Of a DNA stretch of 64,000 nt, positions 1-64,000 are shown one piece after another. Below the pieces are notes generated by a model. That model saw only the letters and a program-made list of their open reading frames with translations, did not search any database and was not told where the DNA came from. How positions within the stretch are numbered: position 1 is the first letter of the stretch; every line of letters begins with the position of its first letter. The translations under genes were made by a program, and so were the position numbers. This stretch comes from Actinomycetospora succinea (GTDB lineage Bacteria; Actinomycetota; Actinomycetes; Mycobacteriales; Pseudonocardiaceae): assembly GCF_004363095.1 (NCBI RefSeq), contig NZ_SNYO01000001.1, positions 62,001 to 126,000 of the forward strand, read 5' to 3'.

Positions 1-13
1 GCAGTAGTCTCGC

Positions 14-703
14 GTGGACTCCTCACCCGACACGACGAACGAAGGCGTGATGGCATCGCACCCGACCGGGGCCGACAGTGCGGGGTCGGCGGCGCCGAAC
101 TACGCGGCCCGGAATCGGCGCCGGGAGGAGACCCGGGAACGCATCCTGGTCAACGCGGCCGACTTCTTCTACCGGCGCGGGATCCTGTCCGTGTCGATGG
201 ACGACGTCGCGGCCCATGTCGGGGTCACGAAACCGACCCTGTATGCGCATTTCGAGTCGCGGGAGGCGCTCGTCGGGGCGGCCCTCAACACCGTCGAGGA
301 GAGCCATTTCCAGTGGTTCGAGCGCCGTCTCGCCGAATTCGTCGAGCAGGGCGTCGTCGCGGTGATCGCGCCGTTCGACGTGCTCGATCTGTGGTTCGGG
401 AGCTCGGTCTTCCGGGGGTGCGCCTACCAGAACGCGTCGGTCGAGGTCGGATCGGCCATGCCCCACGCGCAGGTCGCCGTCCTCCGGCACAAGGACCGGA
501 CCCGGAAATGGCTGCACGACCTCGCCGCCGAGTCCGGTGTGCCGCCCGAACGGTGCGAGACGATCTCGGCGCAGTTCATGCTCCTGATGGAGGGCGCGAT
601 CATCACCGCCTTCATCGAGAGCGACGACCAGGCCGCCGTCCGTGCCCGTGAGGCGGCTGAGGTGCTCCTCGAGAAGGTCCTCGAGACGGCGTCGACCGGC
701 TAG
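14..703 (+). CDS. TetR/AcrR family transcriptional regulator
   Basis: A 229-residue regulator. After a disordered, Ser/Ala-rich start, residues about 38-85 form the TetR DNA-binding domain, with the helix-turn-helix and the typical ending VGVTKPTLYAHFESREAL. The remaining helical part is the ligand-binding and dimerisation domain, with Cys138 in RGCAYQNA, a segment common in TetR proteins of the AcrR/Rut type. The GTG at 14 is the first start after an in-frame stop at 5-7; the ATG at 50 is equally possible and would remove the low-complexity leader. The target is not evident because the upstream neighbour lies outside the window. The neighbouring CHAD gene is convergent, so it is not an obvious target. 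Confidence 0.85.
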   Translation: MDSSPDTTNEGVMASHPTGADSAGSAAPNYAARNRRREETRERILVNAADFFYRRGILSVSMDDVAAHVGVTKPTLYAHFESREALVGAALNTVEESHFQWFERRLAEFVEQGVVAVIAPFDVLDLWFGSSVFRGCAYQNASVEVGSAMPHAQVAVLRHKDRTRKWLHDLAAESGVPPERCETISAQFMLLMEGAIITAFIESDDQAAVRAREAAEVLLEKVLETASTG

Positions 704-713
704 GCGACGCGGG

Positions 714-1607
714 TCAGCGCGGCCAGGACGACCCGGCGTCGCCGGCGAGCTCGGCCAGCGCCACCTCGGCACGGCCCGACGCCTCACGGCCACGCCGGGC
801 CGCCTCCGCGTGGAGCAGCCCGTAGGTGAACCCGGGCTCGCCGGCCCGGTGCGCGAGGTCGGCGAGCTCGAGGAGCACCTCGCGCTGGACCACGGTGTCC
901 TGGTGGTCGCCGAGATGCGTCTGCACGGTCTTCGCCCGGCCGGCCACGCGGGCGGCGTCCTTGCCGTGCACCGCCTCGACGGACTCCGCGGCGTAGCGCA
1001 GCCGCTTGGCCGCCTTGCGCACCTCGTGCAGCAGCTCGGCGTGCTCCTGCTCGGTGCTCGCCCGGGCCGCCGCCGCGACGGCGGCACGCAGGCGCTTGTC
1101 GTCCCGGCGCACGCAACGCGCGAGGACGGGCGCCGCGTCCTCGGTGGCGCGCGCGGTGAGCGGGGGGTCGACGAGGAGCCGCTCCAGGCCGGCGAGCAGC
1201 TCGGCGAAGCGATCACCGTCGAGGACGGCGAGGAGGTCGTCGTGGGCCCGGCGGTAGCGCTGGCGGAGCACCGCGTGCACCCGCTGGTCGACGGGCCCCA
1301 GCACCAGCCACCCGGGCACGGTCGCGAGCAGCTCGCCGAGCTGCTCCTCGGCCACCTCCGCGTCACGGGCCGCCCCGGCGACCCCGGCCACCCACCGCAG
1401 CTCGTCGCGCAGCGGATCGGTCACGTCCCGCCGCAGCACCGGGCGGTAGGTGGCCAGCACCGTCCGCAGCCGCCGCGCGCCGACGCGGAACTGGTGGACC
1501 GCGTCGTGCTCGTCGCGCCGGACCGGCCCGATCGTGTCCCCCAGCGCTCGCACCCGGGACCCCACGATCTCCAGCACGACGTCGCCGGCATCGGCGGGGG
1601 TGGCCAC
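714..1607 (-). CDS. CHAD domain protein
   Basis: A 297-residue, helix-rich, Arg- and Ala-rich protein that matches the CHAD (conserved histidine alpha-helical domain) pattern. It has an N-terminal DAVHQFRVGARRLRTVL motif and a second, mirrored HEVRKAAKRLRYAAE motif around residue 200. CHAD domains bind polyphosphate through conserved His and basic residues, and here both His-containing motifs are kept. No CYTH triphosphatase domain is fused to it, so it is a stand-alone CHAD protein. The gene converges on the TetR gene with only 10 bases between them and is divergent from the Lrp-type gene, so the promoter region must be 1608-1735. Confidence 0.8.
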   Translation of the reverse strand: MATPADAGDVVLEIVGSRVRALGDTIGPVRRDEHDAVHQFRVGARRLRTVLATYRPVLRRDVTDPLRDELRWVAGVAGAARDAEVAEEQLGELLATVPGWLVLGPVDQRVHAVLRQRYRRAHDDLLAVLDGDRFAELLAGLERLLVDPPLTARATEDAAPVLARCVRRDDKRLRAAVAAAARASTEQEHAELLHEVRKAAKRLRYAAESVEAVHGKDAARVAGRAKTVQTHLGDHQDTVVQREVLLELADLAHRAGEPGFTYGLLHAEAARRGREASGRAEVALAELAGDAGSSWPR

Positions 1608-1735
1608 AGCGATGGTCCTACCATCGGCGGACCCGCGTCGACGGTCTCGATTCGGCTGCGCGGGCGACCTCCTGTGCGACGCCCGGGACCCGCCGCCCCG
1701 CGGCTACGCTGCGTCCGGTCGGGAGGGGGTCGCTG

Positions 1736-2236
1736 ATGGCCGAGCGTGACGGCGCGCGCCGCGTCGACGACGTGGACCGGAAGCTGCTCGCCCTGCTCGG
1801 CGCGGACCCCCGCGCGTCGACGCGCAAGCTCTCCCGCGCGATCGGCATGTCGCCCGGGGCCGTCGGCGAGCGCCTCGAGCGCCTGCAGGAGCACGGGGTG
1901 ATCCGCGGGTTCAGCCTCGACGTCGACCCGTCGGCGCTCGGCTTCGGGCTCGAGGTGCTCGTGGCGATCGAGCTGCGCCAGGGCAGCCCGGTGGAGAACA
2001 CCATCGACCTGCTGTGGGGCATCGAGGAGGTCCAGGCGATCCAGCTGGTGACGGGTCGCTGGGACCTCGTGCTGACGATGCTCGTGCGCGACCAGCACCA
2101 CCTGCGCGAGGTGCTGCTCGGCGCCGTCTGGTCGGTCGCGGACTTCCAGCACAGCGAGACCATGATCATCCTCGACCGGCGTCAGCGGGTCGCCGTCGAT
2201 CCCGCGGCGGCGGCCGACGGGTCAGTCGAGGAGTAG
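1736..2236 (+). CDS. Lrp/AsnC family transcriptional regulator
   Basis: A 166-residue protein with an N-terminal winged helix-turn-helix (residues about 10-60; DRKLLALLGADPRASTRKLS, then GMSPGAVGERLERLQEHGVI), followed by an AsnC/RAM ligand-binding domain to about residue 145. The ATG at 1736 has a strong ribosome-binding site (GGAGGGGG). The last 15 bases overlap the end of the E2 gene on the other strand. Lrp-type BkdR regulators commonly sit beside branched-chain 2-oxoacid dehydrogenase genes and activate them in response to branched-chain amino acids, so this is a good candidate for controlling the adjacent bkd operon (inference from position and family). Confidence 0.85.
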   Translation: MAERDGARRVDDVDRKLLALLGADPRASTRKLSRAIGMSPGAVGERLERLQEHGVIRGFSLDVDPSALGFGLEVLVAIELRQGSPVENTIDLLWGIEEVQAIQLVTGRWDLVLTMLVRDQHHLREVLLGAVWSVADFQHSETMIILDRRQRVAVDPAAAADGSVEE

Positions 2237-3469
2237 CTCGCCGGCCGGGTCGGCGAGCACCGCGGCGACGCGCGCGAGGACGCGGGAGCCGAGCTCGCCG
2301 TCGACCAGACGGTGGTCGAAGGACAGCGACAGCTGGGTGACGTCGCGCAGCGCGATCTCGCCCCGGTACTCCCAGGGCCGACGACGGACCGCCCCGAAGC
2401 AGAGGATCGCCGCCTCGCCCGGGTTGAGGATCGGGGTGGCCGCGTCGACCCCGAACACCCCGACGTTCGTGATCGTGATCGTGCCGCCGGCCATCTGCTC
2501 CGGGGTGATCCTCCCCGCGCGGGCGGTGGTGGTCAGCTCGGCGAGCGCGCGGGCGAGGTCGACCAGGGTCAGCCCGGGGGCGTCCTTGATGTTCGGCACG
2601 AGCAGCCCGCGCGGGGTCGCCGCCGCGATGCCGAGGTTGACCGCGTGCGGGTACACGATCTCCTGGTTCTCCTCGTCCCAGCGCGCGTTGATGTCCGGGA
2701 AGTGGCGCGCGGCGGACAGCAGCGCCCGGGCGACCAGCAGCAACGGCGTCACCCGCACGTCGGCGAACGCGCGGTGGGCGCGCAGTGTCTCGACGGTCTC
2801 CGTCATCGCGGTCACGTCCACGGTGACGAACTCCGTGACGTGCGGCGCGGTGAACGCGCTGGCGGTCATCGCCGCCGCCGTCGCCTTCCGCACTCCCTTG
2901 ATCGGCACGCGGCGCTCGTCGCCCGTCCTGTCGGCCGCGGGCGGGTCGGTGGGGGCGTCGACGTGCCGGCGCACGTCCTCGCGCCGGATGCGGTCGCCCT
3001 CGAAGGCGACGTCGGCGAGGTCGACGCCGAGCTCCTTGGCCAGCATGCGGACCGGGGGCGTGGCCGGGGGCCGCGCCGCGCCGGGGCTCGCGGTCACCGG
3101 CTCCGGCGTCGCCGGGTGACGACGGCGGCGCCGGGTCGCCGTGGCGCTGGTGCCGTAGCCGACGAGGACGCTGCCGCTGCTCTCGCTCTCGCCCCCGTCC
3201 TCGGAGGTGACGGGCGGCGGCTCGTCCGCCCCCGTCGTGACGGCGATGATCGGCGAGCCGACGGCGACCGTCTCGCCCTCCGCGACGAGCAGTTCGGCGA
3301 CGGTGCCGTCGAACGGGCACGGCAGCTCCACGGCGGCCTTGGCGGTCTCGACCTCGACGATCACCTGGTTGACGGCGACCTCGTCGCCGACCGCGACGTG
3401 CCAGGCCAGGATCTCGGCCTCGGTCAGGCCTTCTCCCACGTCGGGGAGCCTGAAGGTCTCGCTGCTCAC
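2222..3469 (-). CDS. bkdC: dihydrolipoamide acyltransferase, E2 of 2-oxoacid dehydrogenase
   Basis: A 415-residue E2 component. Residues 1-80 form one lipoyl domain, with the lipoylated lysine in ETAKAAVELP. After an Ala/Pro-rich linker there is a peripheral subunit-binding domain (RMLAKELGVDLADV, about residues 140-175). The C-terminal catalytic acyltransferase domain ends with the conserved active-site motif DHRLVDG. The GTG start at 3469 follows AGG-rich sequence, just downstream of E1 beta. Transfer of the branched acyl group from E1 to CoA is the expected role. No E3 (lipoamide dehydrogenase) gene is seen in the window, so E3 is presumably shared. The branched-chain assignment rests on the E1 sequences and the Lrp neighbour; a pyruvate-type complex is less likely. 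Confidence 0.9.
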   Translation of the reverse strand: MSSETFRLPDVGEGLTEAEILAWHVAVGDEVAVNQVIVEVETAKAAVELPCPFDGTVAELLVAEGETVAVGSPIIAVTTGADEPPPVTSEDGGESESSGSVLVGYGTSATATRRRRRHPATPEPVTASPGAARPPATPPVRMLAKELGVDLADVAFEGDRIRREDVRRHVDAPTDPPAADRTGDERRVPIKGVRKATAAAMTASAFTAPHVTEFVTVDVTAMTETVETLRAHRAFADVRVTPLLLVARALLSAARHFPDINARWDEENQEIVYPHAVNLGIAAATPRGLLVPNIKDAPGLTLVDLARALAELTTTARAGRITPEQMAGGTITITNVGVFGVDAATPILNPGEAAILCFGAVRRRPWEYRGEIALRDVTQLSLSFDHRLVDGELGSRVLARVAAVLADPAGELLLD

Positions 3470-3483
3470 GGTGCCTCCGGCCG

Positions 3484-4461
3484 TCAGAAGTCGAGGGTGC
3501 GGTCGACCGCGTCGAGGACGCGGTCGAGGTCGGGGCGGTAGTGCTCCTCGAGCCGGGCCGCGGGGTAGGGGACGTTGAACCCGCCGACGCGGGTCACCGG
3601 GGCTTCGAGCTTCGTGAAGCAGCGCTCGCCGAGCACGGCCGCGATCTCGCCACCGAGCCCGCCGAACGTGGGGGCCTCGTGGACCACGACGGCACGCCCG
3701 GTCCGGCGCACGGAGGCGACGAGGGTGTCGGTGTCGACGGGGGAGAGTGAGCGCAGGTCGATCACCTCGAGCGAGCGGTCCTCCTCGGCGGCCGCCCCGG
3801 CGGCGGAGAGACAGGTCTCGACCATCGAGCCCCAGGTCAGGAGCGTCAGGTCGGTGCCGTCGCGGACGGTGCGGGCGGCGTCGGCGGGCAGCACCAGCGG
3901 ATCGTCGGGGTTCTCGGCGACCTCGCCCTTCGACCAGTAGCGGCACTTGGGCTCGAAGAAGATCACCGGGTCGTCGCCCGCGATGGCCTGCCGCAGCATC
4001 CAGTGGGCGTCCTGCGGGGTGGCCGGGGCCATCACCCGCAGGCCGGCGGTGTGGGCGAAGTAGGCCTCGTTGGACTCGGAGTGGTGCTCGACCGCGCCGA
4101 TGCCGCCGGAGACCGGGACCCGGATGACGACCGGGACGGTGATGCGGCCCCCGGAGCGGGCGTGCAGCTTCGCCAGCTGCGAGGTGATCTGGTTGAACGC
4201 CGGGTAGACGAATCCGTCGAACTGGATCTCGCACACGGGGCGGTAGCCGCGCATGGCGAGCCCGATCGCGGTGCCGACGATGCCCGCCTCCGCCAGCGGG
4301 GTGTCGATGACCCGGTCGGCGCCGAAGTCCTTCTGCAGGCCGTCGGTCACCCGGAACACCCCTCCGGACAGGCCGACGTCCTGGCCCATGACCATCACGC
4401 CGGGGTCGGACTCCAGCCCGTGGCGCAGGGCGCGGTTGATCGCTTGCGAGAGGGTGAGCAC
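3484..4461 (-). CDS. bkdB: 2-oxoacid dehydrogenase E1 beta subunit
   Basis: A 325-residue E1 beta subunit (transketolase-type pyrimidine-binding domain plus C-terminal transketolase domain). Family landmarks are MGQDVGLSGGVFRVTDGL near residue 25, DTPLAEAGIVGTAIGLAMRG near 55, and a C-terminal part with HEAPTFGGLGGEIAA. It starts with GTG at 4461, ten bases after the E1 alpha stop. With E1 alpha it would form the thiamine-diphosphate-dependent alpha2beta2 decarboxylase of the branched-chain complex. The HHSESNEAYFAHTAGLRV segment is more typical of branched-chain than of pyruvate E1. Confidence 0.9.
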   Translation of the reverse strand: MLTLSQAINRALRHGLESDPGVMVMGQDVGLSGGVFRVTDGLQKDFGADRVIDTPLAEAGIVGTAIGLAMRGYRPVCEIQFDGFVYPAFNQITSQLAKLHARSGGRITVPVVIRVPVSGGIGAVEHHSESNEAYFAHTAGLRVMAPATPQDAHWMLRQAIAGDDPVIFFEPKCRYWSKGEVAENPDDPLVLPADAARTVRDGTDLTLLTWGSMVETCLSAAGAAAEEDRSLEVIDLRSLSPVDTDTLVASVRRTGRAVVVHEAPTFGGLGGEIAAVLGERCFTKLEAPVTRVGGFNVPYPAARLEEHYRPDLDRVLDAVDRTLDF

Positions 4462-4471
4462 GGCGGCCTCC

Positions 4472-5524
4472 TCAGTCGACGAACGACGCCGAGTACGCGG
4501 CGTACGCCGCGCGCTCGCCGGCCAGGGACGCGGTCTCGCGGGCGAGCACGTGCTCGAACATCGCGTCGGGCTCCGGGTCGGGCAGGGCGCGACACACCCG
4601 GCGGACCTCGGCGGCGAGCTCCTCGGCCTCCGCTTCCAGCCCGCCGGTGAACTCCTCGTCGGCCCACCCCCGGTCGTCGAGCAGCCGCCGCAGCCGGTCG
4701 ACCGGGTCGAGGGCGCGCCAGTGGTCGAGCTCGGCGTCGCTGCGGTAGCGCCGCGGGTCGTCCGAGGTGGAGTGCCCGGCCATCCGGTAGGTGACCGCCT
4801 CGATCAGCGCAGGGCCCTCGCCGGACCGCACCCCGTCGAGCGCGCGGGCCGTGGCCGCGTGGACGGCGAGGACGTCGTTGCCGTCGACGAGCTGGGTGGC
4901 CAGGCCGAAGCCCGCCGCCCGCTGGTGCAGCGGCGCGCCGAACTGCGCGGTGGTCGGCGTCGAGATCGCCCACTGGTTGTTCTGGCAGAAGAACAGCACC
5001 GGGGCGCAGCGCGTCACGGCCCAGTTGAACGCCTCGTTGGCCTCGCCCTCGCTGCTCGACCCGTCGCCGAAGTAGGTCATGACGACCTCGTCGGTGCCGT
5101 CGAGCCGGGCGCCCATCGCGTAGCCGACCGCGTGCGGGAGCTGGGCGGCGAGCACGAGGGTGTAGATGTGGAAGCGGTACCGCGCCGGGTCCCAGCCGCC
5201 CTGACGGACGCCGCGCCACTGCGCGAGCAGCTCCTCGGGACCGATGCCCCGGCACATCGCGGCCGCGTGGTCGCGATAGGAGGGGAAGACCCAGTCCGTG
5301 TCGCGCAGGGCGCGGATCGACCCGACCTGGGCCGCCTCCTGGCCCCACGACTGCAACCAGAGCCCCAGCTCGCCCTGGCGCTGGAGGTGGTAGGCCTCGG
5401 CGTCCAGACGACGTGCCAGGACCATGTCGCGGTAGAGACCGCGGCACAGATCTCCGTCGACGGTCGCGGCGGCCGGGTCGTCGGCCAGCTCGCCGTCGGG
5501 GGTGAGCAACTGCAGGGGTGTCAC
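4472..5524 (-). CDS. bkdA: 2-oxoacid dehydrogenase E1 alpha subunit
   Basis: A 350-residue E1 alpha subunit and first gene of the bkd operon. The thiamine diphosphate motif GDGSSSEGEANEAFNWA...FFCQNN is intact near residues 150-180. The phosphorylation-loop region YRMAGHSTSDDPRRYRSD is also present, and its SDDPxRYR form is characteristic of branched-chain E1. The start is the GTG at 5524, which has a clear AGGAG ribosome-binding site 5 bases upstream; no better start precedes it. The three genes are spaced by 10 and 14 bases and are surely co-transcribed. The predicted role is oxidative decarboxylation of the 2-oxoacids from valine, leucine and isoleucine. Confidence 0.9.
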   Translation of the reverse strand: MTPLQLLTPDGELADDPAAATVDGDLCRGLYRDMVLARRLDAEAYHLQRQGELGLWLQSWGQEAAQVGSIRALRDTDWVFPSYRDHAAAMCRGIGPEELLAQWRGVRQGGWDPARYRFHIYTLVLAAQLPHAVGYAMGARLDGTDEVVMTYFGDGSSSEGEANEAFNWAVTRCAPVLFFCQNNQWAISTPTTAQFGAPLHQRAAGFGLATQLVDGNDVLAVHAATARALDGVRSGEGPALIEAVTYRMAGHSTSDDPRRYRSDAELDHWRALDPVDRLRRLLDDRGWADEEFTGGLEAEAEELAAEVRRVCRALPDPEPDAMFEHVLARETASLAGERAAYAAYSASFVD

Positions 5525-5691
5525 CGTGACTCCTCTACCGGGGGTGGTGGTGAGGGGCGGCCGTGTCGGTCGCGGGGTCGCCGCGGGGCTCCGAGGTCGC
5601 CGGTGTCTCGTGCTGGTGCTGCCATCATCGCCCGGGCGGTGAACGATTGTCCAGAGCGACGCGGTATTGGTCGATCGAATGTCCTGTCGAT
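5525..5691 (-). promoter_or_regulatory. probable promoter region of the bkd operon
   Basis: This 167-base gap lies between the dehydrogenase-like gene and E1 alpha. It holds one of the few AT-richer patches nearby (5640-5700), suitable for a promoter and for Lrp-type binding. No confident -35/-10 pair can be named. Confidence 0.3.
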
Positions 5692-6810
5692 CTACTCTCG
5701 GATGCCCGATCGTGCGCTCATCGCCGTCATCAGGGACGCCGCCGGGTCGCCGAGCGCGGTGAGATCCACCTCGCGGACGCGCTCGGCGATGCGGGTGCCG
5801 ATGCCGGTGGTGGAGTCGGGGCGGTCCCGGAGCTCCCCGAGCACCGACGCGGCGGCCGCCTCGAGAGCCAGGGCCGCGGCGTGCTCGCCGAGGTGGGCCA
5901 GGCACAGGGCGGCGGAGAGGACGGCGGCCGCGGGGTTGGCGCGCCCGCTCCCCGCGATGTCGGGCGCGGAGCCGTGCACGGGCTCGAACATGCCCGGGTT
6001 CGCGCCGGTCGGGTCGATGTTGCCGCTGGCGGCGAGCCCGAGCCCGCCCTGGATCGTGGCCCCGAGGTCGCTGATGATGTCGCCGAAGAGGTTGTCGGTG
6101 ACGACGACGTCGAAGCGCTCGGGGGTCAGGGGCAGGTGCTGGCACATGGCGTCGGCGTGGACGTAGTCGTGCGCGACGTCGGGGAAGTCGTTCCCGATCT
6201 CCTCGACGACGCCCGTCCAGAGCTTCCCCGCCTCGACGAGGATGTTGGTCTTGTGGCAGAGCGTCAGGCGCCGTCGTCGGGCCCGGGCGAGCCGGAAGGC
6301 GTAGCCGACGCAGGCCCGGGTCGCGGCCACGGTGTTGATCGAGTTCTGGACCGCGGTCGCGTGGTCGGTGCCCTGGTGCACGGTCGACCCGCCGCCGGCG
6401 TAGAGCCCCTCGGTGTTCTCCCGGATGATCACGAGGTCGCACCGCTCCGGGCTGAGGCCGCGGACGGGGCTCTCCACCCCGGGGTAGAGCCGCACCGGGC
6501 GGACGTTCACGGCGTGGCGCAGGGCGACCCGCAGCGCGACGACGAGGCCGCGCTCGAGGACGCCGGGCGGCACCCGGGGATCCCCGACCGCGCCCAGGAG
6601 GATCGCGTCGTGGCCGCGCAGCTTCTCGGTGCTCGTCTCGTCGAGCGCGACGCCGTCGCGCAGCCACCGCTCGGCGCCGAGGTCGTACGCGGTCGTCGTG
6701 ACGCGGAAGCCGAAGTGCCCCGCCGCGGCGTGGACGCTGCGCAGCGCCTCGGCGGTCACGTCGGGCCCGATGCCGTCCCCGCCGACGACGGCGAGATCGT
6801 GGGTCCGCAT
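5692..6810 (-). CDS. isocitrate/isopropylmalate dehydrogenase family protein
   Basis: A 372-residue NAD(P)-dependent beta-decarboxylating dehydrogenase. It has the GDGIGP start, the RENTEGLYAG motif, the catalytic Lys in CHKTNI and the metal- and substrate-binding NLFGDIISDLGA motif. Family members oxidise 2-hydroxy-dicarboxylates (isocitrate, 3-isopropylmalate, tartrate/malate, homoisocitrate); the sequence alone does not settle which. Its ATG shares one base with the hyuB stop (TGATG), so it is translationally coupled as the last gene of the hyu operon. This argues for a catabolic role on a hydroxyacid produced by that operon, not for leucine synthesis. Confidence 0.8.
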   Translation of the reverse strand: MRTHDLAVVGGDGIGPDVTAEALRSVHAAAGHFGFRVTTTAYDLGAERWLRDGVALDETSTEKLRGHDAILLGAVGDPRVPPGVLERGLVVALRVALRHAVNVRPVRLYPGVESPVRGLSPERCDLVIIRENTEGLYAGGGSTVHQGTDHATAVQNSINTVAATRACVGYAFRLARARRRRLTLCHKTNILVEAGKLWTGVVEEIGNDFPDVAHDYVHADAMCQHLPLTPERFDVVVTDNLFGDIISDLGATIQGGLGLAASGNIDPTGANPGMFEPVHGSAPDIAGSGRANPAAAVLSAALCLAHLGEHAAALALEAAAASVLGELRDRPDSTTGIGTRIAERVREVDLTALGDPAASLMTAMSARSGIRE

Positions 6811-8990
6811 CAGGTCAGCGCGAAGTCGCGCCAGGCCTTGCCGGACGACGGCTCCGTGTCCACCCACAGCGTGGTCACGCAGTGCGGGCACACGTACGCG
6901 ACCGCGTCGAGGGCCTCGTGGACGTCGACGCCGCCACCGAGGTCGTCGGGTCCGAGGGTGAGGGTCCCGGCCAGGGCCTCCCAGCCGCCCTCGAGGTCGC
7001 CGAGCGGGGTGCGGCAGTGCGCGCAGCCCGCGACCGACCGCCCGCCGTCGTCCCAGATCAGCAGGGCCGTGCCCCAGCGGCCGCCGGGATCCCCGGTCAC
7101 GGTGGGCGACCCGCCGCCTGCCGGCGCGGTCATCCGCGCGCGGCGGTCGGCACGGATCTCGTCGCGCCGGGCCTCGGTCGCAGGGGTGTCGACGGTGCCG
7201 TCCGCGCCGACGACCACGCCGTAGAGGCGGTGCGCGGCGTCGGCGCTCACCGCGCGCGCCGCCACGTCGACCGCGACCTTCTCCGGGTCGCGCAGCAGGG
7301 GATCGCCGTACCCGCCCCCGTTCTGCACGGTGCACTCGAAGACGTCGCCGTGGGCGATCCGCGCCGCCGGCGAGACGCCCGGCAGGACGCCGTGGTCCCC
7401 GTCGAGCTCGGTGAGGTCGCCGACCGGGCGGCCGGCGCCGAGGCGATCGAGGACCCCGGAGCCGATGACGCGCTCGAAGCGGGCGCACGAGCCGGGCAGG
7501 CCGCCGAAGAGCCCGGTGCGGTTGGGCAGGGCGACGCCGTGGGTGCCCAGGACGCCGGTGACCTCCTCGGTGTCGATGGGGGTCAGCGCGAACTGGACGC
7601 CGTTGCCGCCGCGGTGGGTGCCGGCGCCCCCGGAGTCGGGGACCTGACGCCGCCACAGGTAGAGCAGCGGGTGGCGCATCTCCTGCTGTTCGACGTCGGT
7701 GGCGCCGCCGCCGAGGATGACCATGGCGCCGCCGGAGTCGACCCCGTCGCGGAAGGAGAACGCGGGCCCGCCCCAGAGCAGCGAGTCCATGTACATGGAG
7801 GCGAACGGCTCCCCGTGCTGGTCGACGCCGCCGAACTGGGAGAGCTGCCAGGAGCCGTCGCTCGGGCCGAAGGCGAAGCCCTCGTAGCGCTCCGAGAAGC
7901 TCAGCATCTTGGCGATCGCCCCGCCCGCGGAACAGGTGGCGGTCCAGTTCGCCCCGGCCGCGCCGCCGGACACGGGCATCGGCTCGACCGCCGTGACGCA
8001 CAGCCCGTCGGGCGCGACGACCTCGACCGGGCGCATGATCCCGTGGTTCCACGGGATCTCCCCGCCGAACGTGCAGAGCATCAGCGTCGCCACCGCGCCG
8101 AGCAGCCCGCCTCGCGTCGTCATGCCGTACGCGGGGCTCTGCGGGCTGGCGCCGGAGAAGTCGAAGGTCAGTTGGTCGCCCGCCTTCCGCATGACGCACG
8201 GGACCTCGAGCAGCTCGATCCCCGCGTGCCCCTCGCGCCCGGAGCCGTCCGGGCGGTCGAGGTAGGAGGTGTGCTCGAAGGTGCCGTCGGGCAGCTCGCG
8301 CAGCATCGCGCGCAGGTCGGCCTCGGAGTTGTCGAGCGTCTTCTCCATCGTGGCGCGCACGGCGTCGGTGCCGTAGCGGTCGCAGAGCTCGTCGAAGCGC
8401 TGCTGCGCCACCCGCAGGCCGGCGAGGAAGGCGCGGAAGTCGTTGGCGACGGTGTCGTGCATGCGGGAGTTGAGGACGATCGTGTCCCAGAGCTCCTGGT
8501 TGACCCTGCCCTGGCGCACGATGCGGCCCGGCGGGATGCGGATGCCCTCCTGGAACACGTCGGTCGCCGTGGTGCACCAGCTGCCCGGGTCCATCCCGCC
8601 GAGGTCGACCTGGTGGGCCATGCACCCGAGCCACGCCACGATCTCGCCGTCCCGGAACACGGGGCTGCAGAACTGCACGTCGTTCTGGTGCATGGCCGCG
8701 AGGTACGGGTCGTTGATGATGAAGACGTCGCCGGGCTCGATGTCGTCGTAGCGGGCGAGGAACTCCTGGACGGCCATCGCGCCCGTGTAGAGCGGGGTCA
8801 GCAGGTAGACGCCGATGATCGCCATCTCGCCGGCGGCGGTGTAGATGCCGAAGTTGTAGTCCGTGGCGTGGACGACCGGCGAGCCCGAGACGTGCTCGAC
8901 GGTCGTGGCGCCCTCGGAGTTGATCGACCAGAGCTTGTGGCGGATGACCTCGTAGGTGACGGGGTCGACGCCGGCGGTGGGGGTGCTCAT
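6810..8990 (-). CDS. hyuB: hydantoinase B/oxoprolinase family protein with C-terminal Cys4 domain
   Basis: A 726-residue protein. Residues 1 to about 600 match the HyuB family (N-methylhydantoinase B, 5-oxoprolinase, acetone/acetophenone carboxylase alpha), with YEVIRHKLWSINSEGATT and a FIINDPYLAAMHQNDV block. The last 90 or so residues carry two CxxC pairs (GCAHCRTP and YVCPHCVTT) and resemble the small zinc-binding gamma subunit of acetone carboxylase; this tail is missing from ordinary hydantoinase B. With HyuA the protein would form an ATP-dependent complex acting on a cyclic imide or lactam or carboxylating a ketone. The fused gamma-like domain makes a carboxylase more likely (inference). 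It starts 20 bases after the hyuA stop. Confidence 0.85.
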   Translation of the reverse strand: MSTPTAGVDPVTYEVIRHKLWSINSEGATTVEHVSGSPVVHATDYNFGIYTAAGEMAIIGVYLLTPLYTGAMAVQEFLARYDDIEPGDVFIINDPYLAAMHQNDVQFCSPVFRDGEIVAWLGCMAHQVDLGGMDPGSWCTTATDVFQEGIRIPPGRIVRQGRVNQELWDTIVLNSRMHDTVANDFRAFLAGLRVAQQRFDELCDRYGTDAVRATMEKTLDNSEADLRAMLRELPDGTFEHTSYLDRPDGSGREGHAGIELLEVPCVMRKAGDQLTFDFSGASPQSPAYGMTTRGGLLGAVATLMLCTFGGEIPWNHGIMRPVEVVAPDGLCVTAVEPMPVSGGAAGANWTATCSAGGAIAKMLSFSERYEGFAFGPSDGSWQLSQFGGVDQHGEPFASMYMDSLLWGGPAFSFRDGVDSGGAMVILGGGATDVEQQEMRHPLLYLWRRQVPDSGGAGTHRGGNGVQFALTPIDTEEVTGVLGTHGVALPNRTGLFGGLPGSCARFERVIGSGVLDRLGAGRPVGDLTELDGDHGVLPGVSPAARIAHGDVFECTVQNGGGYGDPLLRDPEKVAVDVAARAVSADAAHRLYGVVVGADGTVDTPATEARRDEIRADRRARMTAPAGGGSPTVTGDPGGRWGTALLIWDDGGRSVAGCAHCRTPLGDLEGGWEALAGTLTLGPDDLGGGVDVHEALDAVAYVCPHCVTTLWVDTEPSSGKAWRDFALT

Positions 8991-9009
8991 CTCGTGTCCT
9001 CCGGGATGC

Positions 9010-11124
9010 TCAGGCGCGGGTCTGGATGACGAGGTCGCCGGCGCCGTCGACGACGGCGTCCTGGTCCGGGCCGATGACGACCGTGGTGTCGGCGAGCTCG
9101 ACGATCGCGAGGCCGTCGATGGTCATGCCGTCGTGGAGCTGGTCGCCGCGCAGGACGGTGGCGTCGCGCCACGTCCCGCCGCTGAAGACTGGGCGGGTGG
9201 CGGCGGATCCGCCGGCGACCGCGCTGTGGTCGGCGACCGCGGTGAGCTCCGCGCGCGGCACCGGGCTGGTCGCGACGACACGGAACGTCGTGATCTCCAC
9301 GCCGCCCTCGAGGAACGCCGCGCCCTTGCCGAAGCGGCCCTCGTACTGCTCGACGAACCGCTCGACCATCCCGTTCACGTCGGCGGCGGTGAGCGCGCCC
9401 GCGCCGGTGTCGAGGGTGACGGTCAGGACGTGGATCTGGGCGCGGAACCGGATCTCGACGGAACGGACGAGGGAGATCGAGTCCTTGTCGGCGCCGGCGG
9501 CCACGAGGTCGCGGGTGGCGCGGGCCGCGAGCTCGTCGAAGGTGGCGTCCAGGGTCTCCGGCGGGAGCGCCCCGGCGTGGTCGGTGGTGCCGGGCGGGGT
9601 CTGCATCGGCTGCGAGATCTCCTCGACCATCGTCAGGTCGGAGCAGCCGATCCCGAACGCCGAGTGCACCGAGGCCGTGATCGGCACGATGATCTGCGGG
9701 CAGCCCAGCTCGGCGCCGTAGGAGAACGCGTGCAGGGGGCCCGCCCCGCCGTAGGCGAAGACGGCGAAGTCGGTGGGGTCGTAGCCCTGCTCGACGGTCA
9801 CCTGGCGGACGAGGTCGGCCATGCGCGAGTCGACGATCGTCTTGATGCCCTCCGCGGCCGCCTCGACCGAGAGCCCCGCGGGCCGCGCGACGTGCGTCTC
9901 GATCGCCGTCCGGGCGCGCTCGACGTCGAGGGTGAGCCGCCCGCCGAGGAAGTTCTCGGGGTTGAGGTAGCCCAGCACGAGGTCGGCGTCGGCGACCGTC
10001 GGCCGCTCGCCGCCGCGGCCGTAGCAGGCCGGGCCCGGACGGGCGCCCGCGCTCTCCGGCCCGACCTGGAGCACGCCGTTGCGCACCGAGGCGATCGACC
10101 CGGCGCCGGCGCCGATCGCCCGCACCGCCACCGACGGCAGGGCGAGCTCGTCGCGTCCGATCAGGGTGGTGTTCGACATGACCGGGAGGCCGTCGAGGAC
10201 CAGTCCGACGTCGAAGCTCGTGCCGCCCATGTCGGTGGTGACGACGTTGCGGTGCCCCGAGCGCGTGCCCAGGAACTGGGAGGCGATGACCCCTCCCACC
10301 GGCCCGGACATGACCGTGGCCGCGGCCCGCTTCTCGACCTCGGAGAAGGTCGCGAGCCCGCCGTTGGACTGCATCAGCAGCGGCCCGCTGCGCAGCCCGG
10401 CCCTGGTCAGGGTGTTCTCGAAGCTGTCGAGCGAGGTCTTGAGCACCGGGCGCAGGCTCGCGTTGACCGCGGTGGTGAGAGTGCGCTCGTACTCGCCGAT
10501 GCGGGGGAGGAACTCGCTCGAGAGCGTCACCCCGAGCTCGGGCGCCTCCTCCGCGACGATCTCGGCGACCCGGCGCTCGTGCTCGTCGTTCGCGAACGAC
10601 CAGAGCAGGGCCACGGCGATCACCTCGGCGCCGCGATCGCGCAGGGCCCGCACGGCGCGCCGGACGTCGTCCTCGTCGAGCGGGCAGACGACGCGGCCGG
10701 CGTAGTCGACGCGCTCGGTGACCTCCTCGGTCATCGCGCGCGGTACCGCCGTCGGCTGCTTGACCAGGGTCCGGAAGCGCTTGATGTCCTCCTCGTCGAG
10801 CCCGATGCTCTTGAAGCCCCGCATGATCGTCAGGGTGTCGCCGAAGCCCCGGGTCTGGATGAGCCCGACGCGGCGGGCCCGGCCCTCGAGCATCGCGTTG
10901 GTGGCGATCGTCGTGCCGTGGGCGAACACCTCGACCTGCCCGAGCAGCTCCTCCAGGTCGACCCCCCGCTCCTGCGCGGCGTCGACCAGGGTGTCCAGCA
11001 CGCCCTCGGCGGGGTTGTCGGGCACCGTCGAGGACTTGTACCGCCCGACGTTGCCGTCCTGGTCGATGACGACCGTGTCGGTGAACGTGCCCCCGATGTC
11101 CGAGGCGACGTAGTAGGTGGGCAT
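9010..11124 (-). CDS. hyuA: hydantoinase A/oxoprolinase family ATPase subunit
   Basis: A 704-residue HyuA-type protein. The N-terminal ASKHA-like nucleotide site DIGGTFTDTVV (residues about 8-18) and the second phosphate motif TTDMGGTSFDVGL (about 290-302) are intact, as is the central DxxxxxGTTIATNAMLEGR region. The C-terminus has the usual beta-rich domain. The ATG at 11124 gives the canonical MPTYYVASDIGG start. The family couples ATP hydrolysis to hydrolysis of hydantoins, 5-oxoproline or caprolactam, or to carboxylation of acetone-type ketones by activating the substrate or bicarbonate. It is the first enzyme gene after the GntR regulator (7-base gap) and partners with HyuB. Confidence 0.88.
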   Translation of the reverse strand: MPTYYVASDIGGTFTDTVVIDQDGNVGRYKSSTVPDNPAEGVLDTLVDAAQERGVDLEELLGQVEVFAHGTTIATNAMLEGRARRVGLIQTRGFGDTLTIMRGFKSIGLDEEDIKRFRTLVKQPTAVPRAMTEEVTERVDYAGRVVCPLDEDDVRRAVRALRDRGAEVIAVALLWSFANDEHERRVAEIVAEEAPELGVTLSSEFLPRIGEYERTLTTAVNASLRPVLKTSLDSFENTLTRAGLRSGPLLMQSNGGLATFSEVEKRAAATVMSGPVGGVIASQFLGTRSGHRNVVTTDMGGTSFDVGLVLDGLPVMSNTTLIGRDELALPSVAVRAIGAGAGSIASVRNGVLQVGPESAGARPGPACYGRGGERPTVADADLVLGYLNPENFLGGRLTLDVERARTAIETHVARPAGLSVEAAAEGIKTIVDSRMADLVRQVTVEQGYDPTDFAVFAYGGAGPLHAFSYGAELGCPQIIVPITASVHSAFGIGCSDLTMVEEISQPMQTPPGTTDHAGALPPETLDATFDELAARATRDLVAAGADKDSISLVRSVEIRFRAQIHVLTVTLDTGAGALTAADVNGMVERFVEQYEGRFGKGAAFLEGGVEITTFRVVATSPVPRAELTAVADHSAVAGGSAATRPVFSGGTWRDATVLRGDQLHDGMTIDGLAIVELADTTVVIGPDQDAVVDGAGDLVIQTRA

Positions 11125-11131
11125 GGCTGGG

Positions 11132-11806
11132 TCACTCCTTCGTGGACCGGAGGCCGGGGACGTCGGGGGAGTCCGCGTCGTGCTCGGCGCGGAGCTCGTC
11201 GATCGTGGTCTGGACATGGGCGCGGGCCAGGCGCTCGGCGTCGTCCTCGGCGCCGTCCTCGATCGCGGAGGCGATGCCCTCGTGCTCGGCGATCGCCCGC
11301 TGTGCCCGCGCGGGATCGACGAGCGCGACGGGGGCGAAGACCTGCGCGGTCATGCGCAGCAGCGGGGCCTGGCCGACCAGGAACTCGTTGCCGCTGAGGT
11401 AGAGGATCTGCTCGTGGAAGTCGACGTTGGCGCCGGTGTAGGCCCGCGGCGACCACGGCTCGAGCGCCGCGCGCTGTGTCGCGATGACGCGCCGCAGGTC
11501 GCGGCAGCGCGCCGGGCTGGGGCGTAGCCGCGCGGCCAGCCGGGCCGCGAGCCCGTCGACCACGGCCCGCAGCTCGTAGGCCTGCAGCAACGTCGCGACG
11601 TCCCCGGTGACCACGCGGGCGCCCTGACCGGGCGCGACCCGGATCAGTCCTTCCTGCTCGAGGACCCGGAGGGCCTCGCGCAGCGGCGTCCGGCTCACCC
11701 CGAGCTCCGCGGCCAGGTTCTCCTGCGGCAGGCGCGCCCCGCCGGGGTAGCGACCGCTGTAGATGCGCTCACGGAGGACCGCGGCGAGCTCGTCGACCAG
11801 CTGCAC
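11132..11806 (-). CDS. GntR family regulator, FCD subgroup
   Basis: A 224-residue regulator. The N-terminal winged helix has the GntR signature GARLPQENLAAELGVSRTPLREALRVLEQEGLI; the C-terminal FCD all-helical effector domain spans about residues 80-205, with metal-binding-type residues in NVDFHEQIL and a later His (AEHEG). It heads the hyu operon and faces the aldehyde dehydrogenase operon across a 234-base intergenic region, so it probably controls both directions in response to a carboxylate effector (family knowledge plus position). The GTG start at 11806 is preceded by GGAGGCGGG. Confidence 0.88.
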   Translation of the reverse strand: MQLVDELAAVLRERIYSGRYPGGARLPQENLAAELGVSRTPLREALRVLEQEGLIRVAPGQGARVVTGDVATLLQAYELRAVVDGLAARLAARLRPSPARCRDLRRVIATQRAALEPWSPRAYTGANVDFHEQILYLSGNEFLVGQAPLLRMTAQVFAPVALVDPARAQRAIAEHEGIASAIEDGAEDDAERLARAHVQTTIDELRAEHDADSPDVPGLRSTKE

Positions 11807-11990
11807 GCCCGCCTCCTCCGGTACTGGATACAGCAGCGGGAGACTGGACTGTGACGCGGACGATAGTCAAGCACCGAGGATGTTTCCGCTGGTCAGGTGC
11901 CCTTGACGGGCGGCTTCCTGCTGTCGGAGCGGTCCGACGGCCGCTCTTGACTTGCGACGAGTGCGCCCTGCATCCTGCGCGGAGTCGCTG

Positions 11991-12003
11991 CTGGTCTGAC
12001 CAG
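11991..12003. promoter_or_regulatory. candidate GntR (FadR-type) operator
   Basis: A perfect 13-base inverted repeat, CTGGTCTGACCAG, lies 37 bases before the aldehyde dehydrogenase start, between two divergent operons that are each flanked by a GntR-FCD gene. FadR-like proteins bind TGGTCnGACCA, so the match is direct. A second, weaker candidate, CTGGATACAG, lies at 11824-11833 next to the regulator's own start. Confidence 0.6.
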
Positions 12004-12040
12004 ATCGGCGGCCCGACACCGTCGTCTCGAGGAGCCGTCC

Positions 12041-13504
12041 ATGAGCTCGAGCCCGGGCTTCGCGCTGCCCGACCTCCCCGCCGGTCTGCCGATCGGCGGG
12101 GGCTGGCGGGCCGACGTCGCGAGCGCGCCCGTCGTGTTCCCCTTCGACGGCTCGACCGTCACCCAGGCACCCGTGGGCACCGTCGAGCTCGCCCGCGACG
12201 CGGTCGCCGCCGGGGCCGCGGTGCGCCGCGAGGTCGGCGCCCTGAGCTCGGCGACGCGGCGGGCGATCCTGCTCGACGTCGAGCGCGAGCTCGCGGCGCA
12301 CACCGACGCCTTCGTCGAGCTCCTCATCGCCGAGACCGGCAAGACCCGTGCCGACTGCGCCGTCGAGTTCTCCCGCACGCTGTTCACCTGGACCGCGGCC
12401 GCCGAGGAGATCGCGCACCTGCACGGGGAGACCGTCCCGCTCGACCTGCAGGCCTCCGGCGAGGGCATGATCGGCTACTGGACGCGGCGGCCGATCGGGC
12501 TCGTCGTCGGCATCGCGGGGTTCAACGGGCCGGTGCTGCTCGCCTCGCACAAGATCGCGCCGTCGATCGCGGCGGGCTGCCCGGTCATCTGCAAGCCGGC
12601 CCCGGCCACACCGCTCGCCACCCTGTGGCTCGCCGACATCGTGCGGCGCGTCGCGGTGTCCCACGGGGCGCCGCCGGCGATGGTCCAGGTCGTCACCGGT
12701 GACGCCGAGGTCGGCAAGGTCCTGGTCACCGCGCCGGAGGTGGCCGCGGTGTCGTTCACCGGGTCGGCCGCCGTGGGCCACCAGATCGCCCGGGACGCGG
12801 CCCCGCGCAAGACGCTGCTCGAGCTCGGCTCGAACGCCGCGCTGATCGTCGACGCGGACGCCGACCTCGACCGCGCCGTCGACGCGGTGCTGCGGGGCGG
12901 GTTCTACTTCAACGGCCAGGCCTGCATCGCCGTGCAGCGCGTCATCGTGTGCGAGCCGGTGCGCGAGGAGTTCCTGGGCGCGCTGACCGCCCGGATCGGC
13001 GAGCTGACCACCGGGGACCCGCGCGACCCCGCCACGCGCATCGCCCCGCTGATCAACGAGGCGTCCACGCGCCGGGTCGTCGACTGGATCGAGGAGGCCG
13101 AGCAGGCCGGCGCGAAGATCGTGCACGGCGGGCGCGTCGTCGAGCGCTCCCTCGAGCCGACGATCCTGCTCGACGTGCCCGAGGACCGGCAGGCCTGGTG
13201 CGAGGAGATCTTCGCCCCGGTGGTGGCCGTGAACTCGGTGCCCGACCTGGAGACCGCCCTGCAGACCGCCAACCGGTCCCGCTACGGGCTGCACGCGAGC
13301 GTGTTCACCCGCTCGCTGGCGAGCGCGTTCCGGGCGATCGAGGAGCTCGAGGTCGGCGGCGTGATCGTCAACGAGGTGCCCGGATTCCGGTCGGACATCA
13401 TGCCCTACGGCGGGGTCAAGGACTCCGGTGTCGGGCGCGAGGGCCCCCGTTTCGCCATCGAGGAACTGACGGTGACACGCATGGCCGTCATCCGCCCCCA
13501 GTGA
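12041..13504 (+). CDS. aldehyde dehydrogenase family protein
   Basis: A 487-residue NAD(P)-dependent aldehyde dehydrogenase. The fold signatures are present: the Rossmann segment with FTGSAAVGHQIA, catalytic Glu in LELGSNAALIVD (about 263) and catalytic Cys in NGQACIAVQRV (about 297), followed by EEIFAPVVAV. The substrate is unresolved; it resembles benzaldehyde, succinate-semialdehyde and phosphonoacetaldehyde-type enzymes more than the glycolytic type. It starts at an ATG with a GAGGAG ribosome-binding site and is the first gene of an operon with the SDR gene (19-base gap) and a second GntR regulator. It is divergent from the hyu operon, which suggests that both arms act in one catabolic pathway. 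Confidence 0.88.
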   Translation: MSSSPGFALPDLPAGLPIGGGWRADVASAPVVFPFDGSTVTQAPVGTVELARDAVAAGAAVRREVGALSSATRRAILLDVERELAAHTDAFVELLIAETGKTRADCAVEFSRTLFTWTAAAEEIAHLHGETVPLDLQASGEGMIGYWTRRPIGLVVGIAGFNGPVLLASHKIAPSIAAGCPVICKPAPATPLATLWLADIVRRVAVSHGAPPAMVQVVTGDAEVGKVLVTAPEVAAVSFTGSAAVGHQIARDAAPRKTLLELGSNAALIVDADADLDRAVDAVLRGGFYFNGQACIAVQRVIVCEPVREEFLGALTARIGELTTGDPRDPATRIAPLINEASTRRVVDWIEEAEQAGAKIVHGGRVVERSLEPTILLDVPEDRQAWCEEIFAPVVAVNSVPDLETALQTANRSRYGLHASVFTRSLASAFRAIEELEVGGVIVNEVPGFRSDIMPYGGVKDSGVGREGPRFAIEELTVTRMAVIRPQ

Positions 13505-13523
13505 CCCGGACCAGGAGCGTCGC

Positions 13524-14303
13524 GTGACCGACTACCAGAAGCTGTTCGACCTCCGGGGCCGCCGGGCGCTGCTGCTCGGCGCCGGCGGGATCGGCCGCGA
13601 GGCGGGGCTCGCCCTCGCCGCCCAGGGCGCCGAGGTCGTCTGCGCCGACCGCGACCCGGACACCGCGAAGGCCACCGCGGACGCCATCGCCGGCGAGGGA
13701 GGCCTGGCCGGCGCGGTCGAGCTCGACATCACCGACGCCGGCGGCCTCGAGCGCCACCTCGGCGAGGTGGGCGACCTCGACGTCGCCGTCCTCACCGCCG
13801 CGATGAACGTGCGCAAGCGGCTGCTCGACTACAGCCCCGAGGAGTTCGACCGGGTCGTCGGGCTGAACCTGCGCGGGACCTTCAACGTGCTGCGCGCGGT
13901 CGGGGCCCGCATGGTCGCCCGCGGGTCGGGCAGCATCATCGCGTTCTCCTCGATCCGCGCCCGGACCGTGGAGCCGGGCCAGGGCGTCTACGCGGCGACC
14001 AAGGCGGGGCTGGAATCGCTCGTGCGCACCGCCGCGGTCGAGTTCGGCGAGGCCGGCGTGCGCGTCAACGCCGTCGCGCCCGGCGTGGTGGAGACCCCGC
14101 TGACCGCGCAGATCAAGGCGGATCCGGACTGGTACCGCGCCTACGCCACCAAGGGCGCGCTGGGGCGGTGGTCGCTGCCGTCCGAGCTCGCCGGCGCCGT
14201 GGTGTACCTCGCGTCCGACGCCTCGAGCTACGTCACCGGCTCCACCCTGAGCGTGGACGGCGGGTGGACCGCCGTCGACGGCCGCTTCACCCCGCCGGCC
14301 TGA
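13524..14303 (+). CDS. SDR family oxidoreductase
   Basis: A 259-residue classical short-chain dehydrogenase. The cofactor motif GAGGIGREAG lies near residue 19, and the acidic residue in CADRDPD suggests NAD preference. The SSIRARTVEPGQGVYAATKAG segment holds the catalytic Ser and the YxxxK pair. The C-terminus SYVTGSTLSVDGGW is the usual SDR ending. The GTG start is preceded by AGGAGCG. The likely role is oxidation of a secondary alcohol to a ketone (or the reverse) in the same pathway as the aldehyde dehydrogenase; an alcohol-to-ketone step would feed a HyuAB-type ketone carboxylase (inference). Confidence 0.88.
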   Translation: MTDYQKLFDLRGRRALLLGAGGIGREAGLALAAQGAEVVCADRDPDTAKATADAIAGEGGLAGAVELDITDAGGLERHLGEVGDLDVAVLTAAMNVRKRLLDYSPEEFDRVVGLNLRGTFNVLRAVGARMVARGSGSIIAFSSIRARTVEPGQGVYAATKAGLESLVRTAAVEFGEAGVRVNAVAPGVVETPLTAQIKADPDWYRAYATKGALGRWSLPSELAGAVVYLASDASSYVTGSTLSVDGGWTAVDGRFTPPA

Positions 14304-14338
14304 CCCGTCGCTACCGTGGCGTGCGGGGAGGGGCGCTG

Positions 14339-15115
14339 ATGACGGACACGGGCAGGACGGCGACCGCCGAGCACCGCGCGTACCGCCGCGTCGTCGACGA
14401 CGTCGAGGCGCGCATCGCGTCCGGCGAGCTGCGTCCGGGCGACCGGCTGCCCAGCGAGCGGGAGCTCGTCGACCGCTACGGCATCGCCCGGTCGTCGGTC
14501 CGGGAGGCCCTGCGCGTCCTCGAGAGCCTCGAGCTCGTGCGCTCGGCCCCGCGGGATCCGCGCGGGCCCCTCGTCCTGCCGATCACCTCCGCGCCGATCC
14601 GGCGGTCGCTGGGCCTGCTGACCTCGAGCCGGACCATCTCGCTGCCCCAGCTCGTGCAGCTGCGGATGGTCATCGACGCGTCGACCAACCTCATGGCCGC
14701 GCTGCGCCGGACCCCCGAGCACCTCGTCGCCCTCGAGCGCAACATGGCGCGGATGCGCGGACTGCTCCACCACTCGTACGCGGAGTTCGGGCGCGCCGAC
14801 CTGGAGTTCCACGAGATCCTCGCCGACGCCGCGGGCCACGAGCTCGTGCGTCTCTACGGCGAGGCCGTGCGGGAGGCGGTCCTCGAGCTGATCCAGCAGA
14901 CGATCCTCGACGCCGACGACCAGGAGGCGCACAAGCTGCGCTCCATCCGTCACCACACCGCGGTGTTCGACGCGATCAGCGCCGGCGACGGGCGGGCCGC
15001 GTCGCGCCTGGCGCGCGAGAGCCTGTACCAGTACTACGCCGACCACGTCGGCGACGAGGACCGGGAGATCATGGCCGCCCTCGTCAGCGAGTGCGGCGGT
15101 CGCGTCGACCCCTGA
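14339..15115 (+). CDS. GntR/FadR family regulator, FCD subgroup
   Basis: A 258-residue regulator with a GntR winged helix at residues about 15-80 (RPGDRLPSERELVDRYGIARSSVREALRVLESLELV) and an FCD domain over residues 110-245, with ADLEFHEIL and SIRHHTAVFDAI as the probable metal-ligand segments. The ATG at 14339 follows GGGGAGGGGCG. It is the third gene of the aldehyde dehydrogenase operon, so it is probably an autoregulated local regulator. With the other GntR gene it could bind the inverted repeat at 11991-12003. Confidence 0.87.
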   Translation: MTDTGRTATAEHRAYRRVVDDVEARIASGELRPGDRLPSERELVDRYGIARSSVREALRVLESLELVRSAPRDPRGPLVLPITSAPIRRSLGLLTSSRTISLPQLVQLRMVIDASTNLMAALRRTPEHLVALERNMARMRGLLHHSYAEFGRADLEFHEILADAAGHELVRLYGEAVREAVLELIQQTILDADDQEAHKLRSIRHHTAVFDAISAGDGRAASRLARESLYQYYADHVGDEDREIMAALVSECGGRVDP

Positions 15116-15122
15116 CGCCCGT

Positions 15123-15989
15123 CTAGCCCGCGCCGCGCGAGGGGGAGCGGCCGTTCGCCCGGTCCTGACCGGGCGGGACGGCCGGGGGCCCGACGGACCG
15201 GCCTTCGGCGCGGCCGTTGCGTCCGGCCTGCCCGGGAGGCGCGGTCGGCGGGCCCACGGCGCGGCCGTTGCCGCCGGTGCCGTTGCTGCCGTCGTCCCGG
15301 GACGCGCCGGGTGCCCGGGACGGTGACGCGGTGTCGGCGTCCGGCGCGCTGCCGGAGCGAGGGGCGTCCTGGGCCCCGGGAGAGGTCCTCGTCGTGCTCG
15401 ACGCCGGTGCCGTCGGACCGGCGGTCGGCGCACTCGTCGGCTCGACGCCGGGGGAGGAGGCCGCCGCGCAGAAGCGGTCGACGTTCCCGGCGCCGCCGGC
15501 CGCGGCGACGAGCGCGGCGAACGCCGGGTCGGTGTCGCGGGTGGGGGCGGCGGCTCCCCAGGCTCGACAGGTCGCGACGCGGACCGGGTCGGGGAGGTAC
15601 CCGGGGCCTCCGGCCCCTGCCGGCGGCGGAGCGGTGACCGACGACGCGGGGGGTGCGGTCGGGGCCCCGTCGTGGAGCGCCACCGCGACGGTGCCGACGG
15701 CGACGCCCGCGCCGGCCAGGGCGAGGGCGAGCGCGGAGGCCAGCCCGGTCGGCGTCCGCCACCGGGCTCGCCGGGTGGCGGCACCGTCGGCCGGAGGGGC
15801 CACCGAGCCGAGCGTCACCGCGGCACCGTGGGCCGCCACGAACGCGCGGGTCGCGGCGTCCTCACCGACGACCTCCTCGCGGTGCGCCGGTCCGGAGGCG
15901 GCCGCGAGCAGGTCGCGGAGCGGTCCGCTGCCCCCGCCGTCGAGCAGGTCCTCCGCCTGGGCCCGGGACGGCCGTCGACGCACGCTCAT
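15123..15989 (-). CDS. membrane-anchored protein coupled to an ECF sigma factor (anti-sigma-like)
   Basis: A 288-residue protein with a cytoplasmic N-terminal part of about 85 residues and one transmembrane helix (GLASALALALAGAGVAVGTVAVAL, split here as about residues 82-105). The long extracytoplasmic tail is rich in Ala, Pro, Ser, Thr and Gly and holds two Cys (CRAWG and FCAAA). The ATG overlaps the sigma-factor stop by 4 bases (ATGA), so the two are coupled. Topology and coupling fit an anti-sigma factor or regulated partner, but no zinc-binding HxxxCxxC motif of the usual ZAS type is seen, so the function is inferred from position only. The tail is low-complexity and probably disordered. 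Confidence 0.6.
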   Translation of the reverse strand: MSVRRRPSRAQAEDLLDGGGSGPLRDLLAAASGPAHREEVVGEDAATRAFVAAHGAAVTLGSVAPPADGAATRRARWRTPTGLASALALALAGAGVAVGTVAVALHDGAPTAPPASSVTAPPPAGAGGPGYLPDPVRVATCRAWGAAAPTRDTDPAFAALVAAAGGAGNVDRFCAAASSPGVEPTSAPTAGPTAPASSTTRTSPGAQDAPRSGSAPDADTASPSRAPGASRDDGSNGTGGNGRAVGPPTAPPGQAGRNGRAEGRSVGPPAVPPGQDRANGRSPSRGAG

Positions 15990-16645
15990 GGGGAGTCCTC
16001 CGGCGCGCTCGGGCTCCGGTCGAACCGGCGGGCGAGGGTCTTCAGACCGCGGTGGGCCGCGACACGCACGGCGCCGGCCCGCTTGCCGAGCACGGTGCCC
16101 GCCGCCTCGGCGCTGAGGCCGACGACCGCGCGCAGGAGCACGGCCTCAGCCTGGTCCCGCGGCAACGAGGCGATGATCTCGACCGCCTGCGCGGTGGACA
16201 GGGCCGCGATCGCCGCCTCGGCGGTGTCGCCGCCGGCGGTGAGGTCGGCGAGGTCCGGCACCACCTGCAGGCCCCGGGGGTCGGCGGGGCGCCGGGTGCG
16301 CGACTTGATGAGGTCCAGCGCGCGGTGGCGCGTGATGCTCGCGGCCCACCCGCGGAAGCCGTCGAGGTCACCGAAGAACGTCGGGAGGTCGCGGGCGATC
16401 TGGAGCCACGCCTCGCCGGTGACGTCGTCGGCGTCCTGCCCGACCAGCGCGCGGGCGTAGCGGAACAGGCGCGGCTGGAGCTCGCGGTAGAGCACCACGA
16501 ACCCCGCCGAGTCGCCGCTCATCGCCCTGCGCAGGGCGTCCTCGAGGTCGTCGGAGTCGTCGGGCACCGGGTCAGGCCGTGATCCGACGGGCCGGGTGTC
16601 GTCGGGTCGCAGGGCCGCCGGCGGGGTGTGCGCGGGGCCGGTCAC
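15986..16645 (-). CDS. ECF-type RNA polymerase sigma factor
   Basis: A protein of about 219 residues. Sigma region 2 starts at AGFVVLYRELQPRLFRYARALVG and continues through DADDVTGEAWLQIARDL and FRGWAASITRHRALDLIKSR. Region 4 is at SLPRDQAEAVLLRAVVGLSAEAAGTVLGKRAGAVRVAAHRGLKTLA. The start is uncertain: GTG at 16645 gives a 41-residue acidic, Pro-rich leader, while ATG at 16522 starts right before region 2; region 2 helix 1 needs the ALRRAMSGD segment, which favours the longer form. It is translationally coupled to the membrane protein gene downstream. Confidence 0.85.
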   Translation of the reverse strand: MTGPAHTPPAALRPDDTRPVGSRPDPVPDDSDDLEDALRRAMSGDSAGFVVLYRELQPRLFRYARALVGQDADDVTGEAWLQIARDLPTFFGDLDGFRGWAASITRHRALDLIKSRTRRPADPRGLQVVPDLADLTAGGDTAEAAIAALSTAQAVEIIASLPRDQAEAVLLRAVVGLSAEAAGTVLGKRAGAVRVAAHRGLKTLARRFDRSPSAPEDSP

Positions 16646-16930
16646 GACACCGCACCCGCCGCGCCCGTCCGGCGCCCCCCGCGCCGGCGCCGGACGGGCT
16701 CGGAGCCCCGGGACGGGCCCTGGCGCCGCGCGCCCGGGCCGGCCCGAGGACGTCCCAGCGAACGCCGCTGCTCCTGCCCGGGCAGCAGCACCTCGGGCCC
16801 GTGGGTGCGCCGGACCGCCACGACAGCACACCCCTCTCGGCCGGATCGGCCCGCGCACCCCCCGACGGGTCGCGCGCGGGCCCACCTCCAGCCAGCGACA
16901 CCACGCGGCAGGCCGTTACACCCGAGCCGG

Positions 16931-17122
16931 TCAGGACCTCTCCGCCTCGCCCGCCGGAGCACCGCCGAGCCGGAGGTCCGAGGTCACCGCGTCGTCGTCG
17001 GCGGTCGCCAGGGGCTCGGTCGGCCGAGCGGACCGTTCACCGACCGCCGCGGACTCGTCGGTGTCGTCCGGCGACCCCACGTCCCGGCAGGTGGCGTCAT
17101 AGATCGGTGTCTCGCTGCTCAC
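16931..17122 (-). CDS. small acidic peptide coupled to the SnoaL-like gene
   Basis: A 63-residue peptide starting with GTG at 17122, overlapping the stop of the upstream gene by 4 bases (GTGA). It begins SSETPIYDATCRDVG and is rich in Asp, Glu, Ala and Thr with a single Cys. There is no membrane segment or known domain. The coupling overlap is the main reason to call it; composition alone would not be enough. Function unknown. Confidence 0.45.
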   Translation of the reverse strand: MSSETPIYDATCRDVGSPDDTDESAAVGERSARPTEPLATADDDAVTSDLRLGGAPAGEAERS

Positions 17123-17616
17123 GGCGCCACCGACCGGCCGCCGAGCACGATCACCGCGTTGATCAGCAGGCCTTCGCCGTCGACCCGTCGCAGCAGATAG
17201 CGGTACCGGTCGTGGAGCAGGGCCCGCCCCTCCGCGTCGTGGAAGGTCCAGCGGACCCCGATCTCGACGATCCGGGCCGCCGGAGTGGACACCGTCTCGA
17301 CCACGGAGGTCGGCGACACCAGTCCACGACGCCGGTGGTCGTCGACGACCTGGCGGAACCCCTCGGCGACCTCCCGGGTGGACGTGAAGACGGCGGAGCC
17401 CCACTCGGTGACGTACAGCAGCGGGGGGACGTGGCACGCCGCGATCGCGGTCAGGTCCCCGGCCGCGAACGCATCGCCGAGACGCGCGAGGAACTGGACG
17501 AGCTCCCGACGCCGGCCGGGCTCGACGCGCCGGAGTGCGCGCGCGGTGTCCGCGGAGGGTCCCCGGCCGACGCCGTCCCGGGGGCCGGTCCTGCGGTCCG
17601 GCAATGCCCGCGTCAT
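17119..17616 (-). CDS. SnoaL-like / NTF2-fold protein
   Basis: A protein of about 165 residues. After a basic leader, residues 35-160 show the NTF2/SnoaL-like pattern: FLARLGDAFAAGDLTAIAACH, a central VAEGFRQVVDDHRRRGL, and C-terminal strands VEIGVRWTFHDAEG...HDRYRYLLRR. Such domains can be small enzymes or ligand-binding modules; no catalytic residues can be assigned here. The ATG at 17616 was chosen because upstream codons are Arg/Pro-rich without family character. It is followed by the coupled small peptide gene. Confidence 0.6.
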   Translation of the reverse strand: MTRALPDRRTGPRDGVGRGPSADTARALRRVEPGRRRELVQFLARLGDAFAAGDLTAIAACHVPPLLYVTEWGSAVFTSTREVAEGFRQVVDDHRRRGLVSPTSVVETVSTPAARIVEIGVRWTFHDAEGRALLHDRYRYLLRRVDGEGLLINAVIVLGGRSVAP

Positions 17617-17693
17617 CGCCCGGGCTCCCGCCGTTGTTCGGTCACGGCGCCTCAGCGACGGCGCCGCTCCTCGTGTTACACCCCGGTCGGGGT

Positions 17694-17972
17694 TCACGGG
17701 TGCCGGGTGTCCGGTCGGCGCCGCGCCTGCGTCCCGTCGAGGTAGAAGGCGGGCGCCACGACGCCCGTGCCACATTCCGGGCAGTGGCGACGTTCCCGCC
17801 GTCCGTCGTCGACGAGTGCCCCGGGCGGGAACGCCCGGACCCGTCCACGGCACCGCTCGCCGGGACAGATCATTTCCTGGTGCCACACCAGGTGGTCACC
17901 GAGCGCTGCCGGTCGCGTCGTGCGGGCCTCGACCGGCAGGCCTTCGGGGTCCGTCGCAGGGACGTCGTGCAC
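17694..17972 (-). CDS. small zinc-ribbon-like hypothetical protein
   Basis: A 92-residue protein with CPGERC and CPEC cysteine pairs about 30 residues apart, a spacing that fits a zinc ribbon. The ATG at 17972 follows AGGAG. It lies 77 bases upstream of the SnoaL-like gene on the same strand and may be co-transcribed. No specific function can be given. Confidence 0.5.
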   Translation of the reverse strand: MHDVPATDPEGLPVEARTTRPAALGDHLVWHQEMICPGERCRGRVRAFPPGALVDDGRRERRHCPECGTGVVAPAFYLDGTQARRRPDTRHP

Positions 17973-18229
17973 GGGGACTCCTCGTGACAGCGGTGAGCCG
18001 GGGGTGGCCCGTGGGCGTCACCCGCTGGTCTCGAGGTGATTGCTGGTTCGGATCGCCACGCCGCTCGCCACCGTTAACCGGAGCGCGGAAGTGGGGCGTG
18101 TTGCCGGGCGGCGGTGGTGCACGTGGAGCAGCCGACGCCGCCCTCGCCGCGGCATCCGGACCCGTCGGGGCGTGACCGGCGACGACGGGATGCCGCACGA
18201 TGACCGTCGACGCGAGGAGGTGGCGACCG

Positions 18230-19093
18230 ATGGCTCCCGGCCGGCGCAGGACGAACAGTCACCACGTCGACTACGTCGACGTCTTCGGAGCCGGGTCCCT
18301 CACCGGCAACCCCGTCGCGGTCGTGCACGACGCCGACGACCTCGACGAGGACACCATGGCGGCCGTCGCGCGGTGGACCGACCTCAGCGAGACGACGTTC
18401 CTGCTCCCCGCCACCGACCCGCGGGCCGACTACCGGCTGCGCATCTTCACCCCCGATCGGGAGCTGCCCTTCGCCGGGCACCCGACGCTCGGGTCGGCGC
18501 ACGCCTGGTTGCAGGCCCGCCGCGGTCCAGGCCCCGTCGAGGGGCTCGTCCAGGAGTGCGGGATCGGGCTGGTGCGGCTGCGTGACGATGACGGTCGGCT
18601 GGCGTTCGCGGCACCGCCCCTGATCCGCGAGGGACCGGTCGACGCCGATCAGCTCGCCCCGTTGCTCGACGCGCTCGGCCTCGACCCGGCCGCGGTGGAG
18701 GCACGATGGATCGACAACGGACCGGGGTGGGTCGGGCTGCTGCTGCGCGAGCCCGCGACGGTGCTCCGCCTCGCGCCCCGGTTGCTGGCCGGCTTCCGAT
18801 CGGTGGGCGTCGCCGCGACCTACCCCGCCGGGCATCCCTCCTCGGTCGAGGTCCGCGCCTTCATCGGTGACGCCGACGTGGTCCGCGAGGACCCGGTCAC
18901 CGGCAGCCTGCACGCCGCCCTCGCCCGCTGGCTCGTGTTCTCCGGACGCCTGCCGGCGCACTACGTCGGTACCCAGGGCAGCTGCCTCGGGCGCGACGGA
19001 CGCGTGCACGTCGACCGCCTCGGTGACGAGCTCTGGGTCGGCGGCACCACCGTCACCGTGATCAGCGGCGACCTCGAGCTCGACGGCCGGTGA
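18230..19093 (+). CDS. PhzF family isomerase/epimerase
   Basis: A protein of about 287 residues. The N-terminal VDVFGAGSLTGNPVAVV and the catalytic-Glu region LSETTFLLP are the PhzF hallmarks, followed by RIFTPDRELPFAGHPTLGSAH and a C-terminal half with EDPVTGSLHAALARWL. PhzF-fold enzymes catalyse isomerisations; only some act in phenazine synthesis, and no phenazine genes are nearby, so the substrate is open. The ATG at 18230 is preferred over the ATG at 18200 because GAGGAGG sits 8 bases before it. The 3' end overlaps the convergent phosphatase gene by 32 bases. Confidence 0.85.
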   Translation: MAPGRRRTNSHHVDYVDVFGAGSLTGNPVAVVHDADDLDEDTMAAVARWTDLSETTFLLPATDPRADYRLRIFTPDRELPFAGHPTLGSAHAWLQARRGPGPVEGLVQECGIGLVRLRDDDGRLAFAAPPLIREGPVDADQLAPLLDALGLDPAAVEARWIDNGPGWVGLLLREPATVLRLAPRLLAGFRSVGVAATYPAGHPSSVEVRAFIGDADVVREDPVTGSLHAALARWLVFSGRLPAHYVGTQGSCLGRDGRVHVDRLGDELWVGGTTVTVISGDLELDGR

Positions 19094-19553
19094 TCCGCGC
19101 CGGCGCACCTGGGTCCTCGACGAGCTCGGGGAAGTGCCGGACCCACCGTCGCTGCCACGGGGTCTGCACCGCGCGGTGGTGGAAGTGGCGTCGCGTCCAG
19201 TTCACGGCGTGGTCCGGCGGCAGGCCGTCGAGGATCGCGAGGCACGCGATGACGGTGCCGGTCCTCCCCTTCCCGGCGCGGCACGCCGCCTCGACCCGCC
19301 GCCCCGCGCGGGCGTCCCGGTGGAGCTGCTCGATCCCGCGGGCGGCGTCGAGGGGGTCGATCGGCAGGCCGAAGTCCGGCCAGTCGAGCCTCCGGTGCGG
19401 CCACGCGGGCTCGTAGTCGACACCGAGGTAGAGCCCGAACTCCGGGGCGCGTCCGCCGGGCAGCGGGTTCTGCACCCCCCGACCCCGGACGACGGTGCCC
19501 CCGGGGAGGACGACGGTTCCCCGCCAGTCGTCGGTCTCGTCTCGGGCCGCCAT
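19062..19553 (-). CDS. protein-tyrosine/dual-specificity phosphatase-like protein
   Basis: A protein of about 163 residues with the P-loop CRAGKGRTG (the Cx5R phosphatase signature) near residue 90, preceded by VEAA instead of the usual VHC, and a possible general-acid Asp in the WPDFG loop about 30 residues earlier. This layout matches small bacterial dual-specificity phosphatases. The ATG at 19553 was chosen; a GTG three codons upstream is possible. Confidence 0.75.
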   Translation of the reverse strand: MAARDETDDWRGTVVLPGGTVVRGRGVQNPLPGGRAPEFGLYLGVDYEPAWPHRRLDWPDFGLPIDPLDAARGIEQLHRDARAGRRVEAACRAGKGRTGTVIACLAILDGLPPDHAVNWTRRHFHHRAVQTPWQRRWVRHFPELVEDPGAPARITGRRARGRR

Positions 19554-19584
19554 GCCGTCCACTGTGCCGGACGGTGTGTGGTGG

Positions 19585-21924
19585 TCAGCCTGGCGTCGGA
19601 GAGGATCCCGGTGTCCCGCCCGACGGCCTCGCGGGCCTCGTCGCCGTGCCCGCCGGCGAGGCGCTGGTCGTCGTCCGGGTGGGAGCCGTCGTGGTGGCGG
19701 GGTCCGTCGTGGCGGTGGTGGTCGTGGTGGTCGTCGTGGTGGTGGCGGTGCTGGTCGGAGTCGTGGTCGTGGTCGTCGTGTCGGGGCTCGAGGTCACCGA
19801 GCCCGTCCCCGGGCCCGCCGCGGACGCGTATCCGTACCGCCACGGCGGCGCGTCGATCACGTAGACATCGTTGGTGGCCACGTCGACGACGGTGAGGTCG
19901 TCGAGGAGCACGGGCGCGGGCCGCACGACCACGACATTGCTCTGCACGAAGGTCGGCCACGCCGTTCCGATGAACCGCATCGAGAGGTCGCGCGGAGGTT
20001 CGGACAGCGGGTTGCCGCAGTAGCACTTGACCCGTGGGGTGCCGTACCCGTCGACCAGGACCGCGGTGCCGCTCTGGAGGATCGCGGCACGGCTGGTGAG
20101 GTGCCCGTCGGCGTACCCGTGGTTGGTCACCGCGGTGTCCGCGCGAAGGACCACCGGACTCAGGTGCGCCAGGAAGTCACCGATCTGGCTCGGTTCGATC
20201 CCCTCGGCCTGGGCCCACGCCGCGCCGACATCGGGGTGGCCGGCGAGGAAGTCCGCGATCCCGTCGCGCTGACACGTGTTGCTCCCGCTGCCGCCGAACA
20301 GACCCGGGGTGTGGCCCCCCACCGGGCCGGCTGCCGCGTCGGGCGAGGCGACGCCGGGAGTGTCGGTGCCGCCGGCCTGCGGCAGGAACGGATTGGCCTG
20401 GGCGGTGTTCACCGGCTCGAGGGTCGTCTCGCTCGCCGCCGCCGGCGGCCCCGCCACCAGCACCACGACCGCGAGCCCGGCCACGACGAGCGCCAGCACG
20501 ACCGCGGCCGCCGCGATCAGCCAGCGCCCTGACATCGTGACCGTGCGGCCGGGGCCTGCGGAGACCGCCCGGGGGCCGTTCGTCGAGCCCGACCCGCGCG
20601 GGGCCGAGGCGGGGGTTCCTGCGGCCGGAGTGCCCGGGGCGGCGAGTGCCGGGGGCGGGCCCAGCCCGGCCGGCGGCATCGGCGGGACCATCGGGCGGGC
20701 GGCGGTCCGACCGGTCGGGACGGGGCCCGTCGGTGGGCGCAGTGCGCCGTGTGGCCCCGTCGGGGGTCCACCGACGCTCGGGCCGGTGCCGGGTTGGTTC
20801 ATGGTCGTCGTCAGCGGCGCGGCTCCGCTGCGTGGCCCGGTGAACAGGCCGCGGTCGTCGACGTGGCCGCGGCCGGACATCGCCGCGGCGCCGAGCACGA
20901 TCGCGTGCTTGGGGTGGGCGTCGACCGCGGTGGGGCGGCCGAGCTCCGCGGAGACCATCTGCGAGACCAAGGGGATGCGTGACGAGCCGCCGACGAGCAG
21001 CACGGTGCTCAGGTGGTCGGGCGCGACGCCCGCCGAGAGCAGCGCCCGGTTCAGCGCCTCGATGGTCGCGCTGATCGAGGGCCGGATCATCTCCTCGACC
21101 TCGCCGCGCGTGAGGCGCACCTCGGTCTGCAGCCTCGGCAGCATCACCGGGATCGTGGTCTCGGTGTCGGCCGAGAGGGCCTCCTTGGCCCGCGCGCAGT
21201 CCTGGCGCAGGCGGATGACGGCGCTGGTGTCGTGCGGGTCCGACGGGTCGAGGGTCGAGAGCGGACCACCGAGACTGCGGTCGACGTGGTCGAACACGGC
21301 CTCGTCGAAGTCGACCCCGCCGAGCCCTTCGAGACCCTCGGGCGTCCCGAGGATCTCGAAGCCCTTGCCGACCGTGCGCAGGACCGTGGCGTCGAACGTC
21401 CCGCCGCCGAGGTCGTAGACGGCGACGAGCGCGCCCTCCTCGAGCCGCTCGTTGGCGGCGTAGTGCGCGGCCGCCCCCTCCGGCTCGGAGAGCATCCGGA
21501 CCCGACCGAGGCCGGCCGTCCTCGGGATCTGGCTGAACAGCTCCCTCTTGTACGGACCCCAGTTCGCGGGGTGGGTGAGGGTCACCACGTCCGGGGCGCC
21601 GCCCTCGCGCTCGCTCACCAGCGTCACCACGTCGCGCAGCTGCCGACCCATCAGGTGCGCCGCTGCGTACGGGCTCCCACCGAGCACCAGGGGCATCGGG
21701 TCACCGAGGCGTCGCTTCACCTCGCGGGCGACGCGGTCGGGCTCCGTCACCGCGCGGCGATCGGCGGCGTCGCCGGTGAGGATCGTGCCGTCGTCGCGGA
21801 CGAGGACCACCGACGGCACCGCCGCCGACCGGTCGCCGAGCGTCACCATCTCGACGCGCCCGTGGCGCTCGACCGCAGCGGCGGTGAACGTGGTGCCGAG
21901 GTCGACACCGAGCCCGTATCCCAC
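19585..21924 (-). CDS. Hsp70-family protein with transmembrane anchor and secreted DUF6777-like domain
   Basis: A 779-residue chimera. Residues 1 to about 365 form an Hsp70/actin-like ATPase domain: VDLGTTFTAAAV at the start, VYDLGGGTFDATVL near 170 and VLLVGGSSRIPLV near 320. No Hsp70 substrate-binding domain follows. Instead there is a Pro/Gly-rich linker, one transmembrane helix (about residues 470-495) and an extracytoplasmic domain with TNHGYADGH, a CYCGNPL cysteine pair and GTAVLVDGYG, resembling DUF6777. The tail is almost pure Thr/Ser/Pro (over 60 residues), probably a cell-wall-spanning or glycosylated stalk. The GTG at 21924 gives the canonical Hsp70 start behind AGGGGGAAG. The layout suggests an ATP-driven sensor across the membrane (inference). 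Confidence 0.85.
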   Translation of the reverse strand: MGYGLGVDLGTTFTAAAVERHGRVEMVTLGDRSAAVPSVVLVRDDGTILTGDAADRRAVTEPDRVAREVKRRLGDPMPLVLGGSPYAAAHLMGRQLRDVVTLVSEREGGAPDVVTLTHPANWGPYKRELFSQIPRTAGLGRVRMLSEPEGAAAHYAANERLEEGALVAVYDLGGGTFDATVLRTVGKGFEILGTPEGLEGLGGVDFDEAVFDHVDRSLGGPLSTLDPSDPHDTSAVIRLRQDCARAKEALSADTETTIPVMLPRLQTEVRLTRGEVEEMIRPSISATIEALNRALLSAGVAPDHLSTVLLVGGSSRIPLVSQMVSAELGRPTAVDAHPKHAIVLGAAAMSGRGHVDDRGLFTGPRSGAAPLTTTMNQPGTGPSVGGPPTGPHGALRPPTGPVPTGRTAARPMVPPMPPAGLGPPPALAAPGTPAAGTPASAPRGSGSTNGPRAVSAGPGRTVTMSGRWLIAAAAVVLALVVAGLAVVVLVAGPPAAASETTLEPVNTAQANPFLPQAGGTDTPGVASPDAAAGPVGGHTPGLFGGSGSNTCQRDGIADFLAGHPDVGAAWAQAEGIEPSQIGDFLAHLSPVVLRADTAVTNHGYADGHLTSRAAILQSGTAVLVDGYGTPRVKCYCGNPLSEPPRDLSMRFIGTAWPTFVQSNVVVVRPAPVLLDDLTVVDVATNDVYVIDAPPWRYGYASAAGPGTGSVTSSPDTTTTTTTPTSTATTTTTTTTTTATTDPATTTAPTRTTTSASPAGTATRPARPSGGTPGSSPTPG

Positions 21925-22181
21925 CGGTCTTCCCCCTCGCCTCTCTCGCGAGTTCTGTAGCCGCGCGCGACGTGCTCGGACCCTCAGATGATTCGGACGT
22001 GCGCCGAACTCCTCCCCGGCGTTCTCCTGTCCGCTACACAAGTCGTGGTCGAACTCTCACGGAGCGTCGACGTGGATCGCACCGTTCTCGGCCATTCGAA
22101 CCCGACAAGCGTAGCGAGCTGGTCGCTTCGTCGACACGGAGAACGAGTTGCTGTTCGAGCTCCTCGATCTGATCCGCGGCC

Positions 22182-22829
22182 TCAGTTCAGTGCCGACCCC
22201 GTCGTGGGAGCTTCCGTCGCGATGACGCAGGCCACGTAGACGGAGTTCTTGCCCAGCGAGGTCACGACACCGTGCATCCGTGCGGGCATGTAGCGATCGT
22301 CGTTCCGGACGTCGTTGCGGAGATCGGTCCGGAAGGAGTTCGTGCACTGCTCACCGGACTGCGCCTCGGCGCCGCCCTCCCATGTCAGGTTCGGGTAGGC
22401 GAGGGTGTTCACGACCTGGCGGGTGTGCGGGCTCGAGCACGAGACGGGAGAGACCTCGTCGACGCCGACGGTCGACCCGTCGGCGGGGATCGGTGCGGAG
22501 TTGAAGCAGTCGCCGTTCTTGAGCTGGAGCAACGTGACGGGCCCCGGACCGGGCGAACCGGTCGACCCCGGGCCCGTGGCGGGAGCGACCGACGGGCCGC
22601 GGACGAGCGCGACCACCAGCGCGATCACGAAGAAGAGGACGGGGACACCGACCAGGACCGCGGCGATGATGCCGACGACGCGGAGCGCGCTGCGCCGGTG
22701 CGGAGGCGGCGGAGGGGACGGCGGGGGATAGCCGGTCGGCGGTGAGGGTGGTCCCCAGGCGGGGTCGCCCTGGCCGCCGGGATAGTGGCCGCCGGAGTAG
22801 TGGCCGCCGGAGGACTGCGTGCTGGTCAT
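22182..22829 (-). CDS. membrane-anchored septum-formation-like protein
   Basis: A 215-residue protein. The N-terminus is a disordered Gly/His/Tyr/Pro-rich stretch, followed by one transmembrane helix (VVGIIAAVLVGVPVLFFVIA, about residues 52-75). An extracytoplasmic domain with conserved-type cysteines follows: GDCFNSAP, VSCSSPHTRQV, EQCTNSF and VACVIA. This GDC...C.PH pattern is shared with actinobacterial septum-formation-related and DUF4190-linked secreted domains. The ATG at 22829 has an AGGAGAG site. It is monocistronic by spacing. Confidence 0.65.
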   Translation of the reverse strand: MTSTQSSGGHYSGGHYPGGQGDPAWGPPSPPTGYPPPSPPPPPHRRSALRVVGIIAAVLVGVPVLFFVIALVVALVRGPSVAPATGPGSTGSPGPGPVTLLQLKNGDCFNSAPIPADGSTVGVDEVSPVSCSSPHTRQVVNTLAYPNLTWEGGAEAQSGEQCTNSFRTDLRNDVRNDDRYMPARMHGVVTSLGKNSVYVACVIATEAPTTGSALN

Positions 22830-23309
22830 GGTTCTCTCCTGGTGTGAGGTGGTCGCGCCGTGCGCTCGCACCGCCCCCGGACACGTTGCTGTCGTCGATC
22901 GCGTCGCCGGGGGTCGGGCCCAGGAATATCGTCCGCGGGTCCGGAAATGCGGGACCATGACTGCGGAGTAAGGGTGTGCTACCGGCCCGGGCACAATTCA
23001 CTCACCTGCGGGTGAGGTGCGGAGTTGCCCACGCATCCTCGCCCCGGAATGACAGAAGTCTGATCTCGGGCGCGGAATCGTGGCTCCGTGGCGATGGTAG
23101 TGAGGGGCGCCGCGGCGGATTCTCGCGGCCCCGACCCAGCTTCATCCTCCGGTCTGCGCCGGGGCCGTTCGACCGTTGCGGACGGGGTCACCCGGTCGGA
23201 CCGTCACGTCTCGGAAGTCGTTGGCGATCTTCGTGGCGAGGGCTCTGCTCGAGCCGGCTGGCTTCGGTCGTGGCAGACGCGTGGTCATCGAGGTGTCAGG
23301 GGGCTGTTG
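22830..23309. other. 480-base stretch without a supported gene
   Basis: Between the divergent membrane-protein gene and the GIY-YIG gene. It contains AT-richer patches (22925-23075) suitable for two divergent promoters. A reading frame continues upstream from the GIY-YIG start to 23088, but its translation is Arg/Ser/Gly-rich and unlike the family, so it was not counted as coding. Confidence 0.5.
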
Positions 23310-24917
23310 GTGCCGCAGGTGTTCAGGGTTCCGCCGAACTGGCCGGCTCCTCCCAGCGGGTGGGTGCCACCGTCGGGCTGGCAGCCCGATCCGTCGTGGG
23401 GTCCTGCTCCTCACGGGTGGGTGTTCTGGGTCGAGGAGCCCTTGGTCCCTGCCCGACAGGACCCGTCAGCAGAAGGGCATGCGCCCGTCCAGCAGTCGCG
23501 AGTCACTCCGTCGGCAGCGACGCACGCCTCGTCCACGCCGCCGGCCGACGAACCGGCGAGCTCGAAGCTGCCGACGCCGGCTGTATCGCCGAAGCTCGAT
23601 TCGCAGTCGGCGGTCCCGCTGTTCGGCGCGCGGAAGCACGCTCGTGAGCTGGCCTCAACGCTGAGCGAGGCGCAGCGGGAGAATGCTTTCCTGCGAGACG
23701 AGCTCAGCCGGCTCGGTGCTTTGACTGTGGTCGAGCTGCGGGAGCAGGCCGACCGCGCACTACAGGAGTCTGAGGCACAGCAGCGCCGAGCCAAGGACGA
23801 GCTCGATTCCCTCCGAGCAGAACTGGCCACGGTCACGGCGGAGTTGCAAGAAGCGAAGCAGTCGGTCGTCGAGACCCGGGAGGCAGCCCTGCTTCAGGAG
23901 GTGGGGGTCTACCAGTACCACCACCCCCTCGACGACGCGCTGGCCTACAAGACCGAGCTCGCCAAGGTGCGGGACCTGATGAAGGCCATGAACCTGAAGG
24001 ACGGAGGCGCTGTCACCGGCGCCACGGACTGGACGGTAAACGGGTCGGCCGCCCAGGGCCGAGCGATGGTGCGTGAGACCTCCAAGCTCATGCTGCGCGC
24101 CTACAACGCGGAAGCGGACAACCTTGTTCGGGGGCTGAAGCCCTACAAGCTCCAGTCAGCGTGCGACCGGCTGAACAAAGTCGTCGCGACCATCGAGAAG
24201 CTCGGGAAGACGGTGCACATCCGCGTCACTCCCCAGTACCACGCACTGCGGCTGCAGGAGCTCACCCTCACCGCGGACTACCTGGAGAAGGTCGCACGCG
24301 AGAAGGAGCTCGAGCGGGAGGAGAAGGCCCGGCTCCGCGAGGAACGCAGGGCGCAGGAGGAGATCGAACGCGAGCGGTCGCGCCTCGAAAAGGAGCGCCA
24401 GCACTATCTCAACGCCCTGAGCAAGCTCGGCGACTCAGGGGATACGGAAGCCATCGAGCGTCTGCGCGCCGAGCTCGCCGAGATCGACGCCGCCATCGAA
24501 GACGTCGACTACCGGGCGGCCAACATCCGCGCCGGCTACGTCTACGTCATCAGCAACATCGGAGCCTTCGGCCCGGACGTCGTGAAGATCGGCATGACCC
24601 GCCGCCTCGACCCGATGGACCGAGTGCGCGAGCTCGGGGACGCGTCGGTCCCGTTCCGGTTCGACGTCCACGCCCTGCAGTTCTCCAAGGACGCTGTCGG
24701 GATCGAGAGCCGCCTGCACGCCCACTTCGCCGCGCGGCGGGTGAACCAGGTCAACCAGCGCCGCGAGTTCTTCTACGCCACGCCGACCGAGGTCCGGGAG
24801 CAACTCCTCAGCCTCGCCGGCGACATCCTGACCTTCGAGGAGGACGCCGAGGCGCTGGAGTACCGGCAGAGCTCGCGCCTCACCGGCAGAGTCGCGACCC
24901 CGAGCGCAGCTGCTTGA
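23310..24917 (+). CDS. DUF4041 and GIY-YIG (T5orf172-type) nuclease-like protein
   Basis: A protein of about 535 residues. The N-terminal 40 residues repeat PPxW motifs (VPPNWPAPPSGWVPPSGW), common in actinobacterial proteins; then comes a disordered linker and a long coiled coil (about 115-185). The DUF4041 domain (LLQEVGVYQYHHPL to LADYLEK) is followed by another charged coiled coil, and a C-terminal GIY-YIG-like domain begins GYVYVISNIGAFGPDVVKIGMTRR with HAHFAARRVNQVNQRREFF later. The GIY-YIG core residues (Tyr pair, KIGMTRR Arg, final Glu/Phe region) are kept. Such proteins are frequent in prophages and mobile regions; the role is unknown. The GTG at 23310 follows AGGGGGC and gives the family-like start; its codon usage is somewhat less GC-extreme than its neighbours. 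Confidence 0.75.
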   Translation: MPQVFRVPPNWPAPPSGWVPPSGWQPDPSWGPAPHGWVFWVEEPLVPARQDPSAEGHAPVQQSRVTPSAATHASSTPPADEPASSKLPTPAVSPKLDSQSAVPLFGARKHARELASTLSEAQRENAFLRDELSRLGALTVVELREQADRALQESEAQQRRAKDELDSLRAELATVTAELQEAKQSVVETREAALLQEVGVYQYHHPLDDALAYKTELAKVRDLMKAMNLKDGGAVTGATDWTVNGSAAQGRAMVRETSKLMLRAYNAEADNLVRGLKPYKLQSACDRLNKVVATIEKLGKTVHIRVTPQYHALRLQELTLTADYLEKVAREKELEREEKARLREERRAQEEIERERSRLEKERQHYLNALSKLGDSGDTEAIERLRAELAEIDAAIEDVDYRAANIRAGYVYVISNIGAFGPDVVKIGMTRRLDPMDRVRELGDASVPFRFDVHALQFSKDAVGIESRLHAHFAARRVNQVNQRREFFYATPTEVREQLLSLAGDILTFEEDAEALEYRQSSRLTGRVATPSAAA

Positions 24918-25024
24918 ACCGCCGGGAAGCCGTGGGCGAGTCGTCGTTCGCCCTGCCGGTGGTGTGAGGGGCGCCCCGACGAGCCGGATGATCCTGACGA
25001 CGTCGACCGGGGGAGGGCCGTGGC

Positions 25025-26062
25025 ATGGCGGGATTCACGTTCACGGGGTCGCTGCTGACTCCCCGCGGGGCGTTCGGCGCGACGAGGCTCGACGACGCGC
25101 GGGTCCTCGTCGCCGGGGGGCTGGGTGCCGACGGGTCGGGAGTGCTCGACACCGAGGTGTACGACCAGACCACCGGGCAGTGGACCAGCGCCGGTGCGCT
25201 GCACGGCGTCCACGTGCGGCCGCAACTGGTGGCCACCGATCAGGGCGCGGCCCTCATCGGCGGCGATCCCGCGGGCGGCGACGTCCGGCTGGAGATCTGG
25301 GACGCCACGACGACCACCTGGCGGTCACACCTCGTTGACCCCTACCTGGCCGCGGCGGACGGGGCGCGGTTCTCGACCGACCACCTCGACGTGGTGTGCG
25401 GAGCACGCGCACCGCTGGACCCGCTCGGCACGGGCCGCTTCGTGCAGATCTCGCTCGCCGACGGCTCGGTGACCCGGATGCCGACCCCGGGCTACGACCG
25501 GGCGCACGCCTTCGTGGCGGCGCTCGCCGACGGCTCGATCTTGGCCTGCTCGGGCAGCGGGACGGCGATCGGCTCGGCAGGCGTGCCCGTCGAGTACCTC
25601 GCGCGGACCTGCGAGCTGTTCGAGCCGGTCGAGGGAACGTGGCGACCGCTCGGGCGGCTCGCCGTCCCCCACATCAGCCTGGACCGCGCAGGCGAGTGCC
25701 TGGCGGTTCTCGACGTGGACGCCCTGATGGTCGGCGGCAGCGACCAGACCGACACCTACACCGACATCGTCGAGCACTTCTCGGCGTCGACGGGACGGTG
25801 GAGCCGCCGTGCGCCACTTCCCGATCGTCGCGACCTCCACACGACCACGACGCTCGACTCGACCACCGTGCTCGTCATCGGCGGTGAGGGCGAGACCGGG
25901 GTGCGGGCGGACGGCTACACCTACGACGTCACCACCGACGTGTGGAGCCCGCTCGACGCGATGAACCGGCCACGCCTGGGACACGCCGCGGTGGTCCTGT
26001 CCGACAACTCCGTGCTGGTCGTCGGCGGCGCCGAGGACGGGAGCTGCGAACTCCTCGCATGA
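25025..26062 (+). CDS. kelch-like beta-propeller protein
   Basis: A 345-residue protein built of kelch-type blades. Recurring pieces are LTPRGAFGATRLDDARVLVAGG, DTEVYDQTTGQW, MVGGSDQTDTYTDIVEHF, TVLVIGGEGETG and MNRPRLGHAAVVLSDNSVLVVGG, giving about five to six blades. There is no signal peptide, so it is probably cytoplasmic. The function is unknown; kelch propellers mostly mediate binding. The start ATG follows GGGGGAGGG. Confidence 0.75.
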   Translation: MAGFTFTGSLLTPRGAFGATRLDDARVLVAGGLGADGSGVLDTEVYDQTTGQWTSAGALHGVHVRPQLVATDQGAALIGGDPAGGDVRLEIWDATTTTWRSHLVDPYLAAADGARFSTDHLDVVCGARAPLDPLGTGRFVQISLADGSVTRMPTPGYDRAHAFVAALADGSILACSGSGTAIGSAGVPVEYLARTCELFEPVEGTWRPLGRLAVPHISLDRAGECLAVLDVDALMVGGSDQTDTYTDIVEHFSASTGRWSRRAPLPDRRDLHTTTTLDSTTVLVIGGEGETGVRADGYTYDVTTDVWSPLDAMNRPRLGHAAVVLSDNSVLVVGGAEDGSCELLA

Positions 26063-26122
26063 CGACAGGAGTCGGAAGCGGCCGACGGTAACGGCAGACC
26101 GGACAATTGCGACGTCTGCAGC

Positions 26123-26860
26123 GTGACCCGTCACGCCGGGGAGCGGCCCCGACACACGCCGCACGCTGATGCGCTCGACGCCCCGACCGTGAACCTCGCA
26201 GCCCAGGGCCCGCCGAACCAGGCGCCGCCTCCCGGTGCCTGGGGCCAGCCGCCGGTGTCGCCTCAGGCGCCGACCTCGGCGAACGGGTGGGCGATCGCCG
26301 CTCTCGTCCTCGGGCTGGTGACGCTGGGCCTCTCGCCGCTGCCCGTGCTCAACCAGGGCGGCATCCTCGCCGGGCTGGTCGGTATCGGTACCGGGATCGC
26401 CGCGGTGATCGTCGGTCGGCGGCGCGGCAGCCGCGTGGTGATGGCCTCGGTGGGCCTTGGCCTGTCGGTCCTCGGGGTCGTGCTCTCCTTCGTCTTCACC
26501 GAGATGTACGTGCGCCAGTTGGACCGGGCGTTCACCGATGCCGGGCTGCCGAACGTGTCGGAGCCCTACGTCGCCGGCCCGCGCACCTACACGCTCGAGG
26601 TGACGAGCACCGGCCTCGATTCCCTGTCGAGCGTCAACTGGACGAACTCCACCGGCGGGATGGACTCCGAGCGCGACCGGACCTCGCCCTGGCGGCAGAC
26701 GGTGACGATCGACGACGGGACGGGCGCAATGGTCTCCGGCGGTGGGTGGGTCGACAGCGGGAGCGCCGAGCTCACCTGCACGATCCGCGAGGGGGATCGT
26801 GTGGTGGACACGCAGACGGTCCGCGGCCAGTACGTCAACGTCAGCTGCGACACCTACTGA
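26123..26860 (+). CDS. membrane protein with DUF4190-like and MmpS-like regions
   Basis: A 245-residue protein. A Pro/Gln-rich cytoplasmic leader is followed by two hydrophobic helices (about residues 53-90 and 105-125), arranged as in DUF4190 proteins. The extracytoplasmic C-terminal domain (TYTLEVTSTGLDSLSSVNWTN..., CTIREGDRVV, VNVSCDTY) resembles MmpS-type accessory domains. No MmpL transporter is nearby. The GTG start at 26123 is uncertain; a GTG at 26189 would remove 22 poorly conserved residues. Confidence 0.6.
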   Translation: MTRHAGERPRHTPHADALDAPTVNLAAQGPPNQAPPPGAWGQPPVSPQAPTSANGWAIAALVLGLVTLGLSPLPVLNQGGILAGLVGIGTGIAAVIVGRRRGSRVVMASVGLGLSVLGVVLSFVFTEMYVRQLDRAFTDAGLPNVSEPYVAGPRTYTLEVTSTGLDSLSSVNWTNSTGGMDSERDRTSPWRQTVTIDDGTGAMVSGGGWVDSGSAELTCTIREGDRVVDTQTVRGQYVNVSCDTY

Positions 26861-26959
26861 GCGGGCGCATCGCGCTCCGCCATGCAACCCGCGCTTCGTA
26901 CGTGGGTGAGGCCGGACTCTGCGGCATCAACGTGGCCACAGATGCCGGCCAGGACTGGG

Positions 26960-27032
26960 CGCCCCCGGCAGGATTCGAACCTGCGACACCGGCTTTAGGA
27001 GAGCCGTGCTCTATCCCCTGAGCTACGGGGGC
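26960..27032 (-). tRNA. tRNA-Arg (anticodon CCT)
   Basis: A complete 73-base cloverleaf on the minus strand. The acceptor stem GCCCCCG pairs with CGGGGGC, the anticodon loop is CTCCTAA (anticodon CCT) on a CGGCT/AGCCG stem, and the T arm carries GGTTCGAATCC. The 3' CCA is not encoded. It decodes AGG codons. No integrase gene or repeated tRNA end was seen nearby, so it does not mark an obvious integration site. Confidence 0.95.
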
Positions 27033-27266
27033 CCAGGGGGAGCCTAACGGCAGGGGTCGCCCGGCGATCGTCGTCCCGGCCGGGCCGTTTCGTGCGGTGG
27101 CCACATCGGGAAACGGTTGGGCACCGCTGGCCGACGGCCGGCGGTCGGGGCGGCTCCGCCGGCCGTTGAGCCACCAGCGACGGCGGAGTCGTCACCGCTC
27201 TTCGCGAGTGTGACGTGCACCACTCGACGCGGACGAGCGATCATGGAAACGTGCTCGTCTGCGGGC

Positions 27267-27701
27267 ATGGACCTCGAGATCGTCACGGCCGCTCTGCGCT
27301 TCCCCGACACGCTGGTCATCGAGGCGGACGGCGACGTCTACGCGATCTGCGACCCGGACGGCACCTACGAGGAGCGCCCGCGCCACGGGTTCGCCACGAT
27401 CGTCACGTCCGACGCGCACGACACCGCCTCGGACCTGGACCGGCCCGGCGTCTACCGCCTGAACCTCGGGCTGCCGCGGGAGCGTGCCGAGGAGGTCGTC
27501 GACGCGAGCGCCGAGCACGACCTCACCGCGCTCGACGTGCTGATGCCGCACCCCGTCTACGGCGCGTACGGCTTCGTCTGCGTCCTCAACCCGGACCGGA
27601 CGTGGCCGCAGGTGCAGGGGCTGATCGACGAGGCCCACGCCCACGCGGCGGCGCGGGAGGGTGCGCGCCGGCCGCGTCGGACGTCGTCCCGGGAGGACTA
27701 G
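27267..27701 (+). CDS. DUF6194 family protein
   Basis: A protein of about 144 residues matching DUF6194: a start MDLEIVTAALRF, the central motif GFATIVTSDAHDTASDLDRPGVYRLNLGL and an ending ALDVLMPHPVYGAYGFVCVLNP. The function of the family is unknown. The ATG at 27267 reproduces the usual family start, while the ATG at 27243 would add eight residues. The last 4 bases overlap the convergent gene. Confidence 0.75.
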   Translation: MDLEIVTAALRFPDTLVIEADGDVYAICDPDGTYEERPRHGFATIVTSDAHDTASDLDRPGVYRLNLGLPRERAEEVVDASAEHDLTALDVLMPHPVYGAYGFVCVLNPDRTWPQVQGLIDEAHAHAAAREGARRPRRTSSRED

Positions 27702-28219
27702 TGGAACTCGGGCGAGTACGAGACCGACTCGGACTCGGCCGGGAAGCGCGAGGCCGGGACGTCGACGCGCCGCGAGTCCTCGGACGCCTCGAGCAGGGCG
27801 CGGTGGAACCGGTCGATCTCGGGGCCGCCGTCGGTCTCGACGACGCGCGCGCCGCGCTCGGTGGCGCCGACCGGCGTGCCGACCAGCTCGAGGCCCAGCT
27901 CGACGCGGGCGACCTCGAGCTGGTTCAGGCGGTGGAACGTGACCTGCGCGTCGGCGTCCGGCGCGTCGGGGTCGCGGTCGGTGACCACGAGGACGTCGGG
28001 GGTGAGCAGCAGCTCGGTGGCCCGGCGCTTCTCGCGCCCGCGGCCGAACCAGCCGGTGGTGCCCGTGACCAGCTCGGTGCGCACGGCGTGCGTCACCTCG
28101 GGCAGCGGGTCGCGGTAGAGCCCGCGCACGGCGGCCTGCTCCTTGATGAGCGAGATGACGGCGGTCGGCAGGCTGTGCACGCCGATGACCCGCGACGACG
28201 ACTGACGGTGGGTCCCCAC
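27698..28219 (-). CDS. hypothetical protein
   Basis: A 173-residue soluble protein without a recognised domain. A central basic patch (FGRGREKRRATELL) precedes a region VVTDRDPDAPDADAQVTFHRL; the composition is otherwise ordinary for this genome and the reading frame has normal high-GC third positions. It lies divergent to the Sir2 gene. Some features recall PH-like or SHOCT-less membrane-recruited actinobacterial proteins, but this is too weak for a call. Confidence 0.6.
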   Translation of the reverse strand: MGTHRQSSSRVIGVHSLPTAVISLIKEQAAVRGLYRDPLPEVTHAVRTELVTGTTGWFGRGREKRRATELLLTPDVLVVTDRDPDAPDADAQVTFHRLNQLEVARVELGLELVGTPVGATERGARVVETDGGPEIDRFHRALLEASEDSRRVDVPASRFPAESESVSYSPEFH

Positions 28220-28347
28220 GACACCCTCCCCTTGCGCGCCGGAGCCGGGGTTCCGTCACCCGGAGGTGCTCGCGACGTCGCATGGGTGGTTTCGGGGCAA
28301 GTGAAGCTCGTGTTACAGCCCACGCCCGGTCGGGGGACAGTGGGGAC

Positions 28348-29115
28348 ATGGGCCACGAGGACGAGGACGACGTCGCACGTGCCGCAGCCCTCCTCGCCCG
28401 CGCCGGGCGGGTGACGGTGCTGACCGGAGCAGGGGTGTCGACCGATTCGGGCATTCCGGACTTCCGCGGTCCGCAGGGCGTGTGGACCCGCAACCCGGCG
28501 GCCGAGCGCCTCTCCTCCATCCAGGCCTACGTCGAGGACCCCGAGGTCCGCCGCGAGGCGTGGCGGCAGCGCGCGGTGCACCCGATCTGGGACGCCCGCC
28601 CCGGCGCGGCGCACGCGGCGCTGGTCGACCTCGAGCGCTCCGGGCGGCTGGCCGCCCTGCTCACCCAGAACATCGACGAGCTGCACCAGGCGGCGGGGTC
28701 GTCGCCCGACCTCGTCGTCGAGCTGCACGGGACCATGCACCACACGCAGTGCCTGAGCTGCGGGGTCCGCGCGCCGATGGGGGAGGCGCTCGAGCGCGTC
28801 GCCGCCGGCGAGGACGACCCGCCGTGCCCGCACTGCGGCGGCATCCTCAAGTCGGCGACGATCTCCTTCGGCCAGAACCTCGACGCCGGCGTCATCCGGC
28901 GCGCGCAGCAGGCGGCGGTCGACGCGGACGTCCTGCTCGCCGTCGGCACCTCGCTCGGGGTGCACCCGGCCGCCGGCGTCGTCGACCTCGCGGCGGCGGC
29001 CGGGGCGGCGGTGATCATCGTCAACGGCGAGCCGACCCCGTACGACGACGTCGCGACCGTGGTGCTGCGCGGCGGCGTCGGCGAGATCCTGCCGCGCCTC
29101 GTCGAGGGGCTCTGA
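28348..29115 (+). CDS. NAD-dependent protein deacylase, sirtuin family
   Basis: A 255-residue Sir2 protein. The NAD-binding motif TGAGVSTDSGIPDFRG lies near residue 27, TQNIDELH near 111 and the catalytic His in ELHGTMH near 130. The zinc ligands are CLSCG and CPHCG, and the late cofactor motifs are VGTSLGVHP and IIVNGEP. All are intact, so an active lysine deacetylase or desuccinylase is expected in the cytoplasm. The ATG at 28348 was chosen because it follows GGGGAC and gives the standard domain start. Confidence 0.92.
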   Translation: MGHEDEDDVARAAALLARAGRVTVLTGAGVSTDSGIPDFRGPQGVWTRNPAAERLSSIQAYVEDPEVRREAWRQRAVHPIWDARPGAAHAALVDLERSGRLAALLTQNIDELHQAAGSSPDLVVELHGTMHHTQCLSCGVRAPMGEALERVAAGEDDPPCPHCGGILKSATISFGQNLDAGVIRRAQQAAVDADVLLAVGTSLGVHPAAGVVDLAAAAGAAVIIVNGEPTPYDDVATVVLRGGVGEILPRLVEGL

Positions 29116-29119
29116 CGCG

Positions 29120-30313
29120 TCAGCGGCCGGGGCCGTGCAGCCCGAAGATCAGGGTCGGGTCGGCGGGGTCCCAGGTGTTGTCGACCTGGGAGCGCCGGCC
29201 GATGTCCCGGCAGCGCTCGAGGAGGCGGCGCCCGACGGCGAGCCGCCCGTCCTCCCACGCCGCCAGCGCGGTGGTGACGTCGCCCCCATCGACGCCGCCG
29301 TGGTCGCGCAGCGCGTCGGCCAGCGCCCACGCGTCGTCGGCGGCCTTGGCCGTGCCCGCGGCGGCGTGCGGCCGGACCGCGAACGCGGCGTCGCCGAGCA
29401 CCGCGACCCGCCCGGAGGTCATCGCGGGGACCTCGATGTCGTAGACGGCCTGCACGAAGGGCGCCTCGGCGCCGACGACGACCTCGGCGATCGGCGGCGC
29501 GAGCTCGCGCCGTGCGGTGCCGCGGAACTCGTCGACCGCCTCGTCGGCGAGCATCCCCGGCGGCACCGACACCCGGCGCTCCTGCCCGTCGCGGCCGGCC
29601 AGGAGACGGTCCAGCGGCTCGCCGTCGACCACGTTGCGGTACCAGACGAAATTCGCCAGCCGCTCGCCCGGCACGGTCGTCCCGCCGGGGCCCGGGATGG
29701 GGTAGACGAGGATGTGGCTGTCGGTGATCACCTGGTAGGTGATCGCGTCGCGGAGCTCGGCGAACGTCGCGTCGGACAGCTTCTCCTCGGCCAGCGTGCC
29801 GCGGTAGGCGACGTAGCCGGCGTAGCGCGAGGTCGCGTCGGGGAAGAGCCGGTCGCGGGTGATGGAGTTGATGCCGTCGGCGGCGACGAGCAGGTCGACG
29901 TGCTCGGTCGCGCCGTCGGCGAAGGTCACCCGCGCGCCGGCGTCGTCGCCGGTGAACGCGGTCATCTCGCGGCCGAGGTGGTAGCGGTCGGCGTCGAGGA
30001 GCGCCAGCAGCTCCCGGTAGATCGCGTTCCACGACGAGAAGCGGTAGCCGTGGTCGATCCGGTGCCGGCACGACCCGTCCGGCCACAGGTAGCGGATCGC
30101 CGACGTGCGCGAGCAGAACCCGTCGGGGTCGACGCCGCCGCGCTCGAGGAAGTAGCGCACGGTGGCGTCGAGCACCGCGATCCCCGCGCCGCGGGCGTCG
30201 AGCTCGGAGCGCGAGCGCTCGTAGACCTGCACGTCGCAGCCGAGGTCGCGCAGCAGCAGGGCGGCGGTGATCCCGCCGATCGAGCCGCCGACGACGGCGA
30301 CCCGGAGCGTCAT
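29120..30313 (-). CDS. FAD-dependent aromatic-ring monooxygenase
   Basis: A 397-residue class A flavin monooxygenase. The GxGxxG site VVGGSIGGITAALLL is at the N-terminus, the DG motif AADGINSITRDRLFP near residue 155 and the GD motif VAVLGDAAFAVRPHAAAGTAKAADDA near 290. It resembles 2,6-dihydroxypyridine 3-hydroxylase-type enzymes. Its ATG overlaps the stop of the PPOX-type gene by 4 bases, so the two are co-translated. The substrate is probably an N-heteroaromatic or phenolic compound; this is family-based inference. Confidence 0.85.
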   Translation of the reverse strand: MTLRVAVVGGSIGGITAALLLRDLGCDVQVYERSRSELDARGAGIAVLDATVRYFLERGGVDPDGFCSRTSAIRYLWPDGSCRHRIDHGYRFSSWNAIYRELLALLDADRYHLGREMTAFTGDDAGARVTFADGATEHVDLLVAADGINSITRDRLFPDATSRYAGYVAYRGTLAEEKLSDATFAELRDAITYQVITDSHILVYPIPGPGGTTVPGERLANFVWYRNVVDGEPLDRLLAGRDGQERRVSVPPGMLADEAVDEFRGTARRELAPPIAEVVVGAEAPFVQAVYDIEVPAMTSGRVAVLGDAAFAVRPHAAAGTAKAADDAWALADALRDHGGVDGGDVTTALAAWEDGRLAVGRRLLERCRDIGRRSQVDNTWDPADPTLIFGLHGPGR

Positions 30314-30837
30314 GTCGGTGGCACGCCGAACGTGGCGATCTTGTCGACGGAGAGCTCGAAGAGGATGCGGCTCTCGTTCACCGAGGCGTCGCGCAGCCCG
30401 TACTCGCCGTCGTCGCCGGTGTACTTGCGCCAGATCTTGTTGAGCTGGTCGGTGACCCGCTGCCCGTCGGTGGGGTGGTCCTCGGCGATCTCGCGGTGCA
30501 CGGTCGTCTTGATCGAGAGCCAGTGGTACGGGTCGTCGGGGTTCATGAGCAGGAACGTCGCGTGCGGGTTGGCACGCAGCCAGTCCACCTTCTTGCGGTG
30601 GTGCGCGAGGTTGAGGAGCACGAGCTCGCCCTCGTAGTCGAACCACACCGGCGTCAGGTTGGGCAGCCCGTCGCTGCCGAGGACGGCCACGGTCGCCGTG
30701 ACCGGGCGGTCGAGGAGCTGGCGGTAGGTGTCGTCGAGCTCGCCGAGGTGTCCGACGGCGTGGCGGTCACCCACCGTGAACTGCCCGGGCTGCACGCCCT
30801 GGGAGACGTCCTTGATGTTGGCGACCCTGATGGCCAC
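30310..30837 (-). CDS. pyridoxamine 5'-phosphate oxidase-like (PPOX/F420-type) flavoprotein
   Basis: A 175-residue split-barrel protein. DTYRQLLDRPVTATVAVLGSDGLPNLTPVWFDYEGELVLLN and the following HHRKKVDWLRANP are typical of F420-dependent PPOX-class enzymes in actinobacteria. It is the first gene of a two-gene operon with the aromatic monooxygenase, so it may supply reduced flavin/F420 chemistry or act on the same substrate (inference). The ATG at 30837 has a GGGAGG-rich leader. Confidence 0.8.
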   Translation of the reverse strand: MAIRVANIKDVSQGVQPGQFTVGDRHAVGHLGELDDTYRQLLDRPVTATVAVLGSDGLPNLTPVWFDYEGELVLLNLAHHRKKVDWLRANPHATFLLMNPDDPYHWLSIKTTVHREIAEDHPTDGQRVTDQLNKIWRKYTGDDGEYGLRDASVNESRILFELSVDKIATFGVPPT

Positions 30838-30935
30838 GACGGCCTCCCGCGACGGTGTGGGCGTGATCCTCCGGGCCGAGCGTAGGTTCCTGTGATCGGG
30901 TGCACAACGATCTGTCGAGCCTGGTCAGGAGTCCC

Positions 30936-32489
30936 ATGACGGCACGATCACTGGCGGTCCACCTCGCGCGGGCCTGGCGGGAGGCGGGGACGCCGGTGCT
31001 GTTCGGCGTGCCCGGGGGCGGGGCGAACCTCGACGTCGTCGGCGCGGCCGAGGAGGAGGGCCTGCGCTTCGTCCTCGCCCATGACGAGACCGCCGCGGCG
31101 ATCATGGCCGGCGCCCACGGCCTGCTCACCGGGACGGTCGGCGCCGCCGTCGTCACCCGCGGGCCGGGCGTCACGGCCGCCGCGACGGGACTCGCGCAGG
31201 CCACGCTCGACCGGTCGCCGCTGCTGCTGGTCAGCGACGCCGTCCCCGGCGCGACGGCGGCGCGGGTCGCCCACCAGCGCCTGGACCAGGAGGCGGCCAC
31301 CCGCCCGCTGGCCCTGTGGTCGGGCACGCTCGGGACGCGGGAGCCGGCGGCGGTGGCGCAGGCGGCGGTCGCCCTCGCACGGCGCGGCCCGGGCGGCGTG
31401 CACCTCCAGCTCGACCCGACCGTCGACGGCGGGCCGCCGCCCCCGCTCGACCCGGTCCCGGAGCTCGACGCTGCCGCCCTGGACCGGGCGCTCGCCCTCG
31501 CCCGCGGAGCGCGCCGGCCGGTGGTGCTCGTCGGGCCCGCGGGCGTCGACGCGCCCGGGCTCACCGAGCTCGCGGCGCGTGTCCCCGTGCTCGGCACCTA
31601 CCAGGCCAAGGGCGCGGTCCCCGAGGACGCGAGCGCGGGGCTGTTCACCGGCGGGGTGCTCGAGCGGCCGCTGCTCGAGGCCGCGGACCTGGTCCTCGCA
31701 CTCGGCGTCGACCCCGTCGAGCCGATCCCGTCCGCCTGGTCCCACGACGCGCCGGTCGTGATGCTGCACCCCGGGCCCGTCGACGGGCGGTGGTTCGGGG
31801 AGCCGGAGATCGTCGTCGGCCCGCTGGACCGCTCCCTGCCGGCCCTGCTCGAGGTCCTCGACCCGCGCTGGGACCCCGAGGCCGCCACGGAGCACCGCCG
31901 CCGCACCCTCGACGCCCTCGAGCCCGCCGGGTCAGGGTTCTCGCCGCACGACGTGGTGCGCGCCGTGGCCGAGCACGCGACGGTCGCGACGACGCTGACC
32001 GTCGACGCCGGCGCGCACATGCTCGTCGCCATGCCGCTGTGGCCGGCCCGGGCCCTGCGCCGCGTCCTGATCTCGAACGGGCTGGCCACCATGGGGTTCG
32101 CCCTGCCGGCCGCGATCGGGGCGGCGCTGGCCCGCCCGGGGGAGCCGGTGGTGTGCTTCGTCGGCGACGGCGGGCTCGGGATGACGCTCGCCGAGCTCGA
32201 GACGGTGGTGCGGCTGGACCTGGACGTCACCGTCGTCGTGTTCGACGACGCTGCGCTCAGCCTGATCGAGATCAAGCAGACCGCCGGGCAGGGCGCGGCG
32301 AACGCGGTGCGCTACGGCGCGATCGACTTCGCGGCCGTGGCCCGCGCCATGGGGATGCCGGCGGACACCGTCACGTCGCGCCCGGAGCTGGACGCGGTCT
32401 TGGCCGGGGCTCACTGCGGACCACGGCTCGTCGACGCCCGGATCGACCCCGGGTGCTACGCCGCCGTCCTCGCCGCCACCCGCGGGTGA
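30936..32489 (+). CDS. thiamine diphosphate-dependent enzyme (acetolactate synthase/benzoylformate decarboxylase-like)
   Basis: A 517-residue ThDP enzyme. The N-terminal PYR domain has GVPGGGANLDVV and the catalytic Glu in LAHDETAAAIMAGAHG near residue 50. The central DHAP-like domain spans about 180-310, and the C-terminal PP domain has GDGGLGMTLAELETVVRLDLDVTVVVFDD, the Mg/ThDP motif. At this length and with this spacing it could be an acetolactate-synthase-like lyase, benzoylformate decarboxylase or sulfopyruvate decarboxylase homologue. The ATG has a CAGGAG site. It is a single gene, with no small ALS subunit beside it. Confidence 0.82.
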   Translation: MTARSLAVHLARAWREAGTPVLFGVPGGGANLDVVGAAEEEGLRFVLAHDETAAAIMAGAHGLLTGTVGAAVVTRGPGVTAAATGLAQATLDRSPLLLVSDAVPGATAARVAHQRLDQEAATRPLALWSGTLGTREPAAVAQAAVALARRGPGGVHLQLDPTVDGGPPPPLDPVPELDAAALDRALALARGARRPVVLVGPAGVDAPGLTELAARVPVLGTYQAKGAVPEDASAGLFTGGVLERPLLEAADLVLALGVDPVEPIPSAWSHDAPVVMLHPGPVDGRWFGEPEIVVGPLDRSLPALLEVLDPRWDPEAATEHRRRTLDALEPAGSGFSPHDVVRAVAEHATVATTLTVDAGAHMLVAMPLWPARALRRVLISNGLATMGFALPAAIGAALARPGEPVVCFVGDGGLGMTLAELETVVRLDLDVTVVVFDDAALSLIEIKQTAGQGAANAVRYGAIDFAAVARAMGMPADTVTSRPELDAVLAGAHCGPRLVDARIDPGCYAAVLAATRG

Positions 32490-32493
32490 GGGC

Positions 32494-33258
32494 TCAGCGG
32501 GCGAAGTCGTCGAGGACGCGCTGGAGCGGCGTCGGCTGCACCGCCACGTCGCCGAGGAACGGCTGGTCGATCGCGATGGCCACGAAGAGCAGCACGCCGA
32601 TCGTCGCCGCGAGGCTGCCGGTCATGAACAGGTGCAGGGCGGTGCTGCGGAGCCCGAAGATCATCCCGAACGCGATCGTGACCACCCCGCCGAGCACCAG
32701 CGCCACCCACATGACGCCCGGGAGGCCCTGCCCGACGAAGTCGAGGCGCTGGGAGCGGTACGACACGACCTCGGCGAACCGGTCGGCCTCCACGGTGACG
32801 TACTGCTGCTGGATCGGCGTGTCGGTGGGCAGGGCGGCGAGGTCCGCGGCGGTGCGGTCGAGCACCGCGGCGACCGCCGGGTGACCGGGCTCCCCGCGGC
32901 CCATCGCGGGCCACTCCTGCGTGATCACCGCGGTCGCGTAGTCGCGGACGTCGGCCTGGATCCGCGCGCGGACCTCGGGCGGGAACGCGACGCTCTCGCG
33001 GTAGAGACCGCGCAGCGCGCTCGCCTCCTGGCCGACGACCTCGCTCGCCTGGCTGAACTGCTGCCACGTCACGACGACGACGAACGCCAGGAGCACGGCG
33101 TAGATGACGCCGACGATCGCGATCAGGTAGCCGGCGACGTCGTTGTGCTCGCCCTCGGCGAGGTGGGGCCAGTGCCGGCGCACCAGCACCTGCAGGCCCG
33201 TGACCAGCAGCGGGCCCACGACGACGAGCAGGACGAAGAGCAGCCAGACGGGCAGCAT
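32494..33258 (-). CDS. DUF4239 family membrane protein
   Basis: A 254-residue integral membrane protein with two N-terminal helices (about residues 4-27 and 44-65) and two C-terminal helices (about 185-205 and 215-235), flanking a soluble loop with ASALRGLYRESVAFP. This is the DUF4239 (bestrophin-like) layout, and the family has no established function. The ATG at 33258 starts directly before the first helix. Convergent with the ThDP gene. Confidence 0.78.
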   Translation of the reverse strand: MLPVWLLFVLLVVVGPLLVTGLQVLVRRHWPHLAEGEHNDVAGYLIAIVGVIYAVLLAFVVVVTWQQFSQASEVVGQEASALRGLYRESVAFPPEVRARIQADVRDYATAVITQEWPAMGRGEPGHPAVAAVLDRTAADLAALPTDTPIQQQYVTVEADRFAEVVSYRSQRLDFVGQGLPGVMWVALVLGGVVTIAFGMIFGLRSTALHLFMTGSLAATIGVLLFVAIAIDQPFLGDVAVQPTPLQRVLDDFAR

Positions 33259-33365
33259 GGTCACCGCTGGTCCAGGTGCTCGGCGGGCACGCGCGGAGCG
33301 TAGCGGGTGATCGCGGTGCCGACCCCGGTTCTGCGCGCCCGCGGGCACGGGCGCACGATCAGGCC

Positions 33366-33887
33366 ATGCCTTCTCTCGACCTCGCCCAGGTGCCGCAGCG
33401 TCTCGCGACCGGCGCCTTCATCCTCAACTCGGGCCTCCAGAAGTGGTCCGGCGACGAGGAGACCGCAGCCGGGCTGCACGGCTTCGCGTCGGGCACCTAC
33501 CCCTTCCTCAAGGACATGGACCCGCCCACGTTCCTCAAGGCCCTCGCCGCCGGGGAGATCGCCGTCGGCACCACGCTGCTCGCGCCGTTCGTCCCCGGCC
33601 GCCTCGCCGGCCTCGCGCTGACCGGCTTCTCCGCGGGGATGCTGGGGCTCTACCTGCGCACGCCGGGCATGCACGACGGCAACCTGCGCCCGACCCAGCA
33701 GGGCACCCCCATCGCCAAGGACATCTGGATGCTCGGCATCGGTGCGGCGCTCGTGCTGGGCAACGGTCAGCGCCGCGCGGAGAAGAAGGCGGAGAAGCGC
33801 GCCGAGAAGGCGGTCCGCAAGGCCGACAAGCGCGCGGCGCAGGCCGAGGCGAAGGTGGACAAGAAGGCGGCGAAGCTCGCCGCCTGA
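33366..33887 (+). CDS. DoxX-like membrane protein with basic coiled tail
   Basis: A 173-residue protein. Residues 10-130 contain hydrophobic helices and the AFILNSGLQKW and GEIAVGTTLLAPFVPG segments of DoxX-like proteins. The last 45 residues are a Lys/Ala/Glu-rich helical tail (repeats of EKKAEKRAEKA type), probably cytoplasmic and coiled. The function is unknown. The stop codon abuts the stop of the convergent OsmC gene. Confidence 0.65.
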   Translation: MPSLDLAQVPQRLATGAFILNSGLQKWSGDEETAAGLHGFASGTYPFLKDMDPPTFLKALAAGEIAVGTTLLAPFVPGRLAGLALTGFSAGMLGLYLRTPGMHDGNLRPTQQGTPIAKDIWMLGIGAALVLGNGQRRAEKKAEKRAEKAVRKADKRAAQAEAKVDKKAAKLAA

Positions 33888-34280
33888 TCACCCCACGACC
33901 ACCTCGACGGGTGGGCTCCCGCGCAGGGTGTTGGTGACGTAACAGACCCGTTCGGCCGCAGTGGCGAGGCGCTCGAGCTCCTCGCCCTGCGGGGCGTCGG
34001 CGTGCACCGCGACGGCGATCGCGGTGAAGCGCGGGCCGTCGTAGGTGCCCGTCGCGGTCACCGTCAGCCCGCGCAGGTCGATCCCGCGCTTGGCGGCGCT
34101 GTGCGCGACGGCCAGGGTGAAGCACGACGCGACCGCGCCGAGCAGCAGCTCGGTGGGCTGGGGACCCTGCCCGGTGCCGCCGGCCTCGGGCGGCTCGTCG
34201 ACCGTGAGCGGGAAGCCCCCGGCGTCGACCGTGCAGCGCATGCCGCCCTCCCAGACGGCGCCGACGGACCGCTGTTTCAC
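33888..34280 (-). CDS. OsmC family peroxidase-like protein
   Basis: A 130-residue OsmC/Ohr-fold protein with GPQPTELLLGAVASCFTLAVAHSAAKRG, which contains the first conserved Cys, and the second Cys in AERVCYVTNTLRG. This is the two-cysteine site of thiol-dependent hydroperoxide reductases. The family removes organic peroxides; a detoxifying role is likely. The length is normal for the short OsmC subgroup. Confidence 0.85.
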   Translation of the reverse strand: MKQRSVGAVWEGGMRCTVDAGGFPLTVDEPPEAGGTGQGPQPTELLLGAVASCFTLAVAHSAAKRGIDLRGLTVTATGTYDGPRFTAIAVAVHADAPQGEELERLATAAERVCYVTNTLRGSPPVEVVVG

Positions 34281-34366
34281 CGCGTCGCACCGGCGTGCAA
34301 CACCGGTGCAACACCGCGGAGCACAGTGGCTCGGGTCACAGCCGCTTCCTGGTCGGGGAGGTCCCC

Positions 34367-34687
34367 ATGGCCCGTTCCGTCGTCGTTCCGCTGCCGAGCG
34401 ACCTCGGCGCCGTCCACTGCGGCTGCGCCCCGTCGGTGCGGCGCAGCGCCCACCACGACCGGCTGCTCGCGGTGGAGACGGACCCCGACGCCGTGCTCGA
34501 CCTGTTCGAGATCGCCGTGACCTGGGGCGAGCTGGACTACACGGGCGCCGAGGTGCTGGCCCCGGAGGCGTGGCTCGACTTCGCGTCCGACCACGTGTGG
34601 CGGTGTCCGGACCGCGTGATCCGCCTGTTCGCCCTGGCCTCGGACGTGGCCCTGCGCGGCGCGCCGGTCCGGTGCGCCGCCCTCTGA
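34367..34687 (+). CDS. hypothetical protein
   Basis: A 106-residue protein of unknown family, starting MARSVVVPLPSDLGAVHCGC after a good GGGGAGG site. It has three Cys and a DYTGAEVLAPEAWLDFASDHVW segment, with no membrane helix. It ends 5 bases before the convergent AIR-synthase-like gene. No function can be given. Confidence 0.55.
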   Translation: MARSVVVPLPSDLGAVHCGCAPSVRRSAHHDRLLAVETDPDAVLDLFEIAVTWGELDYTGAEVLAPEAWLDFASDHVWRCPDRVIRLFALASDVALRGAPVRCAAL

Positions 34688-34692
34688 GGCCC

Positions 34693-35679
34693 TCACCGGT
34701 CGTCCCGCGTCAGGCGGGTGACGCCCTCGCGCGTGAGGTCGAACGCCGTCGCCACCTCGTCGCCGCGGCGCAGGCGCACCAGCCCGGTGTCGTCGATGCG
34801 TCCCACGACGGCGGCCTCGAGCCCGCGCTCGTGGAACGGGCCGACCGCGTCGGCCTCGCGCCCCGCGGGCGTGCAGAGCAGGAAGCAGAAGCTCGGGAAG
34901 CAGGTCAGCCAGTCGCCGACGTCGACACCGGCGGGCGCGGGCACGGCGTCGAGGTCCACCTCCACGCCGAACGTGCCCCACTCGAGCAGCATCGCCAGCG
35001 ACCCGACGAGGCCCGCCATGCTGACGTCCTTGGCCGCGACGGCGGCCCCGGACCGCGCGAGCGCCGCGAGCACCCGCACGTCGCCCGCGCACCGCTCGCC
35101 GCGCTGCTCGAACGCGGGGAAGAACGGGAAGTCGGGACGCATGGCGCCGTCGAGGGCGGCGGCGACGACGAGGCTCTGGCCTGCTGCGACGTGCGTGGTC
35201 GAGAGCGGCGCGTCCACCGAGCCCAGCGCGAACGCCGACACCGACGGCTCCCCGTCGTGGCTCGTCAGGTGGCCGCCGAGGACGGGGACGTCGTAGAGCG
35301 CGCAGGCCCGCTTCATGCCCTCGAGGGCGGCGCGGGCGTGACCCTCCGACGCGCTGACCGTGTTGACGATGCCGAGCGGCTCGGCGCCCATCGCGGCGAC
35401 GTCGTTGACGTTGGTGAGCACCGCCGCGAACCCGGCGCCCCAGGGGTCGCGGGCCACGAACGGCGGCCACAGCGCCTCGCCGCAGGCGACGACCCGTCCG
35501 CCGCCGGTCTCCACGACCGCCCCGTCGTCACCCGGCCCCCGCAGCCAGTCCGCGCCGCCGAAGACCTCGCTGACCAGCCCGATCGCGGCCTTCCCCCGCG
35601 TGCCGGGATGGGTCGCGACGCGGTGGGCGAGCGCGGTGAGGTCGCGCGCAGGGGCTTCGGCAGCAGGCACCGGGGTCAC
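34693..35679 (-). CDS. nitF: AIR synthase-like protein of the Nit1C type (sll0787/NitF-like)
   Basis: A 328-residue member of the PurM/ThiL superfamily. The ATP/Mg-binding start GPGDDGAVVETGGGRVVACGEALWP, the dimer-interface strand VLTNVNDVAAMGAEPLGIVNTV and a central glycine-rich SMAGLVGSLAMLLEWG are kept. It resembles the sll0787-type AIR synthase relatives found in Nit1C nitrile/cyanide-assimilation clusters, where it is often fused to an acetyltransferase (as in MSMEG_0567). Here the acetyltransferase half is a separate gene at 54181-54687. True PurM or ThiL function is unlikely from the context. It is divergent from comA across a 55-base promoter region holding a candidate operator. Confidence 0.75.
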   Translation of the reverse strand: MTPVPAAEAPARDLTALAHRVATHPGTRGKAAIGLVSEVFGGADWLRGPGDDGAVVETGGGRVVACGEALWPPFVARDPWGAGFAAVLTNVNDVAAMGAEPLGIVNTVSASEGHARAALEGMKRACALYDVPVLGGHLTSHDGEPSVSAFALGSVDAPLSTTHVAAGQSLVVAAALDGAMRPDFPFFPAFEQRGERCAGDVRVLAALARSGAAVAAKDVSMAGLVGSLAMLLEWGTFGVEVDLDAVPAPAGVDVGDWLTCFPSFCFLLCTPAGREADAVGPFHERGLEAAVVGRIDDTGLVRLRRGDEVATAFDLTREGVTRLTRDDR

Positions 35680-35687
35680 GTCCCGTC

Positions 35688-35703
35688 GTCAACGATGGTG
35701 TGT
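35688..35703. promoter_or_regulatory. candidate cluster operator 1
   Basis: GTCAACGATGGTGTGT lies between the divergent AIR-synthase-like and ComA-like genes, 8 bases from the former start. Its left half fits the shared pseudo-palindrome GTCnACnATrGTGGAC seen at 43992, 52353 and 58139; the right half is degenerate. Confidence 0.35.
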
Positions 35704-35734
35704 GGTCATCCATTATGTGATCTAACATCGGCTC

Positions 35735-36523
35735 ATGGCGACCCCGAGCTTCCTGACGCTGCCGTCGCGGTCGTCCGCACCCCGCACGGTCGGGCTCACC
35801 CACGTCCTGGACCCGGGCGTGAGCCCGGCGTCGGCGGCGGACCTGCTCGCCGGCGCCGGGGCGTTCGTCGACATCTGGAAGACCGGCTGGGGCACCGCCT
35901 ACGTCGACCCGCGGATCGCCGAGAAGCTCGCGGTGCTCGGTGAGCACGGGGTCGCGTCGTGCCTCGGGGGCACGCTGCTGGAGATCGCCTGGGCGCAGGG
36001 CGTCGCCGAGGAGTGCCTGGCGTGGGCCCGCGGGGTCGGGTTCCGCCACGTCGAGGTCTCGCGCGGGACGGTGCCCATGACCGTCGCCGACAAGCGCGCC
36101 CTGGTCCGGCAGGCCGCGGACCGCTTCGCCGTGATCACCGAGGTCGGCGCCAAGGACCCCGACCAGCAGCACACCCTCGACCAGTGGCGCGACGAGGCCG
36201 CCGCCGACCGGGAGGCGGGCGCGCACCTCGTCGTCGCCGAGGGCCGCCAGAGCGGCACGGTCGGGATCTTCGCCGCGGACGGCGGCGTGCGCGAGGACGT
36301 CGTCGACGCCCTGGCCGACGCGGTCGGGCCCGCGCACCTCGTGTTCGAGGCGCCGCGCGCGCACCAGCAGGCGTGGTTCGTGCGTCGCTTCGGTCCCGAC
36401 GTGAACCTCGGCAACATCGCGCTCGACGACGTCCTGGGCCTGGAGACACTGCGTCTGGGGCTGCGCTCGGACACGGCCGAGGCGACCGTCGGCGCCGTCA
36501 TCTCGGCGGAGCTGAGCCGATGA
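35735..36523 (+). CDS. phosphosulfolactate synthase (ComA) family protein
   Basis: A 262-residue TIM-barrel protein. Family landmarks are VDIWKTGWGTAY, the GGTLLEIA strand, VSRGTVPM, VITEVGAKDP, HLVVAEGRQSGTVGIF and NLGNIALDDVLGLETLRLGLR, covering the full ComA fold. ComA adds sulfite to phosphoenolpyruvate in coenzyme M synthesis; coenzyme M genes are absent and actinobacterial homologues have no proven reaction, so another addition reaction is likely. It begins an operon of seven tightly overlapping genes (ComA-like through AllH); the next ATG overlaps its stop by 4 bases. Confidence 0.82.
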   Translation: MATPSFLTLPSRSSAPRTVGLTHVLDPGVSPASAADLLAGAGAFVDIWKTGWGTAYVDPRIAEKLAVLGEHGVASCLGGTLLEIAWAQGVAEECLAWARGVGFRHVEVSRGTVPMTVADKRALVRQAADRFAVITEVGAKDPDQQHTLDQWRDEAAADREAGAHLVVAEGRQSGTVGIFAADGGVREDVVDALADAVGPAHLVFEAPRAHQQAWFVRRFGPDVNLGNIALDDVLGLETLRLGLRSDTAEATVGAVISAELSR

Positions 36524-37443
36524 GCTCGCCCAATCTCGTCCCCGGCCGCTACCGCGGCGTCGCCGTGGCCCGGGCGCCGCTGCCCTACGACGAGGAGACG
36601 CTGCGCGCGCGCTACCTCGGTCGCGAGGCGTACTGGAAGACGCGGTTCCTGGTGGTGCGCCCGCCCGACACCGACGACGGGCCGGTGGCGCTGCTCGCCG
36701 TGACCCGCGCCGGGGATGACGAGCTGTTCAGCCCGATCGTCGACGTCCGGCTGCTGGCGGGGCCGGAGGAGACGGTCCTGCTGCACCGTCCCGAGCTCGA
36801 CACCGCGGTGCCCACGCTGCTCGCCGCCGCGGCGGCCGAGGCGCCGGGGTACCGCGCGGTCGTCGTGCAGGGCCGCTACGAGCACGTGAACTTCATCCTC
36901 GACGCCCGCCCGCTGCCGGTCACCGTGCGGGAGGTGGTGCCGCCGCGGCCCGCGAAGCTCGCCGACCAGGCCCGCCGCGTGCTCGAGCTCTCCGAGGACC
37001 TCCCGCCGATCGCGATCACGCCGCACGCCGTCGACCTGGCCGACCTCGCCGCGGCGCACCCCGCGGAGCACTACCTGCTGCCGTGCCGCGGCGGCGGGGG
37101 CGAGGTGCCCGGGGCTGCCGTGTCGTACCTCGACGAGCGGCCGCCGGAGGCCGACTGGACGCTCCTGGGCTGCGAGCGCTCCCGGCAGATCCACCGGTGG
37201 TTCTACGGGCGCGAGGCGCCCGGGGCGGACACCTGCCCGCTGACCGCGATCGCAGCCGAGGGCCCGGGGGCGGTGCTCACCAAGTGCTGCCTGCAGCAGG
37301 AGGAGCTCGCGGAGGGCACGGTCGAGGGACCGGACGGGACGACGCGGTGGGTGTCGGTGCCGTGGGGGTCGTCGCTCGAGCACGTCCGCGAGGCGCTCGG
37401 CCGGCTCGCGCTGCGGGAGGAGCCCCGGTGGTCGCCCGCCTGA
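36520..37443 (+). CDS. uncharacterised protein (DUF7714-like)
   Basis: A 307-residue soluble protein with no recognised catalytic domain. Notable segments are LVPGRYRGVAVARAPLPYDEETLRARYLGREAYWKTRFLVV (split over residues 5-45), YEHVNFILDARPLPVTVREVVPPRP near 115 and two Cys motifs near the end (CPLTAIAAEG and LTKCCLQQEEL). It seems to match the DUF7714 family, but this recognition is tentative. The tight overlaps (ATGA with comA, 16 bases with the next gene) make it an integral pathway member. The Cys pair near residue 250 could be redox- or metal-active (inference). Confidence 0.6.
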   Translation: MSSPNLVPGRYRGVAVARAPLPYDEETLRARYLGREAYWKTRFLVVRPPDTDDGPVALLAVTRAGDDELFSPIVDVRLLAGPEETVLLHRPELDTAVPTLLAAAAAEAPGYRAVVVQGRYEHVNFILDARPLPVTVREVVPPRPAKLADQARRVLELSEDLPPIAITPHAVDLADLAAAHPAEHYLLPCRGGGGEVPGAAVSYLDERPPEADWTLLGCERSRQIHRWFYGREAPGADTCPLTAIAAEGPGAVLTKCCLQQEELAEGTVEGPDGTTRWVSVPWGSSLEHVREALGRLALREEPRWSPA

Positions 37444-38759
37444 CCGACTCGCCCGTCTACGCCCACCTCTGGACCACGCCCGAGCTCACCGCGCTGCTCG
37501 GCGAGGAGGCCCGCTGGCAGGCGTGGCTCGACATCCTCGTCGCGCTCGCCCGCGTGCAGGCGCGGGCGGGGATCGTGCCCGCCGAGGCCGCCGAGCAGAT
37601 CGCGCTCCGGGCGCGGGTCGAGGAGCTCGACTGGGACGCGGTCGCCGCCCAGACCCGCGCGACGTCGCACTCCACGCTCGGGCTGATCCGGGGCCTGCAG
37701 GCCGTGCTGCCCGGGACCGCGCGCGAGCACGTCTACGTCGGCGCGACCGTGCAGGACGTCACCGACACCTGGTTCGGCGCGGTGATGCGCGACGTCGGGG
37801 CGATCGCGCGCCGCGACGTGCGCGTGCTCGAGGAACGCGTGCTGGAGCTCGCCGCCACCCACCGGGCGACCCCGATCGCCGGGCGCACCCACGGGCAGCC
37901 CGGGGCGCCGGTGACCTTCGGGCTCAAGGCGGCGTCATGGGCCGACGAGCTGCGCCGGCACGGGCAGCGCCTCGTCGAGGGCCGCGCGCGCTGGGAGGTG
38001 GGCCAGCTCGCCGGCGCGGTGGGCGCGCTGGCCTTCCACGACGACGAGGGCGTCGACCCGCTCGCCGTGCGCGCCGCGTTCTGCGCGGAGCTCGGGCTGG
38101 ACGACCCGGGGATCTCGTGGACGACGAGCCGCGACCGGGTCGCCGAGTTCGGGGGCGTGCTCGCGATGGTCGCCGGCACCCTGGCGCGCATCGGCGGTGA
38201 GGTCTACGAGCTGGCGCGCCCGGAGATCGGCGAGCTCCGGGAACTCACCACCCCCACCGCCGTCGGCAGCATCACCATGCCGCACAAGCGCAACCCCGAG
38301 GTCAGCGAGCACCTCGACACCCTCGCGCGCCTGGCGCGGTCGTCGGCCGGCGTGCTGCTCGAGGGCATGGTCGCCGCCCACGAGCGTGACGGGCGCGGGT
38401 GGAAGGCCGAGTGGGCGGCGCTGCCCGAGGTCTGCCTGCTCGTCGGCACGGCGCTGTCGCTGGCGCGGAGCCTGCTCGACGGGCTGGAGGTGCACGTCGA
38501 CGCGATGGCGGCGAACCTCGCACGCCACGGCGACCGGCTCGGCTCGGAGCGCGTGCTCGCGGCGCTCTCCCCGCGACTGGGCAAGCACGCCGCGCAGGAC
38601 CTGCTGCAGGAGATCCTCGCGGGCGGCGGCGACCTCGCCGAGGAGCTCGCCGCGCGGGGGATCGCCGGCGGTGACGAGGTCCGGGGCTGGCTCGCGCGCC
38701 CGGCGGACCGGGTGGCGGTGGCGATGGTGGACGCCGTCGTGGCGCGGGGCGTGTCGTGA
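37428..38759 (+). CDS. adenylosuccinate lyase/cycloisomerase-like lyase (fumarase superfamily)
   Basis: A 443-residue member of the class II fumarase/aspartase superfamily, closest in layout to PurB and 3-carboxymuconate cycloisomerase. It has THGQPGAPVTFGLKAASWADEL near residue 150 and the signature loop GSITMPHKRNP near 280, with catalytic Ser and Lys kept. Real PurB also needs nucleotide-binding residues that cannot be judged here, and the context argues for a catabolic or specialised C-N lyase, not purine synthesis. GTG at 37428 was taken; it overlaps the preceding gene by 16 bases. A second superfamily lyase lies two genes downstream. Confidence 0.82.
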   Translation: MVARLTDSPVYAHLWTTPELTALLGEEARWQAWLDILVALARVQARAGIVPAEAAEQIALRARVEELDWDAVAAQTRATSHSTLGLIRGLQAVLPGTAREHVYVGATVQDVTDTWFGAVMRDVGAIARRDVRVLEERVLELAATHRATPIAGRTHGQPGAPVTFGLKAASWADELRRHGQRLVEGRARWEVGQLAGAVGALAFHDDEGVDPLAVRAAFCAELGLDDPGISWTTSRDRVAEFGGVLAMVAGTLARIGGEVYELARPEIGELRELTTPTAVGSITMPHKRNPEVSEHLDTLARLARSSAGVLLEGMVAAHERDGRGWKAEWAALPEVCLLVGTALSLARSLLDGLEVHVDAMAANLARHGDRLGSERVLAALSPRLGKHAAQDLLQEILAGGGDLAEELAARGIAGGDEVRGWLARPADRVAVAMVDAVVARGVS

Positions 38760-39730
38760 CCCGGTTCCCCCTCGGCGTCCTGCCCACCCCGCTCGTGCGC
38801 GCCGACCGGCTCCGCGCGGTCCTGGGCTGCGGGCCGCTGTGGACCAAGCGCGACGACCTCACCGGGTTCGGCGTGGCGGGCAACAAGGTCCGCGCGCTCG
38901 AGCACCTGCTCGGCGACGCCCTCGCCCGCGGCGGCGACGTGCTCGTCACCGGCGGCGGGCCCGACTCGAACTTCGTCGCCGCCGCGGCCCAGGCGGCGCG
39001 TGTCGCGGGGCTGGACTGCGAGCTGGTGGTGTGGGGCGACCCGCACGGGACGACGAACCTGGCGCTGGCGACGGCCGCCGGCGCGCGCATCCACCCCCTC
39101 GGCTCGGCGGATCGGGGCCGCGTCGACGGCGAGGTCGAGCGTCTCGGCGCCGAGCTCGCGCGCCAGGGGCGGCGGCCGCTGGCGGTGCCGCGCGGCGGGT
39201 CGACGCCGATGGGCGCGCTGGGGTTCGCGTGCGCGGCGGCGGAGGTCGTCGACCAGTGGAGCGAGCCCGCGGCGCCGACCGTCGTCCTCCCCGTCGGCTC
39301 GGGCGGCAGCGTCGCCGGGCTGCTCGCGGGGCTGGCGGGCACCGACTGGCAGGTGCTCGGGGCGTCGGTGAGCCGCCCGCCCGAGGAGATCACCGCGAAG
39401 GTGCTGGGACTGGCACACGAGACCGCGGCGCTCCGGGGCTCGACGCCGCCGCGCCCGGAGCAGCTGACGATCGTCGACGCCCGCGGCCCCGGCTTCGGGG
39501 TGGCGTCGCCCGCCGACCGGGCCGCCGCCGACCTCGTCCTGCGCACCGAGGGCGTGCTCCTCGACGACACCTACGGCGCGAAGGCAGCGGCGGTGGCGGT
39601 CGAACATCTAGGGACCGACCCCGCCCTGCTGTGGTTCACCGGCGGCCTCGTGTCCGCCCTCTCCCCTGTGAGCGAACTTCCGGGCCATAGCACCGAAGTT
39701 CGCTCACATACGACGGATGGAGCACCGTGA
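38756..39730 (+). CDS. PLP-dependent deaminase/desulfhydrase (ACC deaminase family)
   Basis: A 324-residue PLP enzyme of fold type II. The PLP-lysine is in TGFGVAGNKVRALEHLLGDA (Lys44) and the phosphate-binding loop is VLPVGSGGSVAGLLAGLAG. The family includes D-cysteine desulfhydrase and 1-aminocyclopropane-1-carboxylate deaminase; both release ammonia from amino acids. The last 20 or so residues are encoded by a 13-bp-stem inverted repeat (39668-39707) and look like an unconserved add-on, so the ancestral stop probably lay near 39665. It overlaps both neighbours by 4 bases (GTGA). Confidence 0.82.
   Translation: MTRFPLGVLPTPLVRADRLRAVLGCGPLWTKRDDLTGFGVAGNKVRALEHLLGDALARGGDVLVTGGGPDSNFVAAAAQAARVAGLDCELVVWGDPHGTTNLALATAAGARIHPLGSADRGRVDGEVERLGAELARQGRRPLAVPRGGSTPMGALGFACAAAEVVDQWSEPAAPTVVLPVGSGGSVAGLLAGLAGTDWQVLGASVSRPPEEITAKVLGLAHETAALRGSTPPRPEQLTIVDARGPGFGVASPADRAAADLVLRTEGVLLDDTYGAKAAAVAVEHLGTDPALLWFTGGLVSALSPVSELPGHSTEVRSHTTDGAP
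39668..39707. repeat. inverted repeat hairpin at the PLP gene end
   Basis: Perfect 13-base arms GTGAGCGAACTTC and GAAGTTCGCTCAC with a 14-base loop. It lies within the 3' end of the PLP gene and 19 bases before the next start. The outer sequence GTGAG...CTCAC is shared with the hairpin at 63827-63872. It may be a terminator-like or mobile palindromic element; there is no T-run. Confidence 0.75.
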
Positions 39731-41238
39731 GCACCTACCGCGACGAGGGCCCGCCGGTGGGCGGCCCCGCGCCCGAGCTCGTCGCGTCGGGGTTCGCGCT
39801 GGAGAACGCCGACGCCCCGTTCCTGCACCGCGGGCTGAACCTCGCGGACATGGCGCACGTGCTCGACCTGTCCCGCCGCGGCCTCGTGCCACCGACGGCA
39901 CAGCGGGCGCTGCTCGAGCTGCTGCTGGTCGCCCAGGCCACGCCGGCCGAGGAGTTCCCCTACGACCCGGAGCTGGGGGAGCCCTACAACTCCCGCGAGG
40001 CCTGGTTCGTCTCGCAGCTCGGCGACGTCGCGGGCTGGCTGCACGCCGGGCGGCCGCGTCGCGAGGCCGTGCGGATCGCGCTCCGCCTCCACGTCCGCCA
40101 CCAGATCGCCGAGCTCGTCACCGAGGCCGTCCGGTTCGGGCGCGACGCCGTGGCGCGCGCCGAGGAGCACACCGAGACGGTGATGCCCGACCAGACGTAC
40201 CTCCAGCACGCCCAGCCCTCGACGTTCGCGCACTACCTGCTGTCGTTCGTCTACTCGACCGTGCGCGACGGGCAGCGCCTGCTCGCCGAGCTCGACTGGG
40301 TCGACACGAGCCCGGGCGGCGCCGGCTGCGTCAACGGCACCCGCCTGCTGGAGGACCGCGCGTTCGTCGCCGAGTCGCTCGGGTTCGACGGCGTCATCGA
40401 GCACACGCGCGACGCGATGTGGCAGGTCGACGGCCTGATCTCGGTGCTCGCGGTGGCGTCGAGCCTCGTGTCGAACCTGTCGAAGCTCGCCGAGGACCTG
40501 GAGATCTGGTCGTCGAGCGAGTTCGACTACGTCGACCTCGACCACGGCTTCACCCGCGCCAGCGTGCTCATGCCGCAGAAGCGCAACCCGTACTCGCTCT
40601 CGATCATCCGTGGCGCCTCCGGGGTGCTCATCGGGCGCCTGTCGGGGTTCCTCGCGGTGAGCAAGAGCCCGTCGGCGCGCAGCGACAACCTGATCTACGC
40701 GTACGGCGAGGTCCCGCGCGCCCTGGACCTCACACTGCGCATCACCCGCCTCGCCGCGGGCGTCGTGCGCACCCTGCGCGTCAACGCCGAGCGGCTCGCC
40801 GAGGAGGTCCGCGGCGGGTACAGCCAGGCCACCGACCTCGCCGAGCACCTCGTGCAGACCTGCGACGTCGACTACCGCACCGCCTACCTCGTGGTCGGGC
40901 GCGCCGTGCGCGCCGCCAGCAAGGCCGGCGTTCCGGGCGTCGAGATCACCGGCGAGATGCTCGACCGGGCCGCGGTCGAGCACACCGGCCACGCGCTCGG
41001 CCTCGCCGGGACCGACCTCACCGGCGCCCTCGACCCCTGGCGGATCGTGCTCTCCCGCGACGCCCAGGGCGGCGCCGCGCCCGCCGCGGTCGCGCGGATG
41101 ACCGCCGACCTCACCGCCCGCCTCGACGACCTCGACGCGCGGGCCCGCGAGCGCCTCGCCGCGTTCGACGGCGCCGAGACCGCCCTGCTGGCGACCGTCC
41201 GGCAGGCCACGAGCCCCGCGATGGAGGAGACCCGATGA
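39727..41238 (+). CDS. argininosuccinate lyase-like protein (fumarase superfamily)
   Basis: A 503-residue ArgH-type lyase. The substrate-binding THAQPSTFAHYLLSF-like segment (here LQHAQPSTFAHYLLS) is near residue 160, and the flexible catalytic loop SVLMPQKRNPYSL is near 280, followed by a helical C-terminal domain. There are no arginine-synthesis genes in the window, and the gene sits between a PLP deaminase and the AllG gene, so a dedicated C-N lyase, for instance releasing fumarate or another acid from an N-substituted ureide or amidine, is more likely than ArgH proper. The GTG start overlaps the PLP gene stop; the stop overlaps the next ATG (ATGA). Confidence 0.8.
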   Translation: MSTYRDEGPPVGGPAPELVASGFALENADAPFLHRGLNLADMAHVLDLSRRGLVPPTAQRALLELLLVAQATPAEEFPYDPELGEPYNSREAWFVSQLGDVAGWLHAGRPRREAVRIALRLHVRHQIAELVTEAVRFGRDAVARAEEHTETVMPDQTYLQHAQPSTFAHYLLSFVYSTVRDGQRLLAELDWVDTSPGGAGCVNGTRLLEDRAFVAESLGFDGVIEHTRDAMWQVDGLISVLAVASSLVSNLSKLAEDLEIWSSSEFDYVDLDHGFTRASVLMPQKRNPYSLSIIRGASGVLIGRLSGFLAVSKSPSARSDNLIYAYGEVPRALDLTLRITRLAAGVVRTLRVNAERLAEEVRGGYSQATDLAEHLVQTCDVDYRTAYLVVGRAVRAASKAGVPGVEITGEMLDRAAVEHTGHALGLAGTDLTGALDPWRIVLSRDAQGGAAPAAVARMTADLTARLDDLDARARERLAAFDGAETALLATVRQATSPAMEETR

Positions 41239-42632
41239 GAGTCCTGCCCGACGAGATCGCCGTGGTCAACGTCGGCCTGCCGATGTTCGCCGAGGCCGTC
41301 CGCGCGCAGGGCGGCACCGTCACCCACGTCGACTGGCGCCCGCCCGCCGGCGGCGACCCGGACGCCGTGCGCGCGCTGACCCGCCTGTACGCCGACCCGG
41401 CGATCGACACCGCGAACGCCGAGGTCCTGCGCCGCCTCGACACCGGCGTGCCGTTCCTGACCGCCGTGCGCCGCGCCGACGAGGTCGTACCCGGCGTCGA
41501 GGGGCGGATGCTGCTGCACTGCGGCCCGGCGGTCGACTGGGCGCACGCCTGCGACCCGCTGCGCCGCTCGATGCGCGCCGCGACCGTCGCCGAGGGGTGG
41601 GCCGCCGACGTCGGCGAGGCCGACCGCCTGCTCGCCGACGGCGGGGTCCGTCTCGAGCCCGCCAACCACCACGACATGGTCGTGCCGATGGCCAGCGCCG
41701 TCGGGCCGTCGGCGCCGGTGCTGGTCGTCGAGCTGACCCCGGACGACGGCCCCGGCCCCGTGCGGGCGTTCGCGCCGATCAACCAGGGCCCGGGCGAGGT
41801 GCCGTGGTTCGGGCGCGACACCGACGCGGCGATCGCCCGCCTGCGGCTGCTGCGCGACGTCGCGGGCCCCGCCCTCGCGGCGATCCTGGAACGCACCGGG
41901 CCGCTCGACGTGCTCGCCGTCGCGGCGCAGGGCATCGCCATGGGCGACGACCTGCACATGCGCACCCAGGCGGCCACCAACCTGCTCGCGCGCACTTGGC
42001 TCGGGCACGTCGCGGCCCTGCCCGACGACGTCCGCGCCCCCTTCGCCGACTTCCTCGCCGGCAACCACCTGTTCTTCCTCACCCCGGCGATGGCCGCGGC
42101 GAAGGCGCTGACGCTGTGGGCCGCGCAGGTGCCGGGCTCGTCGATCGTCACGTCGATGGCCCGCAACGGCACGACGTTCGGCATCCGCCTGCCGGGCTCC
42201 GACCGCTGGTACACGACGGCCGCGCCCCCGGTCGGCGACGCGCTCTACTACTCCGGCCTCGGCCCGGACGACGCCGCGCCCGACATCGGCGACAGCGCCG
42301 TCCTCGAGCTCGTCGGGCTCGGCGGGCCCGCCGCCGCGAACTCCCCGGCCGTCGCGGCGTTCCTCGGCGGCTCGATGGCCGACGCCGCCGCGGCCACCGA
42401 CGCGTTCCGGCGCATCTGCGTGGGGTCGAGCAGCCGGTTCACGCTGCCCGCCGCGGGGTTCGCCGGGACGCCGGTCGGGGTGGACCTGCGCAAGGTGGTG
42501 GCGACGGGCGTGACCCCGAAGGTCAACACCGGGATCCTCGCGGCGTCCTCGGGGCAGGGGCAGGTCGGCGCGGGGGTCGCGACGGCACCGCTGGAGTGCT
42601 TCACCGAGGCGCTCTACGCTCTGGCCGGGTGA
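41235..42632 (+). CDS. allG: DUF1116 protein, oxamate carbamoyltransferase subunit AllG-like
   Basis: A 465-residue DUF1116 protein. It shows the family segments EPANHHDMVVPMASAVGPSAPVLVVE (in pieces), NHLFFLTPAMAAAKALT, MARNGTTFGIRLPGSD and ALYYSGLGPDDAAPDIGDSAVLELVGLGG. In Escherichia coli the homologue YlbE/AllG works with AllF (FdrA) and AllH (YlbF) as oxamate carbamoyltransferase, the phosphorolytic step of anaerobic allantoin use. All three homologues are in this window, here in two operons. Coupled to the ArgH-like gene (ATGA) and to AllH (GTGA). Confidence 0.82.
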   Translation: MRVLPDEIAVVNVGLPMFAEAVRAQGGTVTHVDWRPPAGGDPDAVRALTRLYADPAIDTANAEVLRRLDTGVPFLTAVRRADEVVPGVEGRMLLHCGPAVDWAHACDPLRRSMRAATVAEGWAADVGEADRLLADGGVRLEPANHHDMVVPMASAVGPSAPVLVVELTPDDGPGPVRAFAPINQGPGEVPWFGRDTDAAIARLRLLRDVAGPALAAILERTGPLDVLAVAAQGIAMGDDLHMRTQAATNLLARTWLGHVAALPDDVRAPFADFLAGNHLFFLTPAMAAAKALTLWAAQVPGSSIVTSMARNGTTFGIRLPGSDRWYTTAAPPVGDALYYSGLGPDDAAPDIGDSAVLELVGLGGPAAANSPAVAAFLGGSMADAAAATDAFRRICVGSSSRFTLPAAGFAGTPVGVDLRKVVATGVTPKVNTGILAASSGQGQVGAGVATAPLECFTEALYALAG

Positions 42633-43411
42633 TCGTCGACGCGGGCCTCGGCGCGGCCGGGCTGCTGCGCCGGCCGGTGTCGGGGCGCGTCGTGTCGGTG
42701 CACCGCAAGGCCGCCTACCTGCGGTTCGGGGACGCCCTGGTCGCGCTCGTGGCGCCCGGGGTCGAGCCGGGACCGGTGCACGTCCGCTGCACGACGCTGC
42801 CGCCGTGCCGGGTGGGCGAGGCGGTCACGGGCGACGGGAGCCGGCTCGCCGGCCGGCAGTGGGCGCTGCGCGGGCCGGGCGCGGTGTGGTGGGGGACGTC
42901 GCCGGGCCCGCTCGAGCTCGCGGCCCGGGACGACGCGCTGGTCCGGGAGGCGCTGGTGCCGGGCGAGGTGATCGTCGCGGCGGCGCGGGCCCTCGGCTCC
43001 GGGCTCGACGCCCTGGTCGGGGCCGTCGGCGGGCGCGGCCCCGGCCTGACCCCGGCGGGCGACGACGTCCTCGCCGGCGTGGTCCTCGTCGACCGGGCCG
43101 CGGGCGGGCCGGCGGTGGAGGAGCGTCTGACGGCGGTGTGCGCGTCGGTGCCGACCACCGAGGTCGCGCGGGCGTTCCTGGCCTGGGCCGCCCGGGGGCA
43201 GTCGGTCGCGCCCGCGCACGACTGGCTGGGCGCGGTGGCCGCCGGCGACCGGGACGCGGCGTCGCGCGCGCTGGCGCGCCTGCACGCCCTCGGCGCCGAC
43301 TCGGGCCGGCACCTCGCGGCGGGGATGGCGCTGGGCCTGGGTCAGCTGCCCCGGGTGGTCAGCCAGACCGCGCGCGCCGACGCCGGTCCGGGGTTGCGCC
43401 ACCGGGTGTGA
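42629..43411 (+). CDS. allH: DUF2877 protein, oxamate carbamoyltransferase subunit AllH-like
   Basis: A 260-residue DUF2877 protein identified by the family core GRGPGLTPAGDDVLAGVVL near residue 135, with a late SGRHLAAGMALGL helix. In Escherichia coli AllH is needed with AllF and AllG for carbamoyl transfer between oxalurate and carbamoyl phosphate. The GTG start overlaps AllG by 4 bases. The last 70 bases lie under the 3' end of the convergent XRE-cupin gene, an unusually long coding overlap. It is the last gene of the ComA-to-AllH operon. Confidence 0.8.
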   Translation: MIVDAGLGAAGLLRRPVSGRVVSVHRKAAYLRFGDALVALVAPGVEPGPVHVRCTTLPPCRVGEAVTGDGSRLAGRQWALRGPGAVWWGTSPGPLELAARDDALVREALVPGEVIVAAARALGSGLDALVGAVGGRGPGLTPAGDDVLAGVVLVDRAAGGPAVEERLTAVCASVPTTEVARAFLAWAARGQSVAPAHDWLGAVAAGDRDAASRALARLHALGADSGRHLAAGMALGLGQLPRVVSQTARADAGPGLRHRV

Positions 43412-43944
43412 CGGTCGGCGGGGAACTGGATGGTGTCGCCCGCACCCAGGACGTGCCGCTCCCCGGCCACCTCGACCTCGAGCGCGCCCTCCAGCAGGTG
43501 CACCAGCTCCTCGCCGGCCTGCGGCCCGCCGGACGTGCCCTCGGCGCCGGCGTCCACGACGACCGCGGCGCCGCCGAGCCGGAAGCGCTCCGGCGCGGCG
43601 GTGATCGCCGTCCGCGTGGTGCCGTCGCCGGTGGTCTCCGCACCCGCCCCCGCCGCGACCACGCTCGCCACGGCGGTGGGCGCCTCGTCGCCGACGAAGT
43701 GGGCGATGGGCCGCTCGAGGGCGTCGGCGAGCTTCAGCAGCGTCGTGATCGTCGGGACCATGTCGCCGCGCTCGACCTTGTGGATGGCGGCGGCCGAGAC
43801 ATCGGCGCGGCGCGCGAGCTGCTGCAGCGACAGACCGGCCTGTTGGCGCAGGTCACGCACCTTCGGGCCGATCGCGTCGACGACCGTCTCCCAGACCGGC
43901 GGCGTCTCGGCAGGGCCCGTGGGCTCGGCTGCTGATCGGGCCAT
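43342..43944 (-). CDS. XRE family regulator with cupin domain
   Basis: A 200-residue regulator with an XRE helix-turn-helix (residues about 25-80: VRDLRQQAGLSLQQLARRADVSAAAIHKVERGDMVPTITTLLKLADAL in sections) and a C-terminal cupin (about 130-190; EELVHLLEGALEVEVAGERHVLGAGDTIQFP). XRE-cupin proteins such as PuuR-like regulators are usually local repressors that release DNA on binding a small carbon/nitrogen compound. The ATG at 43944 is preferred over a GTG-type start 15 codons upstream. It faces the flavoprotein operon across 139 bases that hold operator 2, so it is the best candidate regulator of the whole cluster. Confidence 0.85.
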   Translation of the reverse strand: MARSAAEPTGPAETPPVWETVVDAIGPKVRDLRQQAGLSLQQLARRADVSAAAIHKVERGDMVPTITTLLKLADALERPIAHFVGDEAPTAVASVVAAGAGAETTGDGTTRTAITAAPERFRLGGAAVVVDAGAEGTSGGPQAGEELVHLLEGALEVEVAGERHVLGAGDTIQFPADRHTRWRNPGPASARAVWLTTRGS

Positions 43945-43991
43945 GGCGCTACTCCTTGACACGCACGACGCGGTCAGTATGGTCAACACGC

Positions 43992-44007
43992 ATCAACTTT
44001 GGTGGAC
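43992..44007. promoter_or_regulatory. candidate cluster operator 2
   Basis: ATCAACTTTGGTGGAC sits between the XRE-cupin gene and the flavoprotein gene. It matches operator 3 at 12 of 16 positions, and is followed by the same ACATCATG string that follows operator 3. Confidence 0.5.
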
Positions 44008-44083
44008 ATCATGTCGGATCCGGCGCGCGGCGTCGACCGGCTCGCAGCCACGCATCGTAGGGCGTCGAGACGAAAGGGTCCGC

Positions 44084-45430
44084 GTGCCGCACAAGACCGT
44101 GATCATCGGCGGCGGTGCCGCCGGCCTGGGCTCCGCGGGCGGGGTGAAGGCCGCCGACCCGGACGCCGAGGTCGTCGTCTACACCGAGTTCGAGGACGTC
44201 GCCTACAGCCCCTGCGGGATCCCCTACGTCCACGGGCAGGAGATCCCGGACTTCGAGCGGCTGTTCCTGGCCACCAAGGAGCAGTACGTCCAGGTCGGCA
44301 TCGACGTCCACTACGAGACGTCGGTGACCGGCATCGACACCGCCGCGCGGACCGTGCAGGTCACGGGCGAGGGCACCGTCGGCTACGACACCCTCATCGT
44401 CGCCACGGGGTTCGAGTACGCCGACCCGGGCGTCCCGGGCGGCGACCTCGAGGGCCTCTACTACGTCAAGAACATCCGCGCGGCGATGGAGTGGGACAAG
44501 GTCCTCGACTCCGTGAAGCGGGCCGTGGTGGTCCACGCGACCCCGCTCGGCGTCGAGATGACCACCTCGCTGGCCCACCGCGGCATCGAGACCCACCTCA
44601 TCGACCCGAACCCCTGGCCGCTCGCCGACATGGCCGACGCGGACATCATGGCGCCGGTCGAGGAGTCGTGGCGCGAGCTCGGGGTCGTCGCGCACTTCAA
44701 CACCACACTGAAGGGCTTCGTCGGGCAGGGCCACGTCAGCGCCGTGGCGACCTCCGACGGCGAGCTCCCATGCGACCTGGTCGTCGTCGCGACCCACAAG
44801 ACGCCGAACGCGCGCCTCGCCGCCGCGGCGGGCCTGAAGATCGGCTCCACCGGCGGGATCGTCGTCGACGAGCGGATGGCCACCTCGGTGCCCGGCGTGT
44901 TCGCCGCCGGCGACGCCGTCGAGGTCCCGCACGGGCTCACGCGGGTGCCGCTGCAGGGGCTCACCGGCAGCCACGCCTACGCGCAGGGCAAGACCGCGGG
45001 CGTCAACGCGGGCGGCGGCACCCGGGCCTACAAGGCCGTCTACGTGCCGTGGGGCACGCCGGCGGGCAAGTGGGTCATCGGCGGCGCGTCGTTCGGCGAG
45101 ACCACGGCGACCGCGCTCGGCATCCCGTACGTGCTCGGGCAGGCCCAGGGCATCTCGCGGGCGCGCTACTACCCGGGCGTGAAGCCGGTGAAGGTCAAGC
45201 TGCTCGCCGAGCCCGGCAGCCTGCGGCTCATCGGGGCGCAGATGGTGGGCCAGGAGGGCATCAAGGAGCGCGCCGACTTCCTGGCGATGGCCGTCAAGCA
45301 CGGCTTCACGTTCCACGACCTGTCGACGATGGAGAACGTCTACTCGCCGGCGATCGGGGCGCTCAACGAGCCGATCGTCGTCGCGGCGACCAACGGGCTC
45401 GACGAGCTGCGCAAGGCCGGGAAGCTCTGA
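44084..45430 (+). CDS. FAD/NAD(P)-dependent oxidoreductase, CoA-disulfide/persulfide reductase type
   Basis: A 448-residue pyridine-nucleotide-disulfide oxidoreductase. It has the FAD site VIIGGGAAGLGSAGG, the single redox-active Cys44 in AYSPCGIPYVHGQ and a second dinucleotide motif region near 150. The FAD-binding GVFAAGDAVEV is near 290, and a C-terminal dimerisation domain follows. The single Cys places it with CoA-disulfide reductase, NADH persulfide reductase and NADH oxidase. It starts at GTG 44084 with a GAAAGGG site and heads the operon containing the MSMEG_0572-type and nitrile hydratase genes. It may stand in for the oxidoreductase (NitH) of standard Nit1C clusters, although it belongs to a different family (inference). 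Confidence 0.82.
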   Translation: MPHKTVIIGGGAAGLGSAGGVKAADPDAEVVVYTEFEDVAYSPCGIPYVHGQEIPDFERLFLATKEQYVQVGIDVHYETSVTGIDTAARTVQVTGEGTVGYDTLIVATGFEYADPGVPGGDLEGLYYVKNIRAAMEWDKVLDSVKRAVVVHATPLGVEMTTSLAHRGIETHLIDPNPWPLADMADADIMAPVEESWRELGVVAHFNTTLKGFVGQGHVSAVATSDGELPCDLVVVATHKTPNARLAAAAGLKIGSTGGIVVDERMATSVPGVFAAGDAVEVPHGLTRVPLQGLTGSHAYAQGKTAGVNAGGGTRAYKAVYVPWGTPAGKWVIGGASFGETTATALGIPYVLGQAQGISRARYYPGVKPVKVKLLAEPGSLRLIGAQMVGQEGIKERADFLAMAVKHGFTFHDLSTMENVYSPAIGALNEPIVVAATNGLDELRKAGKL

Positions 45431-45431
45431 G

Positions 45432-45701
45432 ATGGCCCGCTCGTCGTTCTCCCGCTGGCTGCGCGAGAACTCCCAGCACTACCTCATGGTCGGCGCCCAC
45501 GAGCAGCTCGCGAAGCGCTACCCGGGCACCCGCGGGCCGCGCCGCCCGCACGGGCCCCTCGAGCTCGCGTGGCTGCGCGTGTTCGCGCCGGTCTACCGCG
45601 CGCTCCCGTGGCCCCTGCGCCACCGGATCCTCCGCGCGATGCCCGGCAGCCACCGCCAGACCTGGGCGCCGCCGCCGGCGCCCCGCGACCCGGCCGTCTG
45701 A
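45432..45701 (+). CDS. small basic hypothetical protein
   Basis: An 89-residue protein starting one base after the flavoprotein stop, so coupled. It is Arg/Pro-rich, with RWLRENSQHYLMVGAHEQLAKRYPGTRGPRR and an aromatic VFAPVYRALPWPLRHRIL helix. No known domain and no membrane helix. It differs clearly from the small MSMEG_0570-type protein of Nit1C clusters, which was not found. Confidence 0.6.
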   Translation: MARSSFSRWLRENSQHYLMVGAHEQLAKRYPGTRGPRRPHGPLELAWLRVFAPVYRALPWPLRHRILRAMPGSHRQTWAPPPAPRDPAV

Positions 45702-45770
45702 CGGCCCCACCGGACAGCGGCGGGACCCACCCGCCGGGAGCACCACCGCAGACAGAGACGAGGGGTACCA

Positions 45771-46256
45771 GTGGTCCAGATCGTGGGTGAACGTGTCAGC
45801 CCCGGCGACGCGATCGTCGACTACGAGGACAAGGTCTTCGACGACATCCAGGCCGAGACGGGCGAGAAGGCCTACATCTTCATGCACACGGTGCCCTTCG
45901 AGGGCTCCGTCGGGCTGGTCAACATGCTGACCGCGACCCGGGTCAACCGGAAGGGCTTCGACACCAGCATCGTGCTCTTCGGGCCAGGCTCGCTGATGGC
46001 GTCGGCGTCGCGCGGCTTCCCGAAGGTCGGCGACGAGGCGTTCCCCGGGGCGCTGGGCTACAACAAGCAGCTGACGACCTTCATGAACGAGGGCGGCAAG
46101 GTCTACGCCTGTCGGTTCTCGGCGGCGATGCTCTACGGCATGCGCGAGGTCGACATGATGGAGGGCGTCAAGCCGATCAACCCGCTGGACGTCCTCGACG
46201 CCCAGCTGACCGCGCGGCGCGAAGGTGCGCTCGTGATGCAGACCTGGACCGTCTGA
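45771..46256 (+). CDS. nitB: MSMEG_0572/Sll0783 family (NitB-like) protein
   Basis: A 161-residue protein that matches the MSMEG_0572/Sll0783 'nitrogen starvation response' family along its length: [68 protein letters not shown] and [13 protein letters not shown]. The fold is DsrE-like, and the conserved Cys in VYACRF suits thiol or sulfur chemistry. This gene normally lies directly before the nitrilase in Nit1C clusters; here the next three genes encode a nitrile hydratase and its chaperone. The GTG start has a GAGACGAGGGG leader. Confidence 0.85.
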
Positions 46257-46321
46257 CCGGTGGTGGCGACGGGGCGGCGCGTCCGGCGCCGCCCCGGCTC
46301 CGGTGCGAGTGAGGAGTTCCC

Positions 46322-47011
46322 GTGGATCCGTTGGCCGACATGGGCGGGTCGCCGGGGTGGGGTCCGGCCAAGGTCCCGACGCCCGACGAGCCGCCGTTCT
46401 CCGAGCCGTGGGAGGGCCGCAGCTTCGCGATGACGATCCTGACCATGGGCCGCATCTCGGGGCGCAACCTCGACGCGTTCCGGTACGCGCTCGAACGCCT
46501 CGACCCGGTGTCGTACCTCGCCGACGGCTACTACGGCCGCTGGCTCAACGCCGCCGAGCTGATGCTGCAGGACAGCAACATCCTCGCGCCGGGGGCGGTC
46601 GACGCGCGGGCGCGGACGCTCGCCGGCGACGACGTCGAGGAGCCCGCGTTCCCCGAGCCGCAGAAGCCCGACTACGCCCCGACCGGGCCGGGCTCGCTGC
46701 GCGAGATCGACGGGCCGCCGGCCTTCGCCGCGGGCGACGCGGTGCGGACCACGAACACCCCCCGCCCGCAGGGACCGTCCAAGCTCCCCGGCTACGTGCG
46801 CGGCCGCCGCGGCACGGTCACCGCGGTGCGCCCGGGCCACCTGCTGCCCGACACCCACGCGGTGTTCCAGGGCGAGAACCCGCAGTACGTCTACACCGTC
46901 GGCTTCCCGTCCACCGAGCTCTGGGGTGACGACGCGGAGCCGTTCACCCTGCACGTCGATCTGTTCGAGAGCTATCTAGCCAAGATCTCCGAGAAAGAGG
47001 CCGACCGGTGA
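46322..47011 (+). CDS. nthB: nitrile hydratase beta subunit
   Basis: A 229-residue full-length beta subunit. The N-terminal [11 protein letters not shown] motif and [17 protein letters not shown] helix are followed by [30 protein letters not shown] and a C-terminal SH3-like barrel: [34 protein letters not shown] and [21 protein letters not shown]. The Arg in the PGYVRGRRG stretch corresponds to the active-site Arg of the family. Gene order beta-alpha-accessory is typical of cobalt nitrile hydratases. The stop overlaps the alpha start by 4 bases. Confidence 0.9.
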
Positions 47012-47601
47012 CCGACGCCCCGACCCGTCGTCCCGAGCCCGCGCAGCGCACCGAGGCGCTGGAGTCGCTGCTGGTGGAGCGGGGGCTGATCGACCCCGCG
47101 GTGATGGACAAGTTCATCAAGACCTACGAGCAGGACGTGGGCCCGCTCAACGGTGCCAAGGTCGTCGCCGCGGCGTGGACCGACCCGGAGTACAAGGAGC
47201 GCCTGCTCGCCGAGGGCACCGCCGCGATCAAGGAGTTCGGCTTCGGCGGCCCCCAGGGCGAGCACATCGTCGTGCTCGAGCAGACCGACGACGTCCACCA
47301 CGTGGTCGTCTGCACCCTCTGCTCGTGCTACCCGTGGCCGGTGCTCGGCCTGCCGCCGAGCTGGTACAAGGACCCGGCCTACCGCGCCCGCGTCGTCCGC
47401 GAGCCCCGCAAGGTCCTGCACGAGATGGGCCTGGACGTGCCCGCGGACAAGAAGATCGAGGTGTGGGACTCGTCGTCCGAGGTGCGCTACCTCGTGCTCC
47501 CGCAGCGCCCCGCCGGCACCGACGGGTGGGACGCCGAGGCGCTCACCCCGCTGGTCACGCGGGACGCGATGGTGGGCGTCGCGGTGGTGGCGGCGCCGTG
47601 A
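47008..47601 (+). CDS. nthA: nitrile hydratase alpha subunit, cobalt type
   Basis: A 197-residue alpha subunit. The metal claw [17 protein letters not shown] has the three Cys at 102, 105 and 107. Thr103 (CTLCSC rather than CSLCSC) indicates the non-corrin cobalt form, in which two Cys are oxidised to sulfinate and sulfenate. Later family blocks [35 protein letters not shown] and [10 protein letters not shown] are all present. The enzyme adds water to nitriles to give amides in the cytoplasm. No amidase gene lies nearby, which is unusual. Thiocyanate hydrolase gamma was considered, but lengths and order fit nitrile hydratase. Confidence 0.92.
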
Positions 47602-47975
47602 CCGCCGTGCTCGACACCGCGGGCCCGGCCGCGCCGCCGCGGGCCAACGGCGAGCTGGTGTTCGCCGAGCCGTGGGAGAGCCGCGCGTTCGGGATGGCGG
47701 TGTCGCTGGCCGACGCGGGCGCCTTCACGTGGGACGCGTTCCGCGACCGTCTCGTCGCCCGGATCGCGGCGTGGGAGGCGGAGCACGGCGCGGGCGGCCC
47801 GGGGGCCCCGGAGTTCCGCTACTACGCCTGCTGGCTCGATGCCCTCGAGGACGTGCTCGTCGACGGCGGGGCGCTGGGCGGCGACGACGTCGCGGCGCGC
47901 TCGACGGAGCTCGCCGCGCGCCCGGCCGGTCACGACCACCGGGACGACGAGCACGGGCACGGGCACGGTCACTAG
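47598..47975 (+). CDS. nitrile hydratase accessory protein (metallochaperone)
   Basis: A 125-residue homologue of the beta-subunit N-terminal half ([41 protein letters not shown]), typical of the activators that load cobalt by self-subunit swapping. The last 17 residues are His/Asp-rich ([15 protein letters not shown]), a metal-binding tail found in some chaperones of this kind. The GTG start overlaps alpha by 4 bases. No separate cobalt transporter was seen. Confidence 0.85.
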
Positions 47976-48025
47976 TCCGCCGGAACTGCCCCAGGATGTC
48001 GGGGGCGGGTCGTAGCATCCGAGTC

Positions 48026-48373
48026 ATGGCCTCCGCCGCGCCCGACCCCTCGGCGTCGCCGTCCGCGCCGCCCCCGGGTCCGCCGCCTGCGGAGCCGCAC
48101 GCGATCCGGGCGGCTCTGAGCAGCGACCTGGCCGCGGAGTTCGACCAGGAGTGGAGTTCGGCGCTCGAGCGCGCGAAGGAGTCCCAGGACCTCGCCGAGG
48201 TCCATGGCTTGATCAACAAGTGGCGTCACACGGTGTACCTCGAGGCCCGGTCGCCCGGCGCATATCGCGCGATGCTGGCCAAGGCCGAGGAGATCCTGCG
48301 GACCGGGCACAACCCGGCAGCGACCTCGATCGAGGACCACCGGGCGCTCATCCGGGAGCGGCTGGGGCGGTAG
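48026..48373 (+). CDS. DUF6247 family protein, probable antitoxin-like
   Basis: A 115-residue protein. A Pro/Ala-rich leader precedes the DUF6247 core (HAIRAALSSDLAAEFDQEWSSALERAKESQDLAEVHGLINKWRHTVYL in parts). The next gene begins immediately after the stop codon. Small helical protein followed by a small beta-rich protein is the arrangement of type II toxin-antitoxin pairs, although DUF6247 has no proven role known to me. The pair sits between the nitrile hydratase operon and the convergent glycosyltransferase. Confidence 0.65.
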   Translation: MASAAPDPSASPSAPPPGPPPAEPHAIRAALSSDLAAEFDQEWSSALERAKESQDLAEVHGLINKWRHTVYLEARSPGAYRAMLAKAEEILRTGHNPAATSIEDHRALIRERLGR

Positions 48374-48628
48374 GTGTACCGCCTCGTTCCCGATCCGGTG
48401 GTGCGGGAGCAGGTCGCCGCGCTGCCCGTCGAGGCTCTCGACGCGTACGCCGCGGTCCTGGATAACTTGGTGCAATCACCCTGGAGCGGAGAGCCCCAGC
48501 ACGGCGACAACCCCGACGGTGCGGTGCGTCGACAGGCCTTCGGTCCCGAGGACGCCGGCCAGCTCGTGTACCTGATCCTCGAGGGGCAGCAGGAGGTTCA
48601 CCTGCTGCTCGTGCAGTGGTGGGCCTAA
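48374..48628 (+). CDS. small RelE-like hypothetical protein paired with DUF6247
   Basis: An 84-residue protein starting with GTG directly after the DUF6247 stop (no gap). The sequence YRLVPDPVVREQVAALPVEALDAYAAVLDNL, then the strands LVYLILEGQQEVHLLLVQWW, follow the helix-strand order of RelE/ParE-type toxins, but catalytic residues cannot be identified. It overlaps the end of the glycosyltransferase gene by 4 bases. A toxin role is inference from size, pairing and fold pattern. Confidence 0.55.
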   Translation: MYRLVPDPVVREQVAALPVEALDAYAAVLDNLVQSPWSGEPQHGDNPDGAVRRQAFGPEDAGQLVYLILEGQQEVHLLLVQWWA

Positions 48629-49791
48629 CCCGCCGGGTGGCCGACGCCCGCGCGGACGTCGTCGTAGACCGCGAGGTGGCGGCGGGCGCTCGCGGCCCAC
48701 GTGTAGCGGGCCAGCGTCTCGCGTCCGCCGGTGCGCAGCCGGCGGCGCAGTGCGCGGTCGGCGTACATCTCCTGCATCGCCCGCGCCAGCGCCACGCTGT
48801 CCCCGGAGTGGGGCATGAGCGCGTTGTGGTGGTGCAGCAGGTACTCCCGGAACACCGGCAGGTCGCCCGCGACGACGGGCAGGTCGGCGGCCATGGCCTC
48901 GAGCACCGCCAGGCCCCAGCCCTCGGACAGCGAGGGGAAGCAGAGCGCGTCGGCGCTGCGGTACCAGGCGCCGAGGTCGGCCTCGGACAGCGTGCCGAGC
49001 AGGACGACGTCGCGCCCCAGCTCCAGGCCCAGGTCGGGGAGGCGGGCGAGGGTCTCGTCGCGGTAGGCGGCGTAGTCGCGGAACGAGTGCCCGCCGACGA
49101 TGGCGAGCATCGGCGGGTGCGGCATCGTGGCCGTCAGCCGGCCCAGGGCCTCGAACGCCACGTGCGTGCCCTTGCGCGGCTCGACCCCGCCGACGCCGAG
49201 GAACAGGAACCGGTCCTGCGCGCCGATCGACGCGCGCAGCTCGGCCACGCGCTCGGGGGAGACCGGCGGGAAGCGGTCGGGGTCGACGCCGTTGGGCACC
49301 ACCGTGGCCTCGCGCCCGTACTCGTCGCGCAGGATCCGCCGCCACTGCTCGCTGACGACGAGCACCCGGTCGGGCTCGCGGATCGCGGCGCGCTGGCAGT
49401 CGACCAGCGCGGGGGTGGTGAAGTCGTCGACGTGGTGCACGGTGCGCACCACCGCCACGTCGGCGCCGGCGTCGCGGACGCGGGCGGCGGCGCGCGCGGC
49501 GATGCAGTCCTGGGTGTGCAGGACGTCGAACCGGTCGGTGAGATCGCCCAGGGCGGTGGTGAGCCGGTCGATCGACGCGAACACCTTGTCGGTCAGCGAG
49601 CCGCCGGACGGCGGGGCCGGCAGCACCGTGAACGGCACCGTCGTCGGCCGGAAGAGCCCGGCCGCGGGGTCGCCCTGGCTCACGACGTGCACCGGCTGCC
49701 CGGCGGCCTGCAGGGCCTCGGCGAGCGCGAGCGTGTGCACCATCCCGCCGCGCGGCGAGGTGGAGTGGGTGACGAGGGCGAGCTCCCTCAC
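48625..49791 (-). CDS. MSMEG_0565 family glycosyltransferase (GT4)
   Basis: A 388-residue GT-B glycosyltransferase. It opens with LALVTHSTSPRGGMVHTLALAEAL and has the donor-site EGWGLAVLEAMAADLPVVAGDLPVFREYL with the EX7E pair near residue 285. The protein closely follows the MSMEG_0565-type glycosyltransferases that accompany actinobacterial Nit1C clusters. The GTG start overlaps the AllF stop by 4 bases (GTGA), placing it in the same operon as AllF and carbamate kinase. The acceptor is unknown; in Nit1C its role is also unexplained. Confidence 0.85.
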   Translation of the reverse strand: MRELALVTHSTSPRGGMVHTLALAEALQAAGQPVHVVSQGDPAAGLFRPTTVPFTVLPAPPSGGSLTDKVFASIDRLTTALGDLTDRFDVLHTQDCIAARAAARVRDAGADVAVVRTVHHVDDFTTPALVDCQRAAIREPDRVLVVSEQWRRILRDEYGREATVVPNGVDPDRFPPVSPERVAELRASIGAQDRFLFLGVGGVEPRKGTHVAFEALGRLTATMPHPPMLAIVGGHSFRDYAAYRDETLARLPDLGLELGRDVVLLGTLSEADLGAWYRSADALCFPSLSEGWGLAVLEAMAADLPVVAGDLPVFREYLLHHHNALMPHSGDSVALARAMQEMYADRALRRRLRTGGRETLARYTWAASARRHLAVYDDVRAGVGHPAG

Positions 49792-51353
49792 GGGGCCATC
49801 CCGAACGGTGCGAGCTCGGCGATCGACGGGTCGCGGCGCGCGATCGCCGCGGCTGCGAGGGCGGCACGCGCGGCGGTCTCGGTGACCACGCAGCCGGCGT
49901 CGAGGAAGGCGCGGCGCTGGGCCGCGAGGCCCTGCGGGTCGCCCTCGGTGCCCAGCACGTAGACCACGACCCGACCGCCGCCCGCGACGATGCGGGCGCA
50001 CTCGCCGGCGAGCTCGCCTGCCGGATCGGGGTGCGCGCCGTAGCCGAGGACGACGTCGAGCACGATCGCCGCGACCTCGGGGTCGGCGCCCTGCTCGCGC
50101 AGGTGCTCGAGGCGCGCCTCGGGGTCGATCATCGGGTGCGGCCGGCCCTGGGTGTACTCCTCCTCGCCGAGGTCGAGGCACACGTGGCTCGACGGCGGGG
50201 CGGGGACGGCGAGCGCCTTGTCGAGCGGCGTGTTCGACCACACCGGGCCGAGCACCCGCGAGAGCACGACCAGCGACTCGTAGCAGAGCGTGCCGCCGGA
50301 GTAGAGGCCGCGGACCAGCGTGCGACCCGGGTCGAGGCCCGTGATCGCCGCGTCCACCTGCGCGCGCAGCCCGGCCGCCGGGTCGGGCGCCTCCCGCCCG
50401 AGGACGCCGAGCACCGCCAGCGCGCCGGCCTCGAGCGTCGGCACCTGGACCACCGACGCTCCGTCGAGCGGCTCGTCCATCCCGATCAGCGCGGCGACGA
50501 GCGGGGTGTCGCCGGCCTCGGCGACGACGGTGCGCGCGACGTCGGGGTCCGGTGGCTTGGACACGAGCAGGATCGCGTCGGTCGCCGGGTCGGCGGCCAT
50601 CGTGCGCACCGCGAGCCGGCCCATCGGCCCGCCGACGGCGGCGCCGAGGTCGCGCCCGCCGAGGCCGACGACGTGGGTCACGCCGACGCCGAAGCGGTCG
50701 AGCAGCGCGGCCACCTCCTGCGCGCCGGTGCCCGCCGCGGCGACGACCCCGACCGCGCCGACGCGGTCGGCGAGCGGGGCCACCACGTTGGCGAACCCCA
50801 GGCACGTCCGGCCGAGCATCGCGGTCCCCGCGCCGGGCCCCATGACCAACCGGCCGAGCTCCGTGGCGCGCGTCTTGAGCGCGATCTCGTCGTCGAGCGA
50901 GACGTTGTCGCTGAACAGCAGGACGTCGAGTCCCGCACCGAGAGCCTGGTGGGTCTCGAGCGCGGCGTAGTCGCCGGGCACGGAGATCACCGCGACGTTG
51001 CTGGCCGCCTGCCGGGCGACGGCCTCGGCGAGCGAGCGGGGGTCGGGCTCGGCCGCGCCGGCAGCCGTCGACGCCGAGCGCGGGCTGAACGCGGCGTCGC
51101 GGCCGGCGTCCTGTGCGGCCGTGCGCGCCTCGTCGGAGTCGGCCCGGACGGCGAGGAACAGGTCGCCCGGCCCGGCGCCCGCCCACTCGGCGGGGTCGAA
51201 GCCCTCCTTCTCCAGCGTGGCGAGGTTCGCCTCGGTGGCCATCGCGACGGCCGCCCAGTCGACCCCCGGCACCTCGCGCATCGCGCGCGTGCCCGAGAGC
51301 TGCACGACCGAGTCGAGGTAGGTGTCCTTGTAGAGGACGACGCCCGCGCTCAT
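49788..51353 (-). CDS. fdrA: FdrA/AllF-type acyl-CoA synthetase-like subunit of oxamate carbamoyltransferase
   Basis: A 521-residue FdrA protein (ADP-forming succinyl-CoA synthetase relative). The start VVLYKDTYLDSVVQLSGTRAM is typical, as are DVLLFSDNVSLDDEIALK, MGPGAGTAML, GVGVTHVVGLGGRDL and the C-terminal DVVLGYGAHPDPAGEL. In Escherichia coli it is AllF, one of three subunits that convert oxalurate and phosphate to oxamate and carbamoyl phosphate. Its partners AllG and AllH are 6-8 kb away, on the other strand but under similar operators. The ATG overlaps the carbamate kinase stop by 4 bases. Confidence 0.85.
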   Translation of the reverse strand: MSAGVVLYKDTYLDSVVQLSGTRAMREVPGVDWAAVAMATEANLATLEKEGFDPAEWAGAGPGDLFLAVRADSDEARTAAQDAGRDAAFSPRSASTAAGAAEPDPRSLAEAVARQAASNVAVISVPGDYAALETHQALGAGLDVLLFSDNVSLDDEIALKTRATELGRLVMGPGAGTAMLGRTCLGFANVVAPLADRVGAVGVVAAAGTGAQEVAALLDRFGVGVTHVVGLGGRDLGAAVGGPMGRLAVRTMAADPATDAILLVSKPPDPDVARTVVAEAGDTPLVAALIGMDEPLDGASVVQVPTLEAGALAVLGVLGREAPDPAAGLRAQVDAAITGLDPGRTLVRGLYSGGTLCYESLVVLSRVLGPVWSNTPLDKALAVPAPPSSHVCLDLGEEEYTQGRPHPMIDPEARLEHLREQGADPEVAAIVLDVVLGYGAHPDPAGELAGECARIVAGGGRVVVYVLGTEGDPQGLAAQRRAFLDAGCVVTETAARAALAAAAIARRDPSIAELAPFGMAP

Positions 51354-52312
51354 CGCGCGTTCCCGATGATGCGCGTGCCGGTGAGCTCGGCGCCGTAGGC
51401 GTCGCCCGCGTCGAGCGAGGGCCCGGCCCGGTCCGCGGTCGTGATCACCGCGGTGCGGCCGCCCTCGCGCAGGAAGCGCACGGCCGCGCGGACCTTCGGG
51501 CCCATGCTGCCGTCGGGGAACTGCCCGTCCTCGAGGTGCTTCGCGGCCTCGTCGACCGACATCTCGTCGATCGCGCGCCGGTCCGGGGTGTCGAAGTCGA
51601 CGTAGACCTTGGGGGTGTCGGTGACGAGCACGAGCGCGTCGGCGTTGACCGAGGCCGCGAGCCGCTGGGCCGTGAAGTCCTTGTCGATGACGGCGTCGAT
51701 GCCCTCGAGGCCGTGGTCGCCCGCGATGACCGGGATGCCGCCGCCCCCGCCCGCGACGACGATCATGTGCTGCTCGATGAGGGCGCGGACGGCGTCGACC
51801 TCGACGATCCCGACGGGCTTCGGCGACGGGACGACGCGGCGGTGCCCGCGGTCGCCGTCGCGCACCATGTCCCAGCCGCGCTCGCGGACGAGGTCGGCCG
51901 CCTGGTCGCGGGTGAAGTAGGGCCCGACCGGCTTGGTCGGGCGCTGGAAGGCCGGGTCGGCGGGGTCGACCATGACGTGGGTGACCACCGAGACGACGCC
52001 GGGCAGGCGCCCGCGGCCCTCGGCGAGCAGCGCGAGGCCGAGCAGGCTGCCGAGCTGGCCCTGGGTCATCGAGTTGACGCAGAACAGGGGCAGCGCGGGC
52101 ACGATCGAGGCCGCCTCGTCCTGCTGGATCGCCAGGTTGCCGACCTGCGGCCCGTTGCCGTGGACGAGCACGACGTTCCACCCGGCGTCGCGCAGCGCGC
52201 ACACGGCGCGGGCCATCGCGTGGGCGTTCTCGGACTGCTCGGCGTAGGTCCCGGCCTGGCCGCCCCGGGTGATGGCGTTCCCGCCGAGAGCGACCACTGC
52301 GGTTCTGGGCAT
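51350..52312 (-). CDS. arcC: carbamate kinase
   Basis: A 320-residue amino-acid-kinase-family protein with VVALGGNAITRGGQAGTYAEQ at the start, LVHGNGPQVGNLAIQQDEAA, FTAQRLAASVNADALVLVTD and the C-terminal PKVRAAVRFLREGG. It converts carbamoyl phosphate and ADP to ATP, carbamate (then CO2 and ammonia). It is the first gene of the operon carbamate kinase-AllF-glycosyltransferase, which pairs a carbamoyl-phosphate-producing enzyme with the ATP-harvesting step. The ATG at 52312 was chosen; a GTG five codons upstream is possible. Confidence 0.92.
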   Translation of the reverse strand: MPRTAVVALGGNAITRGGQAGTYAEQSENAHAMARAVCALRDAGWNVVLVHGNGPQVGNLAIQQDEAASIVPALPLFCVNSMTQGQLGSLLGLALLAEGRGRLPGVVSVVTHVMVDPADPAFQRPTKPVGPYFTRDQAADLVRERGWDMVRDGDRGHRRVVPSPKPVGIVEVDAVRALIEQHMIVVAGGGGGIPVIAGDHGLEGIDAVIDKDFTAQRLAASVNADALVLVTDTPKVYVDFDTPDRRAIDEMSVDEAAKHLEDGQFPDGSMGPKVRAAVRFLREGGRTAVITTADRAGPSLDAGDAYGAELTGTRIIGNAR

Positions 52313-52352
52313 CGGTGTCCCCGTCACTCCTGATCCATGATGAGCGGCGTCC

Positions 52353-52368
52353 GTCTACTATAGTGGAC
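52353..52368. promoter_or_regulatory. candidate cluster operator 3 (best palindrome)
   Basis: GTCTACTATAGTGGAC, a 16-base inverted repeat with a single mismatched pair, lies between the divergent carbamate kinase operon and the operon of the unknown protein and radical SAM enzyme. It is only 3 bases before the ATG at 52372, a position suited to repression. Confidence 0.6.
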
Positions 52369-52371
52369 ATC

Positions 52372-52995
52372 ATGAACGCTGTGGACCGGTCCGGGGAAGA
52401 GGGGGCTCTCGACCGGGCGCGCGCCCGGTGGCGGGCCGCGGGCGACCGGGTGTGGGCGATCGCGGTGGTCGACGGCGAGGAGTACCGGCGGCTGGCCGAA
52501 CGTGTCGGCGCCGTCCTCGACGAGGTCCGGGCCGCGGCGCCGGCCGTCGGGGACCTGCTCGCGCTCGACGCCGACCCGGGCCCGGTGCTCGGGCGGGCCG
52601 GGACGCGCGCGGTCCTCGACGCCGCGCTCGCGGTGCGCGCCGACGAGCTGGTGGCCGCGCGGGCACGCGACGAGCGCCGGGCGGCGATCGCGGCCGCGCG
52701 TGCGTCGGGGGAGCGCTGGGTGGTCCTCGACGCGTCGGCGGGGTCGACCCACCGGACCGTCGAGATGCACCTGGCGACGGGGCTGGCCCTGGTCGCGACC
52801 GCCGATCCGTACGCGGGCGGAGAGCCCTACGTGCTCGGCGAGGCCGTGCTGGACACCGAGACGGGAGTGACGATCACGGACGGGACCGAGACGTCGTTCG
52901 CGGACGCCGTGGCGTGGCGCGACGCCCGGGCCCGCCGTCGCCGGGAGATCGACTCACGCCTTGACGGCGGGGACACGATGCTTTCCGATAAGTGA
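52372..52995 (+). CDS. unknown protein heading the radical SAM operon
   Basis: A 207-residue soluble protein that I do not recognise. It is Arg/Ala-rich with RRLAERVGAVLDEVRAAAP, a central helix ARARDERRAAIAAARASGERWVVLDAS and a strand-rich end (RTVEMHLATGLALVATADPYAGGEPYVLGEAVLDTETG in pieces). The ATG at 52372 begins just after operator 3. It is the first gene of an operon with the MSMEG_0568 and MSMEG_0567 homologues and is not a standard Nit1C component, so it may be a substrate-specific partner. Confidence 0.6.
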   Translation: MNAVDRSGEEGALDRARARWRAAGDRVWAIAVVDGEEYRRLAERVGAVLDEVRAAAPAVGDLLALDADPGPVLGRAGTRAVLDAALAVRADELVAARARDERRAAIAAARASGERWVVLDASAGSTHRTVEMHLATGLALVATADPYAGGEPYVLGEAVLDTETGVTITDGTETSFADAVAWRDARARRRREIDSRLDGGDTMLSDK

Positions 52996-53000
52996 TGACC

Positions 53001-53016
53001 GTAGCTCAAAGTAGAC
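53001..53016. promoter_or_regulatory. weak operator-like half-site before the radical SAM gene
   Basis: GTAGCTCAAAGTAGAC ends in AGTAGAC, the exact reverse complement of one arm of operator 3; the other arm is not conserved. It lies 16 bases before the radical SAM start, in the 37-base gap. Confidence 0.2.
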
Positions 53017-53032
53017 GCGAGGCGGGTGGCGC

Positions 53033-54184
53033 ATGACGGGCCTGATGGGCGAGGAGACGGTCACGGCGGGAGAGCACCCCGATCCCGCGGCGATCGCCTC
53101 GGTGATCGTGGCCGTCCAGAGCGCCGGGATCCGCCTCGAGACCCCGGTGGAGACCCGCACCGGCGGGGCCGGGCCGACCGACGCGGGCATGCTCTGGATC
53201 GAGGGCTTCCCGGTCACCGTGCCGACCACCGCCGCGTCGCCCTACGTCCTGCGCTCCGAGGACAACGGCGCCCAGGGTCTCTACCGCGACGGCGTGCGGC
53301 TCGCCGCGGTCACCGGCGCGCGCCGGCCCCGGTTCTACGACCGCACCACCGCCGACGGCACGCCCTACTGGAAGATCGCGCTGCTGCACCTCGACTCGCT
53401 GGCGAGCACCGTCGTGCAGGCCTGCAACTACTGGAACACCGCCGACCAGTGCGCCTTCTGCGGGATCGGGGTGTCGCTCGACTCCGGGTCCACCGTGGCG
53501 CGCAAGACCCCCGAGCAGCTCGCCGAGGTCGCGGTCGCCGCGAAGGAGCTCGACGGCGCCGTCGACGCCACGCTGACCACGGGCAGCTCGGTCGCCCCGG
53601 ACCGCGGCGCGCGCTACGTCGCGCGCTGCGGGCGCGCGGTCAAGGACGCCGCCGGGCTCCCCGTCGAGATTCAGTTCGAGCCGCCGCGCGACCTCGCGAT
53701 CCTCGACGAGGTGCACGGGACGGGCGGCGCCGACGCGGTCGGCATCCACGTCGAGACGTTCGACCCCGACGTGCTCGCCCGCGTCGCGCCCGGCAAGGCG
53801 CGCACGGGCCTCGACACCTACTACCGGACCTGGGAGCGCGCGGTCGCGCTCTGGGGCCGGGGCCGGGTCTCGACCTACGTCATCCTCGGCATGGGCGAGG
53901 ACCCCGACCTCACGATCGAGGGCTGCCGGCGCGCCGTCGACATCGGCGTCTACCCGTTCGTCGTGCCACTGCGGCCCGTCGCGGGCAGCCTGCTCGCCGA
54001 CGCGACGCCGCCCGACGCGGCCTACACCGACCGCGTCTACCAGAAGGTCGCGGCCTACATGACCGAGCGGAAGATGTCGTCCGCCGACGCCGTCGCCGGC
54101 TGCGCGCGCTGCCAGGCCTGCTCGGCGCTCAACGCGGTGCAGCCGCTGCTGCAGATCGGCCGGCGTCCGGGGGCCGCCTCGTGA
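53033..54184 (+). CDS. nitD: MSMEG_0568 family radical SAM protein (NitD-like)
   Basis: A 383-residue radical SAM enzyme. The cluster-binding motif is CNYWNTADQCAFC (residues about 131-143), an unusual spacing, CX8CX2C, that marks the MSMEG_0568 family rather than the usual CX3CX2C. A SAM-barrel follows with VPLRPVAGSLLAD and a C-terminal CARCQACSALN cysteine patch that may hold an auxiliary cluster or bind metal. The protein is a core Nit1C component; the reaction is not established. ATG at 53033 is preceded by GAGGCGGG. It is coupled to the acetyltransferase gene by a GTGA overlap. Confidence 0.88.
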   Translation: MTGLMGEETVTAGEHPDPAAIASVIVAVQSAGIRLETPVETRTGGAGPTDAGMLWIEGFPVTVPTTAASPYVLRSEDNGAQGLYRDGVRLAAVTGARRPRFYDRTTADGTPYWKIALLHLDSLASTVVQACNYWNTADQCAFCGIGVSLDSGSTVARKTPEQLAEVAVAAKELDGAVDATLTTGSSVAPDRGARYVARCGRAVKDAAGLPVEIQFEPPRDLAILDEVHGTGGADAVGIHVETFDPDVLARVAPGKARTGLDTYYRTWERAVALWGRGRVSTYVILGMGEDPDLTIEGCRRAVDIGVYPFVVPLRPVAGSLLADATPPDAAYTDRVYQKVAAYMTERKMSSADAVAGCARCQACSALNAVQPLLQIGRRPGAAS

Positions 54185-54687
54185 CGCGGTCGGTCGCGCG
54201 GACCGTGGTCTGCGCGGTCGCGGCGGACGAGGCGGAGCGCGCCGCGCACCACCGGGTGCGCCGCGCGGTGTTCGTCGACGAGCAGGGCATCTTCGCGGGC
54301 GACGACCTCGATTCCCACGACGCCCGCGACGACGTCCTGCACGTGGTCGCCCGCGTCGGCGAGGACGTCGTCGGCACGGTGCGGCTCTTCCCGCTGGACC
54401 CCGCCGATCCCGCCGGCACCTGGCAGGGCGACCGCCTCGCCGTCCTCGCGGCCGCGCGCACCGCCGGGGCCGGGGCGCCGCTGGTCCGCTTCGCCGTCGC
54501 GACGGCGGCCGTCCGCGGCGGTCGGCGCATGGTCGCGCACGTCCAGCCCGCCAACCGGCGCTTCTTCGAGCACCTCGGCTGGACCGCCAGGGAGACCGAG
54601 GACTACGCCGGGCGCCCCCACGTGTTCATGACGATCGCGCTAGCGCGGGACCACCAGGCGCCCGTGCTCGACGAACCGGGGACGTAG
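54181..54687 (+). CDS. nitE: MSMEG_0567 family GNAT N-acetyltransferase (NitE-like)
   Basis: A 168-residue GNAT protein: RVRRAVFVDEQGIFAGDDLDSHD, the VVGTVRLFPLD strand and RMVAHVQPANRRFFEHLGW, with the acetyl-CoA loop region AGAGAPLVRFAVATA. It corresponds to the acetyltransferase half of MSMEG_0567, whose AIR-synthase half is the gene at 34693-35679. The canonical QxxGxG/A loop is degenerate (AARTAGAGAP), as is usual in this family. Its end overlaps the convergent BTAD regulator gene by 48 bases. Confidence 0.85.
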   Translation: MTRSVARTVVCAVAADEAERAAHHRVRRAVFVDEQGIFAGDDLDSHDARDDVLHVVARVGEDVVGTVRLFPLDPADPAGTWQGDRLAVLAAARTAGAGAPLVRFAVATAAVRGGRRMVAHVQPANRRFFEHLGWTARETEDYAGRPHVFMTIALARDHQAPVLDEPGT

Positions 54688-57600
54688 CTCGGCGGGGAGC
54701 GCCGCGGCGATGCGGTCGCGCGCCGGGCCCCGGGCCGACGGCGCGCCGACCTGCGCGACGACCAGGTCCGAGCGGGTGCGCAGCGCCGCGGACGCCGCCT
54801 CGTGGGGCCGGCCGAGGTGGGTCAGCGCGAGGGCCTCGTACTTCGCCGACCGGTAGGTCCGCGCGCTCGCGAGCAGCTCCTCGGCGCGCTCGGGCTCCCA
54901 GCGCGCCTGCATCTCGAGCAGCCGCATCGCCGCGCGCGGCCGGAAGGGCAGCGAGCGCTCGAGCAGCGGCGCGGCCTCCTCGACCGTGGCGCCGGCGTCG
55001 TCGTCCTTGCCGGCGAGCAGCAGGCAGTCGGCGCGCGCCAGCAGCGCGTGCAGCTCCTGCTCGAGCTCCAGCGCACCGCCACCCCGGTGCGCGAGGTCGA
55101 CCGCGGTCTCGGCGTGCTCCCGGGCGCGGTCGAGGTCGCCGAGCTCCTGCCACAGCCACGACGTCGTGGTCTCGATGCCGGCGCGGTAGTAGCCGACGCC
55201 GGCGTCGTCGATGAGGCGCCGGGCCCGGTCGAGCGCGCGCAGGGCGCCGGCGAAGTCGCCGGCGTCGCCGCGCGCGAGCCCGCAGAAGAACAGGCTCTGC
55301 AGCAGGGTGCGGAACTCGCCGGTCTGGCGGCACAGTTCGACGGCGCGCTCGAGGACCGCGCGGGCCTCGGCGAAGCGGTCCATGTGCTGGAGCAGGGCGC
55401 CGCGGTAGGCCATCGCCACCGCGCCCAGGGCGTCCTCGGCGCCGACGGCCAGCACCTGCTGGTAGGCGTGGGTCGCACCGGTGTAGTCGCCGTCCCAGTG
55501 CCGGACCCGCCCGAGCAGCAGCAGCGAGCTGCGCCGGGCGCCCGGGGCGGCCGCGGCGGACTCGGCGAGGTGCCCGGCCTGCTCGGCGAGCTCGACGGCG
55601 GCGAACGCATCGCGCGCCCAGAGCGCCGTCCAGCCCAGGGCCTCGAGTGCGCGGGCCTCGAGCTCCTCGTCGCCGAGCAGGCGGGCCAGCGCGAGCGCGG
55701 CGTCGTGGTCGGCGTGCGCGTCGTCGAAGCGCGCGAGGTCGCAGCGCGCCTGCCCGCGCCGCAGCAGGACGGTGGTGCGCAGGACCGCGTCCCCGGTGCG
55801 CTCGGCGCTCTCGAGCGCGGAGGTGAGCAGGCGCTCGGCGTCGCGGTGGGCGAACACGAGGTGGGCGGCGTCCGCGGCGGCCATCCACGCCCGGGCGGCG
55901 GCCGCGTGGTCGCCGGCGGCCGAGTGGTGCCCGGCGGCGGCCTCGGGCCGGTCGGCGACGAGCTCGGCGGCGCGGCGGTGGCGGCTGATCCGCACCGGGA
56001 GCTCGGCGCGGGTGTAGGCGACGGCGCGCACGATGTCGTTGGCGAAGCGGTAGCGCTCGCCGTCCGGCACCAGCAGGCCGGCGCGCACCGCGCGCTCGGC
56101 CCGCCGCGCGCACTCCTCGGGGCCGATCCCGGCGAGCGCGGCGGCGTCGTCGAGCGGGAACGACGACCCGAGCACGGCGGCCTGGCCGAGCAGCAGCGCG
56201 ACGTCCTCGGCGGCGGCGTCGAGGCGGCGGCGCAGCAGGTCGTAGAGGTCCTCGGGGATGACCGGTTCGGTGCCGTCGCCCGCGGCCGGCCCGGGGTGGC
56301 GCAGCAGCTCGCCGACCAGCAGCGGCGAGCCGCCGGTCCAGGCGAAGAACGTGTCGGGGTCGAACCGGGCGCCGGACGCGGCGAGCAGGGCGGTCACCAC
56401 GGACCGCGCGAGCGGCGGCACGCGCAGGTGCGTGGCGACGTCGAGCAGGCTCTCGGTGCCGGTGCGCTCCTCGGCGGGGCGCTCGGTCGCGAGCACGAGG
56501 ACCCGCCGGGCCGCGAGGCGCGTCGCGAGCACGTGCAGGGCCTCGACGGTGGTCTGGCCGGCGTGGTGCAGGTCCTCGACGACCAGCAGGATCGGGTGCA
56601 CCTCGGCGGTGCGCCCGAAGAGCTCGGCGAGCGCGAGCAGGGTGCGGCGGTGGCCCAGCTCGTCGGTCGCCGCGCGGGGCGACGGCGAGACGCCGAGCTC
56701 CGGCGCGAGGTCGGCCAGCGCGTCCCGTTCGGCCCGGTGCAGCAGCGGGACGTCGGCCTGGCGGGCCACCAGCGTGCGCACCGCCTCCGCCAGCGGCTGG
56801 AGGTAGAGCGAGCGCTCGGCCTCCTGGCAGCGGACCTCGAGGACGGTCGCGCCGGCGTCGCGGGCCTCGCCGGCCAGCACCCGGGCCAGCGCGCTCTTGC
56901 CGATGCCGGCCACGCCGGTGACGAGCACGAGGCCGCCGTGGCCACGGGTCGCCGCCGACCAGGCGCGACGGAGCTGGGCGAGCTCACGATCGCGCCCCCG
57001 GACCGCGACCGGCGCCGCGTCCGACGTCCGGTCGTCCTGGAGCAGCAGCGAGCGGTAGATCTCCTGGGTGGCCGGCGACGGGTCGGTGCCCAGCTCCTCG
57101 GAGAGCGCCCGGCGCAGCTGCTCGTAGGCGGCGAGCGCGGCCCCGTCGGCACCCTGGCGGACGTAGGCGCGCATGAGGGCGCGGGCGGCGGGCTCGTCGA
57201 GGGCGTCGGCGGCCAGGGCGCGGGACGCGAGGTCGATCGCGGTGCGGTCCTCGCCGAGCGCGAGCGCCGCGGTCCAGTGGCACGACCGGGCGCGGGAGAG
57301 CGTCGTGGCGACCAGGCGGCGGATCTCCTCGGCCCACGGGGCGTCCGGCTCGCCGACCAGGGCGCTGCCGCGCCCGAGGAGGTCCTCCGCGCTCTGGGCG
57401 CCGGAGAGGGCGCGCAGCATGAGGCCGCGGTCGAGGTCGTGCTCGGCCTCCTCGGTCAGCGCGAGCCCCTCGTGGACGTCGACCGTGGTGGTCGCGTCGC
57501 GGACCAGGCGGTAGCCCGACGGGTCGCCCTCGACGCGGTCCTTGCCGATCCCGCGGCGCAGCCGGCTCACCAGCGCGGCGAGGTTGCGTCCCGGTCGCCC

Positions 57601-57804
57601 GGCAGGCTCGGCGGGGCCGTCGGGCCACAGCGCGGCGATGATCGTGTCGGTGGGGACGAAGCGTCCCTGGTGCGCGGCGAGGACGGCGAGCAGGCGCTGG
57701 GCACGGCCGTTCGGGACGGTCACGGGGGCGTGACCGTCGAACCCCTCGAGGGCGAACCGGCCGACGAGCCGGATCCGCAGACCGCTCGCTGTCATCGCCG
57801 ACAT
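54640..57804 (-). CDS. AfsR/SARP-like regulator: BTAD, STAND NTPase and TPR
   Basis: A 1054-residue regulator. Residues 1-100 form an OmpR-like winged helix and 100-250 the BTAD domain (LDEPAARALMRAYVRQGADGAALAAYEQLRRALSEELGTDPSPAT in pieces). A STAND ATPase follows, with Walker A VTGVAGIGKSALARVLA near 305 and Walker B ILLVVEDLHHAG near 395. The C-terminal half is TPR-like helical repeats. Such proteins integrate a ligand or stress signal through the TPR/NTPase and activate transcription. It is convergent with the Nit1C-like operon, so control of that operon cannot be claimed from position alone. The ATG at 57804 was used; an ATG three codons later is possible. Confidence 0.88.
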   Translation of the reverse strand: MSAMTASGLRIRLVGRFALEGFDGHAPVTVPNGRAQRLLAVLAAHQGRFVPTDTIIAALWPDGPAEPAGRPGRNLAALVSRLRRGIGKDRVEGDPSGYRLVRDATTTVDVHEGLALTEEAEHDLDRGLMLRALSGAQSAEDLLGRGSALVGEPDAPWAEEIRRLVATTLSRARSCHWTAALALGEDRTAIDLASRALAADALDEPAARALMRAYVRQGADGAALAAYEQLRRALSEELGTDPSPATQEIYRSLLLQDDRTSDAAPVAVRGRDRELAQLRRAWSAATRGHGGLVLVTGVAGIGKSALARVLAGEARDAGATVLEVRCQEAERSLYLQPLAEAVRTLVARQADVPLLHRAERDALADLAPELGVSPSPRAATDELGHRRTLLALAELFGRTAEVHPILLVVEDLHHAGQTTVEALHVLATRLAARRVLVLATERPAEERTGTESLLDVATHLRVPPLARSVVTALLAASGARFDPDTFFAWTGGSPLLVGELLRHPGPAAGDGTEPVIPEDLYDLLRRRLDAAAEDVALLLGQAAVLGSSFPLDDAAALAGIGPEECARRAERAVRAGLLVPDGERYRFANDIVRAVAYTRAELPVRISRHRRAAELVADRPEAAAGHHSAAGDHAAAARAWMAAADAAHLVFAHRDAERLLTSALESAERTGDAVLRTTVLLRRGQARCDLARFDDAHADHDAALALARLLGDEELEARALEALGWTALWARDAFAAVELAEQAGHLAESAAAAPGARRSSLLLLGRVRHWDGDYTGATHAYQQVLAVGAEDALGAVAMAYRGALLQHMDRFAEARAVLERAVELCRQTGEFRTLLQSLFFCGLARGDAGDFAGALRALDRARRLIDDAGVGYYRAGIETTTSWLWQELGDLDRAREHAETAVDLAHRGGGALELEQELHALLARADCLLLAGKDDDAGATVEEAAPLLERSLPFRPRAAMRLLEMQARWEPERAEELLASARTYRSAKYEALALTHLGRPHEAASAALRTRSDLVVAQVGAPSARGPARDRIAAALPAELRPRFVEHGRLVVPR

Positions 57805-57849
57805 GGTACGGCCGTGCGGGTGGTCGCGGTCACACGTGCGGAGTCGTCC

Positions 57850-58104
57850 TCATCCGACGCTCGGCGGTTCGAGATCCCCCAGCCAGCGCACCCGGTCCTC
57901 CAACCAGCAGCGGGCGGCGTCCTCGGAGCCGGTGCGCTCGACGACGAGGAGGTGGGCGAGGCGCGTCAGACCGCCGACGAAGGGGACGAGGACGTGGGGA
58001 TCCCGGACCACCTGCGCGAAGGTGTCGTCCATCGCCCCGCGGTCGTCGCGGGCGGCGGCGAGGACGTAGGCCGTGGCGAGACGGTAGGCCTCCCAGTCGT
58101 CCAC
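57850..58104 (-). CDS. small hypothetical protein
   Basis: An 84-residue protein of unknown function with a short helix-rich sequence (DDWEAYRLATAYVLAAARDDRG, then LVPFVGGLTRLAHLLVVERTG in parts). It starts with GTG at 58104 and is divergent to the MpaB-type gene. Operator-like site 4 lies 35 bases upstream of its start. Confidence 0.5.
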   Translation of the reverse strand: MDDWEAYRLATAYVLAAARDDRGAMDDTFAQVVRDPHVLVPFVGGLTRLAHLLVVERTGSEDAARCWLEDRVRWLGDLEPPSVG

Positions 58105-58138
58105 GGTGCCCCCGGAGTGCCCTCTATCGTCGACGAGC

Positions 58139-58154
58139 GACCACGATAGTGGAC
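58139..58154. promoter_or_regulatory. candidate cluster operator 4
   Basis: GACCACGATAGTGGAC matches operator 3 at 13 of 16 positions and contains the inverted repeat CCAC-GATA-GTGG. It sits between the small gene and the MpaB-type gene, 5 bases before the GTG at 58160. Confidence 0.5.
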
Positions 58155-58159
58155 GAGAC

Positions 58160-59092
58160 GTGGCATTGTCAGCCGCGGCGGTTGGCGGCGTGCGGATGGG
58201 AGACCCCGTCGGGGTGGCGACGGACATCGGCGGTGCGGTCGAGGACGCGGTCGAGGACGCGGTCGAGGACGCGGTCGAGGAGGGAGTCGACGACGGTCTG
58301 TTCGGGCCGTCGTCGGTGACGTGGCGGGTCCAGCTGGAGCCCGTGCTGTGGGTCGCGGGCATGCGCGCGCTGCTGCTGCAGTCGCTGCACCCGCAGGTGA
58401 TGCGGGCGACGTACCAGAACTCGGCCCTGTTCGACCCGAAGAAGGCGTGGCCGCGCTTCCAGCGCACGGTCGGCTTCGTCGGCACCCGCACGTTCGGCTC
58501 CCGCGCCGACGTCGAGACGGCCGCGAGCCGGGTGCGCCGCCTGCACGCCACCCTGCGGGGCACCGACGCCGACGGCACCGAGATCGCCCTCGACGACCCG
58601 CAGAACCTGCTCTGGGTGCACAACGCCGAGATCGACTCGTACGTCTCCGTGGCCCGCCGCGCCCGCGTCGTCGACGACGCCGAGGCCGACGCCTACGTGG
58701 CCGAGAGCGTGCGCGCCGCCGAGGTGGTGGGGCTCGACCCCGCGATCGTGCCGGCGTCGCGGGCCGAGCTCGCCGCCTACTTCGACCGCGTGCGCCCGCA
58801 GCTGCGCCTCACCGACGAGGCCCGCCGCGGCGTCGGCGGCCTGCTCACCCCGCAGCCGAGCGCGCCGACCGGGATCGCGCTGACGCTCTCGTCCATCGCC
58901 GCGATCTCGTTCTCGACGCTGCCCCGCTGGGCGCGGCGGATGTACGGGCTGCCCGGCCTGCCCACCACCGACCTCGGCGTCACCGTCGCCCTGCGGGCGC
59001 TGTACACGGCGTCGACGCTGCTGCCCGACCTCCCCGCCCCGCCCGACATCGCCCGCGCCCGCCGCCTCGTCCGGGAGGCCCGCGCCTCGTGA
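58160..59092 (+). CDS. oxygenase MpaB family protein (DUF2236)
   Basis: A protein of about 310 residues of the MpaB/DUF2236 (latex-clearing-type heme) family. It has VLWVAGMRALLLQSLHPQVMRATY (with a His for the heme region), FQRTVGFVGTRTFG and LLWVHNAEIDSYV. Near the N-terminus a fourfold VEDA repeat is encoded by 12-base direct repeats. The start is uncertain: GTG 58160, GTG 58190 or ATG 58196. Because operator 4 directly precedes the first of these, the gene may belong to the cluster regulon. Members bind heme b and some cleave polyisoprene, but most have unknown substrates. Confidence 0.75.
   Translation: MALSAAAVGGVRMGDPVGVATDIGGAVEDAVEDAVEDAVEEGVDDGLFGPSSVTWRVQLEPVLWVAGMRALLLQSLHPQVMRATYQNSALFDPKKAWPRFQRTVGFVGTRTFGSRADVETAASRVRRLHATLRGTDADGTEIALDDPQNLLWVHNAEIDSYVSVARRARVVDDAEADAYVAESVRAAEVVGLDPAIVPASRAELAAYFDRVRPQLRLTDEARRGVGGLLTPQPSAPTGIALTLSSIAAISFSTLPRWARRMYGLPGLPTTDLGVTVALRALYTASTLLPDLPAPPDIARARRLVREARAS
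58235..58282 (+). repeat. 12-base tandem repeat (four copies)
   Basis: Four consecutive copies of GCGGTCGAGGAC (the last differs by one base) encode AVED repeats near the N-terminus of the MpaB-type protein. This probably arose by slippage and may vary in copy number. Confidence 0.9.
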
Positions 59093-59119
59093 TCCCGCGG
59101 GGTGACGTGCCCCCTCTGG

Positions 59120-59144
59120 TGTCAGCCTGGCGGCCATGCTGACA
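59120..59144. promoter_or_regulatory. inverted repeat before the thiolase gene
   Basis: TGTCAGC and GCTGACA, 11 bases apart, lie 48 bases before the thiolase start in a 99-base gap. Spacing fits a repressor operator or a small hairpin; neither can be shown. Confidence 0.35.
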
Positions 59145-59191
59145 TTCACCGTCAGGGGATCCCCCACGATCACCGGAGCGAGGAGGCACCT

Positions 59192-60340
59192 GTGGCCGTG
59201 ACCGAGGCCTACATCGTCGACGCCGTCCGCGCGCCCGTCGGCACGCGCAAGGGCGTGCTGGCCGACGTGCACCCCGCCGACCTCGGGGCGCACGCGCTGT
59301 CCGCCCTCGTCGAGCGCACCGGCATCGACCCCGGCGCCGTCGAGGACGTGCTCATGGGCTGTGTCTCGCAGCTCGGCCCGCAGGCGGGGGTCATCGGGCG
59401 CACGGCGTGGCTCTCGGCCGGCTTCCCCGAGCACGTGCCCGGCGTGACGATCAACCGCGCGTGCGGGTCGTCGCAGCAGGCCCTGCACTTCGCCGCGCAG
59501 GCGGTCCTCTCGGGCACCCAGGACATGGTCATCGCCGCCGGCGTCGAGAACATGGCGATCGTCCCCATCGACGCCAACGCCGCCGTGCTCGAGCGCATGG
59601 GCACACGCCGTGAGGGCCCGGGCTGGATCGAGCGCTACGGCGAGCAGGAGATCAGCCAGTTCCGCGGCGCCCAGCTCATCGCCGAGAAGTGGGGCCTGCG
59701 CCGCCCGCAGCTCGAGGAGTTCGCCGTCGAGAGCCACCGCCGCGCGGCGCGGGCCACCGACGAGGGCCGCTTCACCGGCCAGATCGCCCCGCTCAACGGC
59801 CTCGACCACGACGAGGGCGTCCGTCCCGACGCGAACGTCGAGAAGATGTCGACGCTCCCGCCGCTGCGCGAGGGCTACGAGCTCACCGCGGCCGTGTCCA
59901 GCCAGGTCTCGGTCGGCGCCGCCGCGCTGCTCGTCGTCTCCGAGGACGCCCTGCGCACCCACGGCCTGACCCCGATCGCGAAGGTCACGACCCTGTCGGT
60001 GGTGGGGGAGGACCCGGTGTACATGCTCACCGGCCCGATCCCCGCCACGAAGGACGTCCTGCGGCGCGCGAAGCTGACGATCGACGACATCGACCTCTTC
60101 GAGTGCAACGAGGCCTTCGCCCCCGTCGTGCTCGCGTGGGCGCAGGAGACCGGCGCGTCGCTGGAGCGCACCAACGTCAACGGCGGCGCCATCGCCACCG
60201 GCCACCCACTCGGGGCCACCGGCGCGATCCTCGCGACCAAGCTCGTCCACGAGCTCCGGCGCACCGGCGGCACCCGCGGCCTGCAGACCATGTGCGAGGG
60301 CGGCGGCCAGTCCAACGCGACGATCATCGAGCGGGTCTGA
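59192..60340 (+). CDS. acetyl-CoA acetyltransferase (thiolase)
   Basis: A 382-residue thiolase. The acyl-accepting Cys is in INRACGSSQQALHFAA near residue 90, the His motif is NGGAIATGHPLGATGA near 340, and the second Cys is in MCEGGGQSNATII at the C-terminus. This is a full-length, catalytically complete degradative-type thiolase. The GTG at 59192 follows AGGAGG. It is followed after 3 bases by an SDR gene, suggesting a beta-oxidation-like pair (thiolase and 3-hydroxyacyl-type dehydrogenase). Confidence 0.92.
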   Translation: MAVTEAYIVDAVRAPVGTRKGVLADVHPADLGAHALSALVERTGIDPGAVEDVLMGCVSQLGPQAGVIGRTAWLSAGFPEHVPGVTINRACGSSQQALHFAAQAVLSGTQDMVIAAGVENMAIVPIDANAAVLERMGTRREGPGWIERYGEQEISQFRGAQLIAEKWGLRRPQLEEFAVESHRRAARATDEGRFTGQIAPLNGLDHDEGVRPDANVEKMSTLPPLREGYELTAAVSSQVSVGAAALLVVSEDALRTHGLTPIAKVTTLSVVGEDPVYMLTGPIPATKDVLRRAKLTIDDIDLFECNEAFAPVVLAWAQETGASLERTNVNGGAIATGHPLGATGAILATKLVHELRRTGGTRGLQTMCEGGGQSNATIIERV

Positions 60341-60343
60341 CGA

Positions 60344-61096
60344 GTGGAGCTCCAGGACCGCGTCGCCGTCGTCACCGGCGCCGGCGGCGGCATCGGGCGC
60401 GCGCTGGTGACGGCGCTGACCGACGCCGGGGCGCGCGTGGTGGCCACCGACCGCGAGGGAGCGCTCGACGGCGTCGACGCCGACGTCGTCCGCCCCCTCG
60501 ACGTCACCGACCCCGAGGCGACCGCCGCCCTGCTCGCCGAGGTGGGGCCGGTCGACCTGTGGTTCGCCAACGCCGGCATCGCCGCGGGCACCGACCCGAT
60601 GGAGACGCCGGACGACCTCTGGGACACCGTCCTCGACGTCAACCTGCGCGCCCACATCACCGCCGCGAAGCTCCTGCTGCCCGGCTGGCTGGAGCACGGC
60701 GAGGGCTACTTCGTCGCGACGGCGTCGGCGGCCGGCCTGCTCACGCAGATCGGGTCGGCGCCGTACGCGGTGAGCAAGCACGCGGCGGTCGCGTTCGCCG
60801 AGTGGCTGTCGGTGACCTACGGCGCGCGCGGCGTCCGGGTCAGCACGCTGTGCCCGATGGGCGTCGCGACGCCGATGCTCGAGGGTGCGATGAGCTCGCT
60901 CGCCACGGACACGGTGCGCGCCGCCGGCGAGGTGCTCACCCCCGAGGTCGTCGCCGCGGCCGTCCTCGAGGGCATCGGGCGCGAGGAGTTCCTCATCCTG
61001 CCGCACCCCGAGGTGCTCACGTTCTTCCGCCGCAAGGGCGAGGACTACGAGCGCTGGCTGGCCGGGATGCGGCGGCTGCAGGACTCGCTGGGCTGA
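60344..61096 (+). CDS. SDR family oxidoreductase
   Basis: A 250-residue classical SDR with VVTGAGGGIGRALVTAL near residue 10, NAGIAAG near 85 and the catalytic ASAAGLLTQIGSAPYAVSKHAA (Ser, Tyr, Lys intact). It starts with GTG 3 bases after the thiolase stop. The substrate is unknown; coupling to the thiolase suggests a lipid-type hydroxyacyl substrate. It meets a convergent SRPBCC gene at one base distance. Confidence 0.88.
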   Translation: MELQDRVAVVTGAGGGIGRALVTALTDAGARVVATDREGALDGVDADVVRPLDVTDPEATAALLAEVGPVDLWFANAGIAAGTDPMETPDDLWDTVLDVNLRAHITAAKLLLPGWLEHGEGYFVATASAAGLLTQIGSAPYAVSKHAAVAFAEWLSVTYGARGVRVSTLCPMGVATPMLEGAMSSLATDTVRAAGEVLTPEVVAAAVLEGIGREEFLILPHPEVLTFFRRKGEDYERWLAGMRRLQDSLG

Positions 61097-61097
61097 T

Positions 61098-61517
61098 TCA
61101 CGAGCCTGAGCAGTACCGGCGCAGCGACTCGGCCTCGGTGCGCAGGTAGCTCTTCGTCAGCCCGGTGGTCAGCGCGCCGAACACCGCGGACAGGCCGCGC
61201 TGGTCGAGCCCCAGCGCGATCCGCGTGCCGCCGTCGGGCAGCACCGTGAGCTCGTGGGTGGCCCGCGTGCGCCCCGCCGAGGGCCCGCTGACCCAGGAGA
61301 ACGCCTCGCCGGGCCGGACCTCGTCGACGGTCCACACCAGCGTCGGCAGGCGGGGCTGGGAGATGCGCACGCGGGTGCCGGGCGCGAGCTCGCGGCCGTC
61401 GAGGATCTCGACCCGGCGCATCGTCGGCGTCCAGTCGGGCCAGCGCTCGACGTCGATCAGCACCGCCCAGACCTCGTCGACGGGTGCGGGGATGTCGGCG
61501 GTGCTGTCGTGGCGCAC
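61098..61517 (-). CDS. SRPBCC family protein (polyketide cyclase/dehydrase-like)
   Basis: A protein of about 139 residues with the START/Bet v1-like fold: TADIPAPVDEVWAVLIDVERWPDWTPTMRRVEILDG at the start and ATHELTVLPDGGTRIALGLDQRG later. Small-ligand binding or lipid-related roles are typical. The GTG at 61517 is the most consistent start; longer forms reach into non-homologous Arg-rich sequence. Confidence 0.8.
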   Translation of the reverse strand: MRHDSTADIPAPVDEVWAVLIDVERWPDWTPTMRRVEILDGRELAPGTRVRISQPRLPTLVWTVDEVRPGEAFSWVSGPSAGRTRATHELTVLPDGGTRIALGLDQRGLSAVFGALTTGLTKSYLRTEAESLRRYCSGS

Positions 61518-61590
61518 GGTGATGACGCTAGCGGGCCCGGGACACCGTGTCGGTGGTTCCGCGCCCGGCGGCCACGGGTGACGATGCGGC

Positions 61591-62220
61591 ATGGCCGACG
61601 CCCTGGCGCTGGCGCGCGAGGAGCGCGCCGAGCTCGCCGACTTCCTCGCGACCCTCACCCCGGCGCAGTGGGACGCCCCGACGCTGTGCACGAAGTGGAA
61701 CGTGCGCGACCTCGTCGCCCACGTCATCAGCTACGACGTCCAGGGCATGACCGGGTTCGTGCGCACCCTCCTGCTCTCGGGCATGTCGCCGGACCGCGCC
61801 AACCAGAAGGCCGTCGACGCCCTGCACGAGCTCGACCCGTGGGGGCTCGTCGACCTCGTGCGCCGCTACCGGACCCCGGAGGGGTTCACCGCGCGGTTCG
61901 GCTACCGGATCGCGCTCACCGACGGCGCGATCCACCAGCAGGACATCCGCCGCCCGCTGGGCATGCCGCGCACGATCCCGCCCGAGCGGCTGAAGGTGAT
62001 CCTCGACTTCGCGGTCGTCGCCCCGCCGATCCACGCGGGCCCGCGCGTGCGCGGCCTGCGCCTGCAGGCCACCGACCTCGACTGGAGCCACGGGTCGGGC
62101 GCCGAGGTCACCGGTCCCGGCGAGTCCCTGCTCATGGCCGCGGCGGGGCGCGCCGAGGCGCTCGAGGACCTCGAGGGGCCGGGTCGGGACACGCTGGCCG
62201 CGCGCGTCGCGAAGGGTTGA
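61591..62220 (+). CDS. TIGR03083 family protein (maleylpyruvate-isomerase N-terminal-like)
   Basis: A 209-residue DinB/MDMPI-fold protein with AEERAELADFLATLTPAQWDAPTLCTKWNVRDLVAHV (in pieces); the Trp-Asn-Val-Arg-Asp region holds a His ligand. IHQQDIRRPLG gives the second and third ligands. In actinobacteria these metal-dependent proteins often use mycothiol. Substrate unknown. A single gene, divergent from the SRPBCC gene. Confidence 0.8.
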   Translation: MADALALAREERAELADFLATLTPAQWDAPTLCTKWNVRDLVAHVISYDVQGMTGFVRTLLLSGMSPDRANQKAVDALHELDPWGLVDLVRRYRTPEGFTARFGYRIALTDGAIHQQDIRRPLGMPRTIPPERLKVILDFAVVAPPIHAGPRVRGLRLQATDLDWSHGSGAEVTGPGESLLMAAAGRAEALEDLEGPGRDTLAARVAKG

Positions 62221-62347
62221 TCGCGTCGGCTACTCGCCGTGATACCGATACTCCACGTCGACGCGCCGCCGTGGCCTGCAACGATGTCGTCGGTGGCCCG
62301 GCGCCGCGTGGTTCGCACTCCGTCGTCGCCGGGCCGCCCTCACCTTC

Positions 62348-62367
62348 CTTCACTCGTCGGAGTGAAG
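62348..62367. repeat. short hairpin upstream of the secreted-protein gene
   Basis: CTTCACTC and GAGTGAAG with a GTCG loop, a perfect 8-base stem. It lies 104 bases before the gene and may be a terminator for the upstream gene or part of a leader. Confidence 0.5.
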
Positions 62368-62407
62368 ACGAACCGGATCTCCTAACACGAAGTGTGATCC
62401 AGTCGAT

Positions 62408-62463
62408 CCGTCGGTTGCGAACCACGCAAGCGCGGTTGCCCTGAGGGCAACCCTGACCGACGG
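62408..62463 (+). promoter_or_regulatory. nested hairpins in the leader of the secreted-protein gene
   Basis: Outer arms CCGTCGGT (62408-62415) and ACCGACGG (62456-62463) enclose an inner perfect stem GGTTGCCC/GGGCAACC with a TGA loop (62434-62452). The outer 3' arm runs into GGAG, the likely ribosome-binding site of the GTG at 62471, so folding could hide it. Confidence 0.4.
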
Positions 62464-62470
62464 AGTCGAT

Positions 62471-63022
62471 GTGACCTCACGTCTCGACCAGTCCTCGCCG
62501 CTCGCCCAGCCCGCCCCGGAACCGAAGAAGCCGCGAAGGGCGGGGCGCGTCCTCGCCGTCGTCGCCGGGCTCTTCCTCGCCTACTTCCTCGGCTTCGGCA
62601 TGGGTCACTCCAACTCGACAGTGCAGGCCCAACCGGTTGCGCAGCCGGCTCCGGTGGTCACCACCCGCACGGTGACGGTGCCGGGTCCGACCGTCACGGT
62701 CCCGGGTCCGACGGTCACCGTCCCGGGTCCGACCGTGACGGTGCAGGCCGCACCTCCCGCCTCGAGCGCGCCGAGCGCGTCCACGCCGTCCGCCGGGTCC
62801 TCGTTCAGCTCGGGGACGTACGAGGTCGGCACGGAGATCCAGCCGGGCACGTACCGGACCAGCGGGTCCGACTGGTGCTATTGGGAGCGGCTTCGGTCCA
62901 ACGACGGCGAGTTCGACTCGATCCTGGCCAACGGCAACGCCGACGGTCCGAGCTCGGTGAGTGTCAAGTCGAGCGACAAGTACATCCGCTTCAGTGGGAC
63001 CTGCTCCTGGGCGAAGCGCTGA
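62471..63022 (+). CDS. membrane-anchored or secreted small protein with VTVPGPT repeats
   Basis: A 183-residue protein with a basic N-terminus, one hydrophobic helix (AVVAGLFLAYFLGFGMGH, about residues 30-47) and an extracytoplasmic part. Residues 68-88 contain three VTVPGPT repeats. The C-terminal domain (YEVGTEIQPGTYRTSGSDWCYWERL and CSWAKR) resembles a common actinobacterial secreted domain with a Cys pair. Function unknown. The start GTG lies after a structured leader. Confidence 0.7.
   Translation: MTSRLDQSSPLAQPAPEPKKPRRAGRVLAVVAGLFLAYFLGFGMGHSNSTVQAQPVAQPAPVVTTRTVTVPGPTVTVPGPTVTVPGPTVTVQAAPPASSAPSASTPSAGSSFSSGTYEVGTEIQPGTYRTSGSDWCYWERLRSNDGEFDSILANGNADGPSSVSVKSSDKYIRFSGTCSWAKR
62672..62734 (+). 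repeat. 21-base tandem repeat (three copies)
   Basis: Three 21-base units encode VTVPGPT in the secreted protein, forming a proline-rich spacer. Small base differences between units are synonymous, so the amino-acid repeat appears to be selected. Confidence 0.85.
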
Positions 63023-63032
63023 CCGATCCCAT

Positions 63033-63072
63033 GTGCGTGATCTTCTGAGCGATCGCTCAGAAGATCACGCAC
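63033..63072. repeat. 40-base perfect palindrome
   Basis: Two exact 20-base arms without a loop, starting GTGCGTGATC and ending GATCACGCAC, lie 10 bases after the stop of the secreted-protein gene. It can form a strong hairpin or cruciform. It shares the GTG(A/C)G-type ends with the repeats at 39668 and 63827 and probably acts as a terminator or mobile palindromic element. Confidence 0.85.
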
Positions 63073-63095
63073 TTGAGGAGCCTAGGCTCGCGGGT

Positions 63096-63833
63096 GTGGA
63101 CGTCCGACTCTGGTTCGATCCGATCTGCCCGTTCTGCTGGATGACGGGCAAGTGGTTGCGGGTGGTCGCGCGGCAGCGGGACCTCGCGATCGAGTGGCGG
63201 TTCATCTCGCTGCGGCTCGTCAACGCGCACGTCGACTACGACGCGCAGTTCCCGCCCGAGTACGAGGCGGGGCACACGTCCGGGCTGCGGGGCCTGCGCG
63301 TCGCGGCGCGGACGCGTCAGGAGCACGGCCCGGAGGCGCTCGACCGCCTGCACGAGGCGTTCGGGCTCGCCGTCTTCGAGCAGGCGCCGATGCCCGACAC
63401 ACCGTCGGCACGCGAGGCCCTGGGCACCGACGCGTTCCTGGGGAGCGTGCTCACCTCGGCGGACCTGCCGACGTCGCTCGCCGCAGCGGCCGACGACACG
63501 GCCTGGGACGAGGTGATCCAGCGCGAGACCGACGAGGCCCTCGCGCTGACCGGCAAGGACGTCGGCACCCCGATCATCCAGGTCGACCCGCCCGACGGCC
63601 TCGCGTTCTTCGGCCCGGTGATCAGCCGGATGCCCACCGAGGAGCAGGCCGGCGAGCTGTGGGACCACGCCGTCGGCCTCGCCCGGTTCCCGGGGTTCGC
63701 CGAGCTCAAGCGCAGCCTGCGCGAGCAGCCCCAGCTGCCGTCGTTCGGCGTCTCGACCGACCAGGTCGGCATCACCGAGGACTGGCACGGCGGGAGCCGC
63801 CGCCAGCACCGCGGAGGGCCTTCGGCCACGTGA
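63096..63833 (+). CDS. DsbA family oxidoreductase (mycothiol-dependent type)
   Basis: A 245-residue thioredoxin-fold protein with VRLWFDPICPFCWMTGKW, giving a CPFC active site at residues 11-14, an inserted helical domain (about 75-160) and cis-Pro motif GTPIIQV near 170. It resembles the mycobacterial Rv2466c-type mycothiol-dependent reductase. The GTG at 63096 is used; GAGGAG lies somewhat far upstream at 63075. The stop TGA lies inside the hairpin that follows. Confidence 0.85.
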   Translation: MDVRLWFDPICPFCWMTGKWLRVVARQRDLAIEWRFISLRLVNAHVDYDAQFPPEYEAGHTSGLRGLRVAARTRQEHGPEALDRLHEAFGLAVFEQAPMPDTPSAREALGTDAFLGSVLTSADLPTSLAAAADDTAWDEVIQRETDEALALTGKDVGTPIIQVDPPDGLAFFGPVISRMPTEEQAGELWDHAVGLARFPGFAELKRSLREQPQLPSFGVSTDQVGITEDWHGGSRRQHRGGPSAT

Positions 63834-63872
63834 GGGATATGGGTCGCCAGGGCGACCCATATCCCTCACGTG
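63827..63872. repeat. 22-bp-stem hairpin at the DsbA-like gene end
   Basis: Perfect 22-base arms (63827-63848 and 63851-63872) with a 2-base loop; ends CACGTGAGGG and CCCTCACGTG. It contains the stop codon of the DsbA-like gene and lies 17 bases before the end of a convergent gene, so it can serve as a two-way terminator. Confidence 0.85.
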
Positions 63873-63888
63873 GGCCGCAGGCCCCTCG

Positions 63889-63999
63889 CTACTCGTACGG
63901 CTGCGCCGGCGCGGCGACCGGGGCGACGGCGGTCGCGACGACGGCGGCGTGGTGCTCCGCCGACGCGGGGACGAAGTGGCCGGTCACCTGCACCCATGT
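63889..63999 (-). CDS. 3' end of a gene running off the window
   Basis: The final 36 codons of a minus-strand gene end with TAG at 63889-63891. The visible sequence (WVQVTGHFVPASAEHHAAVV, then an Ala/Val/Pro-rich tail ending QPYE) could be the C-terminus of a TIGR03943-type membrane-permease partner, but this is a guess. The start lies beyond base 64000. Confidence 0.5.
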   Translation of the reverse strand, partial: TWVQVTGHFVPASAEHHAAVVATAVAPVAAPAQPYE

Positions 64000-64000
64000 G

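Follow-up and report, generated by a model that had tools for sequence, protein, structure and literature searches.

A conserved actinobacterial gene cluster for coenzyme M synthesis, carbamoyl transfer and nitrile hydration suggests a route for nitrogen uptake from cyanide-like compounds

In a 64,000-nucleotide stretch of the Actinomycetospora succinea genome (contig NZ_SNYO01000001.1, positions 62,001 to 126,000; hereafter the window), we identified a block of approximately 22 genes that combines coenzyme M (CoM) synthesis genes with a nitrile hydratase (NHase), a carbamoyl-transferring enzyme and cyanide-linked genes. The block is kept together across many actinobacteria, often with a reshuffled gene order (30 genomes mapped). 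CoM has so far been tied to methane and alkene metabolism. The gene content of this block suggests a previously undescribed route for nitrogen uptake from cyanide-like compounds, and the locus is probably a single co-regulated, conserved and CoM-dependent nitrogen-catabolic system, which would end in carbamoyl phosphate and ATP and in which CoM would not serve the use of alkenes.

Gene content of the locus

All five CoM genes lie together in one operon on the + strand. The first encodes a ComA/XcbB-like phosphosulfolactate synthase, the enzyme of step 1 of CoM synthesis (35735-36523; PF02679 260.5 bits, above the cut-off of 25.2; TIGR03849 226.4, below 280; 40% identity to Xaut_5052 of Xanthobacter Py2). 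It is followed by XcbA (36520-37443; NF052538 291.9, above 150; 41% to Xaut_5051), XcbD of the 3-sulfopropionylcysteine synthase family (37428-38759; best match NF052536, 566.5, below 600; 45% to Xaut_5054, with an identical GSITMPHKRNP loop), the PLP enzyme XcbE (38756-39730; best match NF052537, 244.5, below 450; 42% to Xaut_5055, with KRDDL and GNK retained) and XcbC, a fumarase-family enzyme of CoM synthesis (39727-41238; best match NF052535, 422.1, below 575; 38% to Xaut_5053 and 47% to the M. chubuense protein, with PQKRNPY retained). Because XcbC, XcbD and XcbE match the CoM-family models best yet fall below the NCBIfam cut-offs, the product of the operon, which is predicted to be CoM, could be a relative of it.

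Through a 4-base overlap with xcbC, the operon runs into genes for an AllG-like (41235-42632, +; PF06545 207.7, above 27) and an AllH-like carbamoyltransferase subunit (42629-43411, +; PF11392 68, above 25). The window also encodes an AllF/FdrA-like subunit (49788-51353, -; NF004760 372.3, below the FdrA cut-off of 433; E of 2.4e-63 to FdrA, PDB 3dmy) and a carbamate kinase (ArcC; 51350-52327, -; NF009007 277.3, above 266; TIGR00746 336.1, below 358.25). These are the counterparts of the allFGHK oxalurate branch of E. coli, in which AllFGH is described as an oxamate carbamoyltransferase that yields carbamoyl phosphate (PMC11326118). Unlike that branch, the window contains no allantoin gene among the genes scanned, and its AllF does not reach the FdrA cut-off. 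We predict that the window AllFGH forms an oxamate-carbamoyltransferase-like complex, for which oxalurate or oxamate would be one candidate substrate. The window AllF and AllG share just 39% identity with another set carried by one cluster genome (G148), whose AllF reaches the FdrA cut-off.

The companions of these genes include an OsmC-like protein (33888-34280, -; OsmC-type models below cut-off) and a flavin disulfide reductase of the CoA-disulfide reductase (CoADR) type (44078-45430, +; best match TIGR03385, 255.7, below 578.8). The single active-site Cys of the latter lies in a YSPCGIPY motif that is retained in all eight cluster sequences of the alignment. A third companion, the MSMEG_0572/Sll0783 family protein (45771-46256, +; TIGR04044 224.1, above 109.85), has an AF2 model of moderate confidence (pLDDT 76) that is DsrE-like (Foldseek E 1.9e-6), with six of the ten PDB chains at E ≤ 0.001, the top match included, titled DsrE/DsrF. 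Its Cys114 is invariant in the alignment, and the kinship of this family to DsrE/DsrF has already been stated (PMC6039565, PMC3901256). The block further encodes an XRE-cupin regulator (43342-43989, -; PF01381 and PF07883 above cut-off), a conserved 89-aa protein (45432-45701, +; 13 relatives at 55-89% identity, no NCBIfam match, predicted structure uninformative at pLDDT 54) and u226, a poorly conserved protein (52372-52995, +; no Pfam match; present in 17 of the 30 cluster genomes). In many loci, though not in the window, LarE/LarC-like genes adjoin OsmC, two of them backed by NCBIfam.

A Nit1C module (radical SAM, GNAT, AIR-synthase-like and glycosyltransferase genes) accompanies the CoM/AllFGH genes. 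The Nit1C cluster (nitBCDEFGH) of Pseudomonas and cyanobacteria has been linked to cyanide nitrogen (PMC11049912), and the window shares with it radical SAM and GNAT genes (NitD and NitE), the MSMEG_0572/Sll0783 family and, probably, the AIR-synthase-like gene (NitF). The original prediction for positions 34693-54687 had named five Nit1C-type families, all of which were recovered: in addition to the MSMEG_0572 protein, the MSMEG_0565-type glycosyltransferase (48625-49791, -; TIGR04047 357.6, above 259.85), the MSMEG_0568-type radical SAM protein (53033-54184, +; TIGR04043 382.3, above 303.7) and the MSMEG_0567-type GNAT (54181-54687, +; TIGR04045 110.7, above 68.45) exceed their cut-offs, and the AIR-synthase-like protein of the sll0787/NitF type (34693-35679, -) passes PF00586 (75.4, cut-off 24) and has TIGR04049 as its best match, though at a score under the cut-off (245.6 bits, cut-off 321.3). 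Downstream of the MSMEG_0572 gene lies, as had also been proposed, a set of NHase beta (46322-47011, +; TIGR03888 154.8, above 152.2), cobalt-type NHase alpha (47008-47601, +; TIGR01323 304.6, above 249.85) and NHase accessory protein genes (47598-47975, +; TIGR03889 70.9, above 46), as in cobalt NHase operons. The alpha metal-site segment, CTLCSC included, is identical to that of Co-type structures. The genes at 35735-43411, 44078-45701 and 49788-52995, including the CoM operon, AllFGH and carbamate kinase, had been omitted from the prediction.

Conservation, promoters and relation to the epoxide pathway

Conservation of the arrangement in related genomes, a check proposed with the original prediction, was confirmed in 30 mapped genomes, which were chosen for holding this AllG or an XcbA, with identity thresholds set by hand. 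Pairs sharing DNA (G135/G201, G037/G205, G121/G207 and G189/G214) were counted once, and the highest pairwise XcbC identity does not exceed 98.8%. XcbC is present in all 30 loci, OsmC, XcbA and XcbD in 29 each (XcbA and XcbD of G210 lie outside the cluster), ComA in 28, AllG in 27, AllF in 26, carbamate kinase and the CoADR-like flavoprotein in 23 each and NHase alpha in 20; loci that stop at the edge of a contig or of the fetched stretch were scored as lacking the genes beyond. Single absences are weak, because several of the genomes are MAGs. No AllG match was found genome-wide in G339, though AllF and carbamate kinase are present, and AllG is located on the same contig as XcbA in G468. A chance neighbourhood is rejected by this recurrence across genomes.

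Sampling for XcbA found it in 16 of 200 genomes of the family and 10 of 396 of the phylum, the window's own included, and yielded 25 XcbA-bearing Actinomycetota genomes. AllG and/or AllF accompanies the Xcb genes in 20 of the 25; four carry epoxide-type CoM genes only, none of them with an AllG match, and one (G285) was placed in neither group. The distribution is patchy, with XcbA in three of nine other genomes of the window's genus.

Comparison between genomes also revealed a 14-base palindrome that marks the cluster promoters; a search for shared 16-mers among the window promoters alone gave nothing useful. In the window, this predicted operator (TCTACTATAGTGGA; 52354-52367, no strand assigned) lies between the ArcC and u226 genes and is the sole match at up to three mismatches (0.05 expected), and the window's genome contains a single match at up to two mismatches, inside the cluster. 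Twelve genomes yielded 16 matches, 14 of them inside the cluster, versus 8 matches for the reversed pattern used as a control. For 7 of the 30 genomes, the mapped loci held no copy of the palindrome at up to three mismatches. It is present in promoters of both the CoM/AllFGH and the Nit1C/NHase gene sets, and the XRE-cupin protein (43342-43989) is a candidate binder of the palindrome/TCTACTATAGTAGA promoter.

The CoM genes resemble those of the CoM epoxide pathway of Xanthobacter Py2 and Mycolicibacterium: ComA, XcbA, XcbD, XcbE and XcbC are ordered as in M. chubuense, where a CoADR-like flavoprotein (31%) also adjoins ComA in the epoxide locus. However, epoxyalkane:CoM transferase (EaCoMT) is missing in 16 of the 17 cluster genomes searched, G209 being the sole exception; the best match in the window's genome reached 85 bits versus at least 273 bits for true EaCoMT. 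In addition, no 2-KPCC-like gene was present in the mapped loci, and cluster and epoxide-type members fall into separate clades in the trees of XcbA (L031, 162 residues, omitted) and XcbD (L005, 225 residues, and L006, 105 residues, omitted). Participation of the CoM genes in an epoxide pathway is rejected on the absence of EaCoMT. XcbE was not seen next to XcbD in L114, L117, L118 and L119, four loci from two further families.

The genome of P. hydrocarbonoxydans (G210) bears on the predicted product. Its cluster holds just ComA and XcbC of the CoM genes; an epoxide-clade XcbA and XcbD (701 bits), plus an XcbE, are located elsewhere in the genome, and EaCoMT was not found there. (G122 and G210 are one genome, with the same coordinates, and were counted once in the EaCoMT and TIGR04048 searches.) This epoxide-clade set takes the place of the missing local one, so that true CoM enzymes seem able to substitute for the XcbADE of the cluster, which points indirectly to CoM as the product.

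A possible role of CoM in nitrogen release

In the pathway that we propose from the gene set, NHase would hydrate a nitrile-type group to an amide, in the form of a carbamoyl group bound to an atom that leaves readily. This carbamoyl group would be transferred to phosphate by the AllFGH-like complex, and carbamate kinase would convert the resulting carbamoyl phosphate to ATP, ammonia and CO2. The scheme assigns no step to the radical SAM, GNAT, glycosyltransferase and AIR-like proteins, which counts against it. In the most economical detailed version, CoM itself would carry the cyano/carbamoyl group. Cyanide would cleave a CoM disulfide or meet a persulfide to form CoM-SCN, NHase would turn this into S-carbamoyl-CoM (CoM-S-CONH2), and AllFGH would phosphorolyse the latter to carbamoyl phosphate with release of CoM-SH, the flavoprotein maintaining the CoM thiol/disulfide pool. 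Such a carrier function of CoM, from CoM-SCN through CoM-S-CONH2 to carbamoyl phosphate, is conceivable, though we would not call it likely.

CoM may instead be a low-molecular-weight thiol buffer in nitrogen starvation, in concert with the OsmC and DsrE-like proteins and the disulfide reductase, while AllFGH, carbamate kinase and NHase salvage nitrogen alongside. We consider this unlikely: actinobacteria already possess mycothiol, and both the xcbC-allG overlap and the near-equal constancy of AllG and AllF to the CoM genes would be left unexplained. The frequency of OsmC (29 of 30) and of the CoADR-like protein (23 of 30) is nevertheless in its favour, as are reports that nitrogen starvation induces the gpr cluster of M. 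smegmatis (MSMEG_0565-0572) through GlnR and that this cluster is connected with resistance to peroxide (PMC6039565), and that a Synechocystis sll0783 mutant lacks reducing equivalents (PMC3901256).

The nitrile hydratase and the missing nitrilase

In the NHase alpha tree, 19 cluster NHases and three more form one clade (support 100/99), separate from the remaining 23 NHases sampled, to which the window's own genome contributes three; the set of others comprised 26 retrieved sequences (20 plus 6 from other loci), a subset of those listed, and a partial second match of G257 was omitted. This tree rejects the idea that the cluster enzyme belongs to the general NHases of the genome. Most of the genomes have a dedicated cobalt NHase, which differs from those of cobalt NHase operons in its separate clade, in having no amidase in the window's cluster and in being fixed inside the cluster. 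This NHase is frequent yet dispensable. It is missing in 7 of the 30 clusters that keep the other genes (G148, G211, G243, G257, G307, G404 and G601; G206 and G208 may lack it as well), and an amidase-family gene occupies its position in G148 (L039). The central step is therefore not the hydration of a nitrile.

It had been predicted that the NHase functionally replaces the Nit1C nitrilase in a variant pathway with an amide intermediate. The absence of the nitrilase itself was borne out: none of the 10 genome-wide PF00795 matches lies on the window's contig (C1), just outside the window included, and TIGR04048 gave no match over cut-off in 22 genome entries, representing 21 genomes. Nor was an amidase found among the window genes scanned. 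The window further differs from Nit1C in its additional NHase, CoM, AllFGH and carbamate kinase genes and probably in its flavoprotein, for which CoA-disulfide reductase, not the MSMEG_0569/NitH type, was the best match (among the best 25 of 57 models). The small MSMEG_0570 family had no match among the genes scanned, which covered only part of the small ORFs; the 89-aa ORF (45432-45701) was rejected as its counterpart, as it matches no NCBIfam model.

A separate locus on contig C4 of the same genome (L037), however, contains homologues of MSMEG_0572, 0568, 0567 (a GNAT-AIR fusion) and 0565, with two nitrilase-superfamily genes between them and no match to any CoM or AllFGH gene. It is similar to the M. 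smegmatis gpr cluster, with which the window shares the 0565, 0567, 0568 and 0572 families and which is described as having amidase/nitrilase-superfamily genes where the window has NHase (PMC6039565). Because of this locus and the dispensability of NHase, replacement of the nitrilase is not supported. What stands is that the Nit1C-like module is conserved, has a dedicated NHase and lacks the Nit1C nitrilase; an amide-type intermediate is plausible, because the oxamate-carbamoyltransferase-like complex and carbamate kinase, rather than an amidase, likely consume the carbamoyl group.

The common Nit1C families, the dedicated NHase clade and the lack of TIGR04048 matches over cut-off would also fit a variant of Nit1C with NHase in the role of the nitrilase, an amide as the intermediate and the CoM genes as unrelated neighbours. 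Such a variant is quite improbable, since CoM and AllFGH genes are retained in clusters without NHase, the palindrome occurs in promoters of both gene sets, and nitrilase-superfamily genes are found at a separate locus of the same genome. Equally doubtful is the addition of CoM to an electrophilic nitrogen compound, such as an unsaturated nitrile or isothiocyanate, with NHase, amidase or AllFGH acting on the CoM adduct. This would parallel the epoxide metabolism that the CoM genes of alkene users serve (PMC11507031) and would suit the varying front-end enzymes (mostly NHase, amidase in L039), but an EaCoMT-like transferase is absent from the loci and from 16 of the 17 genomes, and alkyl amides would be unlikely carbamoyl donors. 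The CoM, glycosyltransferase, GNAT and radical SAM genes might also build a sulfonated small molecule or cofactor, a reading favoured by a weak resemblance of the glycosyltransferase to mycothiol and bacillithiol glycosyltransferases (79 and 57 bits, far under cut-off). It is most improbable, because carbamate kinase, AllFGH and NHase belong to families with catabolic roles and no NRPS/PKS or exporter was found among the window genes scanned.

The CoM-dependent nitrogen-catabolic system proposed here places CoM in a new context and gives the Nit1C/gpr genes new partners, namely a carbamoyltransferase, a carbamate kinase and a disulfide reductase. With carbamoyltransferase genes in 20 of the 25 XcbA-bearing genomes and EaCoMT missing in 16 of the 17 cluster genomes, xcb genes are unsafe as a marker of alkene oxidation. 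The gene set makes a concrete chemistry testable. If true, the carrier version would give CoM a new role in biology, carbamoyl phosphate would be reached by way of a thiocarbamate, and cyanide nitrogen would be assimilated with a gain of ATP.

Gene content of the cluster

Gene calling and family scans of the window (G+C content, 74%), which is part of contig C1 in a 23-contig genome of 6.47 Mb (G000), bore out every gene named in the original prediction, that of a Nit1C-like set with a cobalt nitrile hydratase (NHase) in place of the nitrilase. A forward operon at 35735-43411 encodes, in this order, the coenzyme M (CoM) biosynthesis proteins ComA, XcbA, XcbD, XcbE and XcbC, followed by AllG and AllH; neighbouring genes overlap by 4 bases, except for one overlap of 16 bases. 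Next come the gene for an XRE-cupin regulator, identified by family scan, and then those for a flavin disulfide reductase, a conserved 89-aa protein, MSMEG_0572 and the NHase beta, alpha and accessory proteins. The overlapping genes for the MSMEG_0565 glycosyltransferase, AllF and carbamate kinase (ArcC) are encoded on the reverse strand, and the radical SAM and GNAT genes, past the carbamate kinase gene, are the last of the cluster.

Two small adjoining ORFs at 48026-48628, between the NHase accessory and glycosyltransferase genes, look by eye like a toxin-antitoxin pair; neither was matched by tblastn in the mapped loci or by an NCBIfam model, and the second had no Pfam match either. The window also contains a reverse-strand hydantoinase A and B gene pair (6810-11217), an aldehyde dehydrogenase gene (12041-13504) and a gene for one protein with HSP70-like ATPase and DUF6777 domains (19585-22041).

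The radical SAM and GNAT proteins, and probably the AIR-like protein, are common to Nit1C and the cluster. The cluster lacks the nitrilase that Nit1C membership requires and that is described as serving cyanide assimilation in Pseudomonas (PMC11049912). Because G000 carries a separate MSMEG_0565-0572-like locus on contig C4 (L037, 263000-282000), which is of the MSMEG_0565/0567/0568/0572 type, has GNAT and AIR fused and contains two nitrilase-superfamily genes, the cluster represents a parallel system. The corresponding Mycobacterium smegmatis operon is reported to depend on GlnR and to be induced when nitrogen is scarce to the point of starvation (PMC6039565; PMC4222082).

Conservation and a shared palindrome

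The original prediction depended on conservation of the arrangement in related genomes. In tblastn mapping, the gene set recurred and its order was kept in most sufficiently long loci; rearranged orders were seen in L031, L032 and L033 and, within the family sample, in L043 and L045. When 84,980 species genomes were scanned with AllG, a search sensitive to close relatives only, 17 loci in 16 genomes were recovered; these belong to Actinomycetospora, Pseudonocardia, MAGs of the Pseudonocardiaceae and a single Acidimicrobiia MAG. The closest cluster relative among the named genomes is Actinomycetospora lutea (AllG, 94%), and two genomes assigned to the same genus as the window carry the loci of A. 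chibensis and A. callitridis.

A sample of 200 genomes from the window's family contained 16 with XcbA, and a phylum-wide sample of 396 contained 10, with the window's own counted in. AllG and/or AllF occur together with Xcb genes in 20 of the 25 XcbA-bearing genomes: 11 family-sample genomes with XcbA inside the cluster, G122, in which XcbA is gone from the cluster, and eight phylum-sample genomes of four other families (G243, G257, G307, G339, G382, G404, G468 and G601), in one of which (G339) AllG was not found genome-wide. Four of the 25 (G036, G071, G080 and G102) have epoxide-type CoM genes only and no AllG match genome-wide; for the last (G285), AllG gave no match and the contig was too short for placement.

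Across 30 cluster genomes (pairwise XcbC identity, ≤98.8%), the commonest partners are OsmC (29), AllG (27) and AllF (26); carbamate kinase and the flavoprotein were each present in 23, with several loci ending short of these genes. In many relatives, tblastn places LarE- and/or LarC-like genes, for synthesis of the nickel-pincer cofactor, beside the cluster's OsmC end (L020-L026, L029, L030, L034, L036, L043, L045, L103, L111 and others; two confirmed by NCBIfam), with no match >100 bits in the window. A second AllF-AllG-AllH set adjoins the cluster of G148 (L105, 6720-10726); its AllF scores 686 bits, above the FdrA cut-off of 433, and that of the window falls below it.

Cross-genome promoter comparison identified a palindrome, TCTACTATAGTAGA, upstream of ArcC/u226 (u226 being a poorly conserved protein gene at 52372-52995, forward strand), AIRS/ComA, XRE/flavoprotein and AllG/radical SAM, and upstream of XcbA or ComA in other families. 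The window contains one match at ≤3 mismatches (0.05 expected), and the only match at ≤2 mismatches in the whole of G000 is at the same position. Of the 16 matches found in 12 genomes, 14 lie inside the cluster, and G205 has no match. With the pattern reversed as a control, these genomes gave 8 matches, and it is therefore the placement of the matches, not their number, that is striking. At ≤3 mismatches, 23 of the 30 genomes have the palindrome in their mapped loci, not in every case at a promoter position. The XRE-cupin protein is a candidate for its binding.

CoM enzymes and the epoxide pathway

All five CoM proteins show 38-45% identity to the Xanthobacter Py2 enzymes. The XcbD loop GSITMPHKRNP is identical to that of Py2, XcbC retains PQKRNPY and XcbE its PLP-lysine region; XcbC, XcbD and XcbE do not reach the NCBIfam 'exception' cut-offs. 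Each of the 17 cluster genomes searched has an XcbD with a score of at least 566 bits, against 319 for the next family member, and cluster XcbD and XcbA are each separated from the epoxide-type proteins by a supported branch (96/91 and 100/97, respectively).

The cluster differs from the CoM-dependent epoxide pathway in lacking epoxyalkane:CoM transferase (EaCoMT), which is absent from 16 of the 17 cluster genomes searched; the four epoxide-type genomes possess EaCoMT and lack cluster-type AllG. As far as known from these gene distributions, CoM in cluster genomes does not appear to serve alkenes. In G209 and G210, XcbA, XcbD and XcbE are missing from the cluster and copies are present elsewhere, of which XcbA and XcbD group with the epoxide clade. 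The copies in G210 can hardly serve epoxides, because a genome search found no EaCoMT (best, 74 bits); those of G209, which does carry EaCoMT, are less telling. XcbE was not found between XcbD and XcbC in L114, L117, L118 and L119 (two other families), where the flanking genes are present, and the last steps or the product may therefore differ there.

Nitrile hydratase and a possible nitrogen route

The NHase alpha proteins of 19 clusters form one clade (support, 100/99) with three others, namely a copy on another contig of a cluster genome (L126) and extra copies in cluster genomes (L143 and L145); 23 other sampled NHases fall outside. A clade member is present in the mapped loci of 20 of the 30 genomes and on another contig in G339, and is missing from seven: G148, G307, G404 and G601 have no NHase match whatever, and G211, G243 and G257 have other types only (a partial match in G257 was left unplaced). 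The 30 include G206 and G208, counted as neither having nor missing it. In G148, an amidase-signature protein gene sits between the MSMEG_0572 and glycosyltransferase genes. In three clusters that lack the clade NHase, a gene next to that for the radical SAM protein or MSMEG_0572 encodes a conserved protein that by eye looks like a metal-dependent hydrolase, with no NCBIfam match at 1e-10; the same protein is encoded at the end of two clusters that possess the clade NHase (L039, 12321-13157; L115, 5439-6314; L107, 9502-10353; L022; L023).

Gene content, linkage, a common operator and the NHase clade are established at the level of genome comparison. Escherichia coli AllFGH is reported to form oxamate and carbamoyl phosphate from oxalurate and phosphate, with a carbamate kinase encoded in its operon (PMC11326118); the cluster is alike in composition and may or may not act on the same substrate. 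The flavoprotein has a single-Cys CoA-disulfide-reductase motif, and MSMEG_0572 has a DsrE-like predicted model with an invariant Cys, a kinship stated previously (PMC3901256; PMC6039565). No paper linking CoM to NHase or to carbamoyltransferase in this way came up in searches limited to an open-access library, and the novelty of the link is claimed within that scope.

Disulfide cyanolysis and thiol carbamoylation are textbook chemistry. In a detailed route that we propose only tentatively and consider rather unlikely, a CoM disulfide or persulfide would react with cyanide to give CoM-SCN, NHase would convert this to S-carbamoyl-CoM, and AllFGH and carbamate kinase would complete the pathway. 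More generally, and more probably, nitrogen would pass via a carbamoyl donor to carbamoyl phosphate and then yield ATP, ammonia and CO2. The dedicated NHase suggests that nitrile hydration may feed this carbamoyltransferase end, although the clade member is missing from seven of the 30 genomes.
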